Assembly (NCBI GenBank): GCA_963457665.1
Contig: OY735209.1
Location: 10,433,314 to 10,497,313, forward strand
DNA from: Thysanoteuthis rhombus
Lineage: Eukaryota; Mollusca; Cephalopoda; Oegopsida; Thysanoteuthidae
DNA length: 64,000 bases
Direction of reading: 5' to 3'
Part shown: one piece after another, positions 1 through 64,000 of the stretch
How positions within the stretch are numbered: the first letter of the stretch is position 1
Layout of the letters: each line of letters opens with the position of its first letter
Program-made: the position numbers and the translations under genes
The notes under the pieces: model-generated
The model's database searches: none
Told to the model about the DNA's origin: nothing
What the model saw: only the letters and a program-made list of their open reading frames with translations

Positions 1-527
1 GTGGATTTCGAACTCTGTTCACCGATTCCATTTCCCTTCAACCATTAGGCCAAATCACCTCTTTTATCTGCTCCCTGATATATACGAGATAGGTGAGGGG
101 TGAGAGAAGGTAAGCCATTCCACTCAAGAACGGCAGGAATTAAGAGACCATACATAAAAAAAAAGTTTAATGGAAAATCTCTCTCCCTCAAATGTCTGAC
201 ATGAACGCATTTTTTTTTACTTACGAAGAGCTTTATTGTGTTGCAAGGTGGACGGAGAGCAAGACAACATTTATCTCCCTTGTTTGATTTTTTTTTTTTT
301 TTCTATTTTGCCCTCTGCGTTCGCTAATGCTTTATGTCTGACATCCAACGCAACAGAGTTCAAAACTCTCTGCTCGTCGATTTATTACCGACGAGAAAAT
401 GTTATTTTTATCTATTCAGGTATAAGTGTCGTTTTAGGTGAGATGAGATTTCCTCCTTTATAACATATCTATCCAAAATAAGAAAAATCAATTGAGCTTT
501 TGAATCCGGTGCGGATAAAAATGGAGG

Positions 528-698
<171 letters not shown>

Positions 699-799
699 TG
701 CAAAGAGAGTTGACAATTTGGAAAAGAAAATATTCGAGACAGATTATGATTAGTACATTTCAAATTCTTCAATGGTAGCCAATCACGACTCATAACATG

Positions 800-975
800 G
801 ATTCCCGGAGATCACAGGTGTAACCAAGGCCGGCAGAGTACTAGATGGAAAGACGAACTTTGACGAATTCAAAAAGTACTGGCTCCGTGACGTCCACGAT
901 AGAGAATTGAGGCGAATCCCGAGGAAGGTTTATGTCCAACTACGGACGTTAAGAGACCGATGATGAATGTTTCGT
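800..975 (+). mobile_element. RTE-type LINE 3' end
   Basis: Reads FDEFKKYWLRDVHDRE, the C-terminus of RTE-like LINE proteins, followed by the conserved tail gtttatgtccaactacggacgttaa and gatgatg. Confidence 0.6.
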
Positions 976-2923
976 CCGAATTTTTGGACCTCTTTAGAAA
1001 TCACTGTTCAACCAAAGACCAAAGAAGTAACTTGTTTATCGATTCGCCCCTTTTTTCCAAATTTTTAGTTGATAACACCCCCCCCCCAAAAAAAAACCGT
1101 TGGGCAAGTGACAGTTTCAATAGAATGACTAACCAAGTCTGTTGCTTTTTTTGCATCACACCACTTTGGCTCACGAAACGTTTTTGATAGAGCGGAAAAC
1201 TTATGTATTTTGTTTTATATATACACACGTATGTGCACCCTCATATACATTTATATATTTGTGTGTATAAAAATATGTATCTGCATGCGAATGTCTGCAC
1301 ACGTGCATTCAATACAACTCCAAATATATTGTGAGGGAGTGAAGTAATGTTACGGTTATTAACATGGATTTGGTGTATTGAGCTGAGGCTGCAATCATGG
1401 TCTTCATAAAGGCATGAATTGACATCCCTTCCCCCTGTCTTATTGCCTAATATTTTTAACTTTGTCTTGTCTCTGTCGTGTCACGATGGTTGTCGGAGAA
1501 GATAGTGGATTAATAAATAGTGAACCCTTGAGCAAACTAATCAACTATTATCATAACCGTATAAAAGCTGTTATACCCATTGTCAACCTTGACTGGGGAC
1601 AGCCAAACGCAAGTATATGTGTTTGGATATTAACTGGATTGTAAATACTAATGATAATAATTGAATCCACTTTCGAGTGAATTCCAAACTTGAATTGTCA
1701 ATTTTTTTTTTTTTCACGCGGGGAGATCTTACATAATCGGTGTTTTTCTTCCACACCCAAAAATAAAAAATAAAGGGATTAAATTCCAAGAGCCGGCCCC
1801 AGATGAAGGAATTGCCGACCCTAACAGACGTCGCCAGTTTTAGGTCCCGGCACTTTCTCTCTCTCTTTTTTTTTTTTTCTTAAGTTTATTTATTTTGTTG
1901 CTAATCGTTTTGTTTGGCCGAGGTTCCCTCGCTTTCGTTGTTGACCCGACAGTACGTCTGCGTCTTTCAATGTAGGAGAGAACCTTCCATTTGATAGATA
2001 AAGTAAACTATCAGAAGCGAAAAAAATTCTGTGAGATGTCTATTGGATACGGGTAAAGTAGCATAATCAATGTTACATTACTTACAGTTTACGCACGGTG
2101 GTGTAGCCCAGGGTGACCGCTCCCACTTTTCCTGATGGCGTGGTTGTAAAAAGGTATATTTCCGGGGTATATTCGAAATATATCTTAGCAGCAACCCTGT
2201 TACCAACAAATAATAGTAGCATCTTTTTTTTATATGGTTACAGTATTGGATTGATGGGGTGCTGATTGGGCCGAAACCAGGAAGGCCCTGATCTTTAGCA
2301 ATCCTCCAATTAATTATCAGGAAAATTGTCTTCAGGAAAGTTCGTAAACGTGCAGAGTAATTTCGATTAGTATGTGGATGAAATTCTATATGATAAGTAT
2401 TCAATTCAATAAAATTTCTTGTTTACTCGAACTAGTAATCACTTCGATTGGAGGGCCTCTGTTTGAACTACATCTAGGGGCGCCGTACAACCTTAATCCT
2501 GCCCTGCATGGGTACATTAGGTTGGGGTTACATGAAAGTATTGTATTGTACCATTATCATTTATTGACAATAAGTTTCCAACCCACTTTGGGGGAAACGC
2601 CTGATCCAAAGGTGGGGCAAATATTCCGGTTACCCTTCTACCATGGGTGTAGCGACATCTGACTTCCATACTTTGTGAATGTATTCGATAATATAAGCAT
2701 TTGAGTAGGGAAGGTTATCACTCATGCATGGGTAATGTAAAGTCTGGAAGGCCGTTTTATAGGTGAAGGAAATTAATCACTTTTTTTCTTACTTTTCCAT
2801 CACTTAACTCTTCGTAGGGGGCTAGACAGTAAACGAGTAGGTTGCGACGAATAAAAAATAAGGTTTTAGTTTACTTACTTCGCTAAAAACTTGAGAATTT
2901 TGGGAATTTTCAAAACCTAATAT

Positions 2924-2926
<3 letters not shown>

Positions 2927-2989
<63 letters not shown>

Positions 2990-2997
2990 CCGTTTCC

Positions 2998-3075
<78 letters not shown>

Positions 3076-3090
3076 GCCCCGTTTCCATAC
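2927..3090. repeat. Two (AT)n arrays separated by a duplicated GCCCCGTTTCCATA spacer
   Basis: tatgccccgtttccata occurs at 2985-3001 and again at 3074-3090, each after a long (AT)n run: a duplicated unit of about 89 bp. Confidence 0.75.
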
Positions 3091-3249
3091 ATGAAAATTG
3101 GCTGGCCATGTGTCGACTGACAGACGGACGAAAGACATTTGCTGAATTGCAATAAGATTGATGTATAAATTGTTTTCAGAATATAATCTAAATTCTTAAG
3201 AACATCATTTGGCATAAAATATCACAAACAAGGGCGCTTCACTGCACAG

Positions 3250-3520
3250 CAAGGGTTAGCATGTTATAAGTGTCTAACTGTGAAGTAATGGTTAGCTAAG
3301 TTCGTTGCAAAGACCGTTAGTACTGTAGTGAGTTCGAACCTCAATGCTGTATATTTGAAGCCTCGTTCCAGGCTAAGCCAAGCTTAGTAAATGCCCATAA
3401 CAGAATTATCTGGATGCCTCGTAATAGGATGATATTTAGCAGGTTAGTCAAGATTATTTCGATTTTGTGCTGTGAGTTCGATACTCACTGAGTGTATTCA
3501 TTATAGCCCTGTGCTAGACT
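3250..3520 (+). mobile_element. SINE-like unit with tRNA B-box
   Basis: taatggttagctaagttcg and gtgagttcgaacctcaatg, then a second gtgagttcgatactcac and tagccctgtgctagact. The last block recurs at 24203-24222, and related heads occur at 34800-34920 and 60790-60900. Confidence 0.5.
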
Positions 3521-3559
3521 AAACTTGCGATATATCTTAAATAAATCTTTCAAAATCGG

Positions 3560-3696
3560 AAAAGTGAGTTTCTTCAGTTTTCATATTGGTCCGGATGGCT
3601 ATGTATGTATTGAATGTACAGGCTATACCAGACGAGGTAGACCTAATATTTATTCCTCTTTATCTTTATTTCTATTCTTACTTTCATTTTTTATTC

Positions 3697-3790
<94 letters not shown>

Positions 3791-4170
3791 GAAATATGAA
3801 TATATGTATATGAAAAAATATATACACACTTCGTCCAGCTCTTGACATTCATTGTAGAAATTTTGCATATACTCCTCTCAATGAATAGGGAAAATGTTTT
3901 TCATTTTTCTAAACTTTCCCTGCTAAATAGGATTTTTTAGGGTGGGGGGTCAATTTGCAATGTAACTTTATGCCAAATCGATCCGTCAATTCATGTCTAC
4001 TTGTTTTGAATTCAAACCTTTTTTCGTGATCACTGCCCAAGAAACTTATTCAATGATCATCCCTTTTTTTTTTCGTTTTTTTGATTGATAACCCTAAAAC
4101 GGCATGCTACCAAAAGACATCAAGCGCGTGACAGTTTCTTTCAAGTGACTAACCAGATCTCTCTTCCTCT
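3560..4170 (-). repeat. Dispersed 400-500 bp repeat family, minus copy
   Basis: Complement of the family's blocks in order: gtccggatggctatgtatgt, ggggtcaatttgcaatgtaa, tgatcactgcccaagaaac, aatgatcatccctttttt, gcatgctaccaaaag, gtgactaaccagatct. An (AT)n array interrupts it at 3700-3787. Confidence 0.6.
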
Positions 4171-4689
4171 CTTTTTTTTTTCTTTTTAATTATCATACTT
4201 TACAAAATATTTTCTATATATTCCTTCCGTCCATAGTTCAGCTGGACAAAATGACCTCTTCCTCTGGTCAGTCGAACTTTTTAAGCCAGTCCAGCGTCCG
4301 GGTCGTGCGTGCGCAGGTGACGGTCAGATCTCTAAGCCTTATTCTTCGCTTTCTAATATTCTACAGTATTACCCGACTCTTCCAAAATCCAACAGCAGAG
4401 CTTTACGTCCCAATGGTGATACTGAGTTTTAGAGTTGTTTCATGGGAAATTTTGGGGAGCGTTTGACAGTATACGTTGCAAGGGCGATTGGTGAAGAGTC
4501 TTGAGAGCTTTTTCTTCCTTCCTTGTAGAAGTGAGAAGCGAAGTGTTCAGAATGGAACGTAGTCTGGTCCAATTGGCATGCAAGCAAACGGAGACAAGGG
4601 AATAAAGCGTCAGACTATTTAATTTTTTCTGAGATGAGGAGACTTTTAGTGTATTAAAATTGTTTGGAAGATCGGAACAAGGTGGAATA

Positions 4690-5087
4690 GATAGATAGAT
4701 AGGTTTGGTTAGTCACTCAATATAAAGCGTCATGTGACCAAAGTCTTCTGGCAATATGCTGTGTTGGGGCTAATCAATTAGAAAATTGGGAAAATGGGGT
4801 GATCAATTAATAAGTTACTTCTCGAGCCTTTCGTTAGCCAATGATCACTAAGAGAAATGTCCAAAATTTAGCATAAACTTATATCGCAAATCGAAGCACA
4901 CAATAAAACCTATTTAGGTAGGATTCGAAAAGCAATAATGGCATAACGAGGAGTAAATATTTAGACATTCAGCCCTCTAGCTCCATTAGTGCGACCTGTG
5001 CGACATACATAGCCAGAAGCCAGAAGCCAGGTCAGCTTAAGAATCGAAGAAACCTATGCTGACAGTTTTGGTTGACGGTTACTAATT
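4690..5087 (+). repeat. Dispersed repeat family, plus copy flanked by GATA arrays
   Basis: Blocks ggtttggttagtcactcaat, atgctgtgttggggctaatc, gtgatcaattaataagttac, ggtggaata-type edges and tgctgacagttttggttga. (GATA)n lies on both sides (4687-4700 and 5087-5123). Confidence 0.65.
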
Positions 5088-5124
<37 letters not shown>

Positions 5125-5463
5125 GGATTGAGAGTGTTGAAGGTACTGCGTCTGAGAATGCAGATACTCATAGAAGATAGAACTATTAACAAGCAGGTCT
5201 TTGGTAACATTTCTGGGGTCACACAGGTGACAGATTGTAATACATTTGTTTTAAGAAGGGACCACTCAGCATGTATTCAGTATAGTTCTTGCTGGCACAA
5301 AGTGATAGATAGATAGATAGATAGATTAGTCAACCTACGTTGAAATGACATTGGAAGCCAGTGGTGTCGGGGGCGGGAGAAAAGGTAAGAAGGTAGTGGG
5401 TATGAGTGTAGTTCTATCAGCATGAAGGAGGGGGGGTAGGAGGATATAAGGTATAGATAGATT

Positions 5464-5498
<35 letters not shown>

Positions 5499-5499
5499 G
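5087..5499. repeat. Cluster of three GATA arrays
   Basis: (GATA)n at 5087-5123, 5305-5327 and 5450-5499, with unique DNA between. Confidence 0.85.
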
Positions 5500-6350
5500 A
5501 GGTAAATTGACGCAAACATACAAAAATAGAAAATCTATACCATGTTCCTGATTGTAAATGTGTACAAATGTATTGGTGCTTCGAGGATACAGAGCTTGTC
5601 TTTAGTGAAATGTTCATGTACCGCGTCTGCGCGCCATTCTACCAACCTTTCACGTTGAGAACGAAGAGATTCGTCTGTTGTCTTTCTTGTCGTTCCAATT
5701 CACGATTTAGATCGTTAAAACGAGAAAGAAGTTAGGAACACATTTCCCCAAACAGATAGAGAATGTTCATTGAATCTGTACATTCATTGAATCTATAGCA
5801 GTTAAGACCTCATCCGTTGAGATATGCTGAAACACTAATAAATGGTCACCTATGAAAAAATCTAATATTTTTGTAAAGAGGACCTGATGCAGTCCATAAA
5901 ACTATTCATTTTTGCATTTGATTATGGTACAGAGCATGGAAATTGTTTTTAGGAATTGATATCTGTAATGATGGCAAATTTTATTGAATGTATCTACAAC
6001 TAAATCAATTTGAATCTTTCAGTATTTCATTTTTTTTTTGTCTTCTCTGCCAAAGTCAATTTTTTTCAACACTTGACTGATATGCAGTGTGTTGCACAAT
6101 GTTGTCCCTTTCACCTCTGACAGCTTCACGTAGCTGGTTAGTGTTTGCAAATGTTCTTCCAACCTAATGGTATCATCATACGTTTTGGTGGGTTAGGAAG
6201 TTTTATATTTTCCGCTGGCATCGATGATCGATATCCAAACTCAGAGCAGTGCCCCCCCCCTCCAAGTTATAAGAATGGCACAGAGCAATATCTCACCCGT
6301 TGGCGTGGCTCTGTACTGGATTAGAACGAACTTATATGAATATACTGAGT

Positions 6351-6486
6351 GTATGAGAAAAAACGCAACATTCAAAAGAGAAATTCTTGCAAAGAAAGTT
6401 TAAAGTTTCCTCTCTTGCACTTACAGCTAATCAGAAAACTTTTTTAAATAGTTATTTACCTTTTGAATGTTGCATTTCTTCTTATA
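6351..6486. repeat. Small foldback element, 136 bp
   Basis: The 28-bp arms 6351-6379 and 6458-6486 are inverted copies (about 25 of 28 positions match; core caacattcaaaag / cttttgaatgttg). An (AT)n array starts at once after the right arm. MITE-like. Confidence 0.6.

Positions 6487-6487
<1 letters not shown>

Positions 6488-6577
<90 letters not shown>
6488..6577. repeat. (AT)n microsatellite
   Basis: About 90 bp of pure AT repeats. Confidence 0.9.
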
Positions 6578-6581
<4 letters not shown>

Positions 6582-7139
6582 TAACCATTATTTGGTCTCT
6601 GCCAAAGTTGACAATAGGAGTAACGTTTTTCTGATGTTATTGCCAGAGCAGGTAGGGTAGTTATGGGAGATTAGCTTGCATAATTGCTCACCCACCTGAT
6701 ATCTCCTCCATCAACCCTAGGTGACGATAAGGTTTATCAAGATAGAAATCGACGAAGCAGCGCAAAGAAAAAAGGAATCATTCTCAGGGGTATCGGTGCA
6801 AAGCGAACACAAATAGTCTCAGACGGAACTCGAACTCGGCTCTCTGATTTCATTTTCTGTGTTGGTAACCGTTTAGCCACCCACTCCTCTCTGTCTCAGC
6901 TTACATCCATAGACCTACTTAGCTGTTGATATAGGTGAGTATTTCTGTAGCACTCAAAGTGTCAGTGTGCAAACCCAAGTTACAGCAAATATTAAGAAAA
7001 CAGATTTCCATGCAAGCTAGACTCTCTCCAGTTCGAAGTTTTGGTCAACATAGATTTCTTGAACCCTATCATTCAGTACCTTTTTACACTTTTGAATTGT
7101 TCAATACGTGGGGGAAAATGAGCCAAGCGCTTTCTATCA

Positions 7140-7480
7140 AATAAAGTATCTTAACACCATAGAGAACTTACGGGCGCATATTAAAGCCAAGTTGGTTGGG
7201 AGACAATTGGGGAGAGCTGACCAACTGTGGGAAGCAGTCAGATGTGAATGGAACAACATTGATCAGAACACTATAAACAACTACAGGACAGCTTGACCAA
7301 ACGGCTCAAATCTTTTAAAGAAAAACCGGGGGAAGCTATTCCACACTAAAATATATTCTGCACCTGAGCACTGCATGTTTTATAACGTTGCTGAGTATTT
7401 CACTGATAACCTAAAAAAACTTTCTTGAAGGAAAGCTAGGCTCATTTTTTTGTCTTTGAGTGTATATGGTCTGTATATCT
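7140..7480 (+). pseudogene. Tc1-like transposase C-terminus
   Basis: Reads LNTIENLRAHIKAKL then ADQLWEAVRCEWNNID before a stop. NxIEN and LWEAV..EWNNI are the end of the DDE domain of Tc1-type transposases. The stretch ends near gtctttgagtgtata, whose complement resembles Tc1 termini. No matching left end was found, so the copy is truncated. Confidence 0.65.
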
Positions 7481-7589
7481 ATAAATATCAATGAACCACA
7501 GACAATAGTGATATTTTCCTAGTGCTGGTTGCCATGTTCGATTCATGGTAAAAGCCACCATTTTTCAATACAAGGTCTGTCTTGAAAGA

Positions 7590-7870
7590 ATCAAGCCATA
7601 AAATATTAATGAAAAAATAGTGAGGGCATAGCACCTTAGTCCCTTCAGAGTATTCCCCTTTCGACCTTAAACACTTATCAAATTGTGCCTTGAACTATTC
7701 AAAACATTCCGCATAGCCCCTTTTTGGGATCCTCCTCAGCTGCCTCGTTGCATTCTCCTTAATCTTGTCCACGATCTGAAGTCTCTTTAAGAAACACTAG
7801 AAGTTGCAAGAAAGTGAATCCGGATAGTAAGGGTGTGTCATGACAGACCCGGCTGATACGATATTTGCAA
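7590..7870 (-). pseudogene. Mariner-like transposase C-terminal remnant
   Basis: On the minus strand, pieced over frames, the order LRRMQRG..GGSQKGLCGMF..VQGTI corresponds to the mariner end (helical segment with ..IPK..Y..CFE.. pattern) in degraded form. Identification rests on spacing and several residues only. Confidence 0.45.
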
Positions 7871-8403
7871 AAAAAAACAAAAAAAAAACTTTGCGAGAGG
7901 TGAAGAATGGACAGGCGTGGTCAATGTGAATATGACAGTCTTACGGTGCACAAGCTCGCTTAATAACGTATCATTGTTGACTGAGTGACCCTACAGAAGA
8001 GTACTGTTCTGGAATGCGCAGTAAGTTCCCCTTTATTATCTGACCATTCTACATCAGGACTGTGGAATCGGTTCTCGAGATACTCAACTTGCTGGATACT
8101 TTCCTGATAATTCTTGTGGATGATGATGATGATTTTCCTTCTAAACATTACTGTGGTGGTGGTGGTGGTGGTGGTGGTGATGATGATGATCTTTTTTTCT
8201 GTTTCTCAGTCTATAATGATGGACTCTTCCGCTTGAAGGTAAAAAATTCCTTCCTAAAAAATCTCTTGTCAATCATAAGAAAAAATAGACTCTTCATGAA
8301 ACGTTCTCAGCTACTTTTAAAACTTTTGAAACACCAAATGAATTTGATTAGGCGTAAACATACATGGGCAGAGATTTGTACCTGGTGCGTTTAGGCGTCC
8401 AGT

Positions 8404-8404
<1 letters not shown>

Positions 8405-8489
<85 letters not shown>

Positions 8490-8677
8490 GAGGCAGCGAT
8501 CCTTCATTTACACATGGATTGTTAAGAAATTACTGACAAACTCTATTTTTAATTTTTTTGTCAATTTTCCAGTCTGCATATAAACGTTAAACCCTTTTGC
8601 ATAGAACATTTCTTTTCTCTTTAAAAAAAATCATCTCATACTAATTCAAATATACCTGCAAAGTTTTTTTACTAACT

Positions 8678-8721
<44 letters not shown>

Positions 8722-8906
8722 AGGATGTACACGTGTGTTTTGAGTTTCTATTATCATCTTTCATAGATAGACATACACAAATAGAGTGACAGAGAAGAGA
8801 CGAAGAGGCGTGGGTGGTGTACTGGTTATCGGCACAGATATCTTCCTCTATCAGAGCTTGAACACTAACCACGGGTGCTGTTGGTGAAACATTCATCCAA
8901 GTCGCC

Positions 8907-8947
<41 letters not shown>

Positions 8948-8983
8948 TGAGCAGACTCGATAGATAGATAGATAGATAGATAG
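8405..8983. repeat. Microsatellite cluster (AT)n, (GT)n, (GATA)n
   Basis: (AT)n at 8405-8486, (TG)n at 8681-8718, (GATA)n at 8907-8947 and 8959-8983. Confidence 0.88.
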
Positions 8984-9924
8984 GAGGGAATCCATTGGGT
9001 ATTTCGTTTTTTTCTCCTTTGGTAACGAGACTTGGTAATAATATCCGGACCAACTATCAAAGCCATGAAGACTAACTAATCAGTCGAATCGCAGGCAAGG
9101 TTAGAGATCATATTCAGCCAGAAGTCGAAGACAGCCAAATAGCTGGACACATAGACCAAGGAGACTGTGTCCCGGACTGCACTGGGTCCCCTTGCTTGTC
9201 AAAGCCACAAGTAAATACATCACTTGTTCTGAAAACACAAAAACACGCCGCTTCACCCGATTAACCTTCCGTTGAAATCTGGTCGACAAGTGACGTCGGA
9301 TATGTTGGTAGGTTGGTCCTGTAGTCACGCTATGTGTTCTTTTCACGACATCGTCGTATTAGGCGGAGTCGCTCGTATGCGGTTATTCCACGGCAAAAAC
9401 GTGCTGCCGGGGATTAGAGCTGATCAAATCTACTTTCGGCGAGATTCGTCAAGCAACGCTAAACTGACGTTGGGAACCCGGTAGGGTTGGGTGGGGAGAG
9501 TAAAGAATTTAAGAGGGTAGTGGGGGCGGGTGGGGGGGTTTATTAGCCCGAATGTTGGGTGGGGAGGGTAGGAAATAAGACAGGGTGAAAGGAAGGGAGG
9601 GAGGGTAAAAGAAAGAAGACGAAAGTAGACAGCGATAGAAGATGAAGAGGAGGAGTAGGTTTCGGTGGGGGGAGAAGGAAGTAAGAGGGTTGTGGGAGCA
9701 GATGGGGTTTCATTAATATTGAGGGAGATGAGGGTAAGAGAATAAGAAGGGGGTGAAAAGAAATGGAAAAGAAGTGCAAGAGGGAAGATTTATGGAAAGG
9801 GACATTAGAGGAACAAATAGAAAAAGTGAGGGAGAGCAAGTAGAAATAAGAGATGGAGAGCAAGGTGTAGACAAACGAGTAGACGTAAAGAGAAAAGATG
9901 AATTACGGATAGATAGATAGATAG

Positions 9925-10375
9925 GAAGATAGGTCTGGTCACTCACTCAATAGAAACTATCATTTGACCATTCGTGACCAGAATGTCGCGTTGGGGCTGA
10001 TCAATTTAAAAATTTGAGGAAAGAGTGATCAATGTTACTTCGCATGCCTTTTGTAGGATCATTGGATGGTCTAGATAAGAAAAAAAAGATATATATGAAG
10101 ACAGCCAGACACAAACTAGGGAACAACTTAGCAAAAAACCTTCATTGAGAACTGAACCCCTCTTGAAAAGAGAGGCATGGGGGTTTTAAGAAAAAAAAAA
10201 AACAAACTTTTTTTTGTTGACACAATGAGTAAATACTGAATTATTCTAGCTTCCTTGCTCTAATAGTGTGGCCAGTTTGCGTGATAAATATATAACCAAC
10301 TAGCCTACTGGACCCACTTGGACACTGAAGAAACCTACGTCGACGATTTCGGTTGGCAGTTTCTTTTAGATAGAG
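9925..10375 (+). repeat. Dispersed repeat family, plus copy flanked by GATA/AT arrays
   Basis: ggtctggtcactcactcaat, gtcgcgttggggctgatc, gccagacacaaactaggga, agtgtggccagtttgcg, gaagaaacctacgtcgacg in the family order. (GATA)n precedes it, and (AT)n then (GATA)n follow. Confidence 0.65.
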
Positions 10376-10380
10376 AGATA

Positions 10381-10382
<2 letters not shown>

Positions 10383-10449
<67 letters not shown>

Positions 10450-10457
10450 AGACTGAA

Positions 10458-10503
<46 letters not shown>

Positions 10504-10512
10504 TGATAGATA
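10383..10512. repeat. (AT)n then (GATA)n
   Basis: AT array 10383-10445, GATA array 10459-10512, directly after a dispersed-repeat copy. Confidence 0.9.
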
Positions 10513-10949
10513 TGCTAAACTAACATTAACTACCCAGCGAGGCTAGTGAGGTCGGAAGGCGGCAGGGTGAAGTTAAGAGGCTAGTGGGGACTGGTGAAGG
10601 ATTATTAACATGAAGGAGGAAAAGGTTAAAAGAATAAGAGAGTCAATCAGAGGAAGAGAAAAACAAAAGCGAAATAAGACAGTGGAAAATGCTAGAGAGG
10701 AGAAGCAGTTGGAAATGAGAGGAAAAAATATGAAATTGGGATGGGTGGGCGGGGGATTGAGTTTGAAGACGAGGTACGTGAAATAAGATGATTTCGTGGA
10801 AGAGGAGGAATGATAAGAGAAGAAGACGGGGGAATAGATAGAAAGGGAGAAATGAGAGGAAGGGGAAGTACTGCTAGATGAGCATGAAGGGTAAAACAGA
10901 CGTAAAGAGAAAAGCTGGATTATATTTATATACTTTGCATCAATTCATA

Positions 10950-11069
<120 letters not shown>

Positions 11070-11219
11070 AGACAGACAGAGAGGAACAGAGACACAGAGA
11101 CAAAGAGAGGGGTAGAGAGAAGTAATTGCAGACAAAGAAAAGGGGAGAAGAACATGAAAAAAGGGAGGAATAATTATAGAAGAAAGAAAGGAAAAAAAAA
11201 GAAAGAAAAAAAGGCAAAG

Positions 11220-12680
11220 AGGTAAGGCGATCCAATTAAAGTAATGGAATCCCCGAAATGAAATATGAAAACAAAAATGGCGGCTACAAAATGAAAAAGA
11301 TAGAAAATGTGACAGAATCCTCAGTGGAAAAATCCGGACTTAAAGATGAAGACATTTGCGACGGTTACAGGTGGCGTGACTCATGGAAGAGAGGGGGGAA
11401 GGTGATGGAAATCAAAAGAGTGAGTGAATCTTGAAGAACTTCTACGTCATCAACAACTAAGACTGCGACAATAATTATGGTGCCTGAGCAATACTTAGGG
11501 AGCTTGCAAGCCATAACTAGTTATTTCAATCCTCACTGGCTTTCCCTGTCGTCTGCTTGAATGTATTTTCAGTAAAAATAGAAATCGCTCATCTCCCTCG
11601 TAAAACTTAGTTACTTACAGAATAGGGAATCATGACTCCTGTTCTGTCTCTACTGACAATGGAAAGTCCCCATGGCAGGGCAAAGCGTATGGAGATCCTG
11701 GGACGCCCAGTCGTCAGAATGCTCCTCTTGCTGATGTGATCCAGAGGAAATCTGAGACCGATATGTGTGGTATCAACTTGGCTGCAGGAGCTGGCGGGAA
11801 GAAGTCAAACCGCCTTAAGAATTAGGGTTGTTCATCTTGTTTTTTGCTTTGTTTTTTTTTTTTTAATAATTATCAAAAACATATTTAAGTCGACGACAAC
11901 AGTGAGATGACCCAGACTAAAGAACCCAGCTTCCTACTACACCACCCATAACTGGCAATTGTGCAAAGTGAACATAAACCCGCCACGACCAGAGTTTGAA
12001 CTCGAGATGCCGATTCTATTGACTGAGCCGTTACCTCCACATCTATAGAGATGTTCTCTGCATAATATCGCAATAAGGAAGGAAAAGAATTGTCAGGGGC
12101 TAAGATTTGAAGTAAGCGTGACTAACGGTGTATTATATGATAATCAGGAAGAAAGATACCCTGAAAATACAACGCCAATGGAATAAACAAGAAAGCTTGT
12201 ACAAAATATAGGATCAGAAAAAGATTTGGAAGAGATATATATATATTATCCCTTTTAAGATGAGTGAAAAAGAGGATTTCGCTGATGTAAATACGTACTT
12301 ATAATTTTACATTCCGTGCGATGGATTACAGCAGAAATATAGGAGAAGCAAAATCCCTAACAAGTCGTTTTAGAAGCATGAATCAAGCCAAACAGTGGCT
12401 ACCTAGACTTCGGGTTGATGTTTCGATTCCGTGACAACCGAAAATCAAATATTTTTTTCTACTTCATGAATCTATTTTTCATTTTACCTTCGGATTTATC
12501 TTCAAATTCCTCGATGCTTTTTGCTTGTAAAGCGAAACAATATATAAAATGACATATATCTCTATATTATATTTATCACTTTTTTATGTGAGGAAGGCGG
12601 CTGTTGTTTTGATGAGTGACTTGAGAGGATGGTGACAGCAATAGCGGGTTTGTCTTTTTAGAAACCATCAACCAAAACAT
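11220..12680. other. Unassigned region upstream of visible dmbx exons
   Basis: No convincing exon. 11640-11830 has higher GC and mixed codon-like content but no open frame of note. Confidence 0.4.
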
Positions 12681-12836
12681 AGGTATCTATAAGTTTTCAA
12701 GTTGGTACGGCTGGCTATGTATGTATGTATGTATGTATGTATGTATGTATGTATGTATCACGCCTACAAGGTACAACAAAACAGCTTGAAGGTTGGAAAT
12801 TTAAACATATATTCCTTCCTATGTCTACCAAACGCT

Positions 12837-12867
<31 letters not shown>

Positions 12868-13140
12868 ATAAATTCTTCTCCTAAGTAAGTTTTTACGGGG
12901 ATGGGGGTCAATTTGCAACGTAAGTTTTTGCTAAATTGATCTCTGTTTTCGTCCGCTTGCCTTTTTTTTTCAAGTTTAGACTTTCCAGTGATTACTGCCC
13001 AACACAATAGGAGTGAGGTAGCTTATTTATTGATCACCCCTTTTTTCAAATTTTTTAATTGATCACTCCCAACATAGCATGTTGTCAAAATACGTTGGTC
13101 ACGTGACGGCTTTCATTGAGTGACCAACCAGATCTGTTCT
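12680..13140 (-). repeat. Dispersed repeat family, minus copy with internal (GTAT)n
   Basis: Complement blocks: agttttcaagttggtacggc, cacgcctacaagg, ggggtcaatttgcaacgtaa, gattactgcccaacaca, gcatgttgtcaaaatacg, gagtgaccaaccagatctg. A (GTAT)n array (12716-12758) sits where other copies have only two or three units. Confidence 0.65.
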
Positions 13141-14217
13141 GGTGTTTATTAGATAAGACAAATTTAGGCTTCAAAAACCGTTCTTCCATTTTTTTTTCTT
13201 CAGGGGGGGGGGTTCTTTCAAGTACCCTTTCTCATTTATCCCTTTTAGATAGGCTCTATACAGCCCTGTCTTGCATGACACGTGAGGCAGTGAATCTATC
13301 TATATTTCTCGAGTGATCCACGAAGACAAGTTTGGGTTTTTACGGGGCCAGGGTACTAACTCCTCTCCCAAGTTTGATTCCTTAACAGGAATAAAGGGTT
13401 CCGACTTCCCTGCTATTTATCCATAGCAGGGTTAAAAAGTGGATTCACACCTTTTCCAAGTGCAATAATGCGAAGTAAACGCAAATGGTCCCGGTCAGCT
13501 ATTGGTGGAGTGTTAACTTAGAGGAGCCTACTTCGAGACATATGCACTATAACGCTGAGATTACGATTCAAACCACACTGCCGGGCGGATGAGAATCGTA
13601 GGCAGACATAAAATACACTTGTGGTTGGGGCAGTTGCGTATTTCCAACCGGTATCAATCAATCCAATCCAAATGCAATACAAAAATAAATAAGTTAATTT
13701 ATCATAACTTTGTAAACTAATTTTTATCTAAATTTTAGATGCGTCCGTAGAATATTTCCATATCGAAATATTTTTAATAAGTATGAGAGGAAAGTTTACT
13801 TGCCTTTTTGTCTCCTCCTCCTCTACCTCCTCCATCTACTACCACGAATGGTGGATGCATTATTGAACTTATGGTTCTCGTTTATTTTTTCAATCTTCTA
13901 TTTTGTTAATCGAATTGTTATTCACAAAACTGTTTTGTTTCGGACAATTTAATTTATATTCCTAAACTGAAGTTGTATTGGACACTCCTAGCATCCTATG
14001 TTTGAAGAAAACAAGTTCTCGTGCATACAATGCAAAAATAGATAAGTTGAAAGCCTTGTTTAGGCAGGCACATCCCACTCGAAAGATTGGTACGGCACAC
14101 AATCATCCTACGAGTTTCGTACGAGAGTTTTTCAATTTTTTTTTTAAGATGGACCTATTGGGTTTTAGCTTCACGGTTTGTGTCATCTAAAAATGTCTTG
14201 TCAATATTTTCTTTCAG

Positions 14218-14393
14218 ATATCATCCTGGAGGCACGTTACGGTTCCCATCGGAAACAACGGCGGAGTCGAACAGCCTTCACCAATCAACAGTTGGCTGCC
14301 CTAGAAAAAACATTCTCCAAGACGCATTACCCGGATGTTGTCATGCGCGAAAGATTGGCCATGATGACAAGTTTACCGGAAGCTAGAATACAG
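14218..14393 (+). CDS. dmbx: dmbx exon: N-terminal motif and first three quarters of homeodomain
   Basis: The exon follows a good acceptor (tattttctttcag) and ends at CAG before gtatatt. It begins two bases into a codon, so an upstream exon must end in phase 1; a G there would make Asp, as in the family motif [10 protein letters not shown]. It encodes [20 protein letters not shown] and continues to the end of homeodomain helix 2 and the start of helix 3 (PEARIQ). The run [15 protein letters not shown] is characteristic of DMBX proteins. The exon ends between homeodomain residues 46 and 47, the intron position typical of paired-like homeobox genes. An unspliced reading continues into the intron and should be ignored. 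Confidence 0.95.
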
Positions 14394-14469
14394 GTATATT
14401 TCAATACTTCAATAAACGGTTGCATGCATACGTATCTGTTCATCTTTGTACAATCAAAAATCTGTAGCC

Positions 14470-14695
14470 ATCAAAGTTGACGAAGGGTTCTATCCTTTTT
14501 ATATATGTATATCTGTGTGTGCGAGTTTATGAGTTTGTGTTCATGTGTTTATGTGTACCAGCGCTCTTAATCATACCGTTTGGTCTACAGGCTTGAAAAT
14601 TGGCGTCAATAATCCACTAGGTTTTTTACCTTTTGGGGGCCTTATTTTGACAGGTTTATGAATAACATTTTGATTCTCCAGATTTTTTTGTTTCT
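14470..14695 (+). repeat. Second dispersed repeat family, copy 1
   Basis: agccatcaaagttgacgaag, gggttctatcctttttata, cataccgtttggtctaca, cttgaaaattggcgtcaat, gacaggtttatgaataaca. Repeats at 16283-16480 in the same intron and inverted at 37600-37870. Confidence 0.6.
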
Positions 14696-16282
14696 GTTCG
14701 TTATTTTTCTTATGTTCACTCACTATTATATCATAACTAAAGACTAGTTATCCATCGTTTTAGTACCAATAGCCTCTATAACAGAGGATGAAAAGTCACG
14801 AGAAAGTACCGAGTAACCCCACAGCTTTTAGTGTAATGGGAGGTGCTGTCTGTGAGATAGATCCCTGGAACTAGGCGTACGTAAAATTGCGTATCTCACC
14901 CGGAAATGAAATAAAAGCTATTGGTGAAGCACTGGGACTCAAAACAACCAACCGATAAATGGTAGAGTTCTAAGTCCTTAAAAACGGTTGCAAAAAAAAG
15001 TAAAGAGGTTGAGAACCCCAGGTTTGTATTGTGTGTTGGACCAATACAAGCAATATGATTGTAATAATGGGTTGATCCGACGGTGACCATTCACTCTGTC
15101 TAACAGTCTGTCTCCGCCCACATTGTCGACACCCACATTGTTTATTATAATAAGTACTAAATCCAATTTTGTCAGTGGTTTTTGTAAAAAGATATTAGAA
15201 ATCGTTGAATTAATTTTTTTTCATATAACAGAGATGTTGTATTTTTTTCATTTTTATGTTTTATGTTGCTAAAACACTAGGAATCGCAGATTCAATAAAA
15301 TAAAATGAAATTTCAATTGTCAAAGAAAATTATTTTATTTCAATTCTTATGTTTCTGTATTGTCAAGGTGCTGTTGATACATTTAATGATATTGTTCAAA
15401 GCAGAAATTTTAGAAAATCTTTGAATGCTAAAATTACGTCATTTTATTACTTTAAAAAGGACAATTTCTGTTAATGCTATTAATATTCTGCAAATCTCCG
15501 ATTCTGTAGATTTTTCTCAGAGTAAAATTTTTATCGGATTTTTTTCCAATCTTCCTTCTTAATAACGCAAAGATTCTGATGATTTTATTTATAATTGGCA
15601 CCTTTTTTTTTCAAATCTTGGGTGTCGAGTTTTCGGGTAGAATTTTTGGCCTTTCTTATGAACTGATAAATAAGGACATCTGATACCCAAGGGAAAAAAA
15701 TCAAATCTGGTTTTAGAGCAACTGCACATAAACCGTTCTAACATCGCAATCTACATAGGCTATAATCCCAGTATATCTGCTTTAACGATCTGTATTCAAA
15801 ATCAAGGTTTTTATCTGGGTTCAAGCACTGACCAATGACGCTGATAGGAGAGCACAACCGCTTTTGCTGTGATGCCCGAGAAAAAAAGCCACTGCTGTCG
15901 AGTTTTCGAAATGAGAAAAAATATGCCCGTAATAATTTTGAGCTTTTCTGTTATCTCATACCAGATGAAGAAATTTCATAACCAAAAGTAATTGATGTTA
16001 AATTTATTTAGGTATCTCCCGGGTTTAGAGATTAGGGCTGTGGTTACAGTTAGGTTTAGGGTCAATACTTTCGTTTTCATTGTATGGACTAACAAAAAGG
16101 CCCAGGATTCTTGATCTTTTCTTTGGGGAAAAAAAAAAACAAAAAAAAACGCATTTTTTTCCTTTTTGGCATCCGTATTTTGAAATTATGGACGTTAGAT
16201 TTTGGTGGGGACTTACGAAAGAGATCCCATCTTTATAAGATGTAGAGATGTTCTTAAAAAATTCGTTATCGTACAACCATAG

Positions 16283-16480
16283 CCGTCAAAGATGGCAAAG
16301 CGTTCTATCTTTTTTATACGTGCATGTTTTTGTTTGTGTGTTCTAGCACCCCTGGACATACCGTTTTGTCTTGAAAATTGACACTGGTACTAGACCTCTC
16401 CTAAAAATGTTTTATTTTTATCTTTAGACCTTTTGGAAAACTTATCCTGACGGGTTTATTAATAACATTTACATTCTTCG
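16283..16480 (+). repeat. Second dispersed repeat family, copy 2
   Basis: agccgtcaaagatggcaaag, cgttctatcttttttatac, cataccgttttgtcttgaa, gacgggtttattaataaca, the same block order as 14470-14695. Confidence 0.6.
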
Positions 16481-16695
16481 GAATCTAGATATTTCAAGAT
16501 GTTTTTACTTTATTTAAGATGTTTTCCGGATGAAAAAGCCATTGATGTCATACCTAGAATTATTGTGACCATATTTATTTTTCCATGAATGTTTTTATAT
16601 GACTTCGAAATTGGATACTATCGTTGTTCAATTATTGACTGTTATGGCGAGTTTATTTTCTTTTCTTTTCTTTTACTTTCTTTTCTTAATCACAG

Positions 16696-17107
16696 GTCTG
16701 GTTTAAAAACAGACGAGCTAAATTTCGCAAGAAACAAAAGGCGTTAAAGCAGAAAGAGCGACAGCAGGGTGATTCGGCAACGGTCGAGTGCGACAATAGC
16801 CCGTGTCGGGACAACAGCACCGACAAGTCTGGCCACTCCCTTTCCTTGCAACAGCAGCACCTGCAGCACTCACAACTACCACATGCAGGGGCGACCGGCG
16901 AGGGTCCAGCGGCGGTCGGAGGTAGCAGTACCGCGAACAGTGTGGCGATGGGAACTCTGTCCCAATCAGTAGAAACTCAAGATGTGGGCGAGATGTCGCA
17001 TCGAATGGAGATACACGAGGAGGAACCAATGGCAGCAGATCGAAGCTGCGATGCCGGTGACCATACACCAAAGTGTATAGAAGATTGCAAATTAGCCAGT
17101 AATGCAG
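16696..17107 (+). CDS. dmbx: dmbx exon: homeodomain recognition helix and linker
   Basis: The acceptor cttaatcacag precedes GTC TGG TTT, giving VWFKNRRAKFRKKQKAL, the DNA-recognition end of the homeodomain. Lys at position 50 of the homeodomain (W-F-K-N) places it in the K50 paired-like class with Otx, Goosecoid and Dmbx, which usually bind TAATCC-type sites. A Lys/Gln-rich run follows, then a Gln/His stretch (LQQQHLQHSQLPHAG) and a Ser/Gly/Thr linker ending in KLASNAG. Length is 412 nt, and the donor GCAG|gtacgt leaves one base of a Gly codon (phase 1). A minus-strand reading of the same interval is antisense noise. Confidence 0.95.
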
Positions 17108-17154
17108 GTACGTATTCTGAACATTGATAACTCTAGTACGACCACTATTACTTA

Positions 17155-17430
17155 TACTGGTTCAGCTTATGTTCTGGGGATCCACGTCGTGTCGTGATGT
17201 CCAGCGGTTGTCTGATATCCTTGCAACATGACCAGCCATTTGAGTCCTCTGATGGATTTTAGGATATCTCTGACTCCAGAACTCTGTGCTGTCTTGTGAT
17301 CTTTCCATGAGATGCTGAGCAAGATCCTCTTCTATGCTCATTGCATGGTTCTGAGTTTTAGGATCAAATTTCCTGGTTAGGTTTCATATCGGTGACTATC
17401 AGGTGGATGCATTGTTTTTGGGGAACTATT
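17155..17430 (-). mobile_element. RTE-type LINE 3' fragment, minus orientation
   Basis: Reverse-complement matches (cgtgatgtccagcggttg, tgcaacatgaccagcc) to the Trp-Ala-Gly-His region shared with 22075-22720 and 38335-39100. Confidence 0.55.
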
Positions 17431-17449
17431 ACGAAAAAGTACAAAACTG

Positions 17450-18010
17450 CCACAGAATCAGACAACATTGATAATAACAATGACGAGTACAAAAATGATT
17501 GAGAAGGGGTTAAAGGCCGAAATGGGTTCCGTACCAGTATCCCAGGAACAATGCCTAAAAGCGCAAAAAAATCTACCAGATTAACGTACTGAGAAATGGA
17601 ACTGACCCTGAATGTAGACTATGTGAGAATAAGACCGAAACAACTGACCACTTATAAGCAAGGTCCTTGCTGTAAATTAATATAAGATGAGACATGACTG
17701 AACTGGGCAGTGTCTACACAGGAACATTTGCAATTATAACGCCCCATATGCCAAGAACTCGTACTAACTCCGGCCCAAACCAATCACAGAAGCACTAGAT
17801 GTAACCATATTATGGGATTTCACGACACAGACTGATAGAACTATAAAAGCAAACAGGCCAGATATTATAGTGAAAGACTTTTTTCTTCAAACCTGCCTCC
17901 TGATAAATACGACAGCCCCAGCGGAAAAAAATAGCAGTCAAGGAATTCCAGAAACCCTCAATCTTTGAAATAGAAATCAGGAGAATGTAGCAACTCAAAA
18001 TAATACCGAT
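17450..18010 (+). pseudogene. Degraded RLE-type LINE fragment
   Basis: Broken reading frames retain CRLCENKTETTDHL (zinc knuckle, last Cys lost) and WDFTTQTDRTIKANRPDIIV (endonuclease RPD motif) in the same order as the intact ORF at 24866-25543. Stops and frameshifts are present. It lies in the dmbx 16696-17107/23846 intron. Confidence 0.65.
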
Positions 18011-18264
18011 TGTTGTTGGACTCCTTGGATTTCTCAATCATTATCCGAAAATTCTTGTCAATGTGAATGTATGTACTATACCTAGCATACTTCATGTATA
18101 TATAGAAGAATGTGAGGGAAAGTATTGTATTGTCTGTATATGTAAAAGCCCCCCCTCTCTCTCTCTCTCTCTCTAAGGTCCAGCCTGTCATAACTTACAA
18201 GGTTGCCAGACCTGGGTCTCCAGTTTAAACTCGGCTGCTAACTTACATAAACTGAAATCAAAGC

Positions 18265-18291
18265 CAACAACAACAACAACAACAACAACAA

Positions 18292-18348
<57 letters not shown>
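18265..18348. repeat. (AAC)n then (AAT)n
   Basis: AAC repeats to 18291, AAT repeats to 18348, next to an RLE-LINE fragment. Confidence 0.9.
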
Positions 18349-18349
<1 letters not shown>

Positions 18350-18350
<1 letters not shown>

Positions 18351-18780
18351 TATTTTGAATGATGATATAGAGCCATATCATAAGTCTCTACATAAGACTA
18401 ACTCAAGAAGAATTTAAAAAAGCAGAAAAGATAGAGTAGGGATATTCATACGTATGGATTTGTGCAAACCACTTGGTTACAACCCGGTAAATAAATGGTG
18501 TCAGCACGAACCAAGAATAAAATACTCTGAAACTTCAAGATAAGGACTGACCACCACATCCAAGCAAGAGAACCGGATTCTATTGTCATCAACAAGGAAA
18601 TGAAAGTCTGCCCGACAGTGAATGTGGAAGTGCCAGCAGACCATAGAGTGAAGATTAAAGAAAGCGAAAACACCAAAACACCATCAGAGAACTGAAAAAG
18701 CTGTGGAACGTGCTCATAATAGTAAAGGCAGAGAGTGGGGCCCACAGGACCCCTAAATGAAACACTGGAAACTAAAAAAT
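18350..18780 (+). pseudogene. Degraded RLE-type LINE fragment downstream of (AAT)n
   Basis: Matches the intact copy in segments (gtgtcagcacgaacc, gaccaccacatccaagcaagag, gccagcagaccatagagt) corresponding to YQHKP, DHLIQAR and PADHRV, with frameshifts. As at 24866, the fragment begins just after an (AAT)n array. Confidence 0.6.
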
Positions 18781-19924
18781 AATAATGGTAATAATAAAAT
18801 CTTTAAATATAATGTAAAAAATCTAAAATCTAATCTTTTACAATGCAAGGGGACGCAGACAGATAAAGCAACGCTATTGATAAGAGTTAATGAAATTGCG
18901 CACCTGTGGTTATAGAGATAAGCACCTACCAGAAAAGGCTAAACTATTGTCTGAGATTCTGATATGCCATTATCCTTCTTCCACCAGAGCTATTCTTCTT
19001 ACTTGTAGCTATATGTCTTGAAATATCATCTGCAATTGAAACTAGGGAGTTAAAACAGGGGGATATTAATTTTTTTTTTGCTTATATAAGAGCAGTGACT
19101 GAATATATCCAAATCTATATAGCATTGAGATTTTCCAGGGTAAAACTACTCTCATCAGAAAATTTAAGTCGTTTTGTGAGGAAATATGATTTTTTTTAAA
19201 TACTGTGCGTAACATCTTATAAAGTTTCGCTGGAGAATATGAGACAAATCTTAGATTTGGAAAACAGTGAAAATCCAAGGTGATACCATGAAATCAGTCA
19301 TGGCTGTGTATGTATAAAAAAATAGAACACATCGTCCTCTTTTGGGATGTCAGTCTTCAGAATAGGGAAACTCACTAAATGTTGAAGTAGGCTGTGAACA
19401 CGGGCCTGACAAAATGCTCTATAAGTGTATCTTGTATAGTTATTTATTAAGCTACCTTGGTCTGGCACAAGACCACTTTCTTGAGATCCTGTGAGGACTG
19501 AACATAATACACTTGCGAATCGATCTATATGATTAACCATCATGTGACGACAGGCAATCATCTGAAGCCCGTGTGGAATCGAACGTTATGTTGGTCCTTA
19601 AACTCAGTAAAGCAAATACCACTGTGAAGTTCAGTCAGAACTATAAGAAATGGTATCTTCAGTGCCCTGAGAATGTACTGATATTAGTATATAGGGCCCG
19701 TCGCCATGGGGGGTGAAGGTTAACCAACAGGGCTAGTCGTAGACCGGTGGAAGAAATTCTACAAGTTTAAGGGGGGTAACTCATCCCGACATTGATGTAT
19801 GATGTGACTCAATCGGTTATTAGAACAGTATGAAGTTCGTTAATAAAAGCCCGCATCAAATGATCATATTTGCGAAAAAAAACAAGTCATTAAACAACTA
19901 ATATTATACGACGCATAATCCTCT

Positions 19925-20135
19925 ACATTTGTGATGAGTCTCCCCGGTCTCTCCTCTATTCTAACAATGTCAACCCTAATTTCTTTGACCTATCCTCATA
20001 ACTCATACTTCGTAACCTGGGTACCAATTTAGTTGCTAGTCTCTGGACTTAGTATCTTTCTTCAAGTACTGTGACCAGGCTTGTACATGGTATTCAAAGT
20101 GCGGACGAACTTGAGTCTTATATAAAACAAGGAAC
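19925..20135 (-). pseudogene. CR1/L2-like LINE C-terminal remnant
   Basis: The minus strand reads VRPHFEYHVQAWSQYLKKDT and, in another frame, ATKLVPRLRSMSYEDR, the well-known block near the end of CR1-type reverse transcriptase proteins. Frameshifts are present. In a dmbx intron. Confidence 0.7.
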
Positions 20136-20256
20136 GATTTTTTGTCCATATAAGTGAAAGTATGCTTAATGTTGTAAAGCTTTTTGTAATATTTTTATCA
20201 ATGAAATATTTTTTGGCATTTAAATATACTTTAATGATACTCCGTTAACCACATGA

Positions 20257-20259
<3 letters not shown>

Positions 20260-20324
<65 letters not shown>
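20260..20324. repeat. (GT)n microsatellite
   Basis: About 65 bp of pure GT. Confidence 0.9.
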
Positions 20325-20325
<1 letters not shown>

Positions 20326-20789
20326 GCTGATTCCTTCCGTGCACGTATGTATTTTAACTTTACTTAATTATAAAAGCAAATAGTTCGTGTTACAAAGACT
20401 TTAGCACAAACTACTAAAAAGGACTTAGTTTTTTTTTGTCTATTGGCGTAGGAATATCCTCGCGGAGTAATCTATTGACAATCTGCTCTTTGTGAGTAAT
20501 TTTTAAACTTTTTTTTTTCTCAATCTCTAAAAATGTCAGCACATTTTTTTCAGTCACTTTTAAACAGACGTTAATCCCATAATGAGATAACAATAATCGC
20601 TGAGAATCGACTAATGTTCTGGGTTTTGTTCGGGAAAAACGCATCAGATTAATTTTAAGTACTTATTCTTTATGAAATCATGTTTACAAGATAAACGCCC
20701 ATATTTTATCCATTTTGTTTTTGTTTGTTTTTTTTACTAACTCCAGCAATTCTACCCTTACTCAAATATTTATCTCTACAGCTATCTGC

Positions 20790-21455
<666 letters not shown>

Positions 21456-22074
21456 TTATGTGTGCTTGTATTCATGTACGTATTTTCGTAGGTACTTATC
21501 AACCACTCACTGAATTTATTTTAGTCTGATGGTACCTACCGAAAGACTAAGCAAACAGATATTTTCTCTAGTTTTAATTGCCGTGTAAAATCATTTATCT
21601 ACTTAAATACTTATTCATAAAGACTCATTCCCCCCACCCTCTCACCTCCCCTCTCTCTCACTCACACACACATATATATACACACACACACACACACACA
21701 TATAAACACATCAGTGTGAGCGACGTGTTCACATACGTGCAAACACTTTCATACGCATAGATATCATTACACACGCGAACGTATGTACCTACATACATTG
21801 ATCTGTCGCATTAACCTCTGGCCCCAACGTTCGCACACGCGCATGCGTGCGACTCTTTAACGATTATTGAAGTAAATTAAAAGAAAATGAAAGGCTAATC
21901 TTTCCCGACACGAAAAGTAGTTTTATAAAACTTTCATAAAAATTGATGTGTTTACGATCTTTCAAATTAGCATACGGAAGAAATGTTAGGTGGGGAGGAC
22001 CCGAGGAAAGAAGCCAATGACGACGATCTCTCTGTATTCATTACATTTTCTACCTCCATCTCCTTTTGATATAC

Positions 22075-22720
22075 CTCCTCCTTCCTCGCCTCATCATCAT
22101 CATAGTCACCAACAGCTGCCTTTTAGCGTCCGTCTTTGGATAAAGACCTTTCCCGAAATTCGCCAGACCTCTCAATCATGGGCGTTGCAGTGCTGATACT
22201 CTCTCGACTTGACTATTCCAACACGCCATCTTATTTTTTGCCGGCCACTGTTTTGCATATGATCTCTTGGGATCTGCGTTGTGAATCGTGATGTCCAGCA
22301 GTTGTTTGACATTCTTGCAATATAACCAGCCCAGTTGTCATCTGAGTTTCCCCGAGGATTCTAAGGGATATCTCTGACTCTTGTTTATTCTCTATTATAC
22401 TGTGCTGTCTTGTGATCTCTCCACGTGATTTTAAACATGATCCTCTCCTGTGCACGTGGTAGAGCTTTCAGTTTGAGGCTCAAACAGTTGATTAGCTTCT
22501 ATGTTTCAGCTCCATAAGTGACTATCGACAGGATACATTGGTTGTATACCCTTCTTTTCGAGACCAATGCAATTTTCTTGTTTTTGAATGTTGAGCTTGC
22601 TCTACCGAAAGCTTGTCAACCTAGGGTGATTCCATGTCTGATTTTTTCTTCTTTTGAGGATTTCGTGGAGATTTGCAGCCCTACGTAGGTGTAGTGGTCA
22701 ACTACTTCTTTTGCAAGGTG
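22075..22720 (-). mobile_element. RTE-type LINE 3' part, minus orientation
   Basis: Begins (3' side) with catcatcatcat and the tail complement tttagcgtccgtctttgga, then gtgatgtccagcagttg, tataaccagccca and further conserved blocks up to about 22720. Frames are broken. Confidence 0.65.
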
Positions 22721-23319
22721 TTCTTTTTTCCTATTTCTTTTCTTTTCCTTCTTTGTCTTCATCTTTCCTCATCCTATATTTTCCTTCGACGTTTTGTTTT
22801 TTTTTTCTCTTAATTTTTCGGTATTTTTCTTTTCATATTTTCCTCGTTTTTTCCTTCTCCTGCTCCGCCATTATTAATCATCCGGTCTCTCTCTTTAGAT
22901 TTCTCCTTCGCAACCTTTCTCTATGTTAATCTGAAATTCCTTCAATTCGTCTTCTGAAGAGTCCGTACAGTTTTTGTCTCTTCCTTGGTCAACATCATTA
23001 TTCCAAAAACTTCGATGACCAGTGGTGTTATATCGGTCTTCATGCCTTATATCCTGTTCTTTCTCGACTCTAGGTCTTTGTATTTGGACAGCTTCTCCGT
23101 AACTTTCACGGAGGTGTTTCTCTCAGATGGTACTGCTCTGTCAATGAGAATGCATTCTCATTCTCTGTCTCTGTCTCTCTGTCTCTCTCTGTCTCTCTCT
23201 CTCTCTCGTCCTTGATTACTATGTCAGGCCTGTTTGCTTTTATTTCCCAGTCAGTGTGGTTGGACATGTCCCAGAGGATGGTCACATGTTACAGTGACAC
23301 ACACTAGATGTCTGGTGGT

Positions 23320-23469
23320 CATTGCTAGAGATTGAGTGACAGCAAGTCTCCTCAAATCTCCAACCCTCCTCTCAGCATTCCTGCTGTCACAGCAGTGTTT
23401 AGTTCGCTCTTTCTCACCGGATGTTTGATGGCCATCGCTCAGGTTTCCAGTCCTCCTCTCAGATTATTA

Positions 23470-23504
<35 letters not shown>

Positions 23505-23590
23505 TGGAATCTCACACCAGTTGCCTGGTGGTAACCGCTGGAGTTTGAGTGACAGCAAGTCTCCTCAAGTCTCCAGAAAGAGAAATTTCC
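23320..23590 (-). mobile_element. RLE-LINE 3' tails, minus orientation, around (ATT)n
   Basis: Two tail units in reverse orientation (gagtgacagcaagtctcctcaa twice; caccagttgcctggtggt) flank (ATT)n at 23464-23504, giving a head-to-tail pair as on the plus strand at 24.6-25.8 kb. Confidence 0.6.
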
Positions 23591-23845
23591 ACACAAGAAC
23601 ACGCATGTTCAAATGTAATATTCAGGCAAAGGGACAATTGGATTGAGGGAGTTTTCTCTAAGTATGAAAACGAACCTGGGAACGTGGTTTATAATAAATC
23701 CTATAAATATTTCGACACAAGGAATCTTTCTTCTTTTTTTTTTTTCGTGAACTGGTAACAAGTGATGTGTAACTATTCAGTAAAATACTTACGGAACTGC
23801 AACTTGAAATACCTGATGTAATCTTTTTTGTTTTTCCCCCTGCAG

Positions 23846-24016
23846 GTGAACTTGAATGCAAACATTTTGAAAAGATGGCGTCAACCTCGACCACAACAGG
23901 AGGATCAGATATGGCTGAAGCAGACTCACAAAGGGGAGATGTTTCCGGTAGTCCAGGGTTGACGAGGTCCCTCAGTATTTCATCGGTTGATACCTTTTTG
24001 GGAGGACCCAACAAAG
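23846..24016 (+). CDS. dmbx: dmbx exon: Ser/Thr-rich middle segment
   Basis: The acceptor (ttttgtttttccccctgcag) and donor (AACAAAG|gtgagaa) are both strong. Joined to the previous exon the frame gives GELECKHFEKMASTSTTTGG and ends TFLGGPNKG. It is 171 nt long with phase 1 at both ends, so skipping it would keep the frame. No defined domain is seen; Ser/Thr/Gly and acidic residues dominate, as expected for the disordered region between homeodomain and OAR. The intron after it begins with a long (AT)n tract only about 15 bp past the donor. Confidence 0.88.
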
Positions 24017-24033
24017 GTGAGAAATAAAAAATA

Positions 24034-24034
24034 A

Positions 24035-24122
<88 letters not shown>

Positions 24123-24407
24123 TGAAGCTCAATATGAGAGCCTGCTGGAGAACGTTGCTAGTATATTGTAGTGAGCTCGATTCACTTTAAGCATCTCACA
24201 AATGTAGCCCTGTGCTAGACTGAGCAAATATTAGCACATATATCTGCCTCCCCCCTTTCTACGTCTCCATCTTTAATCTATCCACACAAAAGCCATACAT
24301 TCAAATTTAGTAGTAAGTTTTGACTGATTTCTTTTACAGTTTAAGTTATTATGGATTGGTGTGTGTGAAATAATTGAACAGGAGTAATATATATATACAT
24401 GTATATA

Positions 24408-24470
<63 letters not shown>

Positions 24471-24475
24471 ACATG

Positions 24476-24537
<62 letters not shown>
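24034..24537. repeat. (AT)n, (AT)n and (GT)n arrays in the last dmbx intron
   Basis: AT at 24034-24121 and 24389-24505, GT at 24505-24537. Confidence 0.9.
24130..24230 (+). mobile_element. SINE-like unit related to 3250-3520
   Basis: gtagtgagctcgattcac and gtagccctgtgctagactgag match the end of the 3.4-kb unit. In the last dmbx intron. Confidence 0.45.
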
Positions 24538-24629
24538 AGTGAATGAAACTGTAGCCAGTTTTATGACAGCTACATGGGGCTAACGGGACGCACAGTTGCG
24601 AGATAGTTGAAGACGTTTCTAACAAAAAA

Positions 24630-24826
24630 AAAAAACTCGCCAAAATAGCCAAAAATGGTCAATACACTGAGCCTTCAGCAATGACCACCGGGCAACCGGT
24701 TTGAAACTGTAAACCACAGTATTACTGTGATCTATGAGAATGAGGAGTGGAGGGCTGGAGACTTGAGGAGACTTGCTGTCACCTAAACTTCAGGAGTAAC
24801 CACCAGGCAACTGGTGTGAGATTGCA

Positions 24827-24857
<31 letters not shown>

Positions 24858-24867
24858 TAATAATAAT
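24630..24867 (+). mobile_element. 3' tail of an RLE-type LINE ending in (AAT)n
   Basis: Contains two tandem subunits with the signature ggagacttgctgtcac and caccaggcaactggtgtgag, then (AAT)n. This is the same 3' UTR as at 25544-25815, with no ORF of its own (strongly 5'-truncated). The adjacent element's ORF starts immediately after its AAT tail. Confidence 0.7.
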
Positions 24868-25543
24868 GGGGAACCTTAAGAGAGAAACAGAATCGCTCAT
24901 CATGGCAGCCCAAAACAAAAGCATAAGGACAAACTACATAAAAACAAAAATCGACAGAACACAGACAAACAGCAAATGCCGCATGTGCGGTGAAAGAGAT
25001 GAGACAGTAAACCACATAACTAGTGAATGTAGTCAACTCGCCCAGAAGGAGTATAAGCATAGACACGATAGAGTAGCAACGATGATACACTGGGAACTAA
25101 GTAAACAAATGGGATTCAACCATGGGGAAAAGTGGTATCAGCACAAGCCAGAGGCAGTTTTGGAGAATGACAACCACAAACTACTGTGGGACTTTGACAT
25201 CCAAACTGACCACCTCATCCAGGCAAGAAGACTGGACTTAGTAATAGTAGACAAAAAAAGGAAGGCCTGCCAAATAGTAGACGTTGCTGTACCTGCGGAC
25301 CATAGAGTAAAAAAGAAGGAGGGTGAAAAAAGAGAAAAATACCAGGACCTAGCAAGGGAGTTAAGGAAAATGTGGAACATGAAAACCAGGGTAGTACCGG
25401 TCATAGTGGGCGCACTAGGAACTGTCCCCAAAACGCTGAGGGAGAGACTGGAGGAGATCGGGATTAGGGGGAGGATAGAGACCGTACAGACCACAGCACT
25501 ACTGGGAACTGCGCGGATACTGAGGAAGGTGCTAGAGATATAA
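24866..25543 (+). CDS. RLE-type non-LTR retrotransposon, C-terminal ORF (zinc knuckle plus restriction-like endonuclease)
   Basis: An uninterrupted 225-codon frame in the last dmbx intron. It has a CCHC knuckle, C-X2-C-X8-H-X4-C (CRMCGERDETVNHITSEC), then a segment around WDFDIQTDHLIQARRLDLVI and QIVDVAVPADHRV. The (R)RPD-x(n)-D/E layout is that of the restriction-like endonuclease that ends R2/NeSL-type LINE proteins; here Pro is replaced by Leu (RRLD). The reverse transcriptase is absent, so the copy is 5'-truncated. The lack of stops suggests recent insertion. Same strand as dmbx. Clade assignment within RLE LINEs is uncertain. Confidence 0.7.
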   Translation: MGNLKRETESLIMAAQNKSIRTNYIKTKIDRTQTNSKCRMCGERDETVNHITSECSQLAQKEYKHRHDRVATMIHWELSKQMGFNHGEKWYQHKPEAVLENDNHKLLWDFDIQTDHLIQARRLDLVIVDKKRKACQIVDVAVPADHRVKKKEGEKREKYQDLARELRKMWNMKTRVVPVIVGALGTVPKTLRERLEEIGIRGRIETVQTTALLGTARILRKVLEI

Positions 25544-25786
25544 GTACTGCAACGAATAGTAGCTCTGTCATGATATGCGAAAGAGAGAGGAGACGTTAGC
25601 TGAAGACCTGAGGAGACTTATTGTCACTCAGCCTTCAGCGATAACCACTGGGCAACCGGTGTGAAACTGTAAATAGTAGAATTACTGCGACCTATGAGTA
25701 CTAGGAGAGGAGGGCTGGAGACTTGAGGAGACTTGCTGTCACTCAAACTCCAGCGGTTACCACCAGGCAACTGGTGTGAGATTTCA

Positions 25787-25815
<29 letters not shown>
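25544..25815 (+). mobile_element. 3' UTR and (AAT)n tail of the RLE-type LINE
   Basis: Follows the ORF stop directly. Two diverged copies of a roughly 110-bp subrepeat (gaggagacttattgtcactcag / gaggagacttgctgtcactca, each with a gcaaccggtgtgaaa or gcaactggtgtgaga end) lead into (AAT)n at 25787-25815. Confidence 0.7.
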
Positions 25816-25817
<2 letters not shown>

Positions 25818-26070
25818 TTTTTTTTTAAAAAGCCATGCGATCAAACGTATATATAAATCACGGGACCTGATTCACACTCCACTCTTTTATGTTATGAACT
25901 GATGTGTTCCTTTAACGTGTAGATCATGACCCTCTAAGATTAAGCGATGTTGCTGAATATATACTATACTAAGCCTACTGAAGTAATTGCCTGTGGGAAA
26001 AGATTTTGTCAAAAAATGACTGCTTTCTTTCTATTTTTCAGAAAATAACTCATTTTCTTTCTATTTTCAG

Positions 26071-26534
26071 CTGACTCCCCTTCTCCAAGTTTCGGTCGGA
26101 CTCCATTAACTTTTCCTTACCCCTACCACCAAATTGGCTTGTTCAATATGCACCAACAAACTCTAGCAGCCGCTTCGTCTCTGTTGCAAAAGCCTTTCGC
26201 TCACACGACCCCGACACCGAGTAGTGCCACAAGCTCGGGTAGCGTCCTTCAAATCAGTCCCAACGCTGCTTTGACGGCTGCCTACCAAGGTTGGCCATAC
26301 TACATCCCAGCATCGTTACCACAGTTGTCATCTCTGACTGGAGAATCGTTCGCCACTGGAGGACAACATACTTCTGGCCAGAGCTCTAACCTGTCACCAG
26401 CTGGCGCTGCCGCTGCAGTTGCGGCTGCTGCAGCCAATGACATCACGGGCCAAAAGGACGCCATATTGTCATCCAGTATTGAAAGTTTACGATACAGAGC
26501 AAGGCAACATACTGCTTCCTTGGGACTATTTTAA
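26071..26534 (+). CDS. dmbx: dmbx terminal exon with OAR motif
   Basis: The acceptor is tttctattttcag at 26058-26070; a preceding CAG in tttttcag at 26034-26041 might be an alternative. The frame gives ADSPSPSFGRTPLTFPYPYH, NMHQQTLAAASSLLQKPF, a Pro/Tyr-containing stretch (GWPYYIPASLPQLSSL), a short poly-Ala run (AAAAVAAAAAND) and then SIESLRYRARQHTASLGLF followed by TAA at 26532-26534. The last block resembles the OAR motif that ends DMBX proteins and many paired-like factors, where it modulates transactivation. No clear AATAAA was found within about 300 bp of the stop. Confidence 0.94.
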
Positions 26535-26899
26535 AAACAATTTCAACACAGCTGTTATATTTCTTTAAAACCAATTATTTCATTTCTGTAAGAGATACCG
26601 GTTAATTGGGACTAAACGAGAATAGAGCGATTTGACCCAATTAGGCAGCTATCCTAGTTATGTATAACATCTTATGAACAACATTGTCCGTTTTCTTAAA
26701 CCCCTTATCATAAAATCAAGAAAACCGAAAGTAAATGAGATCTTTTTTAGGTTTAGGAACTGGAGTTTTGAATATATTTGATAACCGATGAATGCATTTA
26801 GGTTAGTGATAAATTTCGCTTGTGTGTCATCCTGCATGACGTCATCATAACACATAAACGACAAACGGTGAGTTTAAAAAGTACTCAAAAAAGGGTCTG

Positions 26900-27260
26900 T
26901 TTAGTCATTCGAAAGAAACAAGAAAAGAGGATGATCAATGAATAAGTTACTTCTCTCGTCTTTTGTTTAGAGTGATCACAAAAAAATAACGTGAATGCTG
27001 CCAGACACAAACTAATTTATCATAAACTTACATTTCAGATTAAACCCCCACCAAAAGTCTATTTAGCGGGAGAAGGAGGATTAAAAAAACTGAAACATTT
27101 TTTTTTAAACGAAGTAATTGTTTAAATTTTCATCCTTTCTTACTCCATTGATGCAGACTATAAGTGTGACACATACATACACAGCCAGCCAGACCAACTT
27201 GAAAACTTAAAGGACCTGCTGACAGTTTAGGTGACAATTTGGCAGACAGTTTGTTTTTTG
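26900..27260 (+). repeat. Dispersed repeat family, plus copy 3' of dmbx
   Basis: atgatcaatgaataagttac, gctgccagacacaaactaat, cagccagccagaccaacttg, tgctgacagtttaggtgac. Confidence 0.6.
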
Positions 27261-27456
27261 GGGGTTTTTTTGGAAAAATGAATAACATTCACATTTTTTC
27301 CTGTTTCTAATAATGGTTGGAAGCACTAGATCACAAATTGTTGGACAATCTTGACCAATCATCTGATCCAGTCACGCGTTTACTTAAATGGAACAGAAGG
27401 TGTCACCCAAATGTTGTTCTTCTTAGATGCATTGTCTATTGTCTTCAATTAAAATA

Positions 27457-27515
<59 letters not shown>
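27457..27515. repeat. (AT)n microsatellite
   Basis: Pure AT, 3' of dmbx. Confidence 0.9.
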
Positions 27516-27517
<2 letters not shown>

Positions 27518-27624
27518 AAACATAGAATAAACTATTTTCTCATTCAATCAGTTAAAGAATAAAAACTTTTTTTACTATTCAACAAAAACTGCATTCAAAG
27601 GGAAATTACGAATCACCACCAACC

Positions 27625-27815
27625 ATAAATGCTGTAGGTGTAATCAATTAAATAGTTGGAAAAACAGGTGATCAATGGAAAAAAATTACATCTCTCGCCT
27701 TTTATTGGGCTGTAATCACTATAAAAAGTCTGAATTTTCAAAAAACTAGCGGACACAAACTAGTGACCAACTTAGCATAAACTTACATACTTGGATATTG
27801 AACCCCACACAAAAG
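27625..27815 (+). repeat. Dispersed repeat family, partial plus copy
   Basis: gtgatcaatggaaaaaaa, gccttttattgggctgtaat, gcggacacaaactagtgac, tagcataaacttacata. The distal half is missing. Confidence 0.55.
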
Positions 27816-27979
27816 AAAATAGTATCTATTAAGAATGATGAGGGCTGGGCAAAGTCTGGATGGATACACATAAGCATACATATAAATACCAGAACGCATG
27901 AATAAGCTAAACCCAGCAATAATGATTAAACCGGTCTGTTGTCGGTAGCAGTGATGAACGAAACCGAATTTTTTTCTCA

Positions 27980-30280
27980 CATAATGTCTAAATATTCATT
28001 TTTGCTTGTGGTAGGTAACATATTGAACAACTGTAATTCTAAATGATCAAGAATGTTCTAAGAATTTATCGAGCGTATCCTGTCATAGTCTCTTAAGTGA
28101 CTGCATGCGAATTGGCTCAGCTATTAAGTGAAGAAAACGAACTGACTCTACAACTTAGAAAAAACATTAGCTATCTAAATTTTCCATTGCTTCCTGCTAA
28201 GTCACATGGCAGTTTTAGAAGTTTTAAGTGGATATACATTACAAGACATATAAAATTATACCAACACTCTAGATGGGCTGCTTAAATTAGATTCAACTTG
28301 AATGACGCTGATTTAGCGCTCAGTAATGACCAAAGAAAAGTCATTTTAGTTTATTTATGTTCACCCAATTAAATAAATTGGTAGCCAAAATAAACGAAGA
28401 AAACTATCTTATGATCTAAAAGCCCTTGTCACTTTTTTGTCTACTTGTTTTTGTTTCTACTTGGTTAAAGCAAACAGAGTATGGGGTCAAAGCAAGGCTC
28501 TATTGTAACTGTATGTTTGCGTCTACTTTACTACTCCTAGAGCTACTGCTGATATCATGGTAGTAGCACGGAAAACAACTCAACTTAATATAGGCATCTC
28601 TGATATTTCATGAATAAAACTGATGTCTATCTCATTTTGGAACAGAAATTCTTTTTTTACCGAATTCTGTTGCCTTATTGTTTTAAAATTATTAAAAAGA
28701 TAGAAAATATGAAAAGTCATAAAAAATCATTGGTATGTGTTTTTGTTTTTTTGTTTTTGTTTTTTTTGTTTTTTGTTTTTTGGGTTGGTTGCCTGCAACA
28801 AATACATTTATACAGAAATGTATGTTAGTATAATTCATCAATACGTAAATGATCCCGTCATTTTTACTGTTTTTTTTACTGGTTCTATACTCATTACAAA
28901 GATTATTCATCTGTCTGAGATTTTCGTAGTTTTGGCTCAAATAAACGAATGCTTTTATTCCCTGATGACCCAATCAACCGGAATCTATTTTATTATAATT
29001 TTTTTATTGGTGACCCCGGCCATACAAAAGATATAGATTGGACCTTGTAGTTGATAACGTAATTGTATTATCCCCTTTCCCCCTTTTTTCATATTTTTTC
29101 TCTCGTTTGGAGATTTTCTTCTTTTTTTAATGCACTTTGAGATCGGCAGTAATAGATATTCCTACCACTTTGGTATCGCGGATTTATGCACGTACAACAC
29201 AGACTAAAATACAATATATACTGTTAAAATACCTTCAGAAATGTTAACCTTCAAACAAAAGCTAACTGATTAAAGAACAAACGATTTCAACAATTGCCGT
29301 ACTTACCAGGCACAGGGCCCCAGACTCAGACCCCCAGACTCAGACCCCCGAAGTCTCTTTCTTTCTCTCTACAACAAATGTGTGTATCAGTAAATTGAGA
29401 TACGAAATGTGTTTTGTAGATCTTTTATTTCGTGTGGATTTCATAGTTTGTATTTTTTGTATTTGACTCCACTAACTTTAAGATCAAATTTAGAGATTCA
29501 CGCTAAAGAGTAACAATTAATTTAGTTTTTTGGGGGTTTTTTTTGTTATGTAGATATACATACGTGTGTGTACAATTTGGCAAATTGGAAACGCAAATCT
29601 TTTTCATATATTTATTTCCGGTAACGCATTTCGCTGACTAGTAGCGTCATCGGATCAGTTTTAAACGACATTGTTCAAACTTTTGATGTGTATCCTCGTC
29701 ATGAGGATCATGCAACGTCATCACGTTCCGGTGTGTTATTTGAGACTTATTAATGTTCTTTCTTGGATACTCTAAATCTTTTTTTTTCCAATTTGTAAAA
29801 TCGTGCAAATTATACATTGTCGGAAATATTCCTCCCATAAAGAAAAAAATATACATATAAGATTGGGGGGCCCAAGTCTACCTGTGCTGCAGACCCCTAA
29901 TAAGCTTAACCTGGCCTTGTCTTTATCCACATTCTTCGTTTTCAAAAATTATGGGTATTTGTTCTGTGATTGACTTGATAAATGAAACTACAATGGAATC
30001 CTATTGACAAGTGTGCTCATAAATTTCTTTAAATAATCCTGATTTTCCAAGGACTATTTCCTGAGGAAAAACAGATTTATTATTGTGGCTTTCCATAAGA
30101 AACGGGAAACTAAACTTCTTAATAAGCTGACTTTAAGGGAAAATATCAACGCAATATCATAATGAAGTATACTTTTAAATTAGATTATTTGACATGTCAT
30201 TGACAATTCAACTCTGTCAAATTTTGGTCGCAAAAGCTTATAACCTCTGCCAGCGAAGTTAAGGCAGTATATGTATTTGG
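27980..30280. other. Intergenic, nothing recognised
   Basis: AT-rich unique-looking DNA with homopolymer T runs; no exon, RNA or transposon recognised. Confidence 0.4.
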
Positions 30281-30284
30281 TGGC

Positions 30285-30740
30285 GTCTTTCCATCTGTTT
30301 GTCTGTCCACACGATATTTCCGAATGTATGCAATGAATTTCGACGGACAATGAGGTGAAGAAGAAGTGATTGAATTTGGCAGCGGATCCAGGGTTTTTTT
30401 TTCATTTTTTCATACATTTATGTATACGCCCATGGCTGTCCATACGATGTCACTAAAGGTTCACAATGAATTTCAATGGAATGGTGGAAGGATGGGCAAT
30501 AGGCTACGTGAAAACCGATCGAAATTTTGAGCTGATCTATGCATAATTATCTCCCCTACGTCGTAGTTATATGACCAAACTTGATAATATCGCCAAAATT
30601 TCATGTCTGTACACGCGATATCTCCAAAAATTCTGAATTAATTCCATTGAGATCTTGTGGGAGGGTGGATGATAATCTACGGAAGAACTGATCAAACTAT
30701 GGGGCGGATCCATACACAATTTCTCCTCCCCTCCCAACGA
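30285..30740 (+). repeat. Three diverged tandem units of about 120-150 bp
   Basis: Each unit starts tgtctgt/ggctgt ccacacgat, has a c.atgaatttc.a.gga centre and a gatgggcaat / ggatgataat ..ctacg..aaaac.gatc end. The third unit starts near 30605. Function unknown. Confidence 0.45.
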
Positions 30741-31491
30741 TGACGTTAGCGGAGATATCCGTTCTCTGGTCACTTTCTAGTTCTGACTGTTCCTGCTATG
30801 TAAAGAACGCGTGGCTCTTGGATTTTCTGGAAAGAAATTCCTCTTGCCGGGCAGTTGGCAGCATGGGAAACGGAATCGGCGAGCCGAGTTCAGACACTAA
30901 GTAAGATCGACACTAGCACGAATGCCCCTGGGAAAGACATGAATACATTTCCTCTTCTTCCCCAACCCCAGCTTTGGGTAGAATGTCGGCTGGTGGAAAA
31001 GCCTACTTGACGTTTCGCAAATCTCCAAGAACAAGTCGAGATAGAGAAACTTGTGACATGTGAAGCCTGGACAAGGACAGCTGATGCTGTAGCCAGCGTA
31101 AGGGCACTGCTTACTCCCTTTTTATGTAGCATCTAAACCAAAATAAAGCAGGAGGTATACAATCGGGAACACTACACAATTGCCCCGAGCAATTAGTTTC
31201 GTTTTGTTGTTGTTGTTGTTGTTTTACGACTCACCTTTTTTTTTATAAGCTACACAAATTTCAGCCACTCTTGTTACCTTTTTTTTTTGCTAAAAGTTGG
31301 CTATGTGATGATCCATATTACCCCCCCCCCCAGGATGAATCAAAATAAATAGATAAAAATTCGTCGTTCGCTTTGAATCATCACGAGTTGATAGATCTGG
31401 AGTGAATAAAATAGATAGAACTCTAACAGTTTATTGGCTAAAAATTGCGCAGCCAATCATAACCCTCATAAGCAGTCACGTGACGTTCGAA

Positions 31492-31680
<189 letters not shown>

Positions 31681-31879
31681 TACTTCTTCGACACTATCCA
31701 GCACGGACGTGTTCGCTAACGGCCCTCGGCGGACCTCTAAACAAAGAGTTGACTACTGCCAAACTATGCATTTCTTTGAACAATTTTATTACGATCTTCC
31801 TGAAATTTTGAGCAACAAAAAAAATTTTTGGAAAAAAAAACATAACATATGGAGATTCAACTAATTCCACAGCTGAACG

Positions 31880-34350
31880 GACCTTCGCCATTGCAATGAC
31901 AAGTGAAATGATAAGTAAAATAGGCCAATAAGTAATTCGTGTGTTAAAAAAGACTTAGTTGTCGCCTGGTTTTGAGTAAGACCATTACGATGAGTCTTCA
32001 ATGTTTTTTAAACTTTTTTGTAAATTGCCTGTAACTTCTCTGCACAGAGATACATCGATGCAACAGCAAATATTCACATATATGCACACAAATACACAAG
32101 GATGCTCACAAACACTCACGCGTGCGCATGCTCATAAACACTGTATAAAAAAGTAGTGTAGATGGGGTGATATATTTACCAGGTTTTTTGGAGCCTCACG
32201 ATTTCTATTCCGCTGTGGTAAAAAAATTATTGTTACTATTGTATAATAAATGTGTGTACAGAGATGTTTGTTATCATGACTGTAGCTAATATATTATAGA
32301 ACGAATGACTATAAAATTCCATTTAAAAATCATTCCTGTGTTTATCTTTCTTTTGTATTCATTCATTGAAAATCTTTATGGTCACCAAAAACTGACAAGA
32401 ATTTTTTAAGAAGAATATTGAGGCATTGTCATAACTAGCCGAATACCTTTGCTAAAGATGGGTTATTCGACTAGAGTGGTCGTAAGAGAAATCTATAAAT
32501 GGAAAACTCGAAAAAAAACTGAACCGACATTATGTGTGGGCTGGACTTGATTTCTCGCGAACTAAAAGAAAGAGGAGTCATTGTACATCTAAGAGAAAAT
32601 CATATCTCTGAACTTGGCGCCAAGGCAGAGTTGGCAGCTGTGCACAAAGAACTTTCCAACTGGGGATGCCGTTGATCACTCGTTCGGCAAGTTTTTTTTA
32701 ATCATTTTTAGCTTTTACGGAATGGTATAATTGTTCATCTGAATGCCACCATGGGATAATATCAGCTTAAACCTGAAGTAAATTTATACTCCTTGTCTCA
32801 CCTGAAGGAAAGGGGTTCTGTGATTATTGTGGCGCAAGAATTTGGAGTGCAAATGTACAGTTTACGACCTGATGAAAACTGATGAAATAAAGCACTGCAT
32901 CGGAAAAAACGATACTGGGAAGAAGAAAAAAGGCGTCTCCTAGTACCGACAAGCTTCTAAATGTGAGGTGATGAACAACCCCGTCATCTCAGCTACTGCA
33001 TTGATGAAACATTTCACTGATGTTCAGCAAAATGTTGCTACAAAGTCAATATAACATCGTTCACAAAAGCTTTGAACAGTGGCCACCAGCATGTCTTCTT
33101 AGATGGACAATTTTTTGTGCACGGCAGCCAACTCTGCTTTGGCGCGAATTCTATAGTTGAGGGTTCCTTTGGACGTACAATGATTTTTTTCTGTTTTTCA
33201 GTCGTCGAGAAATCAAATCAAACCCAAACACACTTTTGGTTGTTTAGTTTTGTTTTGAATTTGGGAGTATAGATTTCTTTTGCAGATACTGTGTGTAATG
33301 AATAGTTTGTTTTTATTCTGTTTGTCTCTCGGTCCATAATAATGCACTCTTCCACTTGAAGGTAAGAAGTTTGCTGATGGAAATGCCTCCAATCCACCAT
33401 TTGAAACAATGGATTCATCAAATTAGTTTTGGATACAAATCTAAGGATCATTATTAATATATAAAGATACATAGAAAACAAATCATTATTATTGTGCCTG
33501 CAGACCGTACAGTAAAATATGGAACATTTCATGTCATACTTGCTCAAGGGTTATGTTAATTTCTTCTGTATCGTTCCAATCTTAGTATACGTATTGCCAA
33601 AGCAGATAGATCTGAAGACTACCGTCGATGGCATTATGCAACGGACTACACGTAGACATTAGCGCGCCAAGGATAGTTCATTTACATATATTTTGTATGA
33701 AATGCACAATAACAAAATCCAATTTTAAGAAATTTTAAGAACAGTGGACATGATTTATCATAATGTCGAATATCATCTACTAATTGAACTCTATCTAAAA
33801 TTTGTTAATACACGAGTGAATTAATGAAATATTTTCGACGAACAAAATATGAGTCTTTTACGTTCAATACTGGGCAAAAATACGAAAAGAGTTAATTAGG
33901 GAGACATTAATTGCCAGCAGCAGTTTTGGTAACATACCCTGATCAGAAAGGCGAAATGAATTGTTCAAAATCCCCCCCAAAAATGCTTATTTCCTGATTG
34001 CTGGCCAAGAATTCTTGTTGATATCACCTTTTAATCTTATTTTCTCTCTCTTCAATTCTTAAGTAAAAGTCCAGAACACAACAGGACGTCGGATGTGCAC
34101 AACACAAAGGGTTTTAAAAGAAACGAATTACAAAGACGGAGAGATTAGTCCAAAAAAACACATACAACGATTTCTCTACCTCAATCTCTCTCATTAAATG
34201 ATATATAACTACTCTAATTTGATATTCTTGGTTGGTTGTCCGTAATACTAGATTTTTCCACTAAAAGGTAAACATTTTCCTAATTAAAATACTTTTTATC
34301 CATCAATTCAAACTATACACAGTTACCGGTGAATCATTTCTGTCGGAAGA
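31880..34350. other. Intergenic, unassigned old repeats
   Basis: 32530-32680 gives a broken reading with ISRELKERGVIVHLREN that looks transposon-like but is not recognised. 33300-33430 shares gcactcttccacttgaaggt with 8222-8242, and a weaker relative is at 34240-34270. Confidence 0.35.
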
Positions 34351-34354
34351 AAAA

Positions 34355-34800
34355 AGAACAGGTCTGGTTAGTCTCTAAAAGAAACCGACTTGTGATCATT
34401 GTTTTTTGGCAGCATGTCCTGTTTGGGGGAGATCAATTGAAAAAGGATGATAAATTAATAAGTTACTTCTCTTTGCTGGGCTATGATAAAAAAAATCCGA
34501 ATTAAAAAAAAAAAACAAGCGTGAACTCTTCAGGACACAAAGTGAGGGACCAATTTAGCATTAAATCATATTATTGATTGGACCCCCCCCCCCCACTACA
34601 AACCTTCCTAGGGGATTGGTACTTCAAAAACAAGCGTTTTTTCTTGACATAGTAAGGGATAAAGGTTTTAATTTCCGTACCCTTTAACTCCATGGTGAGG
34701 CCTGTGCGCGTGATATATACATAACAAGTCAGAAAGCAAAATCCACTTCAAAACTGAAGAAACCTTTGTTGATGTTAACGGTTTTGGTTGATGCCCAGGA
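34355..34800 (+). repeat. Dispersed repeat family, plus copy
   Basis: acaggtctggttagtctct, ggcagcatgtcctgtttgg, ttaataagttacttctct, caggacacaaagtgaggg, gaagaaacctttgttgatg. Confidence 0.6.
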
Positions 34801-34929
34801 TGTACGTCGTATAGCAATAATCAGCAAGCTAATCTTGCTGGCCGTTGTTAGTGGGTTTGATCTTCATTGGATCTCTCAGTATAGATAATCTTATACTAAC
34901 CCATGCTAAGTTGATATATCTACCCTAAT

Positions 34930-35601
34930 ATTGAACGGTCATCAATAATGATACAGTTTTAAGTGTCCCAGAGTTAGGATATCAATTATAGTAAGAAAAA
35001 TTAAATGTACTTAAATTCTTTAGGGATTCATCTTTTCACAATGTAAACATTTGTTTGATATTTATTGAGATTTCATATAATCAAATAGGGGTCTTACGTA
35101 ATAAAACATATCTCTGATCATTTTCTTTTTTACTATGTGACCCTTTCATAAATAGTTTCACTAATCAACTAATAAATTCCGTAAGTTTCATTAAATTTCA
35201 CTGATTAGTTGAATTTCAGTGGACTTTTAAAATAAAATTCGTGCAGATTTGGCACTTGAAATTTTCAAATTGATTTTCTATGTGATTTTTTTATCTTATT
35301 TCATTTATCTCATTTAACATTGTTTCCTAGTTAGAGAAGAATGATGTGTTTGCCAATGATTTCGACGGTCTATTCAGAGCCGACATTATTTCATCCTTCT
35401 TTTTTTTACAACTTATACCCATTTGATAATTACTCCCTGGCCTCCAGAGTGCGTTCTTCGGCATTTTCCACTACTACCTATTCACTTCCTTTGGAAATTA
35501 CTTCGCGGTAGATTAAATCTTAGGTGACCAAGATGGAAAACGTCTTAAGAAATTAAAGCATCATTGGCCATTCTGTTGTTGTTGTTGTTGTTGTTGCTGC
35601 T

Positions 35602-35652
<51 letters not shown>

Positions 35653-36120
35653 TGCAATCCATATAGAAGCCATGTATGCAAATTAGTATGCTTAATTGTA
35701 TGTTTGGTTGTATGTTCTGTTTGATTCATGTTATTGCCTAGAAGTTATAATGGATTGGAAATAAGTGAAATACATTAACAGGGGTAATGGAAACAATTCT
35801 AGGGTTCTTCTGGTGAAATGAGATTGTGATGACATAACAATGAAGAATACGTTAGAGAATCGCTGGGCGTTTTAAATCAAAATAAAAGAATCAAAAAGTG
35901 TGTAAATGACTGAACGAAATGTTTAATTTTGAGTTGAAACATTAAAACAAACAACTTGAAATTAGGATATTTGAATTATTAAAAATGAGTTAACTAATAA
36001 AATAGCTTCATTCCCCTCAATGCCAATTCATACATAAATAACCCCGTCGTTTTTTTATGGGTAACGATTATAATAATAATTACCTATAATAATAGCTGCA
36101 CAAGAAGAACATTGGAATGT
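34930..36120. other. Intergenic, nothing recognised except trinucleotide arrays
   Basis: AT-rich, no exon seen. Confidence 0.4.
35573..35651. repeat. (TTG)n then (TAG)n trinucleotide arrays
   Basis: TTG/GCT repeats to about 35600, then GTA repeats to 35651. Confidence 0.88.
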
Positions 36121-36122
36121 AA

Positions 36123-36238
<116 letters not shown>

Positions 36239-36458
36239 GGATCCCAAAGCTGGGTGAAATCTCTTTCAATGCCAAGATTTTGAATGTATTTACTCATTTT
36301 CATTTACATTACAGACTAATATAAATCCTTGCTCGCGTCCATACTAGTGATTTTTACTTATTGAAACTCAATTATCTGTTTTTTTTATTGTGTATCTGCA
36401 ACGAAGATCACAAAAAGTGATTTCGTTTACTTTTTTTATTACCTTTCAATCTTAGATA

Positions 36459-36958
36459 CAGGTATCCCTGCTTTACGAAATTCCGATTTAAGCCATTTCA
36501 CTTTCATGAGAGTCGTCAAGCCGTCATAGCTCTAAACTGTATCTGTGAGCATCTGTGCTTTATGCGAATATATCTGCTTTATTTATGTTTTCATTTTGTT
36601 CCTCCACCGGTAAGCTGGGTCGTGAGTTATCAGAAAAGCCTGAGAGAGTTCGTAAGGGTGTGACAGTTGGCATAAAATCAGCTTAAAACTAGCAGACATA
36701 GAAGAAGATTATTGTGGGGCTCTTGGAACGCTTAAAAACATTCCAATAAAATTGATGGTTATTGTTTCTTCACTTAATGCCATTTCCGTCAACGAAAGGT
36801 CTTTATAGAAACGCTATACTGTCGTATAACAGGGGAATCCTATGTGCAAAACGAACGTTGAACTCTATTTTCGTTTTTCGGCTGCCTTTTTTTTTTTTTT
36901 TTTTTCGTAAAAGCAAAAAGTGGCGGAAAGCGAATTCCCGAAAAGCGGGGGATACATG
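36459..36958. mobile_element. 500-bp non-autonomous DNA transposon (pogo/Tigger-like ends)
   Basis: The left end (caggtatccctgctttacg) and the complement of the right end (catgtatcccccgctttt) form imperfect inverted termini about 35 bp long, and TA dinucleotides at 36457-36458 and 36959-36960 fit a TA duplication. There is no transposase frame. Family placement rests on the CAGGTATCCC-type end and is inferred. Confidence 0.55.
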
Positions 36959-37190
36959 TATCACCATTCCTGATGAAGAGATTCGAAAAAAAAATAGTAA
37001 TGTTATTCACTTGTGAACTATTTTTTTTGTCATTGGGGTTTTCTTTTTAATTCATGAATGCATAACTACATCAAAGAAGAAAACAAGCACCTGGAATTTT
37101 CTACCCAAGAGTCATAAAACTTAACAAGAATAATACATAACGTTGGACTTAACAAGAATGTTACATATGATAATAATTATTGTGTCGATT

Positions 37191-37350
37191 TTACTAATGA
37201 TAACCGGTTCGGCTGTCCACAAAGTTCGCTGCAAGCTTTGATAAACAGGGATTGGTTCCTTGAATTGTCACGTGGCCAATCTCTACTTCCCTTTCCCCAA
37301 GCCAAAATGGCGATGTCTCTCCGTGGACGATTAACAGGTCTTGGTTAATC
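37191..37350 (-). other. Unassigned minus-strand terminal-exon-like ORF
   Basis: A good polypyrimidine acceptor (ttgtttgtttttctattgcag) precedes an open minus-strand stretch reading INQDLLIVHGETSPFWLGER and ending VDSRTGYH then TAG. It lies 3.4 kb beyond the stop of the surface-protein gene on the same strand. It has normal codon-like complexity, unlike the surrounding AT-rich repeats. No family is recognised. It may be an alternative last exon, an exon of another gene, or a transposon fragment. Confidence 0.25.
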
Positions 37351-37599
37351 TGCAATAGAAAAACAAACAATTTAGTTGATCCAAGCTGGAAGAAACAAAT
37401 ACAGAGGAAGCCCTTTATTGTGATCACTTTGAGACAGGGTCGCTGTAGGTACTAATAAACAGCAGATAATATTAAGCAATGGATATAAGGATGTTGGCAG
37501 CTCGTCATCACAGTCAATTATTGAACAGCTGTAGTGTCAAATTTTGAAGTTATGTAAAAAAAAAAGTATGGTCAGAATGAATTCTATTTATGACATCAC

Positions 37600-37870
37600 T
37601 GGCTTTTTTCACAAAAAACATCTAAAAACGTCTAAATTCTGAGTAATCTACATATCATTAATAAACTCTTCAAAATAAGCCTTCTTTTTTTTTAAATAAA
37701 ATAAAAATATTTTCGAAGTGGTTTAGTGGAGTACTGACGTCAATTTTCAAGTCTGTAGACAAAACAATATGGTCAGGGGTGCTGGAACACGCAAACGAAT
37801 ACATAAATACATGAAAAAAGATAGAACCTTTTATCGTCTTTGATGGCTACGGTCGTTCAATTTACATTTT
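37600..37870 (-). repeat. Second dispersed repeat family, inverted copy
   Basis: Complement blocks tcattaataaactcttc, gacgtcaattttcaagtctg, aacaatatggtcaggggtgc, gatagaaccttttatcgtc, tttgatggctacggtcg. Confidence 0.55.
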
Positions 37871-38109
37871 TTTTTTTTTGCAGCTAACGTACTGTTTGTT
37901 TTTATTTGTCTTTTTTCGAAAGAATATATATATATATTATTGCCTTGATACAAATCATACCATCAAAATACATACAACATAAAAAGCAATACGAAATTTT
38001 CTATTTTTCTTTTCTCAAAGATTTTATTCATTTTAGTGTTTGGAACAGACTGATTTTGATTCCAATGACCATATGGTAACATAATCACTGATTATGATAA
38101 ACGACTTCC

Positions 38110-38215
38110 TCTATATAAGGTTGTTCAGAAAGTAATGTCTCATTTTTGAAAATGTTATACAAACCTGTTGAAAAAATAACAAAAGTTGAATTTATTTGTC
38201 AAGAACTCTCATTGG
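38110..38215. mobile_element. Mariner-like terminal sequence
   Basis: aggttgttcagaaagtaatg is a typical mariner end, next to a diverged SINE-like segment. No transposase remains here. Confidence 0.4.
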
Positions 38216-38334
38216 TTAGACCTACTATTATAGCCCTGTGTCAGACCAAGTTGTGTTTTGTAAATACATGTGCACTAGCAGGTAAGGTTCAAGTGTGGCA
38301 GAAAAGTTGAGAAGTTTTGATCATGGAAAAAGTC

Positions 38335-39100
38335 ATTCATCAGCAGCAGCAAGCTTTTAGCATCCGTCGTTGGATAAAGACCTTCCCCAAGAGTCATTAG
38401 ATCTCTGTATCTTGGGCGTCTAGGGGCCTTGTCCAGTTCATAATGCTATCCAATATTTTGCCGACCGCATTTTCGCATATGGTCTCTGAGGATCCACGCT
38501 GTGAGTCGTGATATCCAGTGTTTATCCATTCTTGAAACATGGCCAGCCCATTGCCTTTTGAATTCTCTAATGGTTCCTATGATATCACAGACTTTTTTCT
38601 CTAATATACTGTGTTGTCATGTAAGATAAAGCACGATTCTCTTGTACATGTTGCATGATTCTCAGTTTGAGTGTCTATCTTTTGGTCAGGTTCCGTGTTC
38701 CAGCTCCATAGGTGACTATTAGGAATACGCATTAGTTGTATAACCGTCTTCTGGGGGTTGATGTGATTTTCTTGTTCTTGGAGGTTGAGCTGGTTCTACC
38801 GAAAGCTTGCCAAACAAGAGTGATTCTTCGCGTGATTTAATTTTCTTCTGATGAATTCATGGAGATTCGTTGTCCTATACAGATGTTGTGCTCTACTTTC
38901 TTCAGCTCCGCGTTTTCGATCTTGATTGTTGCGTCTTTATCCTTAACGTGTTTATTGTACATGACATTTGTTAATGTGAAGGCCTCCATTGTTGCTTTTT
39001 TCATTCATTTTATCTAATATTCTTTGAACATTATGAAGTTTCTCGGCAAAAAGGACGATGTCGTCAGCAAACTGAAGACCGACTCATGAAAAGTATAACG
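38335..39100 (-). mobile_element. RTE-type LINE 3' part, minus orientation
   Basis: Same block order as 22075-22720: ttttagcatccgtcgttgga, gtgatatccagtg, aacatggccagccca, and a distal block with atgtcgtcagcaaactgaag. Lies between the two convergent genes. Confidence 0.65.
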
Positions 39101-39561
39101 CACTTCAAATCAGTCTTTCAAAAGTTATTTTCGCTCTTGGTTAATATACGAAATGTGCAACTAGCGAATCACAGGTATTTTTTTTGTTTATATTTGCAAC
39201 AGTACAGAAATGAATTTCAGCGCAACTACCTGGAAAGTGATGCTCCGTGATGAGCGTATCGGTCGACAAGAAGAATTTTTTTTTATATTTTTAAATATGC
39301 CAAAAAGTCAGTGAGGAAAATAGTAAAAAAAAAAAAAAATACAAATCAATTTATTTTCAAATATCCTTAAGAGTAAATACAGGCGCAGGACGTTGAGGAA
39401 CCGAATTACGAGAAATTCAAATTTGACATAATTCTTCTAAAACAAACAACTGCAATAAATTTTTTTTTCTCTCATTGGAAATATTTTGAAAGGAATTCTG
39501 TGCATTTGTGGGATAATATTTTCATGTGTTGAAAAACTTACTTTTGTTTTTTTAATGATAA

Positions 39562-40018
39562 ACAGTGATACCTCTTTTACCGTCTGTTCCACGAAATGTC
39601 TCGTTAAATGAAAATTTGTTGACTGAATAACTAAATCAATTCAGTAATTCGTACCAAATGAAAAATTCTGGGCGCCTAAAATCTTAAAAACAACCTTGTA
39701 AACAATGTATGATGTACTGATTACTTTCTATATGATATATCAATACAAATAAACATGTAAATAATGTAATGAATGGATAAATAATCTTATTATGATACAC
39801 CAAATGTTCGTTCGTCTGACTGTCTGAAAATAAGTGCCTGGATACTAGATATAAATCTAGATAATTTTGAATGAAATGTAGATGATTCTGGATAATTCCA
39901 TGAAATTCCGTGGGTTTTTTTTTCGCAAACTGAAAAAAAAATTGGTAAGAGATTCTGGGGACAATTGGGACCTCTTATTAAGTGAAATTTCGTGAAAAGT
40001 TCTACCAGGTACCACTGT
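39562..40018. mobile_element. Second DNA-transposon-like element with CAGTG ends
   Basis: The left end (cagtgatacctctttta) pairs imperfectly with the complement of the right end (ggtaccactg); both carry an acgaaat.t block further in. A clean TA duplication is not seen. It resembles Tigger-type CAGTGGTACC ends. Confidence 0.45.
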
Positions 40019-40128
40019 GTCTACATACTATTCCTATTATTGCAAATTAATTCCATTTAAGGTCATCAGATGGTAGGTAGAATAAAATCGCAGTTTTCGT
40101 GTGCGGTTTGATGGCAGTTTTCCTCATC

Positions 40129-40205
40129 GAAGGTGCAAGTGGCGTAGTGGTTAACGGAGCAGATGATGGAATCGGTGGGTCGTTTTTCAAGTCCTCTCGA
40201 CTCTA
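40129..40205 (+). mobile_element. tRNA-like SINE head
   Basis: gtggcgtagtggttaacgg then gatggaatcggtgggtcg and ttcaagtcctc. Related heads at 30846-30890, 55363-55430 and 63472-63545 share the ggaatcggtg.. core. Confidence 0.45.
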
Positions 40206-40423
40206 TTTGCCTTTGGAAAAAAAGCATGAATCGATTTCTTTTACGGACGAAATGGGGTCAGGGACAAACTGGGCTCTCTAGTGATAAGCAGTTGGTTAGT
40301 GCTTGATCTATGGAATAAGTAATGCTGTACTCACAGATTAATGCAAAACTGAAACCAAGAAGTAAACAAAAGCAACACCTGAACGATAACAACAATGAGA
40401 CCTCGTGCAGACACGCGGAGACC

Positions 40424-40429
40424 TTTATT
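40424..40429 (-). promoter_or_regulatory. Possible poly(A) signal of the surface-protein gene
   Basis: AATAAA on the minus strand, about 360 bp downstream of the TAG at 40786. This hexamer is frequent by chance in AT-rich DNA; only its position supports it. Confidence 0.3.
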
Positions 40430-40785
40430 TCTCCATAATATTCATAGATATGGGCGAACCACTCCAATCTGCAAAAGGGGGTAGACAACTCTTACCCACT
40501 CTCCCCCAATACGTCTGATATATAAAATCTACCCTTGCTGTTACCCAAAGTAAAGACAAGGAAATTACCCGGATGGAAAGACCCTCAAAATCGTATTGGG
40601 TTCAAAATCCTGCCATTCTGATCTAGCGTGTTCTTTTTTTGCAGGGGGATCAGGGGCTTTAACAAGAGAGTGTCTGCGAAACTATCAACTGGGGAGTTCG
40701 AAATGAGCCCCCTATTTGTCCATTCGATCACATTCACGCACACGTGTACACAAGAAGGGTTTAGATCTAAGCAGAATTACCTTCC

Positions 40786-40886
40786 CTAAAGATTCAGTCT
40801 CAAGTAGATGATAATGACGGCCAATATCAAGATGAGGCCCAGGCATAATAAAGTGGTAGCGACCGCCACCGGGGCTGTATCGGCGG
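40786..40886 (-). CDS. Surface-protein terminal exon: transmembrane helix and stop
   Basis: Acceptor acttcttttctttcag, then a frame joined through Ser that reads ADTAPVAVATTLLCLG followed by LILILAVIIIYLRLNL and TAG at 40786-40788. The roughly 23 hydrophobic residues form a convincing membrane span, followed by a five-residue tail (LRLNL) with one Arg, so the rest of the protein is predicted to be extracellular (type I). The exon lies 4.6 kb from the previous one; the phase fits directly. A TTTATT on the plus strand at 40424-40429 (AATAAA on the gene strand) is a possible poly(A) signal about 360 bp past the stop. Confidence 0.85.
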
Positions 40887-42715
40887 CTGAAAGAAAAGAA
40901 GTAACTTTACTATCTACTTCCTGTCACATGACCAATCGTAGTGGTTTCGAAACTTTGACAACTCAAGGACCCCTTCTATAGAGAAAATATTCTGGTGAAC
41001 CCATATTTTTAGTACTTAGTAAAATAATCAATCAACTACAATAATAAACAATTTTTGGCCTTTAAAATCATTTTTAATATAAGCAGAAAACATATATTTG
41101 AATATACGACACAAGTCCCTGTGAAATAATTCTGTTTTTCAATAGCTGTGCAATGGATGATGATGCTTCTCTGCCACAAGATTTTAAATTTTAGTTTCGA
41201 AACCACCGAGCTAATGTATTTCAAAGTCAATGGGCGTCTTTCTATGAGTTAATGCGTGTTGCTGCCATATTGATCTCTGGTGGGTCAGATTCACTAGTAA
41301 ATGTATACTTTTATTTTCATTACTTATTTTCTTCTTTTTTTTTTACACAGTTCGCTCAGCACTGGATGAATAAACTATAGTATGAGGTTTGCCTGTAAGA
41401 TTAATATCAACCCCTCGACTCTGTCGAATCAAATCTTTATCGGGCATATAAATTTCTCTGCTTTCACGACCGCCGGTCAAGTTGAAAAAATGAGATCTTT
41501 TATCACATTTTTCAATACTCAGCAGAATTGTTATCTGTAACAGACTGAATTGAAATAAACACCCCGATAGATTTCTCGTCGTACGAACTTCAAAGGCGCC
41601 AATCTTAATGTATCCCAATACGTAACCATTTTTGTTGTTTTCAAGGTTTGTTCGCCAAGGAACTGGGAAAGGTAAAACAATGAAATCAAAGCCATTATAG
41701 TTCATTACATTTTTTATGATTCTTTTCTTTTTGAGCTCATGGCAATCTTATTTGCATGAGAATTTCTGTCGAGATGAATTATAAGTAAACTCCCCTCAAA
41801 CTCGACCGGCGGTCGAATCACTTTTTTTTTTTTAAACCTTACATGTTGCTTATATCTACTAAGAATAGCCAAGTACGACACACAGCCAAATAGATAGAAA
41901 TACGGAGAGGACGAATTTGATTGTGCCAACCTTCCAAAAGTGGAAGGCCTGTAAGCCTTGAAAATCAGCATTTTAAATCCTGGTCTTTTATCTGGGCTCG
42001 AACGCCGACTATTGGCATCGGTTGGAAGTGCTCAACTTCTTCAGCTACTCGATATGCCATAATTTTGGGGGGTTATTCCAACTGAGCGTGTAACCCGAAG
42101 AAAATGCCCGACTCCCAGACCGGGAAGAAGAGGAAAAAGACGTGCTATAAATCAGAATAACAGATAAACAAGCCTGGCTGCCACAGACTAAGTCTCTGCT
42201 CCTACTTCTATTTCAAGTGAAGATGATAATCCCATCTTTTGTATTGCACATACGAAGAATACTTTTAGAATACATAGAAAAATGTTGTGGACATGTAAGA
42301 CTATTCAGTTCGGCTCAGTCAGCAAGAGAGCCGCCAACTGATTGATAAGGTATGTTTTCAAATAACGATAGAGAGATGTTAAATTTATGGGTCTGGTTTA
42401 ACGTGATGGGACGAGCGGGGGGGGGTTTACTCCCCTAAATTAGGATAGGATTGTTCTTGTACACGTTGATCTTGTTACGGTTGAGAAATATAGTTAATTC
42501 TAATCTCCAACTTGGACTGAAGTTTGACAATAAATTCTCCTTGGCTGTTTTTTACCATATATATATATATATATATACTTCATTTGTATTGATCTTGTGA
42601 AAATAAGTTGAAATCATTCAAGCGATAAATGTGACCGAAGGAGAATCGAAAGTCAGTATTGACAGAGAGGAACAGCTGTAACACGAATAATTAGATACAT
42701 ACATACGTAAGAATG

Positions 42716-43088
42716 GTTGATAGATAGATATATAGATAGATAGATAGATAGATAGATATGAATAGATTGAATTAGACAGACAGACAGACAGACAGAATAG
42801 CATTGCTTCCATGATTTCTGTTTCTCTATGTTCTTTGAAATATACATATATGTATGTGTGTGTGTGTGTTAAGTGATCCGACACAATGTAGATGAAAATG
42901 ACTATTGGAATATGAAGATATAGGTTATACATCTAAAAAAATTAATATTCTGTGGGCGTAGTTCGATACATTCTGACGGGGCGAGTAACCATTTTTTTTT
43001 TCAGAGATATATACACAAATATATATTACAGAGGGGAAGAGAAAGAGAAGCCACTAAGATAAATACAAAAGTCATAGATATGAACAGA

Positions 43089-43166
<78 letters not shown>

Positions 43167-43188
43167 TAGATAGATAGATAGATAGATA
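42716..43188. repeat. GATA/GACA and AT arrays
   Basis: (GATA)n 42716-42760, (GACA)n 42776-42795, (AT)n 43093-43165, (GATA)n 43163-43188. Confidence 0.85.
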
Positions 43189-43418
43189 TAGATCTATATA
43201 TAGATAGATAGATAGATCATGTATGTTTAGTAGATTTTACATGAGCACAAATGTACTGACTGGTAGGGTGCTAAGAGTTTTGTGTTTTACCAATCGTCTT
43301 AATGAAGAGAGCCTGTCTCTGTTGGAACACAATCTTGGCATTAACCCTGACTACAAGCACCTGAGCAAATACTAAGCCGGTCTATGGAGAAACTATACAA
43401 CTACACATGAACGTACTG

Positions 43419-43475
<57 letters not shown>

Positions 43476-43914
43476 GTGTATGGCTGTAAGATAATCGGAC
43501 GAAATTGTGGTAGTAATTCAACGATGTGGAAGTGAAAGATTTGAGAAAAAAGGTGTCTTACATAACGATAAAGATGAATTACATAAGTCAATGTTGGTTG
43601 TTCACTCACTAATGGGGCATCCCTCTTTACAATTATTGACTTGCTGCGTTTATGCCAGTTCAGCACAGTGAGTTAATGAATGAGTTCAGGGCGTTATTTC
43701 GACCGTCAGAGTCCCAGTGGCTCCAACGGTTAGCACAGACTTGTGCTACATTGGTGCTCCTAAGAAAAAACCCTAGATTCAGATTGCACCGGGTCTCATT
43801 TTTCATTTTCTGATTAACACCGTTATTTAGCTCACTATAGTAAATAATTCGGTTCTAGCAAAATTCAGTTCCTAAAACTTACCTTTCCTCATTCACACAC
43901 ACACTTCCTGTTGT

Positions 43915-44009
<95 letters not shown>
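43419..44009. repeat. (GT)n, (CA)n and (AT)n arrays
   Basis: GT 43419-43474; CA 43918-43948 passing directly into AT to 44009. Confidence 0.88.
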
Positions 44010-44013
<4 letters not shown>

Positions 44014-45488
44014 TTGCTACGAAAACAACAGCTGTGTGACCAATAAGGCCTTTAATATGATGACTTTGAGTTCAGGCAAGGTTGATACTGAGGTCGCTCA
44101 GTACCTTACAATACCACAGGAATTTGTTGGTCCTCTGTCACAGTTTTGGTATACTAGATGAAAATGTCGCCTCATCATACGCTTTCTCTTGTACTCACAA
44201 ATTTCTATGCAATGTTCATGAGCCCATAATGTAGAATTCGTACTTCTTAACACTTTCCATCTTATAACAAATCTGCATTGAAGCCATCTAAAGTAAGATT
44301 CGTCATTCCTGCTTTTGATAATATATTTCCCATATTTTTAAAGCTACAATCCTCAGTTCTTTTCTAATTTTGAAGCTTAAACACTTTATGAATCGTAAAG
44401 CAGAATGTTCAAGCTACAAAACCTGAAAAAACTGAGCATCATAGCTGTAAAAATGAGGAAAATATCAACTATTCATAAATCGCTTATGACACATTGTCAC
44501 TCATATTTTATTGGATTTGAGCCTCGTTTATAGAATCATCCAAATATGTGTAAATACAAATATAGAAGTCATGAAGGAATTGATTACGTAACGTAGAATT
44601 ATTATGTATATTTCAAAAATGTCTATTTTTTTCCTTGAAAGGTTGTACGAAACCCCTCCAAAAATATCACTTTTTTTCCTGTAAAGGTTGTAAGGAACCC
44701 TGGGGTTCTGCAGAACATATTTTGGATACTGCTAATCTAGAATATTAGACTTTGACACAGAATTAATCAGGGTTCCAAAATAATTTGATATCCATGTTCT
44801 CTTTTTAAAGGTTATAAAAAAAGATAAATTCTTTAAATGGGAACTGTCCGTAAGTCTTTCAGAAACATGAAATATCTATACATTATTTACTATCAGATAA
44901 CTTTTAGAATTGTACACCTACAGTAATAACCAGTGGAACCAACATGGTGACACAAAAGTTGATCACAAGGATTCATTTACTGTAATCATTTAAATTTGGA
45001 ACAAATGTAGTAGAATTGCTCGTGGAATATCAACTGTATTGGATGAAGGTGGATATAGTGGCCGTGCTGCTCAAAAGGGATTCGGGGGTTATACATGGAA
45101 ATGAAAGATGCCCTTCGTAAAGGATGACTCGTAACTCTTGATGATGACGAACTGAGGACTTGTGTTAGACGCTTGCATCAAGGTTTGACACAAGCAATGC
45201 AACTATATGCTTGTATCTCGGATTTGTGAATTAGATGAGAACTATTTTACCTAATTGTTCTAATAGTTTTCACAGTAGAGGCTAGCTCGGATGTTAATCC
45301 CAAACTATGATTATTAAGCCACAAATCACCCAGGTTTTTATGCATGCTTCAAGAAAGCGGTTTCAGGGGAAATTCGATTTAAGATATATATCTATCTGCA
45401 ATGAAACTTTTTCTCAAACTAGTTGGAGACCACAAACAGATTGAGAATTTTACTATTATGTAGATAAGAAGGAAAAATGCCTACTTAC
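44010..45488. other. Intron of surface-protein gene, nothing recognised
   Basis: No exon or named transposon; a diverged duplicate motif aaggttgta.gaaaccc occurs at about 44640 and 44685. Confidence 0.4.
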
Positions 45489-45554
45489 AAGACTGATTTG
45501 GTTGAATTTCCTCGTAGGTTTCGAGGTCGCTGCAATGCACTGGAGGAGGGGCCC
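45489..45554 (-). CDS. Surface-protein exon: acidic juxtamembrane linker
   Basis: 66-nt exon, acceptor tttgaaatttcaacag, donor GTCTT|gtaagtag, phase 1 both sides. It encodes G-APPPVHCSDLETYEEIQPN-QS, with one Cys. The position directly before the transmembrane exon suggests a short membrane-proximal linker. The exon is short, but it is phase-consistent and the donor is strong. Confidence 0.75.
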
Positions 45555-46331
45555 CTGTTGAAATTTCAAAGTAAAATAATGTGAAAATAATTTACAGATT
45601 GCAATACGTTCGTGAAAATGTAGTGAAAACAAACCACATCAAAATAGAGCAATAATTACATGCTTAGATCCAGTCCCGATTTCCGGAAAAAAAAGGAAAT
45701 CTCTTGCAATATATCTCATCAGCTGCTTCGAGAACTGTCACGTTTGTCGGTTATTTTATGGTTGACACGCTACGCCTGAACAACCTCTATCATTATCAAA
45801 TATCTAAGTCCATTATACTGCTTCATACATGCAGTAAGTACCTGCTTAGCTGACTTGAATTATATCTGTATCTTGGAATAGAGGAAAGGGATAGGGGTAA
45901 AGCTTCTTGAGTTATCAAGATCCCTGGATCTCTCGTAGAGAGAAGAACAATAGTAATTGTACTGAAGCAAAATAGATATTAGACAAGTTAATCTATACGT
46001 CGATGATAAAGGGAAAATGAAGGCTCAATCTCAAGTCAAACCACAAAATATAAATCTCTATTATGAATGATATATAACAAAAATAAGGGAGAAAGATTAT
46101 GTTAGATATTACTCGTCAATAGGTCAGTTGATGGAATACAGGATAAGCACCTGGTGTACCGAAATGTACATTCGTTTTTAGTGCATACAAGTGATAGATG
46201 AAACGTAATCAAAGGAAAACACAAGATTCATTTCGTGGACGTGAATAGTTACTTTTATTTTTCTCTCGAAAGGTGGCCGGGAAACACTGCGGTTAAAAAC
46301 GGAAAGAAAATGGGTGCAACTCACATTTAAC

Positions 46332-46338
46332 AGAGAGA

Positions 46339-46373
<35 letters not shown>
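46332..46373. repeat. (GA)n microsatellite
   Basis: GA repeats with one AACA interruption. Confidence 0.85.
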
Positions 46374-46376
<3 letters not shown>

Positions 46377-46799
46377 ACGTGGGTGTCACTCTGAGTTTTA
46401 TCTTTCTTTTTTATCAACCATCAAGCCCAATTTATTTCAGCTCACATCTGACAATAGCGAAAAGGAGCAGAAGACATCTCAATTAGCTCCACCTTGCCTG
46501 GCCTCAACCCTTAGCTGGAAAGGAGATTGTGAGCGAGCGGTCAACACATGTCTGCCTCTTCCGACTGCAATTTTAGACTCTCAACTAAAAATATTTTCAA
46601 AATCACCCCGACAAAATCTAGGCATTGATTGGATACTTAAGGACTATGTGCCTTCTTTCGATACGCAGCTTCACTTTATTCGGGCGAGGTATCCATACAT
46701 CATAAGCACTTGAAAATGTCAGAACATAAAATCCAAACTATGTTTTCGAGACGCCAACAATTATGAAGTCGCCAGATTTTCTCCGTCGGGTCATCATTC

Positions 46800-46950
46800 T
46801 GACCTTTCCGGCTGTCGACTGAGAGACCTCGAGATAGCTTCGTGTGGGACCATAATTTCCGCCAGCCAAATTATAATCAAATTATACGAAACCAAAAATC
46901 CCAACGGGTTCTAATCATCGATGTTGCACTCCCCCACGACATCCTGTTAC
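46800..46950 (+). pseudogene. Short LINE endonuclease-like fragment
   Basis: A plus-strand reading gives QRVLIIDVALPHD, resembling the IIDVAVPxD motif of RLE-type LINE endonucleases, with no intact flanks. Weak, motif only. Confidence 0.3.
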
Positions 46951-47535
46951 ACTGAGACTAGTTGGTTTGATAAGCATTTGATCGAAGTTCATTGATATTT
47001 TGTGAAGAAGTTCCTTTAATAAACCGAATGATCCATTATTGGCAGTTATCCTATGAAAGGATATTGATGCCATTGAGTTCATAGAAAGTATGTATGCAAT
47101 ATTCCAAAAGTAAACAGAGAAAGATATGGGCACAGAATATTGACCATATTAGTTTCTCGCCTCGAAAAGAAAATCTTACATGGTTTTTACAACAATGAAC
47201 ATTCATCCTGTAGATTGGGAAAGGCCTCTGGCTTCATATACAGGCAACCGTTTAAATCTCTGTTGGTGCGTCGTCACCGTAGCTCATAGAGCGGTGCTCC
47301 TGGGCGTATTTGATCCAGAACTATATTTCGAAAAGCCTGGGCAGCAACTGAGAAGAAATGGTTATCCCCTAGCGCTTTTTTCCGTTTTCATCTGGGTCTT
47401 TTCGAACCTCGGGTATTTCCGCCTATTTTCGTATCGAGACCAACTACTATGTGTTTGGTGGCATTAAAGGACAAAGAAATTTCTCGCGAGACATTCTGTC
47501 AGCTGTTCCCAAGTTAATAGATATGAATAGACTGG

Positions 47536-47580
<45 letters not shown>
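47536..47580. repeat. (GATA)n 30 bp from an exon donor
   Basis: GATA array ending about 30 bp from the donor of exon 47611-47748. Confidence 0.88.
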
Positions 47581-47610
47581 AGAAAACTGTTAAAAGATAC
47601 AATTAGTTAC

Positions 47611-47748
47611 CTTGGACACATGTCTTCCTATCTTTCGATGGACCGTATGAATACAAGCAGAAACAGATTGGGGGACCACACCCAACGTCCAAACATTGAG
47701 ATAAAGGTGGACACACGTCCTCAGCGGTGCATTTTTCCAGCAGGATAC
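47611..47748 (-). CDS. Surface-protein exon: seven-cysteine module B
   Basis: 138-nt exon, acceptor attttctcttcaaag, donor CCAAG|gtaacta, phase 1 on both sides. The frame reads ILLEKCTAEDVCPPLSQC and ends DRKTCVQ. Cysteine spacing C-X5-C-X5-C-X4-C-X4-C-X-C-X12-C is identical to module A (56410-56553) although the other residues have diverged, so the two are duplicated modules on either side of the stalk. A different minus-strand frame is open through the interval but breaks the splice phase. Confidence 0.85.
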
Positions 47749-47839
47749 CTTTGAAGAGAAAATTGTATAATTTATTGCATTGGAAAAACTTGTTTTAGTC
47801 AGCAATAAAGATCATCTTCCTTTGTTGTATTATGGAGAA

Positions 47840-48085
47840 ACTTTCTATAGTCTGAAAGTATGATAATCCAAACGTATCGAAAAACCACACTAGGTTGACA
47901 AGCTTTTGGTAGAGCAAGCTCGACTTTCAAGAACAAGAAAATTCCACTAGTCCTAAAAAGGAGAAACAGCCAATGCATTCTCCCGCCAGTCACATGTGGA
48001 AGAGAGACGTGGAATCTAACCGAAAGTTTGACCCTCAAACTGAAACCATGCAACGTGCACAAGAGAGAATCATGCTCAACCTCAC
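47840..48085 (+). mobile_element. RTE-type LINE fragment, arm 1 of an inverted pair
   Basis: Plus-oriented LINE blocks (gacaagcttttggtagagc; gaccctcaaactgaaacc). It ends where the opposite-strand fragment begins. Confidence 0.55.
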
Positions 48086-48430
48086 GGGAAGATTTGCCAG
48101 ACCTCTCCATCATGCACATCGCAGAGCCGATACTTTCTGACTGGTCTATTTCGTTATACTATCGTGTTTTTTGCCGGTTACGGTTTCGCACATGATCTCT
48201 GGAGATTCACGTTGTGAGTCGTGATGTCCAGTGGTTGCCTGACATTCTCACAACATGAACAGCCCACTGTCATTTGAGTTTTATGGATTCAATGACATCT
48301 TACGCCACCGGTTTTTCTCTAATATAATGTGCTGTCCTGTGATCTCTCCACGTTATGTTAAACATGATTCTCTCTCGTACACCTTGCATTGTTCTCAGTT
48401 TGAGGGTCGATCTTTTTGTAAGTTTCCATT
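48085..48430 (-). mobile_element. RTE-type LINE fragment, arm 2 of an inverted pair
   Basis: Minus-oriented blocks (gtgatgtccagtggttg, cacaacatgaacagccca, cagtttgagggtcgatc). The last is the complement of the block at about 48030-48075, so the two fragments can pair in a transcript of this intron. Confidence 0.55.
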
Positions 48431-48435
48431 CCATA

Positions 48436-48622
48436 AAAATGGAGCTGCTGCAGAAATCGAACCTTCCACCAGTAGGGTAGCCGCTTCTACGTAACGATGC
48501 CCTTACCATTGAGAGCAGTTATTTGAGCTTTTGCATTCCCTGTGTCTGTTTAGCTCAATGGTAAGAGCATCGCTACGTTGAAGCAGCTACCCTATCGCTG
48601 GCAGGTTTGGTTCCTGCAGCAG
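48436..48622. repeat. Inverted pair of tRNA-like SINE heads
   Basis: The right arm at about 48548-48622 has an A-box-like tagctcaatggtaagagc and B-box-like ggtttggttcctgc. The left arm (48436-48515) is its near-complete inverse. The 72-nt arms around a roughly 30-nt loop would make a long hairpin. Neither arm folds convincingly as a functional tRNA. Confidence 0.6.
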
Positions 48623-48797
48623 TCCCATTTTCTTTAATTGTTCATTTTATTTTTGTTGTCTAGCGTGAATGATACATTAACCGTGTAATGACGGAAAATC
48701 ATCTCAAATAAATTTCGAAACCATATAACGCGATTTATAATCATACCTATATATATAAAAAAGAATATGTGGATAAACTTGAAATATTTATACTCAC

Positions 48798-51014
48798 GGT
48801 TATAGAAAGTTTGTTCTTCAACGATTTCATCTATTTTCTCCCTATCTTCGTCAGCGTCGTTGTTGTAATTCACTGGTTCAATCCCGTCTCCCGAACTTCC
48901 AACAAAATGAGAGCCGTCATCTGAAATGGACAGCCCCAAATCTGGGCTTTCTTCCTGTAGCACTTCTTCCATCCCACCCTCATTTGATAAAGTAGCAGTG
49001 GCCTCTCCTGAAGGAGAACTCCCAGAAGTACCCCACGGAGCGGAAGTGGATGTGGCCAGTTCATCAAATGTGTTACCTAATTCATTCGCCGTACTACTTG
49101 GCACTAGAGTGTCACCCAAAAATTGTTCTCCGGTTATTTCATTTGAAGACATACCATCGAATTTTACAGTCGTTGTCGAAAGACCTCCATTCGCTGTGCT
49201 GAAATCAAGACTCTCGTTTAGTGAGCTGTCATTTGCTAAAGACTCCATGTCAAATCCCTCGGTTGAATTAAACGAACTTGAGCTACCATTTAACGTATCT
49301 TCTGCGGTTTGATTTTCGTTTTCCAGATCCGAATCATCTATTACATATTCGAAATCAGTAATATTTCCAGTGCTCTCGCTACCGTTAATAGCGTCCAAGG
49401 CGAAGCTTTCATTCAATGAGCTCTGGTTGAAATTTTCAAAGAATTGATCCAGACTTTCATTTGATGAGTTGCCAGAGAATTCGGGCAGATCATCTACCGT
49501 AAAGTCATCCGAAAAATTTCCACTGAGGCTACTATTTGAAATCTCTTCGTCATCGCTAATGTTCAAAGAAGCGATATCGAGACCCTCATCTAAACTGCTG
49601 GAGTTAAAGAAATCGTAATCGAGGCTATCATTAAGCGCCATCTCATCAAAACTACTATTCGAAAGGCTGCTATTAGAAATACTTGAATTGAGGCTACTGT
49701 CATCTAAAAAGTCCATATCAAAGCTGCTATTCGAATTGTCTGCATCAAAACTACCGTTAGTGGAAAGAATATCGCTGGTGTCATTCCACAAATCAGTGTC
49801 GTTGAAAAAATTTAGTTCGTCAGGTAAGAATTCTGCATCAACGCTCTCGTTAAAATCCATCGCATCGAAGTCGTTTGACAAAGAAAAATTAGATGTGCCG
49901 TTAAGGGCGCTCAGGTCAGGGTCACCGTCTAAAGCGAGGCTCGAGTTGTCTGAATTCAAACCCAGGCTGTCATCCAAGAGTTCAGAACTATCATTTGATT
50001 CGATACCCATCAAGATATCCGTGAGACTTAGGCTGTTATTAGCGTCTATCTCGCTCGCCTCAACTGTTTGGTTTCCATCAAATTCTTCCTCGGGTAAGAA
50101 TTCTGCATCGAAGCTTTCGTTGAAATCCGCCCCATCGAAGTCATTCTCCAAAAGAAAATTGAATGTGTCGTTGAGAGCAGTCAAGTCCAGATCATCGTCC
50201 AAAGCGAGGCTCGTATTGTCTGAATTCAGACTCATACTGACGTTCAAAAGTCCAGAACTTACGCTGTCATTTAACGTGAAAAGTCTGTCTGCGATTTCAT
50301 CGGCTCTGAGACTGTTGTTTCCGTCGCCGATCATCAAGTTCTCCAGGAGATTTATGCTATCATTAGCTTCTAACATGCTCATGGAGAGAGTGCCATTCAA
50401 CGAATCAGTATCAACGCTTTCGTTGGAAAAACTCAAGTCGTCAGGTAAAAATTCTGCATCAAAACTCTCGTTAAAATCTGCTGCATCGAAGTCATTAGTC
50501 AAAAGGAAATTAAATGTATCATTGAGGGCGACCAGTTCATTGTCTTCATTTAAATTGAGGCTCGCATCGCTTGAATTTAAACCCATGCTGACGTTTAAAA
50601 GTTCAGTACTTGAGCTCTCGTTCAACGAAAAAAGTCTGTCAGCGATCTCATCAGCTCTGAGACTGTCGTTTCCTTCGCTACCCATCAAAATACCCAAGAG
50701 ATTTACGCTACTATTAGTGTCTGGCTCGCTTGACTCAATCGCCAGGCTTTCATTGAAATCTCCCTCGAAAGGTTCCAGGGTTGAGCTGTAATTAGTGTCC
50801 GGTGCGTCCACTTCGATCGTCAGGCTTTCGTCGAAATCAACCTCAGAGGGTTCTAGGTTGTCTTCAGCAATACCATAGGTCGTTGATGGTAATTCTTCGA
50901 CCCATCTTGCAGTGACGCCAAGCTTGGATCCGGTACGTTTTAAGACGCTCAAATCAGCAATTTCTTCGGGCAACTCGACACATCGCAATTCATACTCGGC
51001 AGGACTGAGTTCTT
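48798..51014 (-). CDS. Surface-protein giant exon: acidic, N-glycosylation-saturated stalk
   Basis: 2217-nt exon with acceptor ggttttcttgttttacag and donor AACC|gtgagtat. It is one continuous open frame of 739 codons. The start has a single Cys (YELRCVELPEE); the rest is Cys-free. By hand count about 48 N-X-S/T sequons occur. Lys/Arg are almost absent between the first 50 and last 100 residues apart from two SLRADEIADRLF blocks. Three diverged long repeats of roughly 90-115 residues carry ALNDTFNFLL, DFNESFDAEFLP and ILMG/LMIG motifs; shorter FNSS/LNSS-type units follow. A heavily N-glycosylated, extended, negatively charged ectodomain is inferred. The long plus-strand frame opposite it (49688-50791) is an antisense shadow. 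Confidence 0.9.
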
Positions 51015-51654
51015 CTGTAAAACAAGAAAACCACCAGCAGATATTATTCATCATCAGTTATTCATGTACCCATGATATCACAGGTAAGGGTTGATCAAAC
51101 AAATATGCTGAACTTACATTCCCTCTAGTGATTATATGTAAGGTGACACAACAAATACTAAAAAGCTAATATGTTTTGACGAATCGGTGACATTGGCAAG
51201 GTTTTTTTTTACAAATAAATAAAAAAAATACGTAGCTTTGATTTTATCAAAAGTTCATTTGATCAAAACAAGGTTATAAAATGATTATTTCTTAAAATCG
51301 AAAGTTAATGTAAACAAAGTGTAATCAAACTTTTTTTTACAAAAATAAGTAAGTTTCGTGAATTGGACAATTTCACCGATTCGGCATTATATACATACAT
51401 TCATTAGAAGTCAATCTGCAAGTCTTTTCAAAATATAAGTAAGTATGTAATTTTGACATGTTTTTATTTTAAAAAAAAATAAATGCATAATTTTGATTTC
51501 ATCAAAAGGTTTTATATATATATATATACATACAAAATTTCATTGGAAATCGTTTCACTATAGCAAACTATTTTGGTTCTAACCTTTTTACGGTACCTGT
51601 GATATTACAGGTAGTATTTATCAAATAAATACGTCAAAGCGTTTGTTAACTCCA

Positions 51655-51930
51655 ATGATTGAGGATCACATGGAGAGATCACAAGACAGTACAGTGCGTA
51701 AGGAAGAATCAGAGACATCATAGAATCTTTTAACAAACTTAAATGGCAATGGGCAGGCCATGTTGCAGGAATGACTGACAACCTATGGACATCACGACTG
51801 ACAACATGGGTCCCCAGAGATCACGTGTGAAACCGATGCCGACAGAATACGAGATGGAGAAATGAACAGGACAAATTTAGAAAATACTGGCTCCGTGACG
51901 CCCACGATGGAGAAGTATAGCATTGAATCA
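51655..51930 (+). mobile_element. RTE-type LINE 3' fragment
   Basis: Contains KWQWAGHVAGMTDN and a later KFRKYWLRDAHDGE reading, with a stop between. Same family as 800-975. Sits in the intron before the stalk exon. Confidence 0.65.
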
Positions 51931-52434
51931 TTGTGGGACTGAGTCATCGATCATTTCCAATAATCGGGGGGATCTTTTTCGATGAGCAAGCGTCTCTAGC
52001 ACCGATTGCTGTCACAGACTCGCTGACGTGCTGACATGTCGGAATGTAAGTTAAATCTATTCAGTGTTGATTATTTAGATGGATTTTTTATTCTAAATCT
52101 GGATATTTTTGGTTACGTCTTAAAGTGATAAATTGTAATTTAGATGATTTTTAATAAGATAATTAATATTTTCACTAATTTATACTAATGAAATAAGTGA
52201 AAGTATTTTAATAAGGTGACATTTTGATAAAATAAATGTTAAGGATTAAAGTCACATTTAATTCATCAATAATATGTAATATATTTCCTAGATTTTAGAT
52301 ATATCAGGAAAATCTAGTTGTTTCTAGGTGTTTTAAGATGTTTTTCGACACAATTTCAGATGCAAACTTGAAAATAAAGTTAGCAACACTGCCCTTGCTA
52401 GATCTTCAAAGAACTAGCCCATATATGGTCACAC

Positions 52435-52630
52435 TTATAGATTTCTTGACATCCTCGCTGATTCTTGAAGGTCATCAATATCCACAATGTCAATCATCCT
52501 CGACATCCCCTGACCGTCGGAAAATCTCTTGCGGTAATCGAACATACGTGTACATGACAAGAATTTTCCTCCATGAGCTTCAGTTAGCGTACGAAAAGAT
52601 TCGGTAGCCGTTTTAGTCAATATCACCTAA
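52435..52630 (-). pseudogene. Mariner-like transposase N-terminal (HTH) remnant
   Basis: The minus-strand frame reads TKTATESFRTLTEAHGGKFL and SCTRMFDYRKRFSDGQG, matching the HTH segment (..LSRTQVFEWHKRF..) of Mos-type mariner transposases. No catalytic part was found nearby. Confidence 0.6.
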
Positions 52631-53228
52631 ATTTTCAAATTGATGCGTTGCTAGATCTTTGAACTGATTATTTTTACGAGGCATCAGGAAAACATGCTCA
52701 ACGGCGAACTGAAGTGGTGCAAGCAGATAGAAACCTTCAGGGGTTGTAAATGCTTGCCAAATGGTCAGTGTATACTACGTGGTTTATGTATGCCCGCTGT
52801 GGTTTGGCACACATAAGCTGAAAGAATAATAACGGATGCATTTTAGCACAATGCATTTGAACCCGATATATGTTGGCAAGGATTGGGCTCTTCTTATTGC
52901 TGCTCGCTGATTTTACCGCTACTGTACCATTCCTGCACTTTGTTTTAGAGCGAGGGTTGATTCAGATTTTCTTTTCCTCGTTTATCTCAACCAGACCAAG
53001 TTACCTGGTTCGGGTAAAATGGTCAGTTTTTTTCAACATCAACATTCCATAGTAGCGTAGTGCTTGGATTATTTACGTATGGATCTGCACTTCTTTACAC
53101 TCTAGAATCAAAATGCTGCTCCACGGAACATCTGCCTAGGATCAAACTGTAGTATCAATGCACTCATTGCAAAGTGTTAAACACACACAAATGTTATTGT
53201 TGGTCATCATCATCATGCGTCTGTATGC

Positions 53229-53420
53229 TCACACATAATGTTGGTAATCGCCGAAGATTGAGTGACAGCAAGTCTCAAGTACCCAGCCTTCGCCTTGGCG
53301 TTCCTGCAGTCCACAGTAGCCCTGTGGTTTGCTATTTCTCACTAGATGTCTGGTCCTTACAATTCATAGCAGAGCTGTGGTCGGTTCTGTCCTAATCTTT
53401 CCCCGATTTTCTGACACATA
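53229..53420 (-). mobile_element. Diverged RLE-LINE 3' tail
   Basis: Contains gattgagtgacagcaagtctc and the following segment typical of the minus-oriented tails, without a long AAT array. Confidence 0.45.
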
Positions 53421-53657
53421 CCATGTTCATTATAGCTGTAAGGCTATTGCTGACACCTAAGATCGTTAGTCTCGGATTTCCATTACCCCCTCAGTATTCT
53501 CGCAGTATTCTTGCATTGGAATTTCCATCGTAATCTAGGATTACCACCGCCCAAGACAGTCTCTAGTTTGTGTTGGTACCATTCGTCTATATTGGATGAA
53601 CCTTCGTCGTTTGCAGAGTCCAGAAAACGGAGACAAAATAAGAAGAAAGGCTCTTAC

Positions 53658-53987
53658 CACTTGATTCCCCGATGGCAATGCAAGGCGGCAACTTGTTCGG
53701 GTGATCTAGCTTTTCGTCGGGTGTCATTTCCCTCATCGTTGGTGGGCAGCGGCAAACACCCTCGGTGCACATTGCACTCTCACACAGCTTCATGACATCA
53801 CCACGATTATTGCATTCCTCTCCCAGGGCTGCAAATTCAATGCGGCCTGGAATGGGAGGTGCCGATTTGCACTGGTTATTGGCGGCCTCAACGGAGCCGC
53901 GGCTGCATTGACATTTTCCTCGGATGCAGGCAATGTATGCCCCCACGCATACCACTGTATCATCGCACGGTTGGTGTAGCATCACGC
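53658..53987 (-). CDS. Surface-protein exon: two EB-like cysteine modules
   Basis: 330-nt exon, acceptor aaaaaatctttgtag, donor AAGTG|gtaagag, both introns phase 1. Module 1 begins MLHQPCDDTVVCVGAYIAC with spacing C-X5-C-X6-C-X4-C-X-C-X11-C. Module 2 begins at LGEECNNRG with spacing C-X9-C-X4-C-X4-C-X-C-X21-C. The CxC pair and six-Cys layout are the hallmark of EB modules, found in invertebrate secreted and receptor proteins. An in-frame ATG early in the exon is not the start, because the upstream exons splice in with matching phase. Confidence 0.88.
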
Positions 53988-54454
53988 CTACAAAGATTTT
54001 TTCGAAAAATAGAAATTAATTAATTAGTGATAAACTAAAGCATCTGCTGTCTTTTTTACCACGGTAAAAAAGAAAATATGATTTCTAACTCCTCTGTCAC
54101 GTTATTTTTGTAAAAGCATTTCTTTAATGTATTATTACTATGTATTTGTGTTTATCTAGCACCACATCATATAATCAAAGGTTATTGTTATTACAAGTTA
54201 CAAAAATGGCAGCATGTATGAAATATATGGATATGCATGGCATTTTATGTACGAAGATGATACAGATTTACATTGCAGTGAGTTCGGAGAAAGGCGTTCT
54301 GTGAACCACGAACGGATTTTTTTTTTTCGTTTGTTTTTGTTGTTATTACTTTTGTATTTTTATCACTCTTTGAATTCAGCATTTCTATGTAATTAGAACA
54401 CGGATAAAATATCTATTTTACAACGCCAGTTGCGTCCTTTAGCGTGACAGAAGA

Positions 54455-54460
54455 CATCTG

Positions 54461-54532
<72 letters not shown>

Positions 54533-54800
54533 CAATAATAATGATAATAATAATAATAATTTTCACGACAGTTGCCTGATGGTCACAGCTGGAGGCCGAG
54601 TGACAGCAAGTCTCTCCAGATCACCAGCCCTCCACTCCACACCCTCACGGTCCACAGCATTACCGTGGTTTACAGATTCGCACCAGTTGCCCGGTGGTTA
54701 TCGCAGAAGGCTGAGTTACAGTAAGTCTCCTCAGGTCTTCAGCCCTCCTCTCATCTCTCCCTCACCTATCACAGTGGTGCTGTGGTTCGTACCTCCACCA
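54455..54800 (-). mobile_element. RLE-LINE 3' tail with (ATT)n, minus orientation
   Basis: A long (ATT)n array at 54463-54531 is followed by ttgcctgatggtcacagctgg, gagtgacagcaagtctc and a second unit with caccagttgcccggtgg. It is the same tail family as at 23320-23590, in an intron of the surface-protein gene. A weaker relative lies at 53229-53420. Confidence 0.6.
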
Positions 54801-55699
54801 CCATTTGTGTGTGTATGTTCTGTTTGTTTTTTTATCCTTTGTCACCCATGTAGTCTTTGAACAAGTAGTAACTGATGGTTTAAAGTGGGTATTGAGGTAA
54901 GGTAAGTCTCCTCAAAATTCTAGCACCCTCCACAGTATTCTATTGTTTGCTCTCATTGAGTTTTTGAACCGTCAGTTTACAAGTGACCGCAAGTTCCCTT
55001 CAAAACTCAAGCACTCTCCGCAATATTCTATTGTTTTCAGTATTGCCTTTATTTTGAGGGTCTCTATTTTTACTCGGATTTCTAGTGCCTCTTAGCCAGT
55101 TGGTAGGCTTTTCAGGATCGTTCCCAGCATTTCCAACAACGATTGGCAATACTGCTACAATTACATTTCATATTTTCTTCAATGCTCTAGTGAGAATTAT
55201 CCAGATAGTTTCATCAATGTTATCATTTGGCGTAGAAGGTCCTAGAAACTGCAGAAGAGCCAGACAAACTTTTGACAGACAGACAGACAAACAGGCATAT
55301 TGGTGGGGATAGAAGCATATGCATGCACATGTGTGCATATGTATGCGCATGCACGCTTGAATGAGGGTGGCGTAATAGTTACCGACATAGACAATGAAAT
55401 CGGTGAACACAATACGAATTTCAATCGAGGATGCAAACATTCATTCAACACTAATGTCCTAAAGAACGGCATGAATCAAATTTTCCCGAGGCTCCATCCC
55501 ATTGTCAGATATCTTGGCAAAATGTCTTGTCACTGGTATGCCGCGATTGTCGACGGATAAGAGGATGAGTGGCATTTGGGCAAACCACTCTCCCATATCC
55601 ATCTGCTCAGATGCAATAGTAACATGAAGCTGTTACTCTCATAGTCAAACTTATCAGTGATCAATGAGAACAATAATGATGATATTATATATGTGTATG

Positions 55700-55757
55700 A
55701 TAGAGAATTGTGGCGATTCCAGGGGAAGGTCTATGTCCAACGATGGACGTTAAAAGA

Positions 55758-55804
<47 letters not shown>

Positions 55805-55830
55805 GATGATGATGATGATGATGATATGTG
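55700..55830 (+). mobile_element. RTE-type LINE 3' terminus with (ATG)n tail
   Basis: ggtctatgtccaacgatgga with cgttaaaaga leads straight into (ATG)n at 55757-55825. Comparison with 800-975 shows the shared terminus. Confidence 0.65.
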
Positions 55831-56409
55831 TGTACCTTCTTTGCATCATAAGTATGTTCATGTACCTTGACCGTGATGCTTCAGATACAAGAGTTGTCTA
55901 GATCACACGATGCACCTTGTCACGTATTGTTCCAGAGGTCTCTGAACTTCGTAAGTGACCAGGGATGACGAAACATATTCTTGCAATGTAGTCTAAATCA
56001 GTGTTTGTTTTTTTTTTAATACAATATATCAAATTCTTCAGTAGTTGCCAATGATTTGAACTGTGCCTCAAATTTTTGTCGGTTGGTGTTACTATATCTG
56101 TGATCGCTTGATGTCCTCTTTTATACACACAGTCCGATCCTGTCCCAGCTTCTTTAACACATAAAATTCACTCAGTTTAATCAAACGTCAAAATACACGA
56201 GAGAAATCTCATTTGTATTCTACATGATTTTCTCAATAGTCATTTCACCCGTAATATTGTCGAATGACTTATAATCTATATCGACGTACCACCATATACC
56301 AGAGCTTAGCAAGCTCTCATCACAGACCATTCGCTCGATTCTTACGCAGACGGCTATGAATATGGCATGGAAATTTAACAAGAATGCAAAAGATAATATT
56401 GTTCGTTAC

Positions 56410-56553
56410 CTGGCTTGCATCTTTCCATGTTCCTTGTGGGTACCGTACCGTTCACACAACGGCACTGTTTCGATTCGCATCCAATCTGCTTACATTTCGA
56501 ATTGTCAGGACAATTATTGCCAGTGTTACATTTCTGTCCAATCAAAGCAATAC
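56410..56553 (-). CDS. Surface-protein exon: seven-cysteine module A
   Basis: 144-nt exon between acceptor cattcattttcag and donor CCAG|gtaacg. It encodes a complete small module starting IALIGQKCNTGNNCPDNSKC and ending ERCKP. The cysteine spacing is C-X5-C-X5-C-X4-C-X4-C-X-C-X12-C, with one N-glycosylation sequon (NGT) in the last loop. The pattern resembles EB-type extracellular modules but has an extra Cys. Exon 47611-47748, beyond the stalk, has exactly the same spacing. An overlapping plus-strand reading is a shadow. Confidence 0.85.
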
Positions 56554-56599
56554 CTGAAAATGAATGAAAGAAAAAATCTTTCTTAAAAATAGCTCCAGT

Positions 56600-56970
56600 T
56601 CAATAGAATCTGTCACGTGACAACGTCTTTTGGCAACATGCTGTGTTTGGGCTATCACAAAAAAAAATTTGAATTTTCGTAAAGCAAGCGTGAACGCTGC
56701 CAGACACATACTAAGGGACTAATTTGACATGAATTTACATTGTAAATCACCCCCCTCTCCCATCTGAAAACCTATTTACAGGGAATTTTCCAGGAAAGCG
56801 TTTTTTTTCTAGGCATTATACGGAATAAATGTTCAAATGTTTAGCCCTCTAAATCCTTTGTTGCAGCCTGTACGCGCAACACATACATAGATAACCAGTC
56901 AGACAGACTCACTTGAAAATAGGAAAAACTCACGTTGACAGTTTTGTGACAGAATTGGTTGATAGTTTCT
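56600..56970 (+). repeat. Dispersed repeat family, plus copy
   Basis: ctgtcacgtgacaacgtct, ggcaacatgctgtgtttggg, gctgccagacacatactaag, gcagcctgtacgcgcaac, cacgttgacagttttgtg. It lies about 45 bp from module A's acceptor on the opposite strand. Confidence 0.6.
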
Positions 56971-57539
56971 CACAAATGATCAAGATTTGATCAAGTCGAT
57001 TCTTCGATAAAAAGTAGAAATAATAATGATTTTTTTGTGCTCTCTATCCATTATTTCCCTCGGTGAATTTTTCACTTCCGAGAAAAGGTATTCGTGGGGG
57101 TTCAATTTACAATGTAACAATAATGCTAAACTAGGCATGTTTTCCGCCATCAAGGCATGTGGTGCGTAAATTCACATTTACTTTAAATGCTGTATTTAGT
57201 AAAAAAATGGCTTGAAAAGTAATGACAAATTTATAAATAGTATAATTGAGAACTATTTTTTCAGATTAAGTTTGTAATATTCAACTTGTTTTCTCTGTAG
57301 TATATTTTTTAAACAACAAATATATTTTGGTTTGCCTGGCCCTTATCAAAGGCCAGTTGACAAGATGGGTCCAGATTTTATTAATCGGTCAGAAATCATT
57401 TTAAAACAAGATGATGATACTTGCCTGTCTTGTAACAACATAAACTTATATATCGTATATCTGTTATCTATATTACTTGATATTATTGATAATTATATAA
57501 TAGTGATCGAGAATATATACGAAAATATCACTGCCATAA

Positions 57540-58480
57540 TGACTTTTCATAAAGATGCTAACAAGATGAAGACTGGGAAAGGAGTGAGACAAGGGGATAT
57601 AATAGCAGGAAAACTCTTCACGGCGAACCTTGAAAGCACCTTCCAGGGAACAGACAGGGAAACGTGGGAGTGAAGATAGACGGAGAATATTCGTAGAATT
57701 TAAGGCATTGTGATGTTATTGTATCAATAGCAGAAGCTGCGAAGTATCTACAAAACATGTTGAGTGATCTAAATAGAGAAAACCAAAAGAAATAGGTTTG
57801 AAGATGAACGAAACAAAGACAAAAGTAATGTTCGGTGATAAAGCCCTGAAAAAAGCCATAAGAATAGATGGGAAGCCTTAGAAGAAGTTAAGGGATACAT
57901 TTACCAAGACCACGCGATAAAGTCTGAGAAATACCACGGATAAGATAAGACGGAGCCTAACGATTGATTGGATAGCATTTGGTATGAATAGAGAATACTG
58001 AAAAGCGAATTATCAGTATGCTTGCTTAAAACGTAAAGCATACAAACCAGGCATAATACCAGGTATGGCGTACAAACCTGAAAACTTAAAAAAACACTGG
58101 AAGAACAACCCAGGACTGCACTGAGGACAATGGAAAGAGCATCGTTAGGAATAACTCTTAGAAAAAGATTAAGACGAATCTGAGAGAGGCCCAGAGTAAA
58201 GGATATCGTACAAGTAATTAAACAACAAAGGTGAAGATGGGCAGGTCACTTAGCAAGAAGAAGGGACAACAGAATGAGCAAAACGCTAACCGATTGGTGC
58301 CTGCAGGACAGTAAACACAGCAGGAAAAGACCACTGAAAAGATGGAGAAATGAAATAGAGAAGTTTTGCCGATAATACATGACAGAGGTCAGTGAAATCA
58401 CGCTCGTTATGGGAGGAAGTTGGAAAGGCCTTTGCATGTGTGGTGAAAGATAAGGAAAAAACAATCTCAAACGGGCAAAG
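57540..58480 (+). pseudogene. RTE-type LINE, reverse transcriptase C-terminal half (broken)
   Basis: Motifs in order across frameshifts: GKGVRQGDII with KLFTANLE (palm), then SDLNRENQK, GLKMNETKTKVMF, then RWAGHLARR and a Trp-rich end (LKRWRNEIEKF). This is the usual order in RTE-like LINEs common in molluscs. Stops interrupt every segment, and the F-A-D-D box is not intact. The element lies in the surface-protein intron, opposite to its transcription. Confidence 0.75.
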
Positions 58481-58741
58481 ATCATTTCAGTAAATAGATA
58501 TCTGTATGTGTGCGTTATAATTCTATCTATTACCCTCGCTGTAATATTTGTTCCAGTTTTTGCTCTTCAGTCAGCTTCGTATTTTGCTTCTGTACATACT
58601 TATTCAAATAGGCAGAAGAAACAACTTTATTCATAATATTCTGACGATGATATGAATAAACATCGAAATATTGCTATAATCAACTACTTACTCCGCGATA
58701 TTAATATTGATTACTGATAAGCATGCTTTTCGAGCTACGTT

Positions 58742-58744
<3 letters not shown>

Positions 58745-58822
<78 letters not shown>
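58745..58822. repeat. (AT)n microsatellite
   Basis: Pure AT, about 78 bp; another of 44 bp at 59417-59460. Confidence 0.9.
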
Positions 58823-58824
<2 letters not shown>

Positions 58825-59412
58825 AAATAAGGATTAGCTTGAAAAACATATTTATGTTTCTGCACTATTTAGGCTCCTTCAGGTGAATGATTCGGTTTAT
58901 TTTAGATTCCTATTTCGGACATTGGGGGGGGATTTTTTCTAGGTTGTCTTCTTTTTTTTCTATTGATATATGTATTTATTTTTTATTTTGTTTTGTTTCT
59001 TTTGTTTAGTGGTTGGTCATTACTTGTTATGTTTTTTTGTTTTATCTAATGGGGATGCTATGCTTCTTGGTAATCATGAATCATAAATTTGGAGGGTATA
59101 GTGTAGGCATTTCCACTATCAGTTAATCCATCAGTTCTTTGTGGTATGTTTTGTCTCTATGTACATAAATATACATAGTGAACAATTGGGAATGAGACAA
59201 ACTCAGAGGTAAAGGTATATGGAGACTTTATTTGTTAATTAATTGATTGAAAAATTAATTCGTATACTATGCATGTTCTGGGAATGGTCTCCATTTTCCC
59301 ATCTTCAATGGAATGTATATACCTTTTAGTCGTTAAAAAATTAGGTTTCCGTAGAAAACAAATTTAGCATAAAATGTTTTGCTTTGAAGGCAAAAATGAA
59401 GATTCATGGGTG

Positions 59413-59461
<49 letters not shown>

Positions 59462-59609
59462 TCTATTCTGGGTTGAGCACTCTTGCCGTAGTGAGGTAAC
59501 TCATCCATTGTACGCTTATGCAATGCTTTTCCATAGGAATAGAGCACTCTGGTGGATGAGGAATATCTGTGTAAATGGATATATCGCTTAAATTCAGCTT
59601 TGCTGACTA

Positions 59610-59785
59610 TCCGGTTCTGTAGTTCAGAGGTAGGATATCGGCCTCCGGGTCTGAAGTGAAGATTCTAATTCTGCCTCGTGGTACTGGATGGGATAATGGA
59701 AAGTCTATAGCCACACTGAAGAGATGTAATACATCGAAACACCTGTCTGTGGATGACACAATAATATAAGTATATACATCTATAT
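59610..59785 (+). mobile_element. SINE-like repeat, copy 1
   Basis: Shares ggatgggata, tctatagccacactgaa, and ctgtctgtggatgaca with 63165-63285 in the same order and spacing. Its upstream part has a tRNA-like gtagttcagaggtagg. Confidence 0.6.
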
Positions 59786-59805
59786 TCTTTCGTCATTTTA
59801 CTTAC

Positions 59806-59844
59806 CTATGATGTCTGGTTTTTTACATTCTTCGAGTTCAACTT
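59806..59844 (-). CDS. Surface-protein micro-exon (13 codons), acidic linker
   Basis: A 39-nt exon between a pyrimidine-rich acceptor (ttatttttattttgcag) and a strong donor (ATAG|gtaagtaaaa). Joined in phase it adds VELEECKKPDIIG between neighbouring modules. Its phase (1-1) matches the exons on both sides exactly, the main reason to believe so short an exon. It contributes one Cys, possibly the partner of a Cys in an adjacent module. It could be a cassette, since skipping keeps the frame. Confidence 0.72.
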   Translation of the reverse strand, partial: KLNSKNVKNQTS

Positions 59845-59944
59845 CTGCAAAATAAAAATAATTTATCAAATAAACAAGGGGTTTGAGAAAATTGAAATTA
59901 AAATCTACGCTTGCTGAACATGGCTGAAACATGAAGTAAAAAAC

Positions 59945-60735
59945 AGGTCTGCTTAGTCACTTAATGGCATCCATGTTTTGGCAGCATGCCACGTTGGGTA
60001 GTCCGCTCGGATAGTGTGATGGTTAGCACGTCTGTCTCACACGCAGAAGGTCCTGAGTTCATATTCCCTGTATGCATGGAGCAGGTGGAAAACTCTTCAT
60101 CTGGACAATTTTCCCTGATTGAGTACACTCTAAGCTGTATGATTAAGTTGGAGGCATTCCTTCGATGGGTTTGCACCCTACAAAGATGGTGGTTGTAAAA
60201 ACTATGCAGATAAACGTAGGAATAAAGTCCTGGTCTCGACCAAACTTGAGGCTTGCAAGGGTCACCAAGCTGATACATGTAGTAGAAACTGGGATTTCAT
60301 CAACGGCTGTCATACTCTATGGGGGCTTGTGTGTCTCTTCAGAGACGTGACACTTTACCTCAACATGTTTGGGGTGATCAATTGGGAAAAAGGGTTATCA
60401 ATGAATAAATTAATTCTCTTTGCTTTTTGTTGGGAAGTGATCACTAAAAAAATCTGAATTTTCAACAAAAAAAAACCCTGGGTAAAAACTTAGGAATTTA
60501 GTGTAAACTTTTAAAAAAACTACCCCACAATTTAAAAAAAAACTATTGGGGGAAGGATTTGAAAAATTGGTTTTTACTAGATATGATTTACTAGATATTT
60601 GGGTAAATGTTGAAATTCTCGGCTCCCTAGATCTGCTAGTGCAGCCTGTGCTCGTGATACATACATACATAGCCAGCTAGACCAACTTAAAAACTGAAAT
60701 AAACCTATGTTGACAGTTTTAGTTGCTGGTTTCTG
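59945..60735 (+). repeat. Dispersed repeat family, plus copy split by a SINE
   Basis: Left part aggtctgcttagtcactt to gccacgttggg, then the tRNA-Val-like insertion, then ggggtgatcaattggg, cagcctgtgctcgtgatac, cagctagaccaacttaaa and atgttgacagttttagttg. Confidence 0.65.
60000..60360 (+). mobile_element. tRNA-Val-like SINE inserted in a dispersed repeat
   Basis: The head resembles tRNA-Val(CAC): gatagtgtgatggttagcac, anticodon stem tctgt/gcaga around loop ctcacac. The T-arm is eroded (gagttcatattc), so it is not a tRNA gene. About 300 bp of body follows. The flanks (gccacgttggg and tttggggtgatcaattgg) are two halves of the repeat at 59945-60735, showing insertion into it. Confidence 0.6.
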
Positions 60736-60789
60736 AGATTTGATCGGGGAAAAGTGCAGGTGAAGTGTAAAGCGTGAAATATTTACCTA

Positions 60790-60905
60790 GAATATTACGT
60801 AGTGGATATCTGCCGTGGAATGATGGGTAGTAAGCTTTTCTTGCCGACCAATTAGTTCGGGTTGTGAGTTCGATCCTCATTGAAAGACCCACTATTATTA
60901 CGATA
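60790..60905 (+). mobile_element. tRNA-like SINE head with strong B-box
   Basis: ggttgtgagttcgatcctca is a near-consensus B-box, followed by gacccactattattacg. Confidence 0.45.
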
Positions 60906-61210
60906 TTTACAGCAAGTTATCTTTAATTGCTAACTATCTGATTCCCCCCAAAACAGATCATTGGTCAATTTATTTATCAACGTCCCTTTCTACTTATGTT
61001 ACTTCGATTTACGCTTTAAAAAAATGTCCTCGTGGATCCCAGCCCGTTGCTCTCCCACTTGATAGCCACAATCACGGACTATTTTTACGTTCTTCTAAAT
61101 GTGTTGCTATGATCAAATATCCATTTTGAAAGTTTGTTTCTGGTTGTAACTGCAAGAAAATGGCATAAAGCTAGTCGGAAGAGGAAGGAAAAATTCTTTT
61201 GCGAACTCAC

Positions 61211-61258
61211 GGGGGATTTCTGAGCAGATTAAGGACGTGGTTACGTTCTTGACCAAAA
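61211..61258 (-). other. Possible cassette or decayed exon of the surface-protein gene
   Basis: A strong donor (ATCCCCC|gtgagttcg) on the minus strand ends a 48-nt stretch whose phase-1 reading gives V-LVKNVTTSLICSEIP, open, with one sequon and one Cys, resembling the Cys-bearing linker at 59806-59844. The acceptor side (caacgaag) is purine-rich and weak. Inclusion would keep the frame. It may be optional or degenerate. Confidence 0.25.
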
Positions 61259-61259
61259 C

Positions 61260-63100
61260 TTCGTTGATTCTGCCATAATTGGCGGATGAATGATGTTGAG
61301 TTTTGAAATTCTTTCAAAAATAGAATTGACTTCAGAGAAATTTTATTTTTTTAAAAACTTTATCTAATGATTAATTCACTGGATTTGGGAAAATATTACT
61401 TATTTTTCACCGAAAACTCAGTGAAATCAGTGAAAACTGCTCAAAGGTCAAGTAGAATTGTTTCTAACTCCTCCTATCATATCTGCTGTCAGTGACAAGT
61501 TCGTTTTTAATTTTTAATGGATGACAAGAAATGACAACAGCCCATCAATATTCTGTCAACACCTACTCATAGATACCAGGGGAGGTAAATAAGATTTCTG
61601 AATTATGCGCTACTGTACCTTGTGAAATGAAGTGTATGTATTTTTTATAATGATAGAAATTCTCTTTAAAAAGACAGGTAGATGAAAATATTATCCATAA
61701 GTATAGCGACATTCCTTCTGATGATAAGATTCCAAGAAGATCCAATGAGTACTATCATTGATAATCTAATGACAATTTTTTTCAAAAATATTATGAAAAT
61801 GATTTCCAACTAATATTCTTTTCTTTTTGAAGACAAAACCTGTACACTGTACTTTATTTAAAACAACGACAAAAGCCTTTTAAACAGGAATATTCCTATT
61901 TTTTAGTTGATAATTTTCTACAATCTTTATTTCTATAAATAACACAAAACATAATGATTATTACGATGTAATAATGGGTTTCGAGTCACAGATCGGCACG
62001 TGTCGCTTTTTGCCAAAAGTCCGTGATTGTTGCTACCAAATATTTCAGTTTTTCAGTTGATAATTATCAACAATCTTCCCTCTTATCAATAACAGGACGA
62101 TTATTACGATACAATCAATAGATTTCAAGTTACATACGTTTTAATCGACACATGTCACTTTTTACCCAAAAGTCCGTGGTCGTTGCAACCACTTTGAGCA
62201 ATACATGCTAGGCACCGACAAACAATATGCGCTCGTAATAACAAGCCACTTCATCACTTTGCTTTGCATTGGAGGAGTTTGGTAAAGAAAGAAAAAGTAT
62301 TTCTGAAAGTTTTTGGCTGTTTGCGTGACAAATGAAAGAATAAATGCTTAACTGGCAGACTTGATTATGTCCGCAGATTGAGAGAGGTCTGCGATTAGGA
62401 AAGATTTTTTTTTACAATTTCTTTTTGTTGATTTCGCTTGCACAAGATTTGGCCGGCCTGCCTGCCTGCTTGCTTGCTTTATTCCTGGGTGCGGGTGTCG
62501 CACTGGTCGCTTCCATGTTTATCTGACATGCAAAGAAAGCTAAATTGACTTTCATTTTTATCTGTCATGTTTTAGCATTTGTTTCCACTCAGAATTAGTT
62601 ACGCAACTCACGTTGAGCATATTGCAAGTTTGGCTTCGGTAAGTGCGCTTTTAAGGACTGTACCTAAAAGCTCGTATAGATAATCTGGCATTTTTTCGTC
62701 AAAAATCATAGCGGCCTAATAGAAAATTCGTTGACTAAAAAGGATTATGTTTCGTTTACTTGTATTTTACTCGACCTTTTAAAACAATCTGCTCATAGGT
62801 ATTTGACAAAACCAGTCGATTTGAAGATAAATACTGGCATAAATGAATCATCGTAGCTTGCATGTGTCCCAGAACTAATTATCGAATAATGAATCTGAAA
62901 TTATCTTTAAAAAATAGATCTTATATATAAAATTATCTAAAAGATACCAGCACAATATTTGAGCTCTGTCTGTCCAAAATGACCACAATAGACCCCAAAG
63001 GGCACTTTTTTGGGGGAAAAAATTAGATGGTGCCAAGTCGTATTGTCATGCAAATTATCAAGGTTGTGGCCCCAAAAATGCGACCCTTAAACACCCCCCA
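61260..63100. other. Intron of surface-protein gene, internal duplication
   Basis: 61900-62050 and 62045-62190 are diverged tandem copies (ttagttgataattttctac / tcagttgataattatcaac; ttttgccaaaagtccgtg / ttacccaaaagtccgtg). No exon seen. Confidence 0.45.
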
Positions 63101-63106
63101 CAACTT

Positions 63107-63107
<1 letters not shown>

Positions 63108-63166
<59 letters not shown>

Positions 63167-63272
63167 GCGAAGGTTTCGATCCTACCTCGCAGAACTGGAT
63201 GGGATATTGGATTGTCTATAGTCACACTGAATAGTTGTAATACAACGAAATAGCTGTCTGTGGATGACATAA

Positions 63273-63345
<73 letters not shown>
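63108..63345. repeat. (CT)n and (AT)n around a SINE-like copy
   Basis: CT 63108-63163, SINE-like unit, AT 63278-63345. Confidence 0.9.
63165..63285 (+). mobile_element. SINE-like repeat, copy 2
   Basis: Contains tttcgatcctacctcgc (B-box-like), then actggatgggatattgga, tatagtcacactgaa and ctgtctgtggatgacataat before an (AT)n array. Sister of 59610-59785. Confidence 0.6.
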
Positions 63346-63349
<4 letters not shown>

Positions 63350-63471
63350 GAGAGAAAGAGACAAGAGACGAGCAAAGAGAGAAAAATCAGTAGACCACTT
63401 ATTGCCCATTGGTTGGTCTGGTGGTTTGTGGGATTACATGAGTTGATATCTTATTCACATCTGGACATAGA

Positions 63472-63545
63472 GAGGTGCAGGAAGCCTAATGGTCAGTTGC
63501 TCGGAAATGGAATCGGTGGACCATGTTCAAACTCTGGTACAGACA
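63472..63545 (+). mobile_element. tRNA-like SINE head
   Basis: gcctaatggtcagttgctcg, ggaatcggtggacc and B-box-like gttcaaactctgg match the head family at 40129-40205. Confidence 0.45.
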
Positions 63546-63906
63546 TTCTGTTAACTTTGCACTAATGCTTTTGGGAACGACAGGAATCCATCTCTTCATC
63601 CGAAAGTTATGGGGGAATAGCACAGTAGATTAGGCTCTTCAGCCTCGCTCGGCAACCAGACTAGGAGATGGACAACTCTGAATCCAATCCGAGAAAGTCC
63701 ACCCCTTGTCTTACTCCGTGAAAGGCTGGCTGTTAATTGTGAATTCCCGTAACCGAATGATTAAAATCAGCCAGGCAGATAGTGGATCCCCTCTGGCGAT
63801 AGGGAATGAGTTCGATTCTCACTGTGGGCTTATTCTTTATTTCCGATTACGCTGTTTAATCGTTGCCGTTGAATTACGGTCCGAGTCAAAAAAAAAAACA
63901 ACTTAC

Positions 63907-64000
63907 CTAAACTGAAATCTTCCGGTCGACACTCATCTAAGATGAAAGGTTCAGCATTCAAATCGATCCCCGATGCTGGTTTCAGCCCTTCTCGACAGGT
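63907..64000 (-). CDS. Surface-protein exon, end of a Cys module (cut by window edge)
   Basis: Minus-strand exon ending at TTTAG|gtaagttg. The frame imposed by the next exon reads TCREGLKPASG, then a segment with DECRPEDFSL. Two Cys residues, one near each end, resemble the last two cysteines of the EB-like modules in the later exon 53658-53987, so at least one more module lies upstream of the window. The exon is open on its 5' side at 64000; its true acceptor is not visible. Phase 1 donor. Confidence 0.78.

Follow-up and report, generated by a model that had tools for sequence, protein, structure and literature searches.

An EB-module gene in Thysanoteuthis rhombus with a long, acidic, sequon-rich exon

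A gene on the minus strand of the stretch analysed here (64,000 nucleotides, hereafter called the window) joins cysteine-rich EB modules to an acidic rod in which N-sequons are strongly enriched. We consider it probable (roughly 0.6) that this cephalopod gene codes for a membrane-anchored glycoprotein of the secretory pathway that consists of EB cassettes with a sequon-rich acidic insertion and has a passive extracellular role. An EB linker exon has apparently expanded, by way of repeats, into an insertion in which the sequons seem to be selected, and the gene would thus illustrate an exon-by-exon route to a large glycan-presenting segment.

Gene model and the two ends of the protein

The window corresponds to C12:10433314-10497313 in the host assembly (2.73 Gb, 514 contigs). 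In its genomic DNA, eight minus-strand exons join into an open frame of 1,042 residues that ends in the stop codon TAG (Table 1), and AG/GT and phase 1 are consistent at all seven junctions. A first-pass annotation of this DNA had proposed the same eight-exon, one-phase reconstruction, and its exons, splice sites, and phases were all reproduced. The eight-exon observation is therefore confirmed and the gene itself is real, but our reading of it is partly changed. The earlier statement that the model is directly supported at all seven junctions holds for splice sites and phase, but is too strong, because the 66-nt exon resembles a chance occurrence.

To be specific, exons were scored with a generic splice-site matrix, summed per exon, and the chance control consisted of open phase-1/1 candidates on both strands of 94.4 kb of neighbouring sequence. 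The 39-nt linker exon is not chance-like, and its score is reached by no candidate on either strand. The score of the 66-nt exon is equalled or beaten by 11 and 19 separate candidates on the two strands, and this exon is therefore unproven. Because it is symmetric, skipping it keeps the frame open and lowers the number of extracellular cysteines from 41 to 40. The rod exon is contained in an open frame of 807 codons.

Table 1. Features of the EB gene, with positions in the window
Feature	Positions	Strand	Details
3' 94 nt of first double-EB exon (modules m1A, m2A)	63907..64000	-	cut by window edge
39-nt linker exon, one Cys (EVELEECKKPDII)	59806..59844	-	splice score 20.9
Single EB module exon m3A, 7 Cys	56410..56553	-	Pfam EB E = 0.00025, 21.5 bits
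Second double-EB exon (m1B, m2B), 12 Cys	53658..53987	-	Pfam EB E = 4.2e-08, 33.6 bits, 2 stretches
Rod exon, 2,217 nt, 739 residues, one Cys near start	48798..51014	-	acidic, 48 N-sequons
Sole Cys codon of rod exon (ELRCVELPEE)	50980..50982	-	proposed partner of EB-like module after rod
Rod repeat R1, 117 aa	50365..50715	-	
Rod repeat R2, 108 aa	50041..50364	-	
Rod repeat R3, 79 aa	49804..50040	-	
Juxtamembrane EB-like module exon m3B, 7 Cys	47611..47748	-	Cys spacing as in m3A, z 3.9
66-nt putative linker exon (APPPVHCSDLETYEEIQPNQS), uncertain	45489..45554	-	splice score 12.4
Terminal exon: hydrophobic anchor, tail RLNL, stop TAG	40786..40886	-	hydropathy

The window cuts off the 5' end of the gene. 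The whole first exon of the model, C12:10497561-10497220, has 342 nt and encodes two EB modules. The upstream search covered 100 kb of the host contig, including a 5,000-base run of N. With loose thresholds, the scan for first exons gave five rows with four donors, of which the best was C12:10507606-10507534, ending in phase 1. This candidate, selected by home-made criteria, lies about 10 kb upstream and encodes MFPRMLIFALCLAITASETLGQDE. A strict scan (donor score at least 8.0, hydrophobicity at least 3.0) of the upstream region and the window, amounting to 328 kb of strand on both strands in three phases, gave two matches: the same exon and one of low complexity. Its predicted product looks like a classical signal peptide, which makes it a good candidate for the signal exon. 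With it, the model has nine exons and 1,149 residues, and additional small exons may lie within the 10-kb intron that separates it from the first EB exon.

At the C-terminus, NQSSADTAPVAVATTLLCLGLILILAVIIIYLRLNL, hydropathy over 19 residues peaks at 3.05, an Arg stands close to the end, and the tail amounts to some four residues. The hydropathy peak agrees with a C-terminal hydrophobic anchor; the membrane span given in the first-pass annotation is a putative one. Against Pfam, the C-terminal part gave only DUF5408 (E = 0.047, 14 bits), which lies below its cut-off of 25.

The window also carries a paired-like homeobox gene, which we take to be DMBX-like, on the plus strand at 14169-26534, convergent with the EB gene. 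Its homeodomain (E = 1.1e-15) and an OAR motif at the cut-off lie in separate open frames. A U6 snRNA match on the minus strand at 33513-33609 scores 50.6 bits, above the gathering score, and a plus-strand open frame at 24800-25543 has a weak zf-RVT match below the cut-off and is perhaps a retroelement remnant. Elsewhere in the genome, at C25:56608286-56626269, nine haemocyanin-type matches of identical score and frame length are spaced by about 2.18 kb; this array is either a recent amplification or an assembly artefact. A haemocyanin-type frame of the genome has its best PDB match in the squid haemocyanin 6r83, one unit of which gives 812.8 bits, while the best unit of the next sequence, 3j32, gives 510.1 bits; this makes a cephalopod origin likely.

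EB modules and the duplicated cassette

The EB-like modules claimed earlier were borne out by an HMM search, in which the N-terminal part matched Pfam EB (PF01683) in three stretches with E = 3.2e-13 and 50 bits, above the gathering score of 24.3. Taken alone, m3A (21.5 bits) falls under this cut-off, and m3B gives no match to Pfam EB. Each of the six modules is closed by C-x-C-x(11-21)-C and has the conserved EB cysteine pattern. No homolog of the EB region was found among PDB sequences at E up to 1, and an NCBIfam match at E 0.27 is meaningless. Also, none of the EGF-type families in Pfam exceeded its cut-off, the best being EGF_Mua-3 (E 0.27) and cEGF (E 0.095).

In the nine-exon model, the exons contain 1, 12, 1, 7, 12, 1, 7, 1, and 1 cysteines. 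Exons 2-4 encode two EB modules, a linker with one Cys, and one EB module with seven Cys, and exons 5-7 have the same order, with the rod as linker. The best matches between the two copies, A and B, are those of modules in equivalent positions: m1A-m1B with z 4.4 and m2A-m2B with z 3.2, where the last loop has 21 residues in both pairs, and m3A-m3B with z 3.9, where the Cys spacing of 5,5,4,4,1,12 is identical. Non-equivalent pairs, six in all, range from z 0.4 to 2.2 between copies. Evidence against a cassette duplication comes from within copy A, where m1A-m3A has z 5.2 and m2A-m3A has z 3.6; within copy B, the modules show no mutual resemblance (z -1.0 to 0.7). The cysteine part nonetheless looks like a duplicated three-exon cassette of two EB modules, a one-Cys linker, and one EB module, and the linker exon of the second cassette seems to have been expanded into the rod.

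The first-pass annotation had placed the rod as a stalk between modules. We regard this as doubtful, because the cassette and the cysteines suggest that the rod was inserted into an EB module's linker, with weaker evidence from copy A. Modules m1 and m2 have six Cys each and m3 has seven, so the unpaired cysteine of m3 would most naturally bond with the single linker Cys. With residues 1-18 of the rod exon attached, m3B scored 13.9 bits against the EB model (E 0.059, below the cut-off), and the match begins at residue 11, beside the linker Cys at residue 12. Control linkers joined to m3B (one Cys-to-Ser and eight shuffles) gave reported matches in 0 of 9 cases, which means not reported, as HMMER filters hide weak matches. 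In copy A, the real linker with m3A scored 23.8 bits, the Cys-to-Ser version 21.8, and eight shuffles 21.2-24.7. Because one shuffled linker outscores the real one, the linker-Cys argument is weak for that copy.

Given the cysteine counts and the weak HMM result with its controls, we tentatively propose, as a possibility short of an even chance, that the rod is a sequon-rich loop of more than 700 residues within an EB module, with a disulfide at its base between the Cys at the rod start and exon 47748-47611. The linker exon of a duplicated cassette would then have been enlarged by internal repeats. If so, the cell surface would bear a giant glycan loop closed by a disulfide, and this arrangement yields a concrete disulfide prediction.

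Searches of the host genome with R1-R2 and with a non-repeat part of the rod as queries matched only this exon. The first double-EB exon found itself and one match at E 0.92 that is interrupted by a stop codon. A whole-genome search for the EB family gave 23 places, a list that is incomplete because the window's own modules are missing from it. At the listing criteria used, no comparable rod was found in 14 stretches of 10 kb at the EB loci on C31, C33, and C28:37360802, a set of which 2,500 bases of C31 are N and to which the places on C13 and at C28:5308949 do not belong. EB-like open frames form clusters at C33:24474116-24490588 and C31:47928415-47973616, where some copies are nearly identical, and one frame of 610 codons has about a dozen EB modules by eye.

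Composition, repeats and sequons of the rod

The rod comprises 120 S, 95 D, 91 L, 77 N, 76 E, 47 F, 43 Thr, and 17 Pro, and has 171 acidic (D+E) versus 12 basic (K+R) residues. Its 48 N-sequons, which span residues 277 to 802 of 1,042, compare with a mean of 16.5 in 2,000 shuffles (SD 3.4, maximum 30). These counts uphold the acidic, N-sequon-saturated rod of the earlier description. With 17 Pro, 43 Thr, and 120 Ser against 171 D+E, the rod is without the Pro/Thr/Ser-rich make-up of mucin-type O-glycan segments, and neither Pfam nor NCBIfam gives a match to it with E of 1 or less. An open frame of 390 codons runs antisense to it (49619-50791, plus strand) and is probably a by-product of rod codon composition. 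In the intron after the rod, at about 48490-48640, a tRNA-like inverted repeat is visible by eye; ARAGORN finds no tRNA there.

The rod includes three tandem repeats, which are absent from the first-pass annotation. Nei-Gojobori dN/dS is 0.19 for R1-R2 (dS 1.33, near saturation), 0.32 for R2-R3, and 0.31 for R1-R3, and the repeats are under purifying selection. Over these three pairs, Asn is retained in 18 of 21 cases in sequons versus 8 of 18 elsewhere (p 0.015), and S/T in 16 of 18 versus 15 of 28 (p 0.022); both p-values are optimistic, because the pairs share sequences and are not independent. The middle residue of the sequon is retained in 8 of 21 cases. Sequon positions common to both repeats make up 7/9, 4/6, and 3/7 of the union in the three pairs. 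Because N and S/T are retained while the middle residue varies, the comparison speaks for selection that acts on the sequons themselves.

Among the 48 sequons, 38 are N-x-S, and in 15 of these the middle residue is D or E. Sequons of such types are poor glycan acceptors, which speaks against full glycosylation; the hyperglycosylated state named in the first-pass annotation is a prediction. In charge and hydropathy, the rod lies beyond the boundary towards disorder. For R1-R2, AlphaFold2 gave a mean pLDDT of 40.9, with low-confidence helices only and no confident fold, an uninformative result obtained on a three-row alignment. When 25 angles were tested against 100 shuffles, hydrophobicity showed periods of about 2.2 residues (z 5.0), 3.0 residues (z 4.5), and 4.8 residues (z 3.2). 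The repeats may be partly responsible for these periods, which hint at some structure in the rod. A helical rod was rejected, the signal being absent at 100 degrees (z -0.9). A study of 500 human N-glycoproteins reports that N-glycosites lie mostly in ordered regions (PMC7142085), so dense site occupancy in a disordered rod would be unusual.

Proposed role, alternatives and known systems

In the explanation that we favour, the candidate signal peptide would bring the protein into the ER, and some 20 disulfides would form as the two copies of the EB cassette fold. The acidic insertion would be borne by the second copy, where it is probably largely unstructured and dense in N-glycan sites, and the C-terminal hydrophobic segment would anchor the protein, with a cytoplasmic tail that is nearly absent. 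Outside the cell, the EB modules would most likely bind a partner or matrix, and the negatively charged, glycan-bearing insertion would most likely act as a spacer, shield, or ligand-presenting brush. With so short a tail, signalling by the protein alone is unlikely.

The anchor itself allows another reading that is compatible with this explanation, namely that the hydrophobic stretch is a cleaved GPI signal. The small residues SSA, the spacer, the hydrophobic tail, and the near lack of anything beyond it are suggestive, but the Arg close to the end argues against such a signal, the hydropathy peak equally suits a single span, and the proposed site falls where the doubtful 66-nt exon is joined. 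We regard a GPI anchor as less likely than not. The rod, for its part, might be an acidic segment that binds calcium or mineral, or a polyanion for matrix assembly; its sequons would then mostly carry no glycan and would merely follow from a composition rich in Asn, Ser, and Asp. This proposal agrees with the charge imbalance and with the abundance of N-x-S sequons, many with an acidic middle residue. However, sequons are about threefold more numerous than expected from shuffled composition, and between repeats their N and S/T are retained above the rest while the middle residue changes, which makes the proposal unlikely in our view.

We give still less credence to a division of the exons between two genes or alternative transcripts, one of which would encode the EB modules and the other the rod. 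The rod exon is symmetric, has a length that is a multiple of three, and could be skipped. Nevertheless, all exons share one strand and one phase at 7/7 junctions, EB-like exons with matching cysteine spacing flank the rod on both sides, and m3B is matched by the EB model only in combination with the beginning of the rod exon (E 0.059).

As the first-pass annotation supposed, no family that spans the whole architecture was matched in Pfam or NCBIfam. Also, among the matches listed in a literature search, mostly of non-subscription papers, no EB protein with a large sequon-rich insertion appeared, and an annotated yet unstudied ortholog may well exist. With EB-module proteins (PF01683, InterPro IPR006149), the predicted protein has in common its EB HMM matches, a six-cysteine core, and tandem modules. 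Published accounts describe tandemly expanded EB genes in the flat oyster (PMC9679249) and multi-EB proteins in Anisakis (PMC5763927), and a paper on the desert-locust gut gives the EB domain as "Function unknown" (PMC10484617). The squid gene differs from these EB-module proteins by its large sequon-rich insertion.

Multi-module phagocytic receptors of the Nimrod/Eater and Draper types are anchored in the membrane and contain small cysteine modules in several copies. The protein predicted here has such modules and a putative anchor, but no EGF-type family exceeds its cut-off in it. Sialomucins and fractalkine-like surface proteins combine modules, a long glycan-bearing segment, and an anchor. 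The squid protein shares this plan with stalked adhesion and mucin-type proteins, its glycan-bearing segment being predicted. Their rod is of the P/T/S-rich O-glycan type, whereas the squid rod is acidic and rich in N-sequons, and it may interrupt a module instead of forming a stalk.
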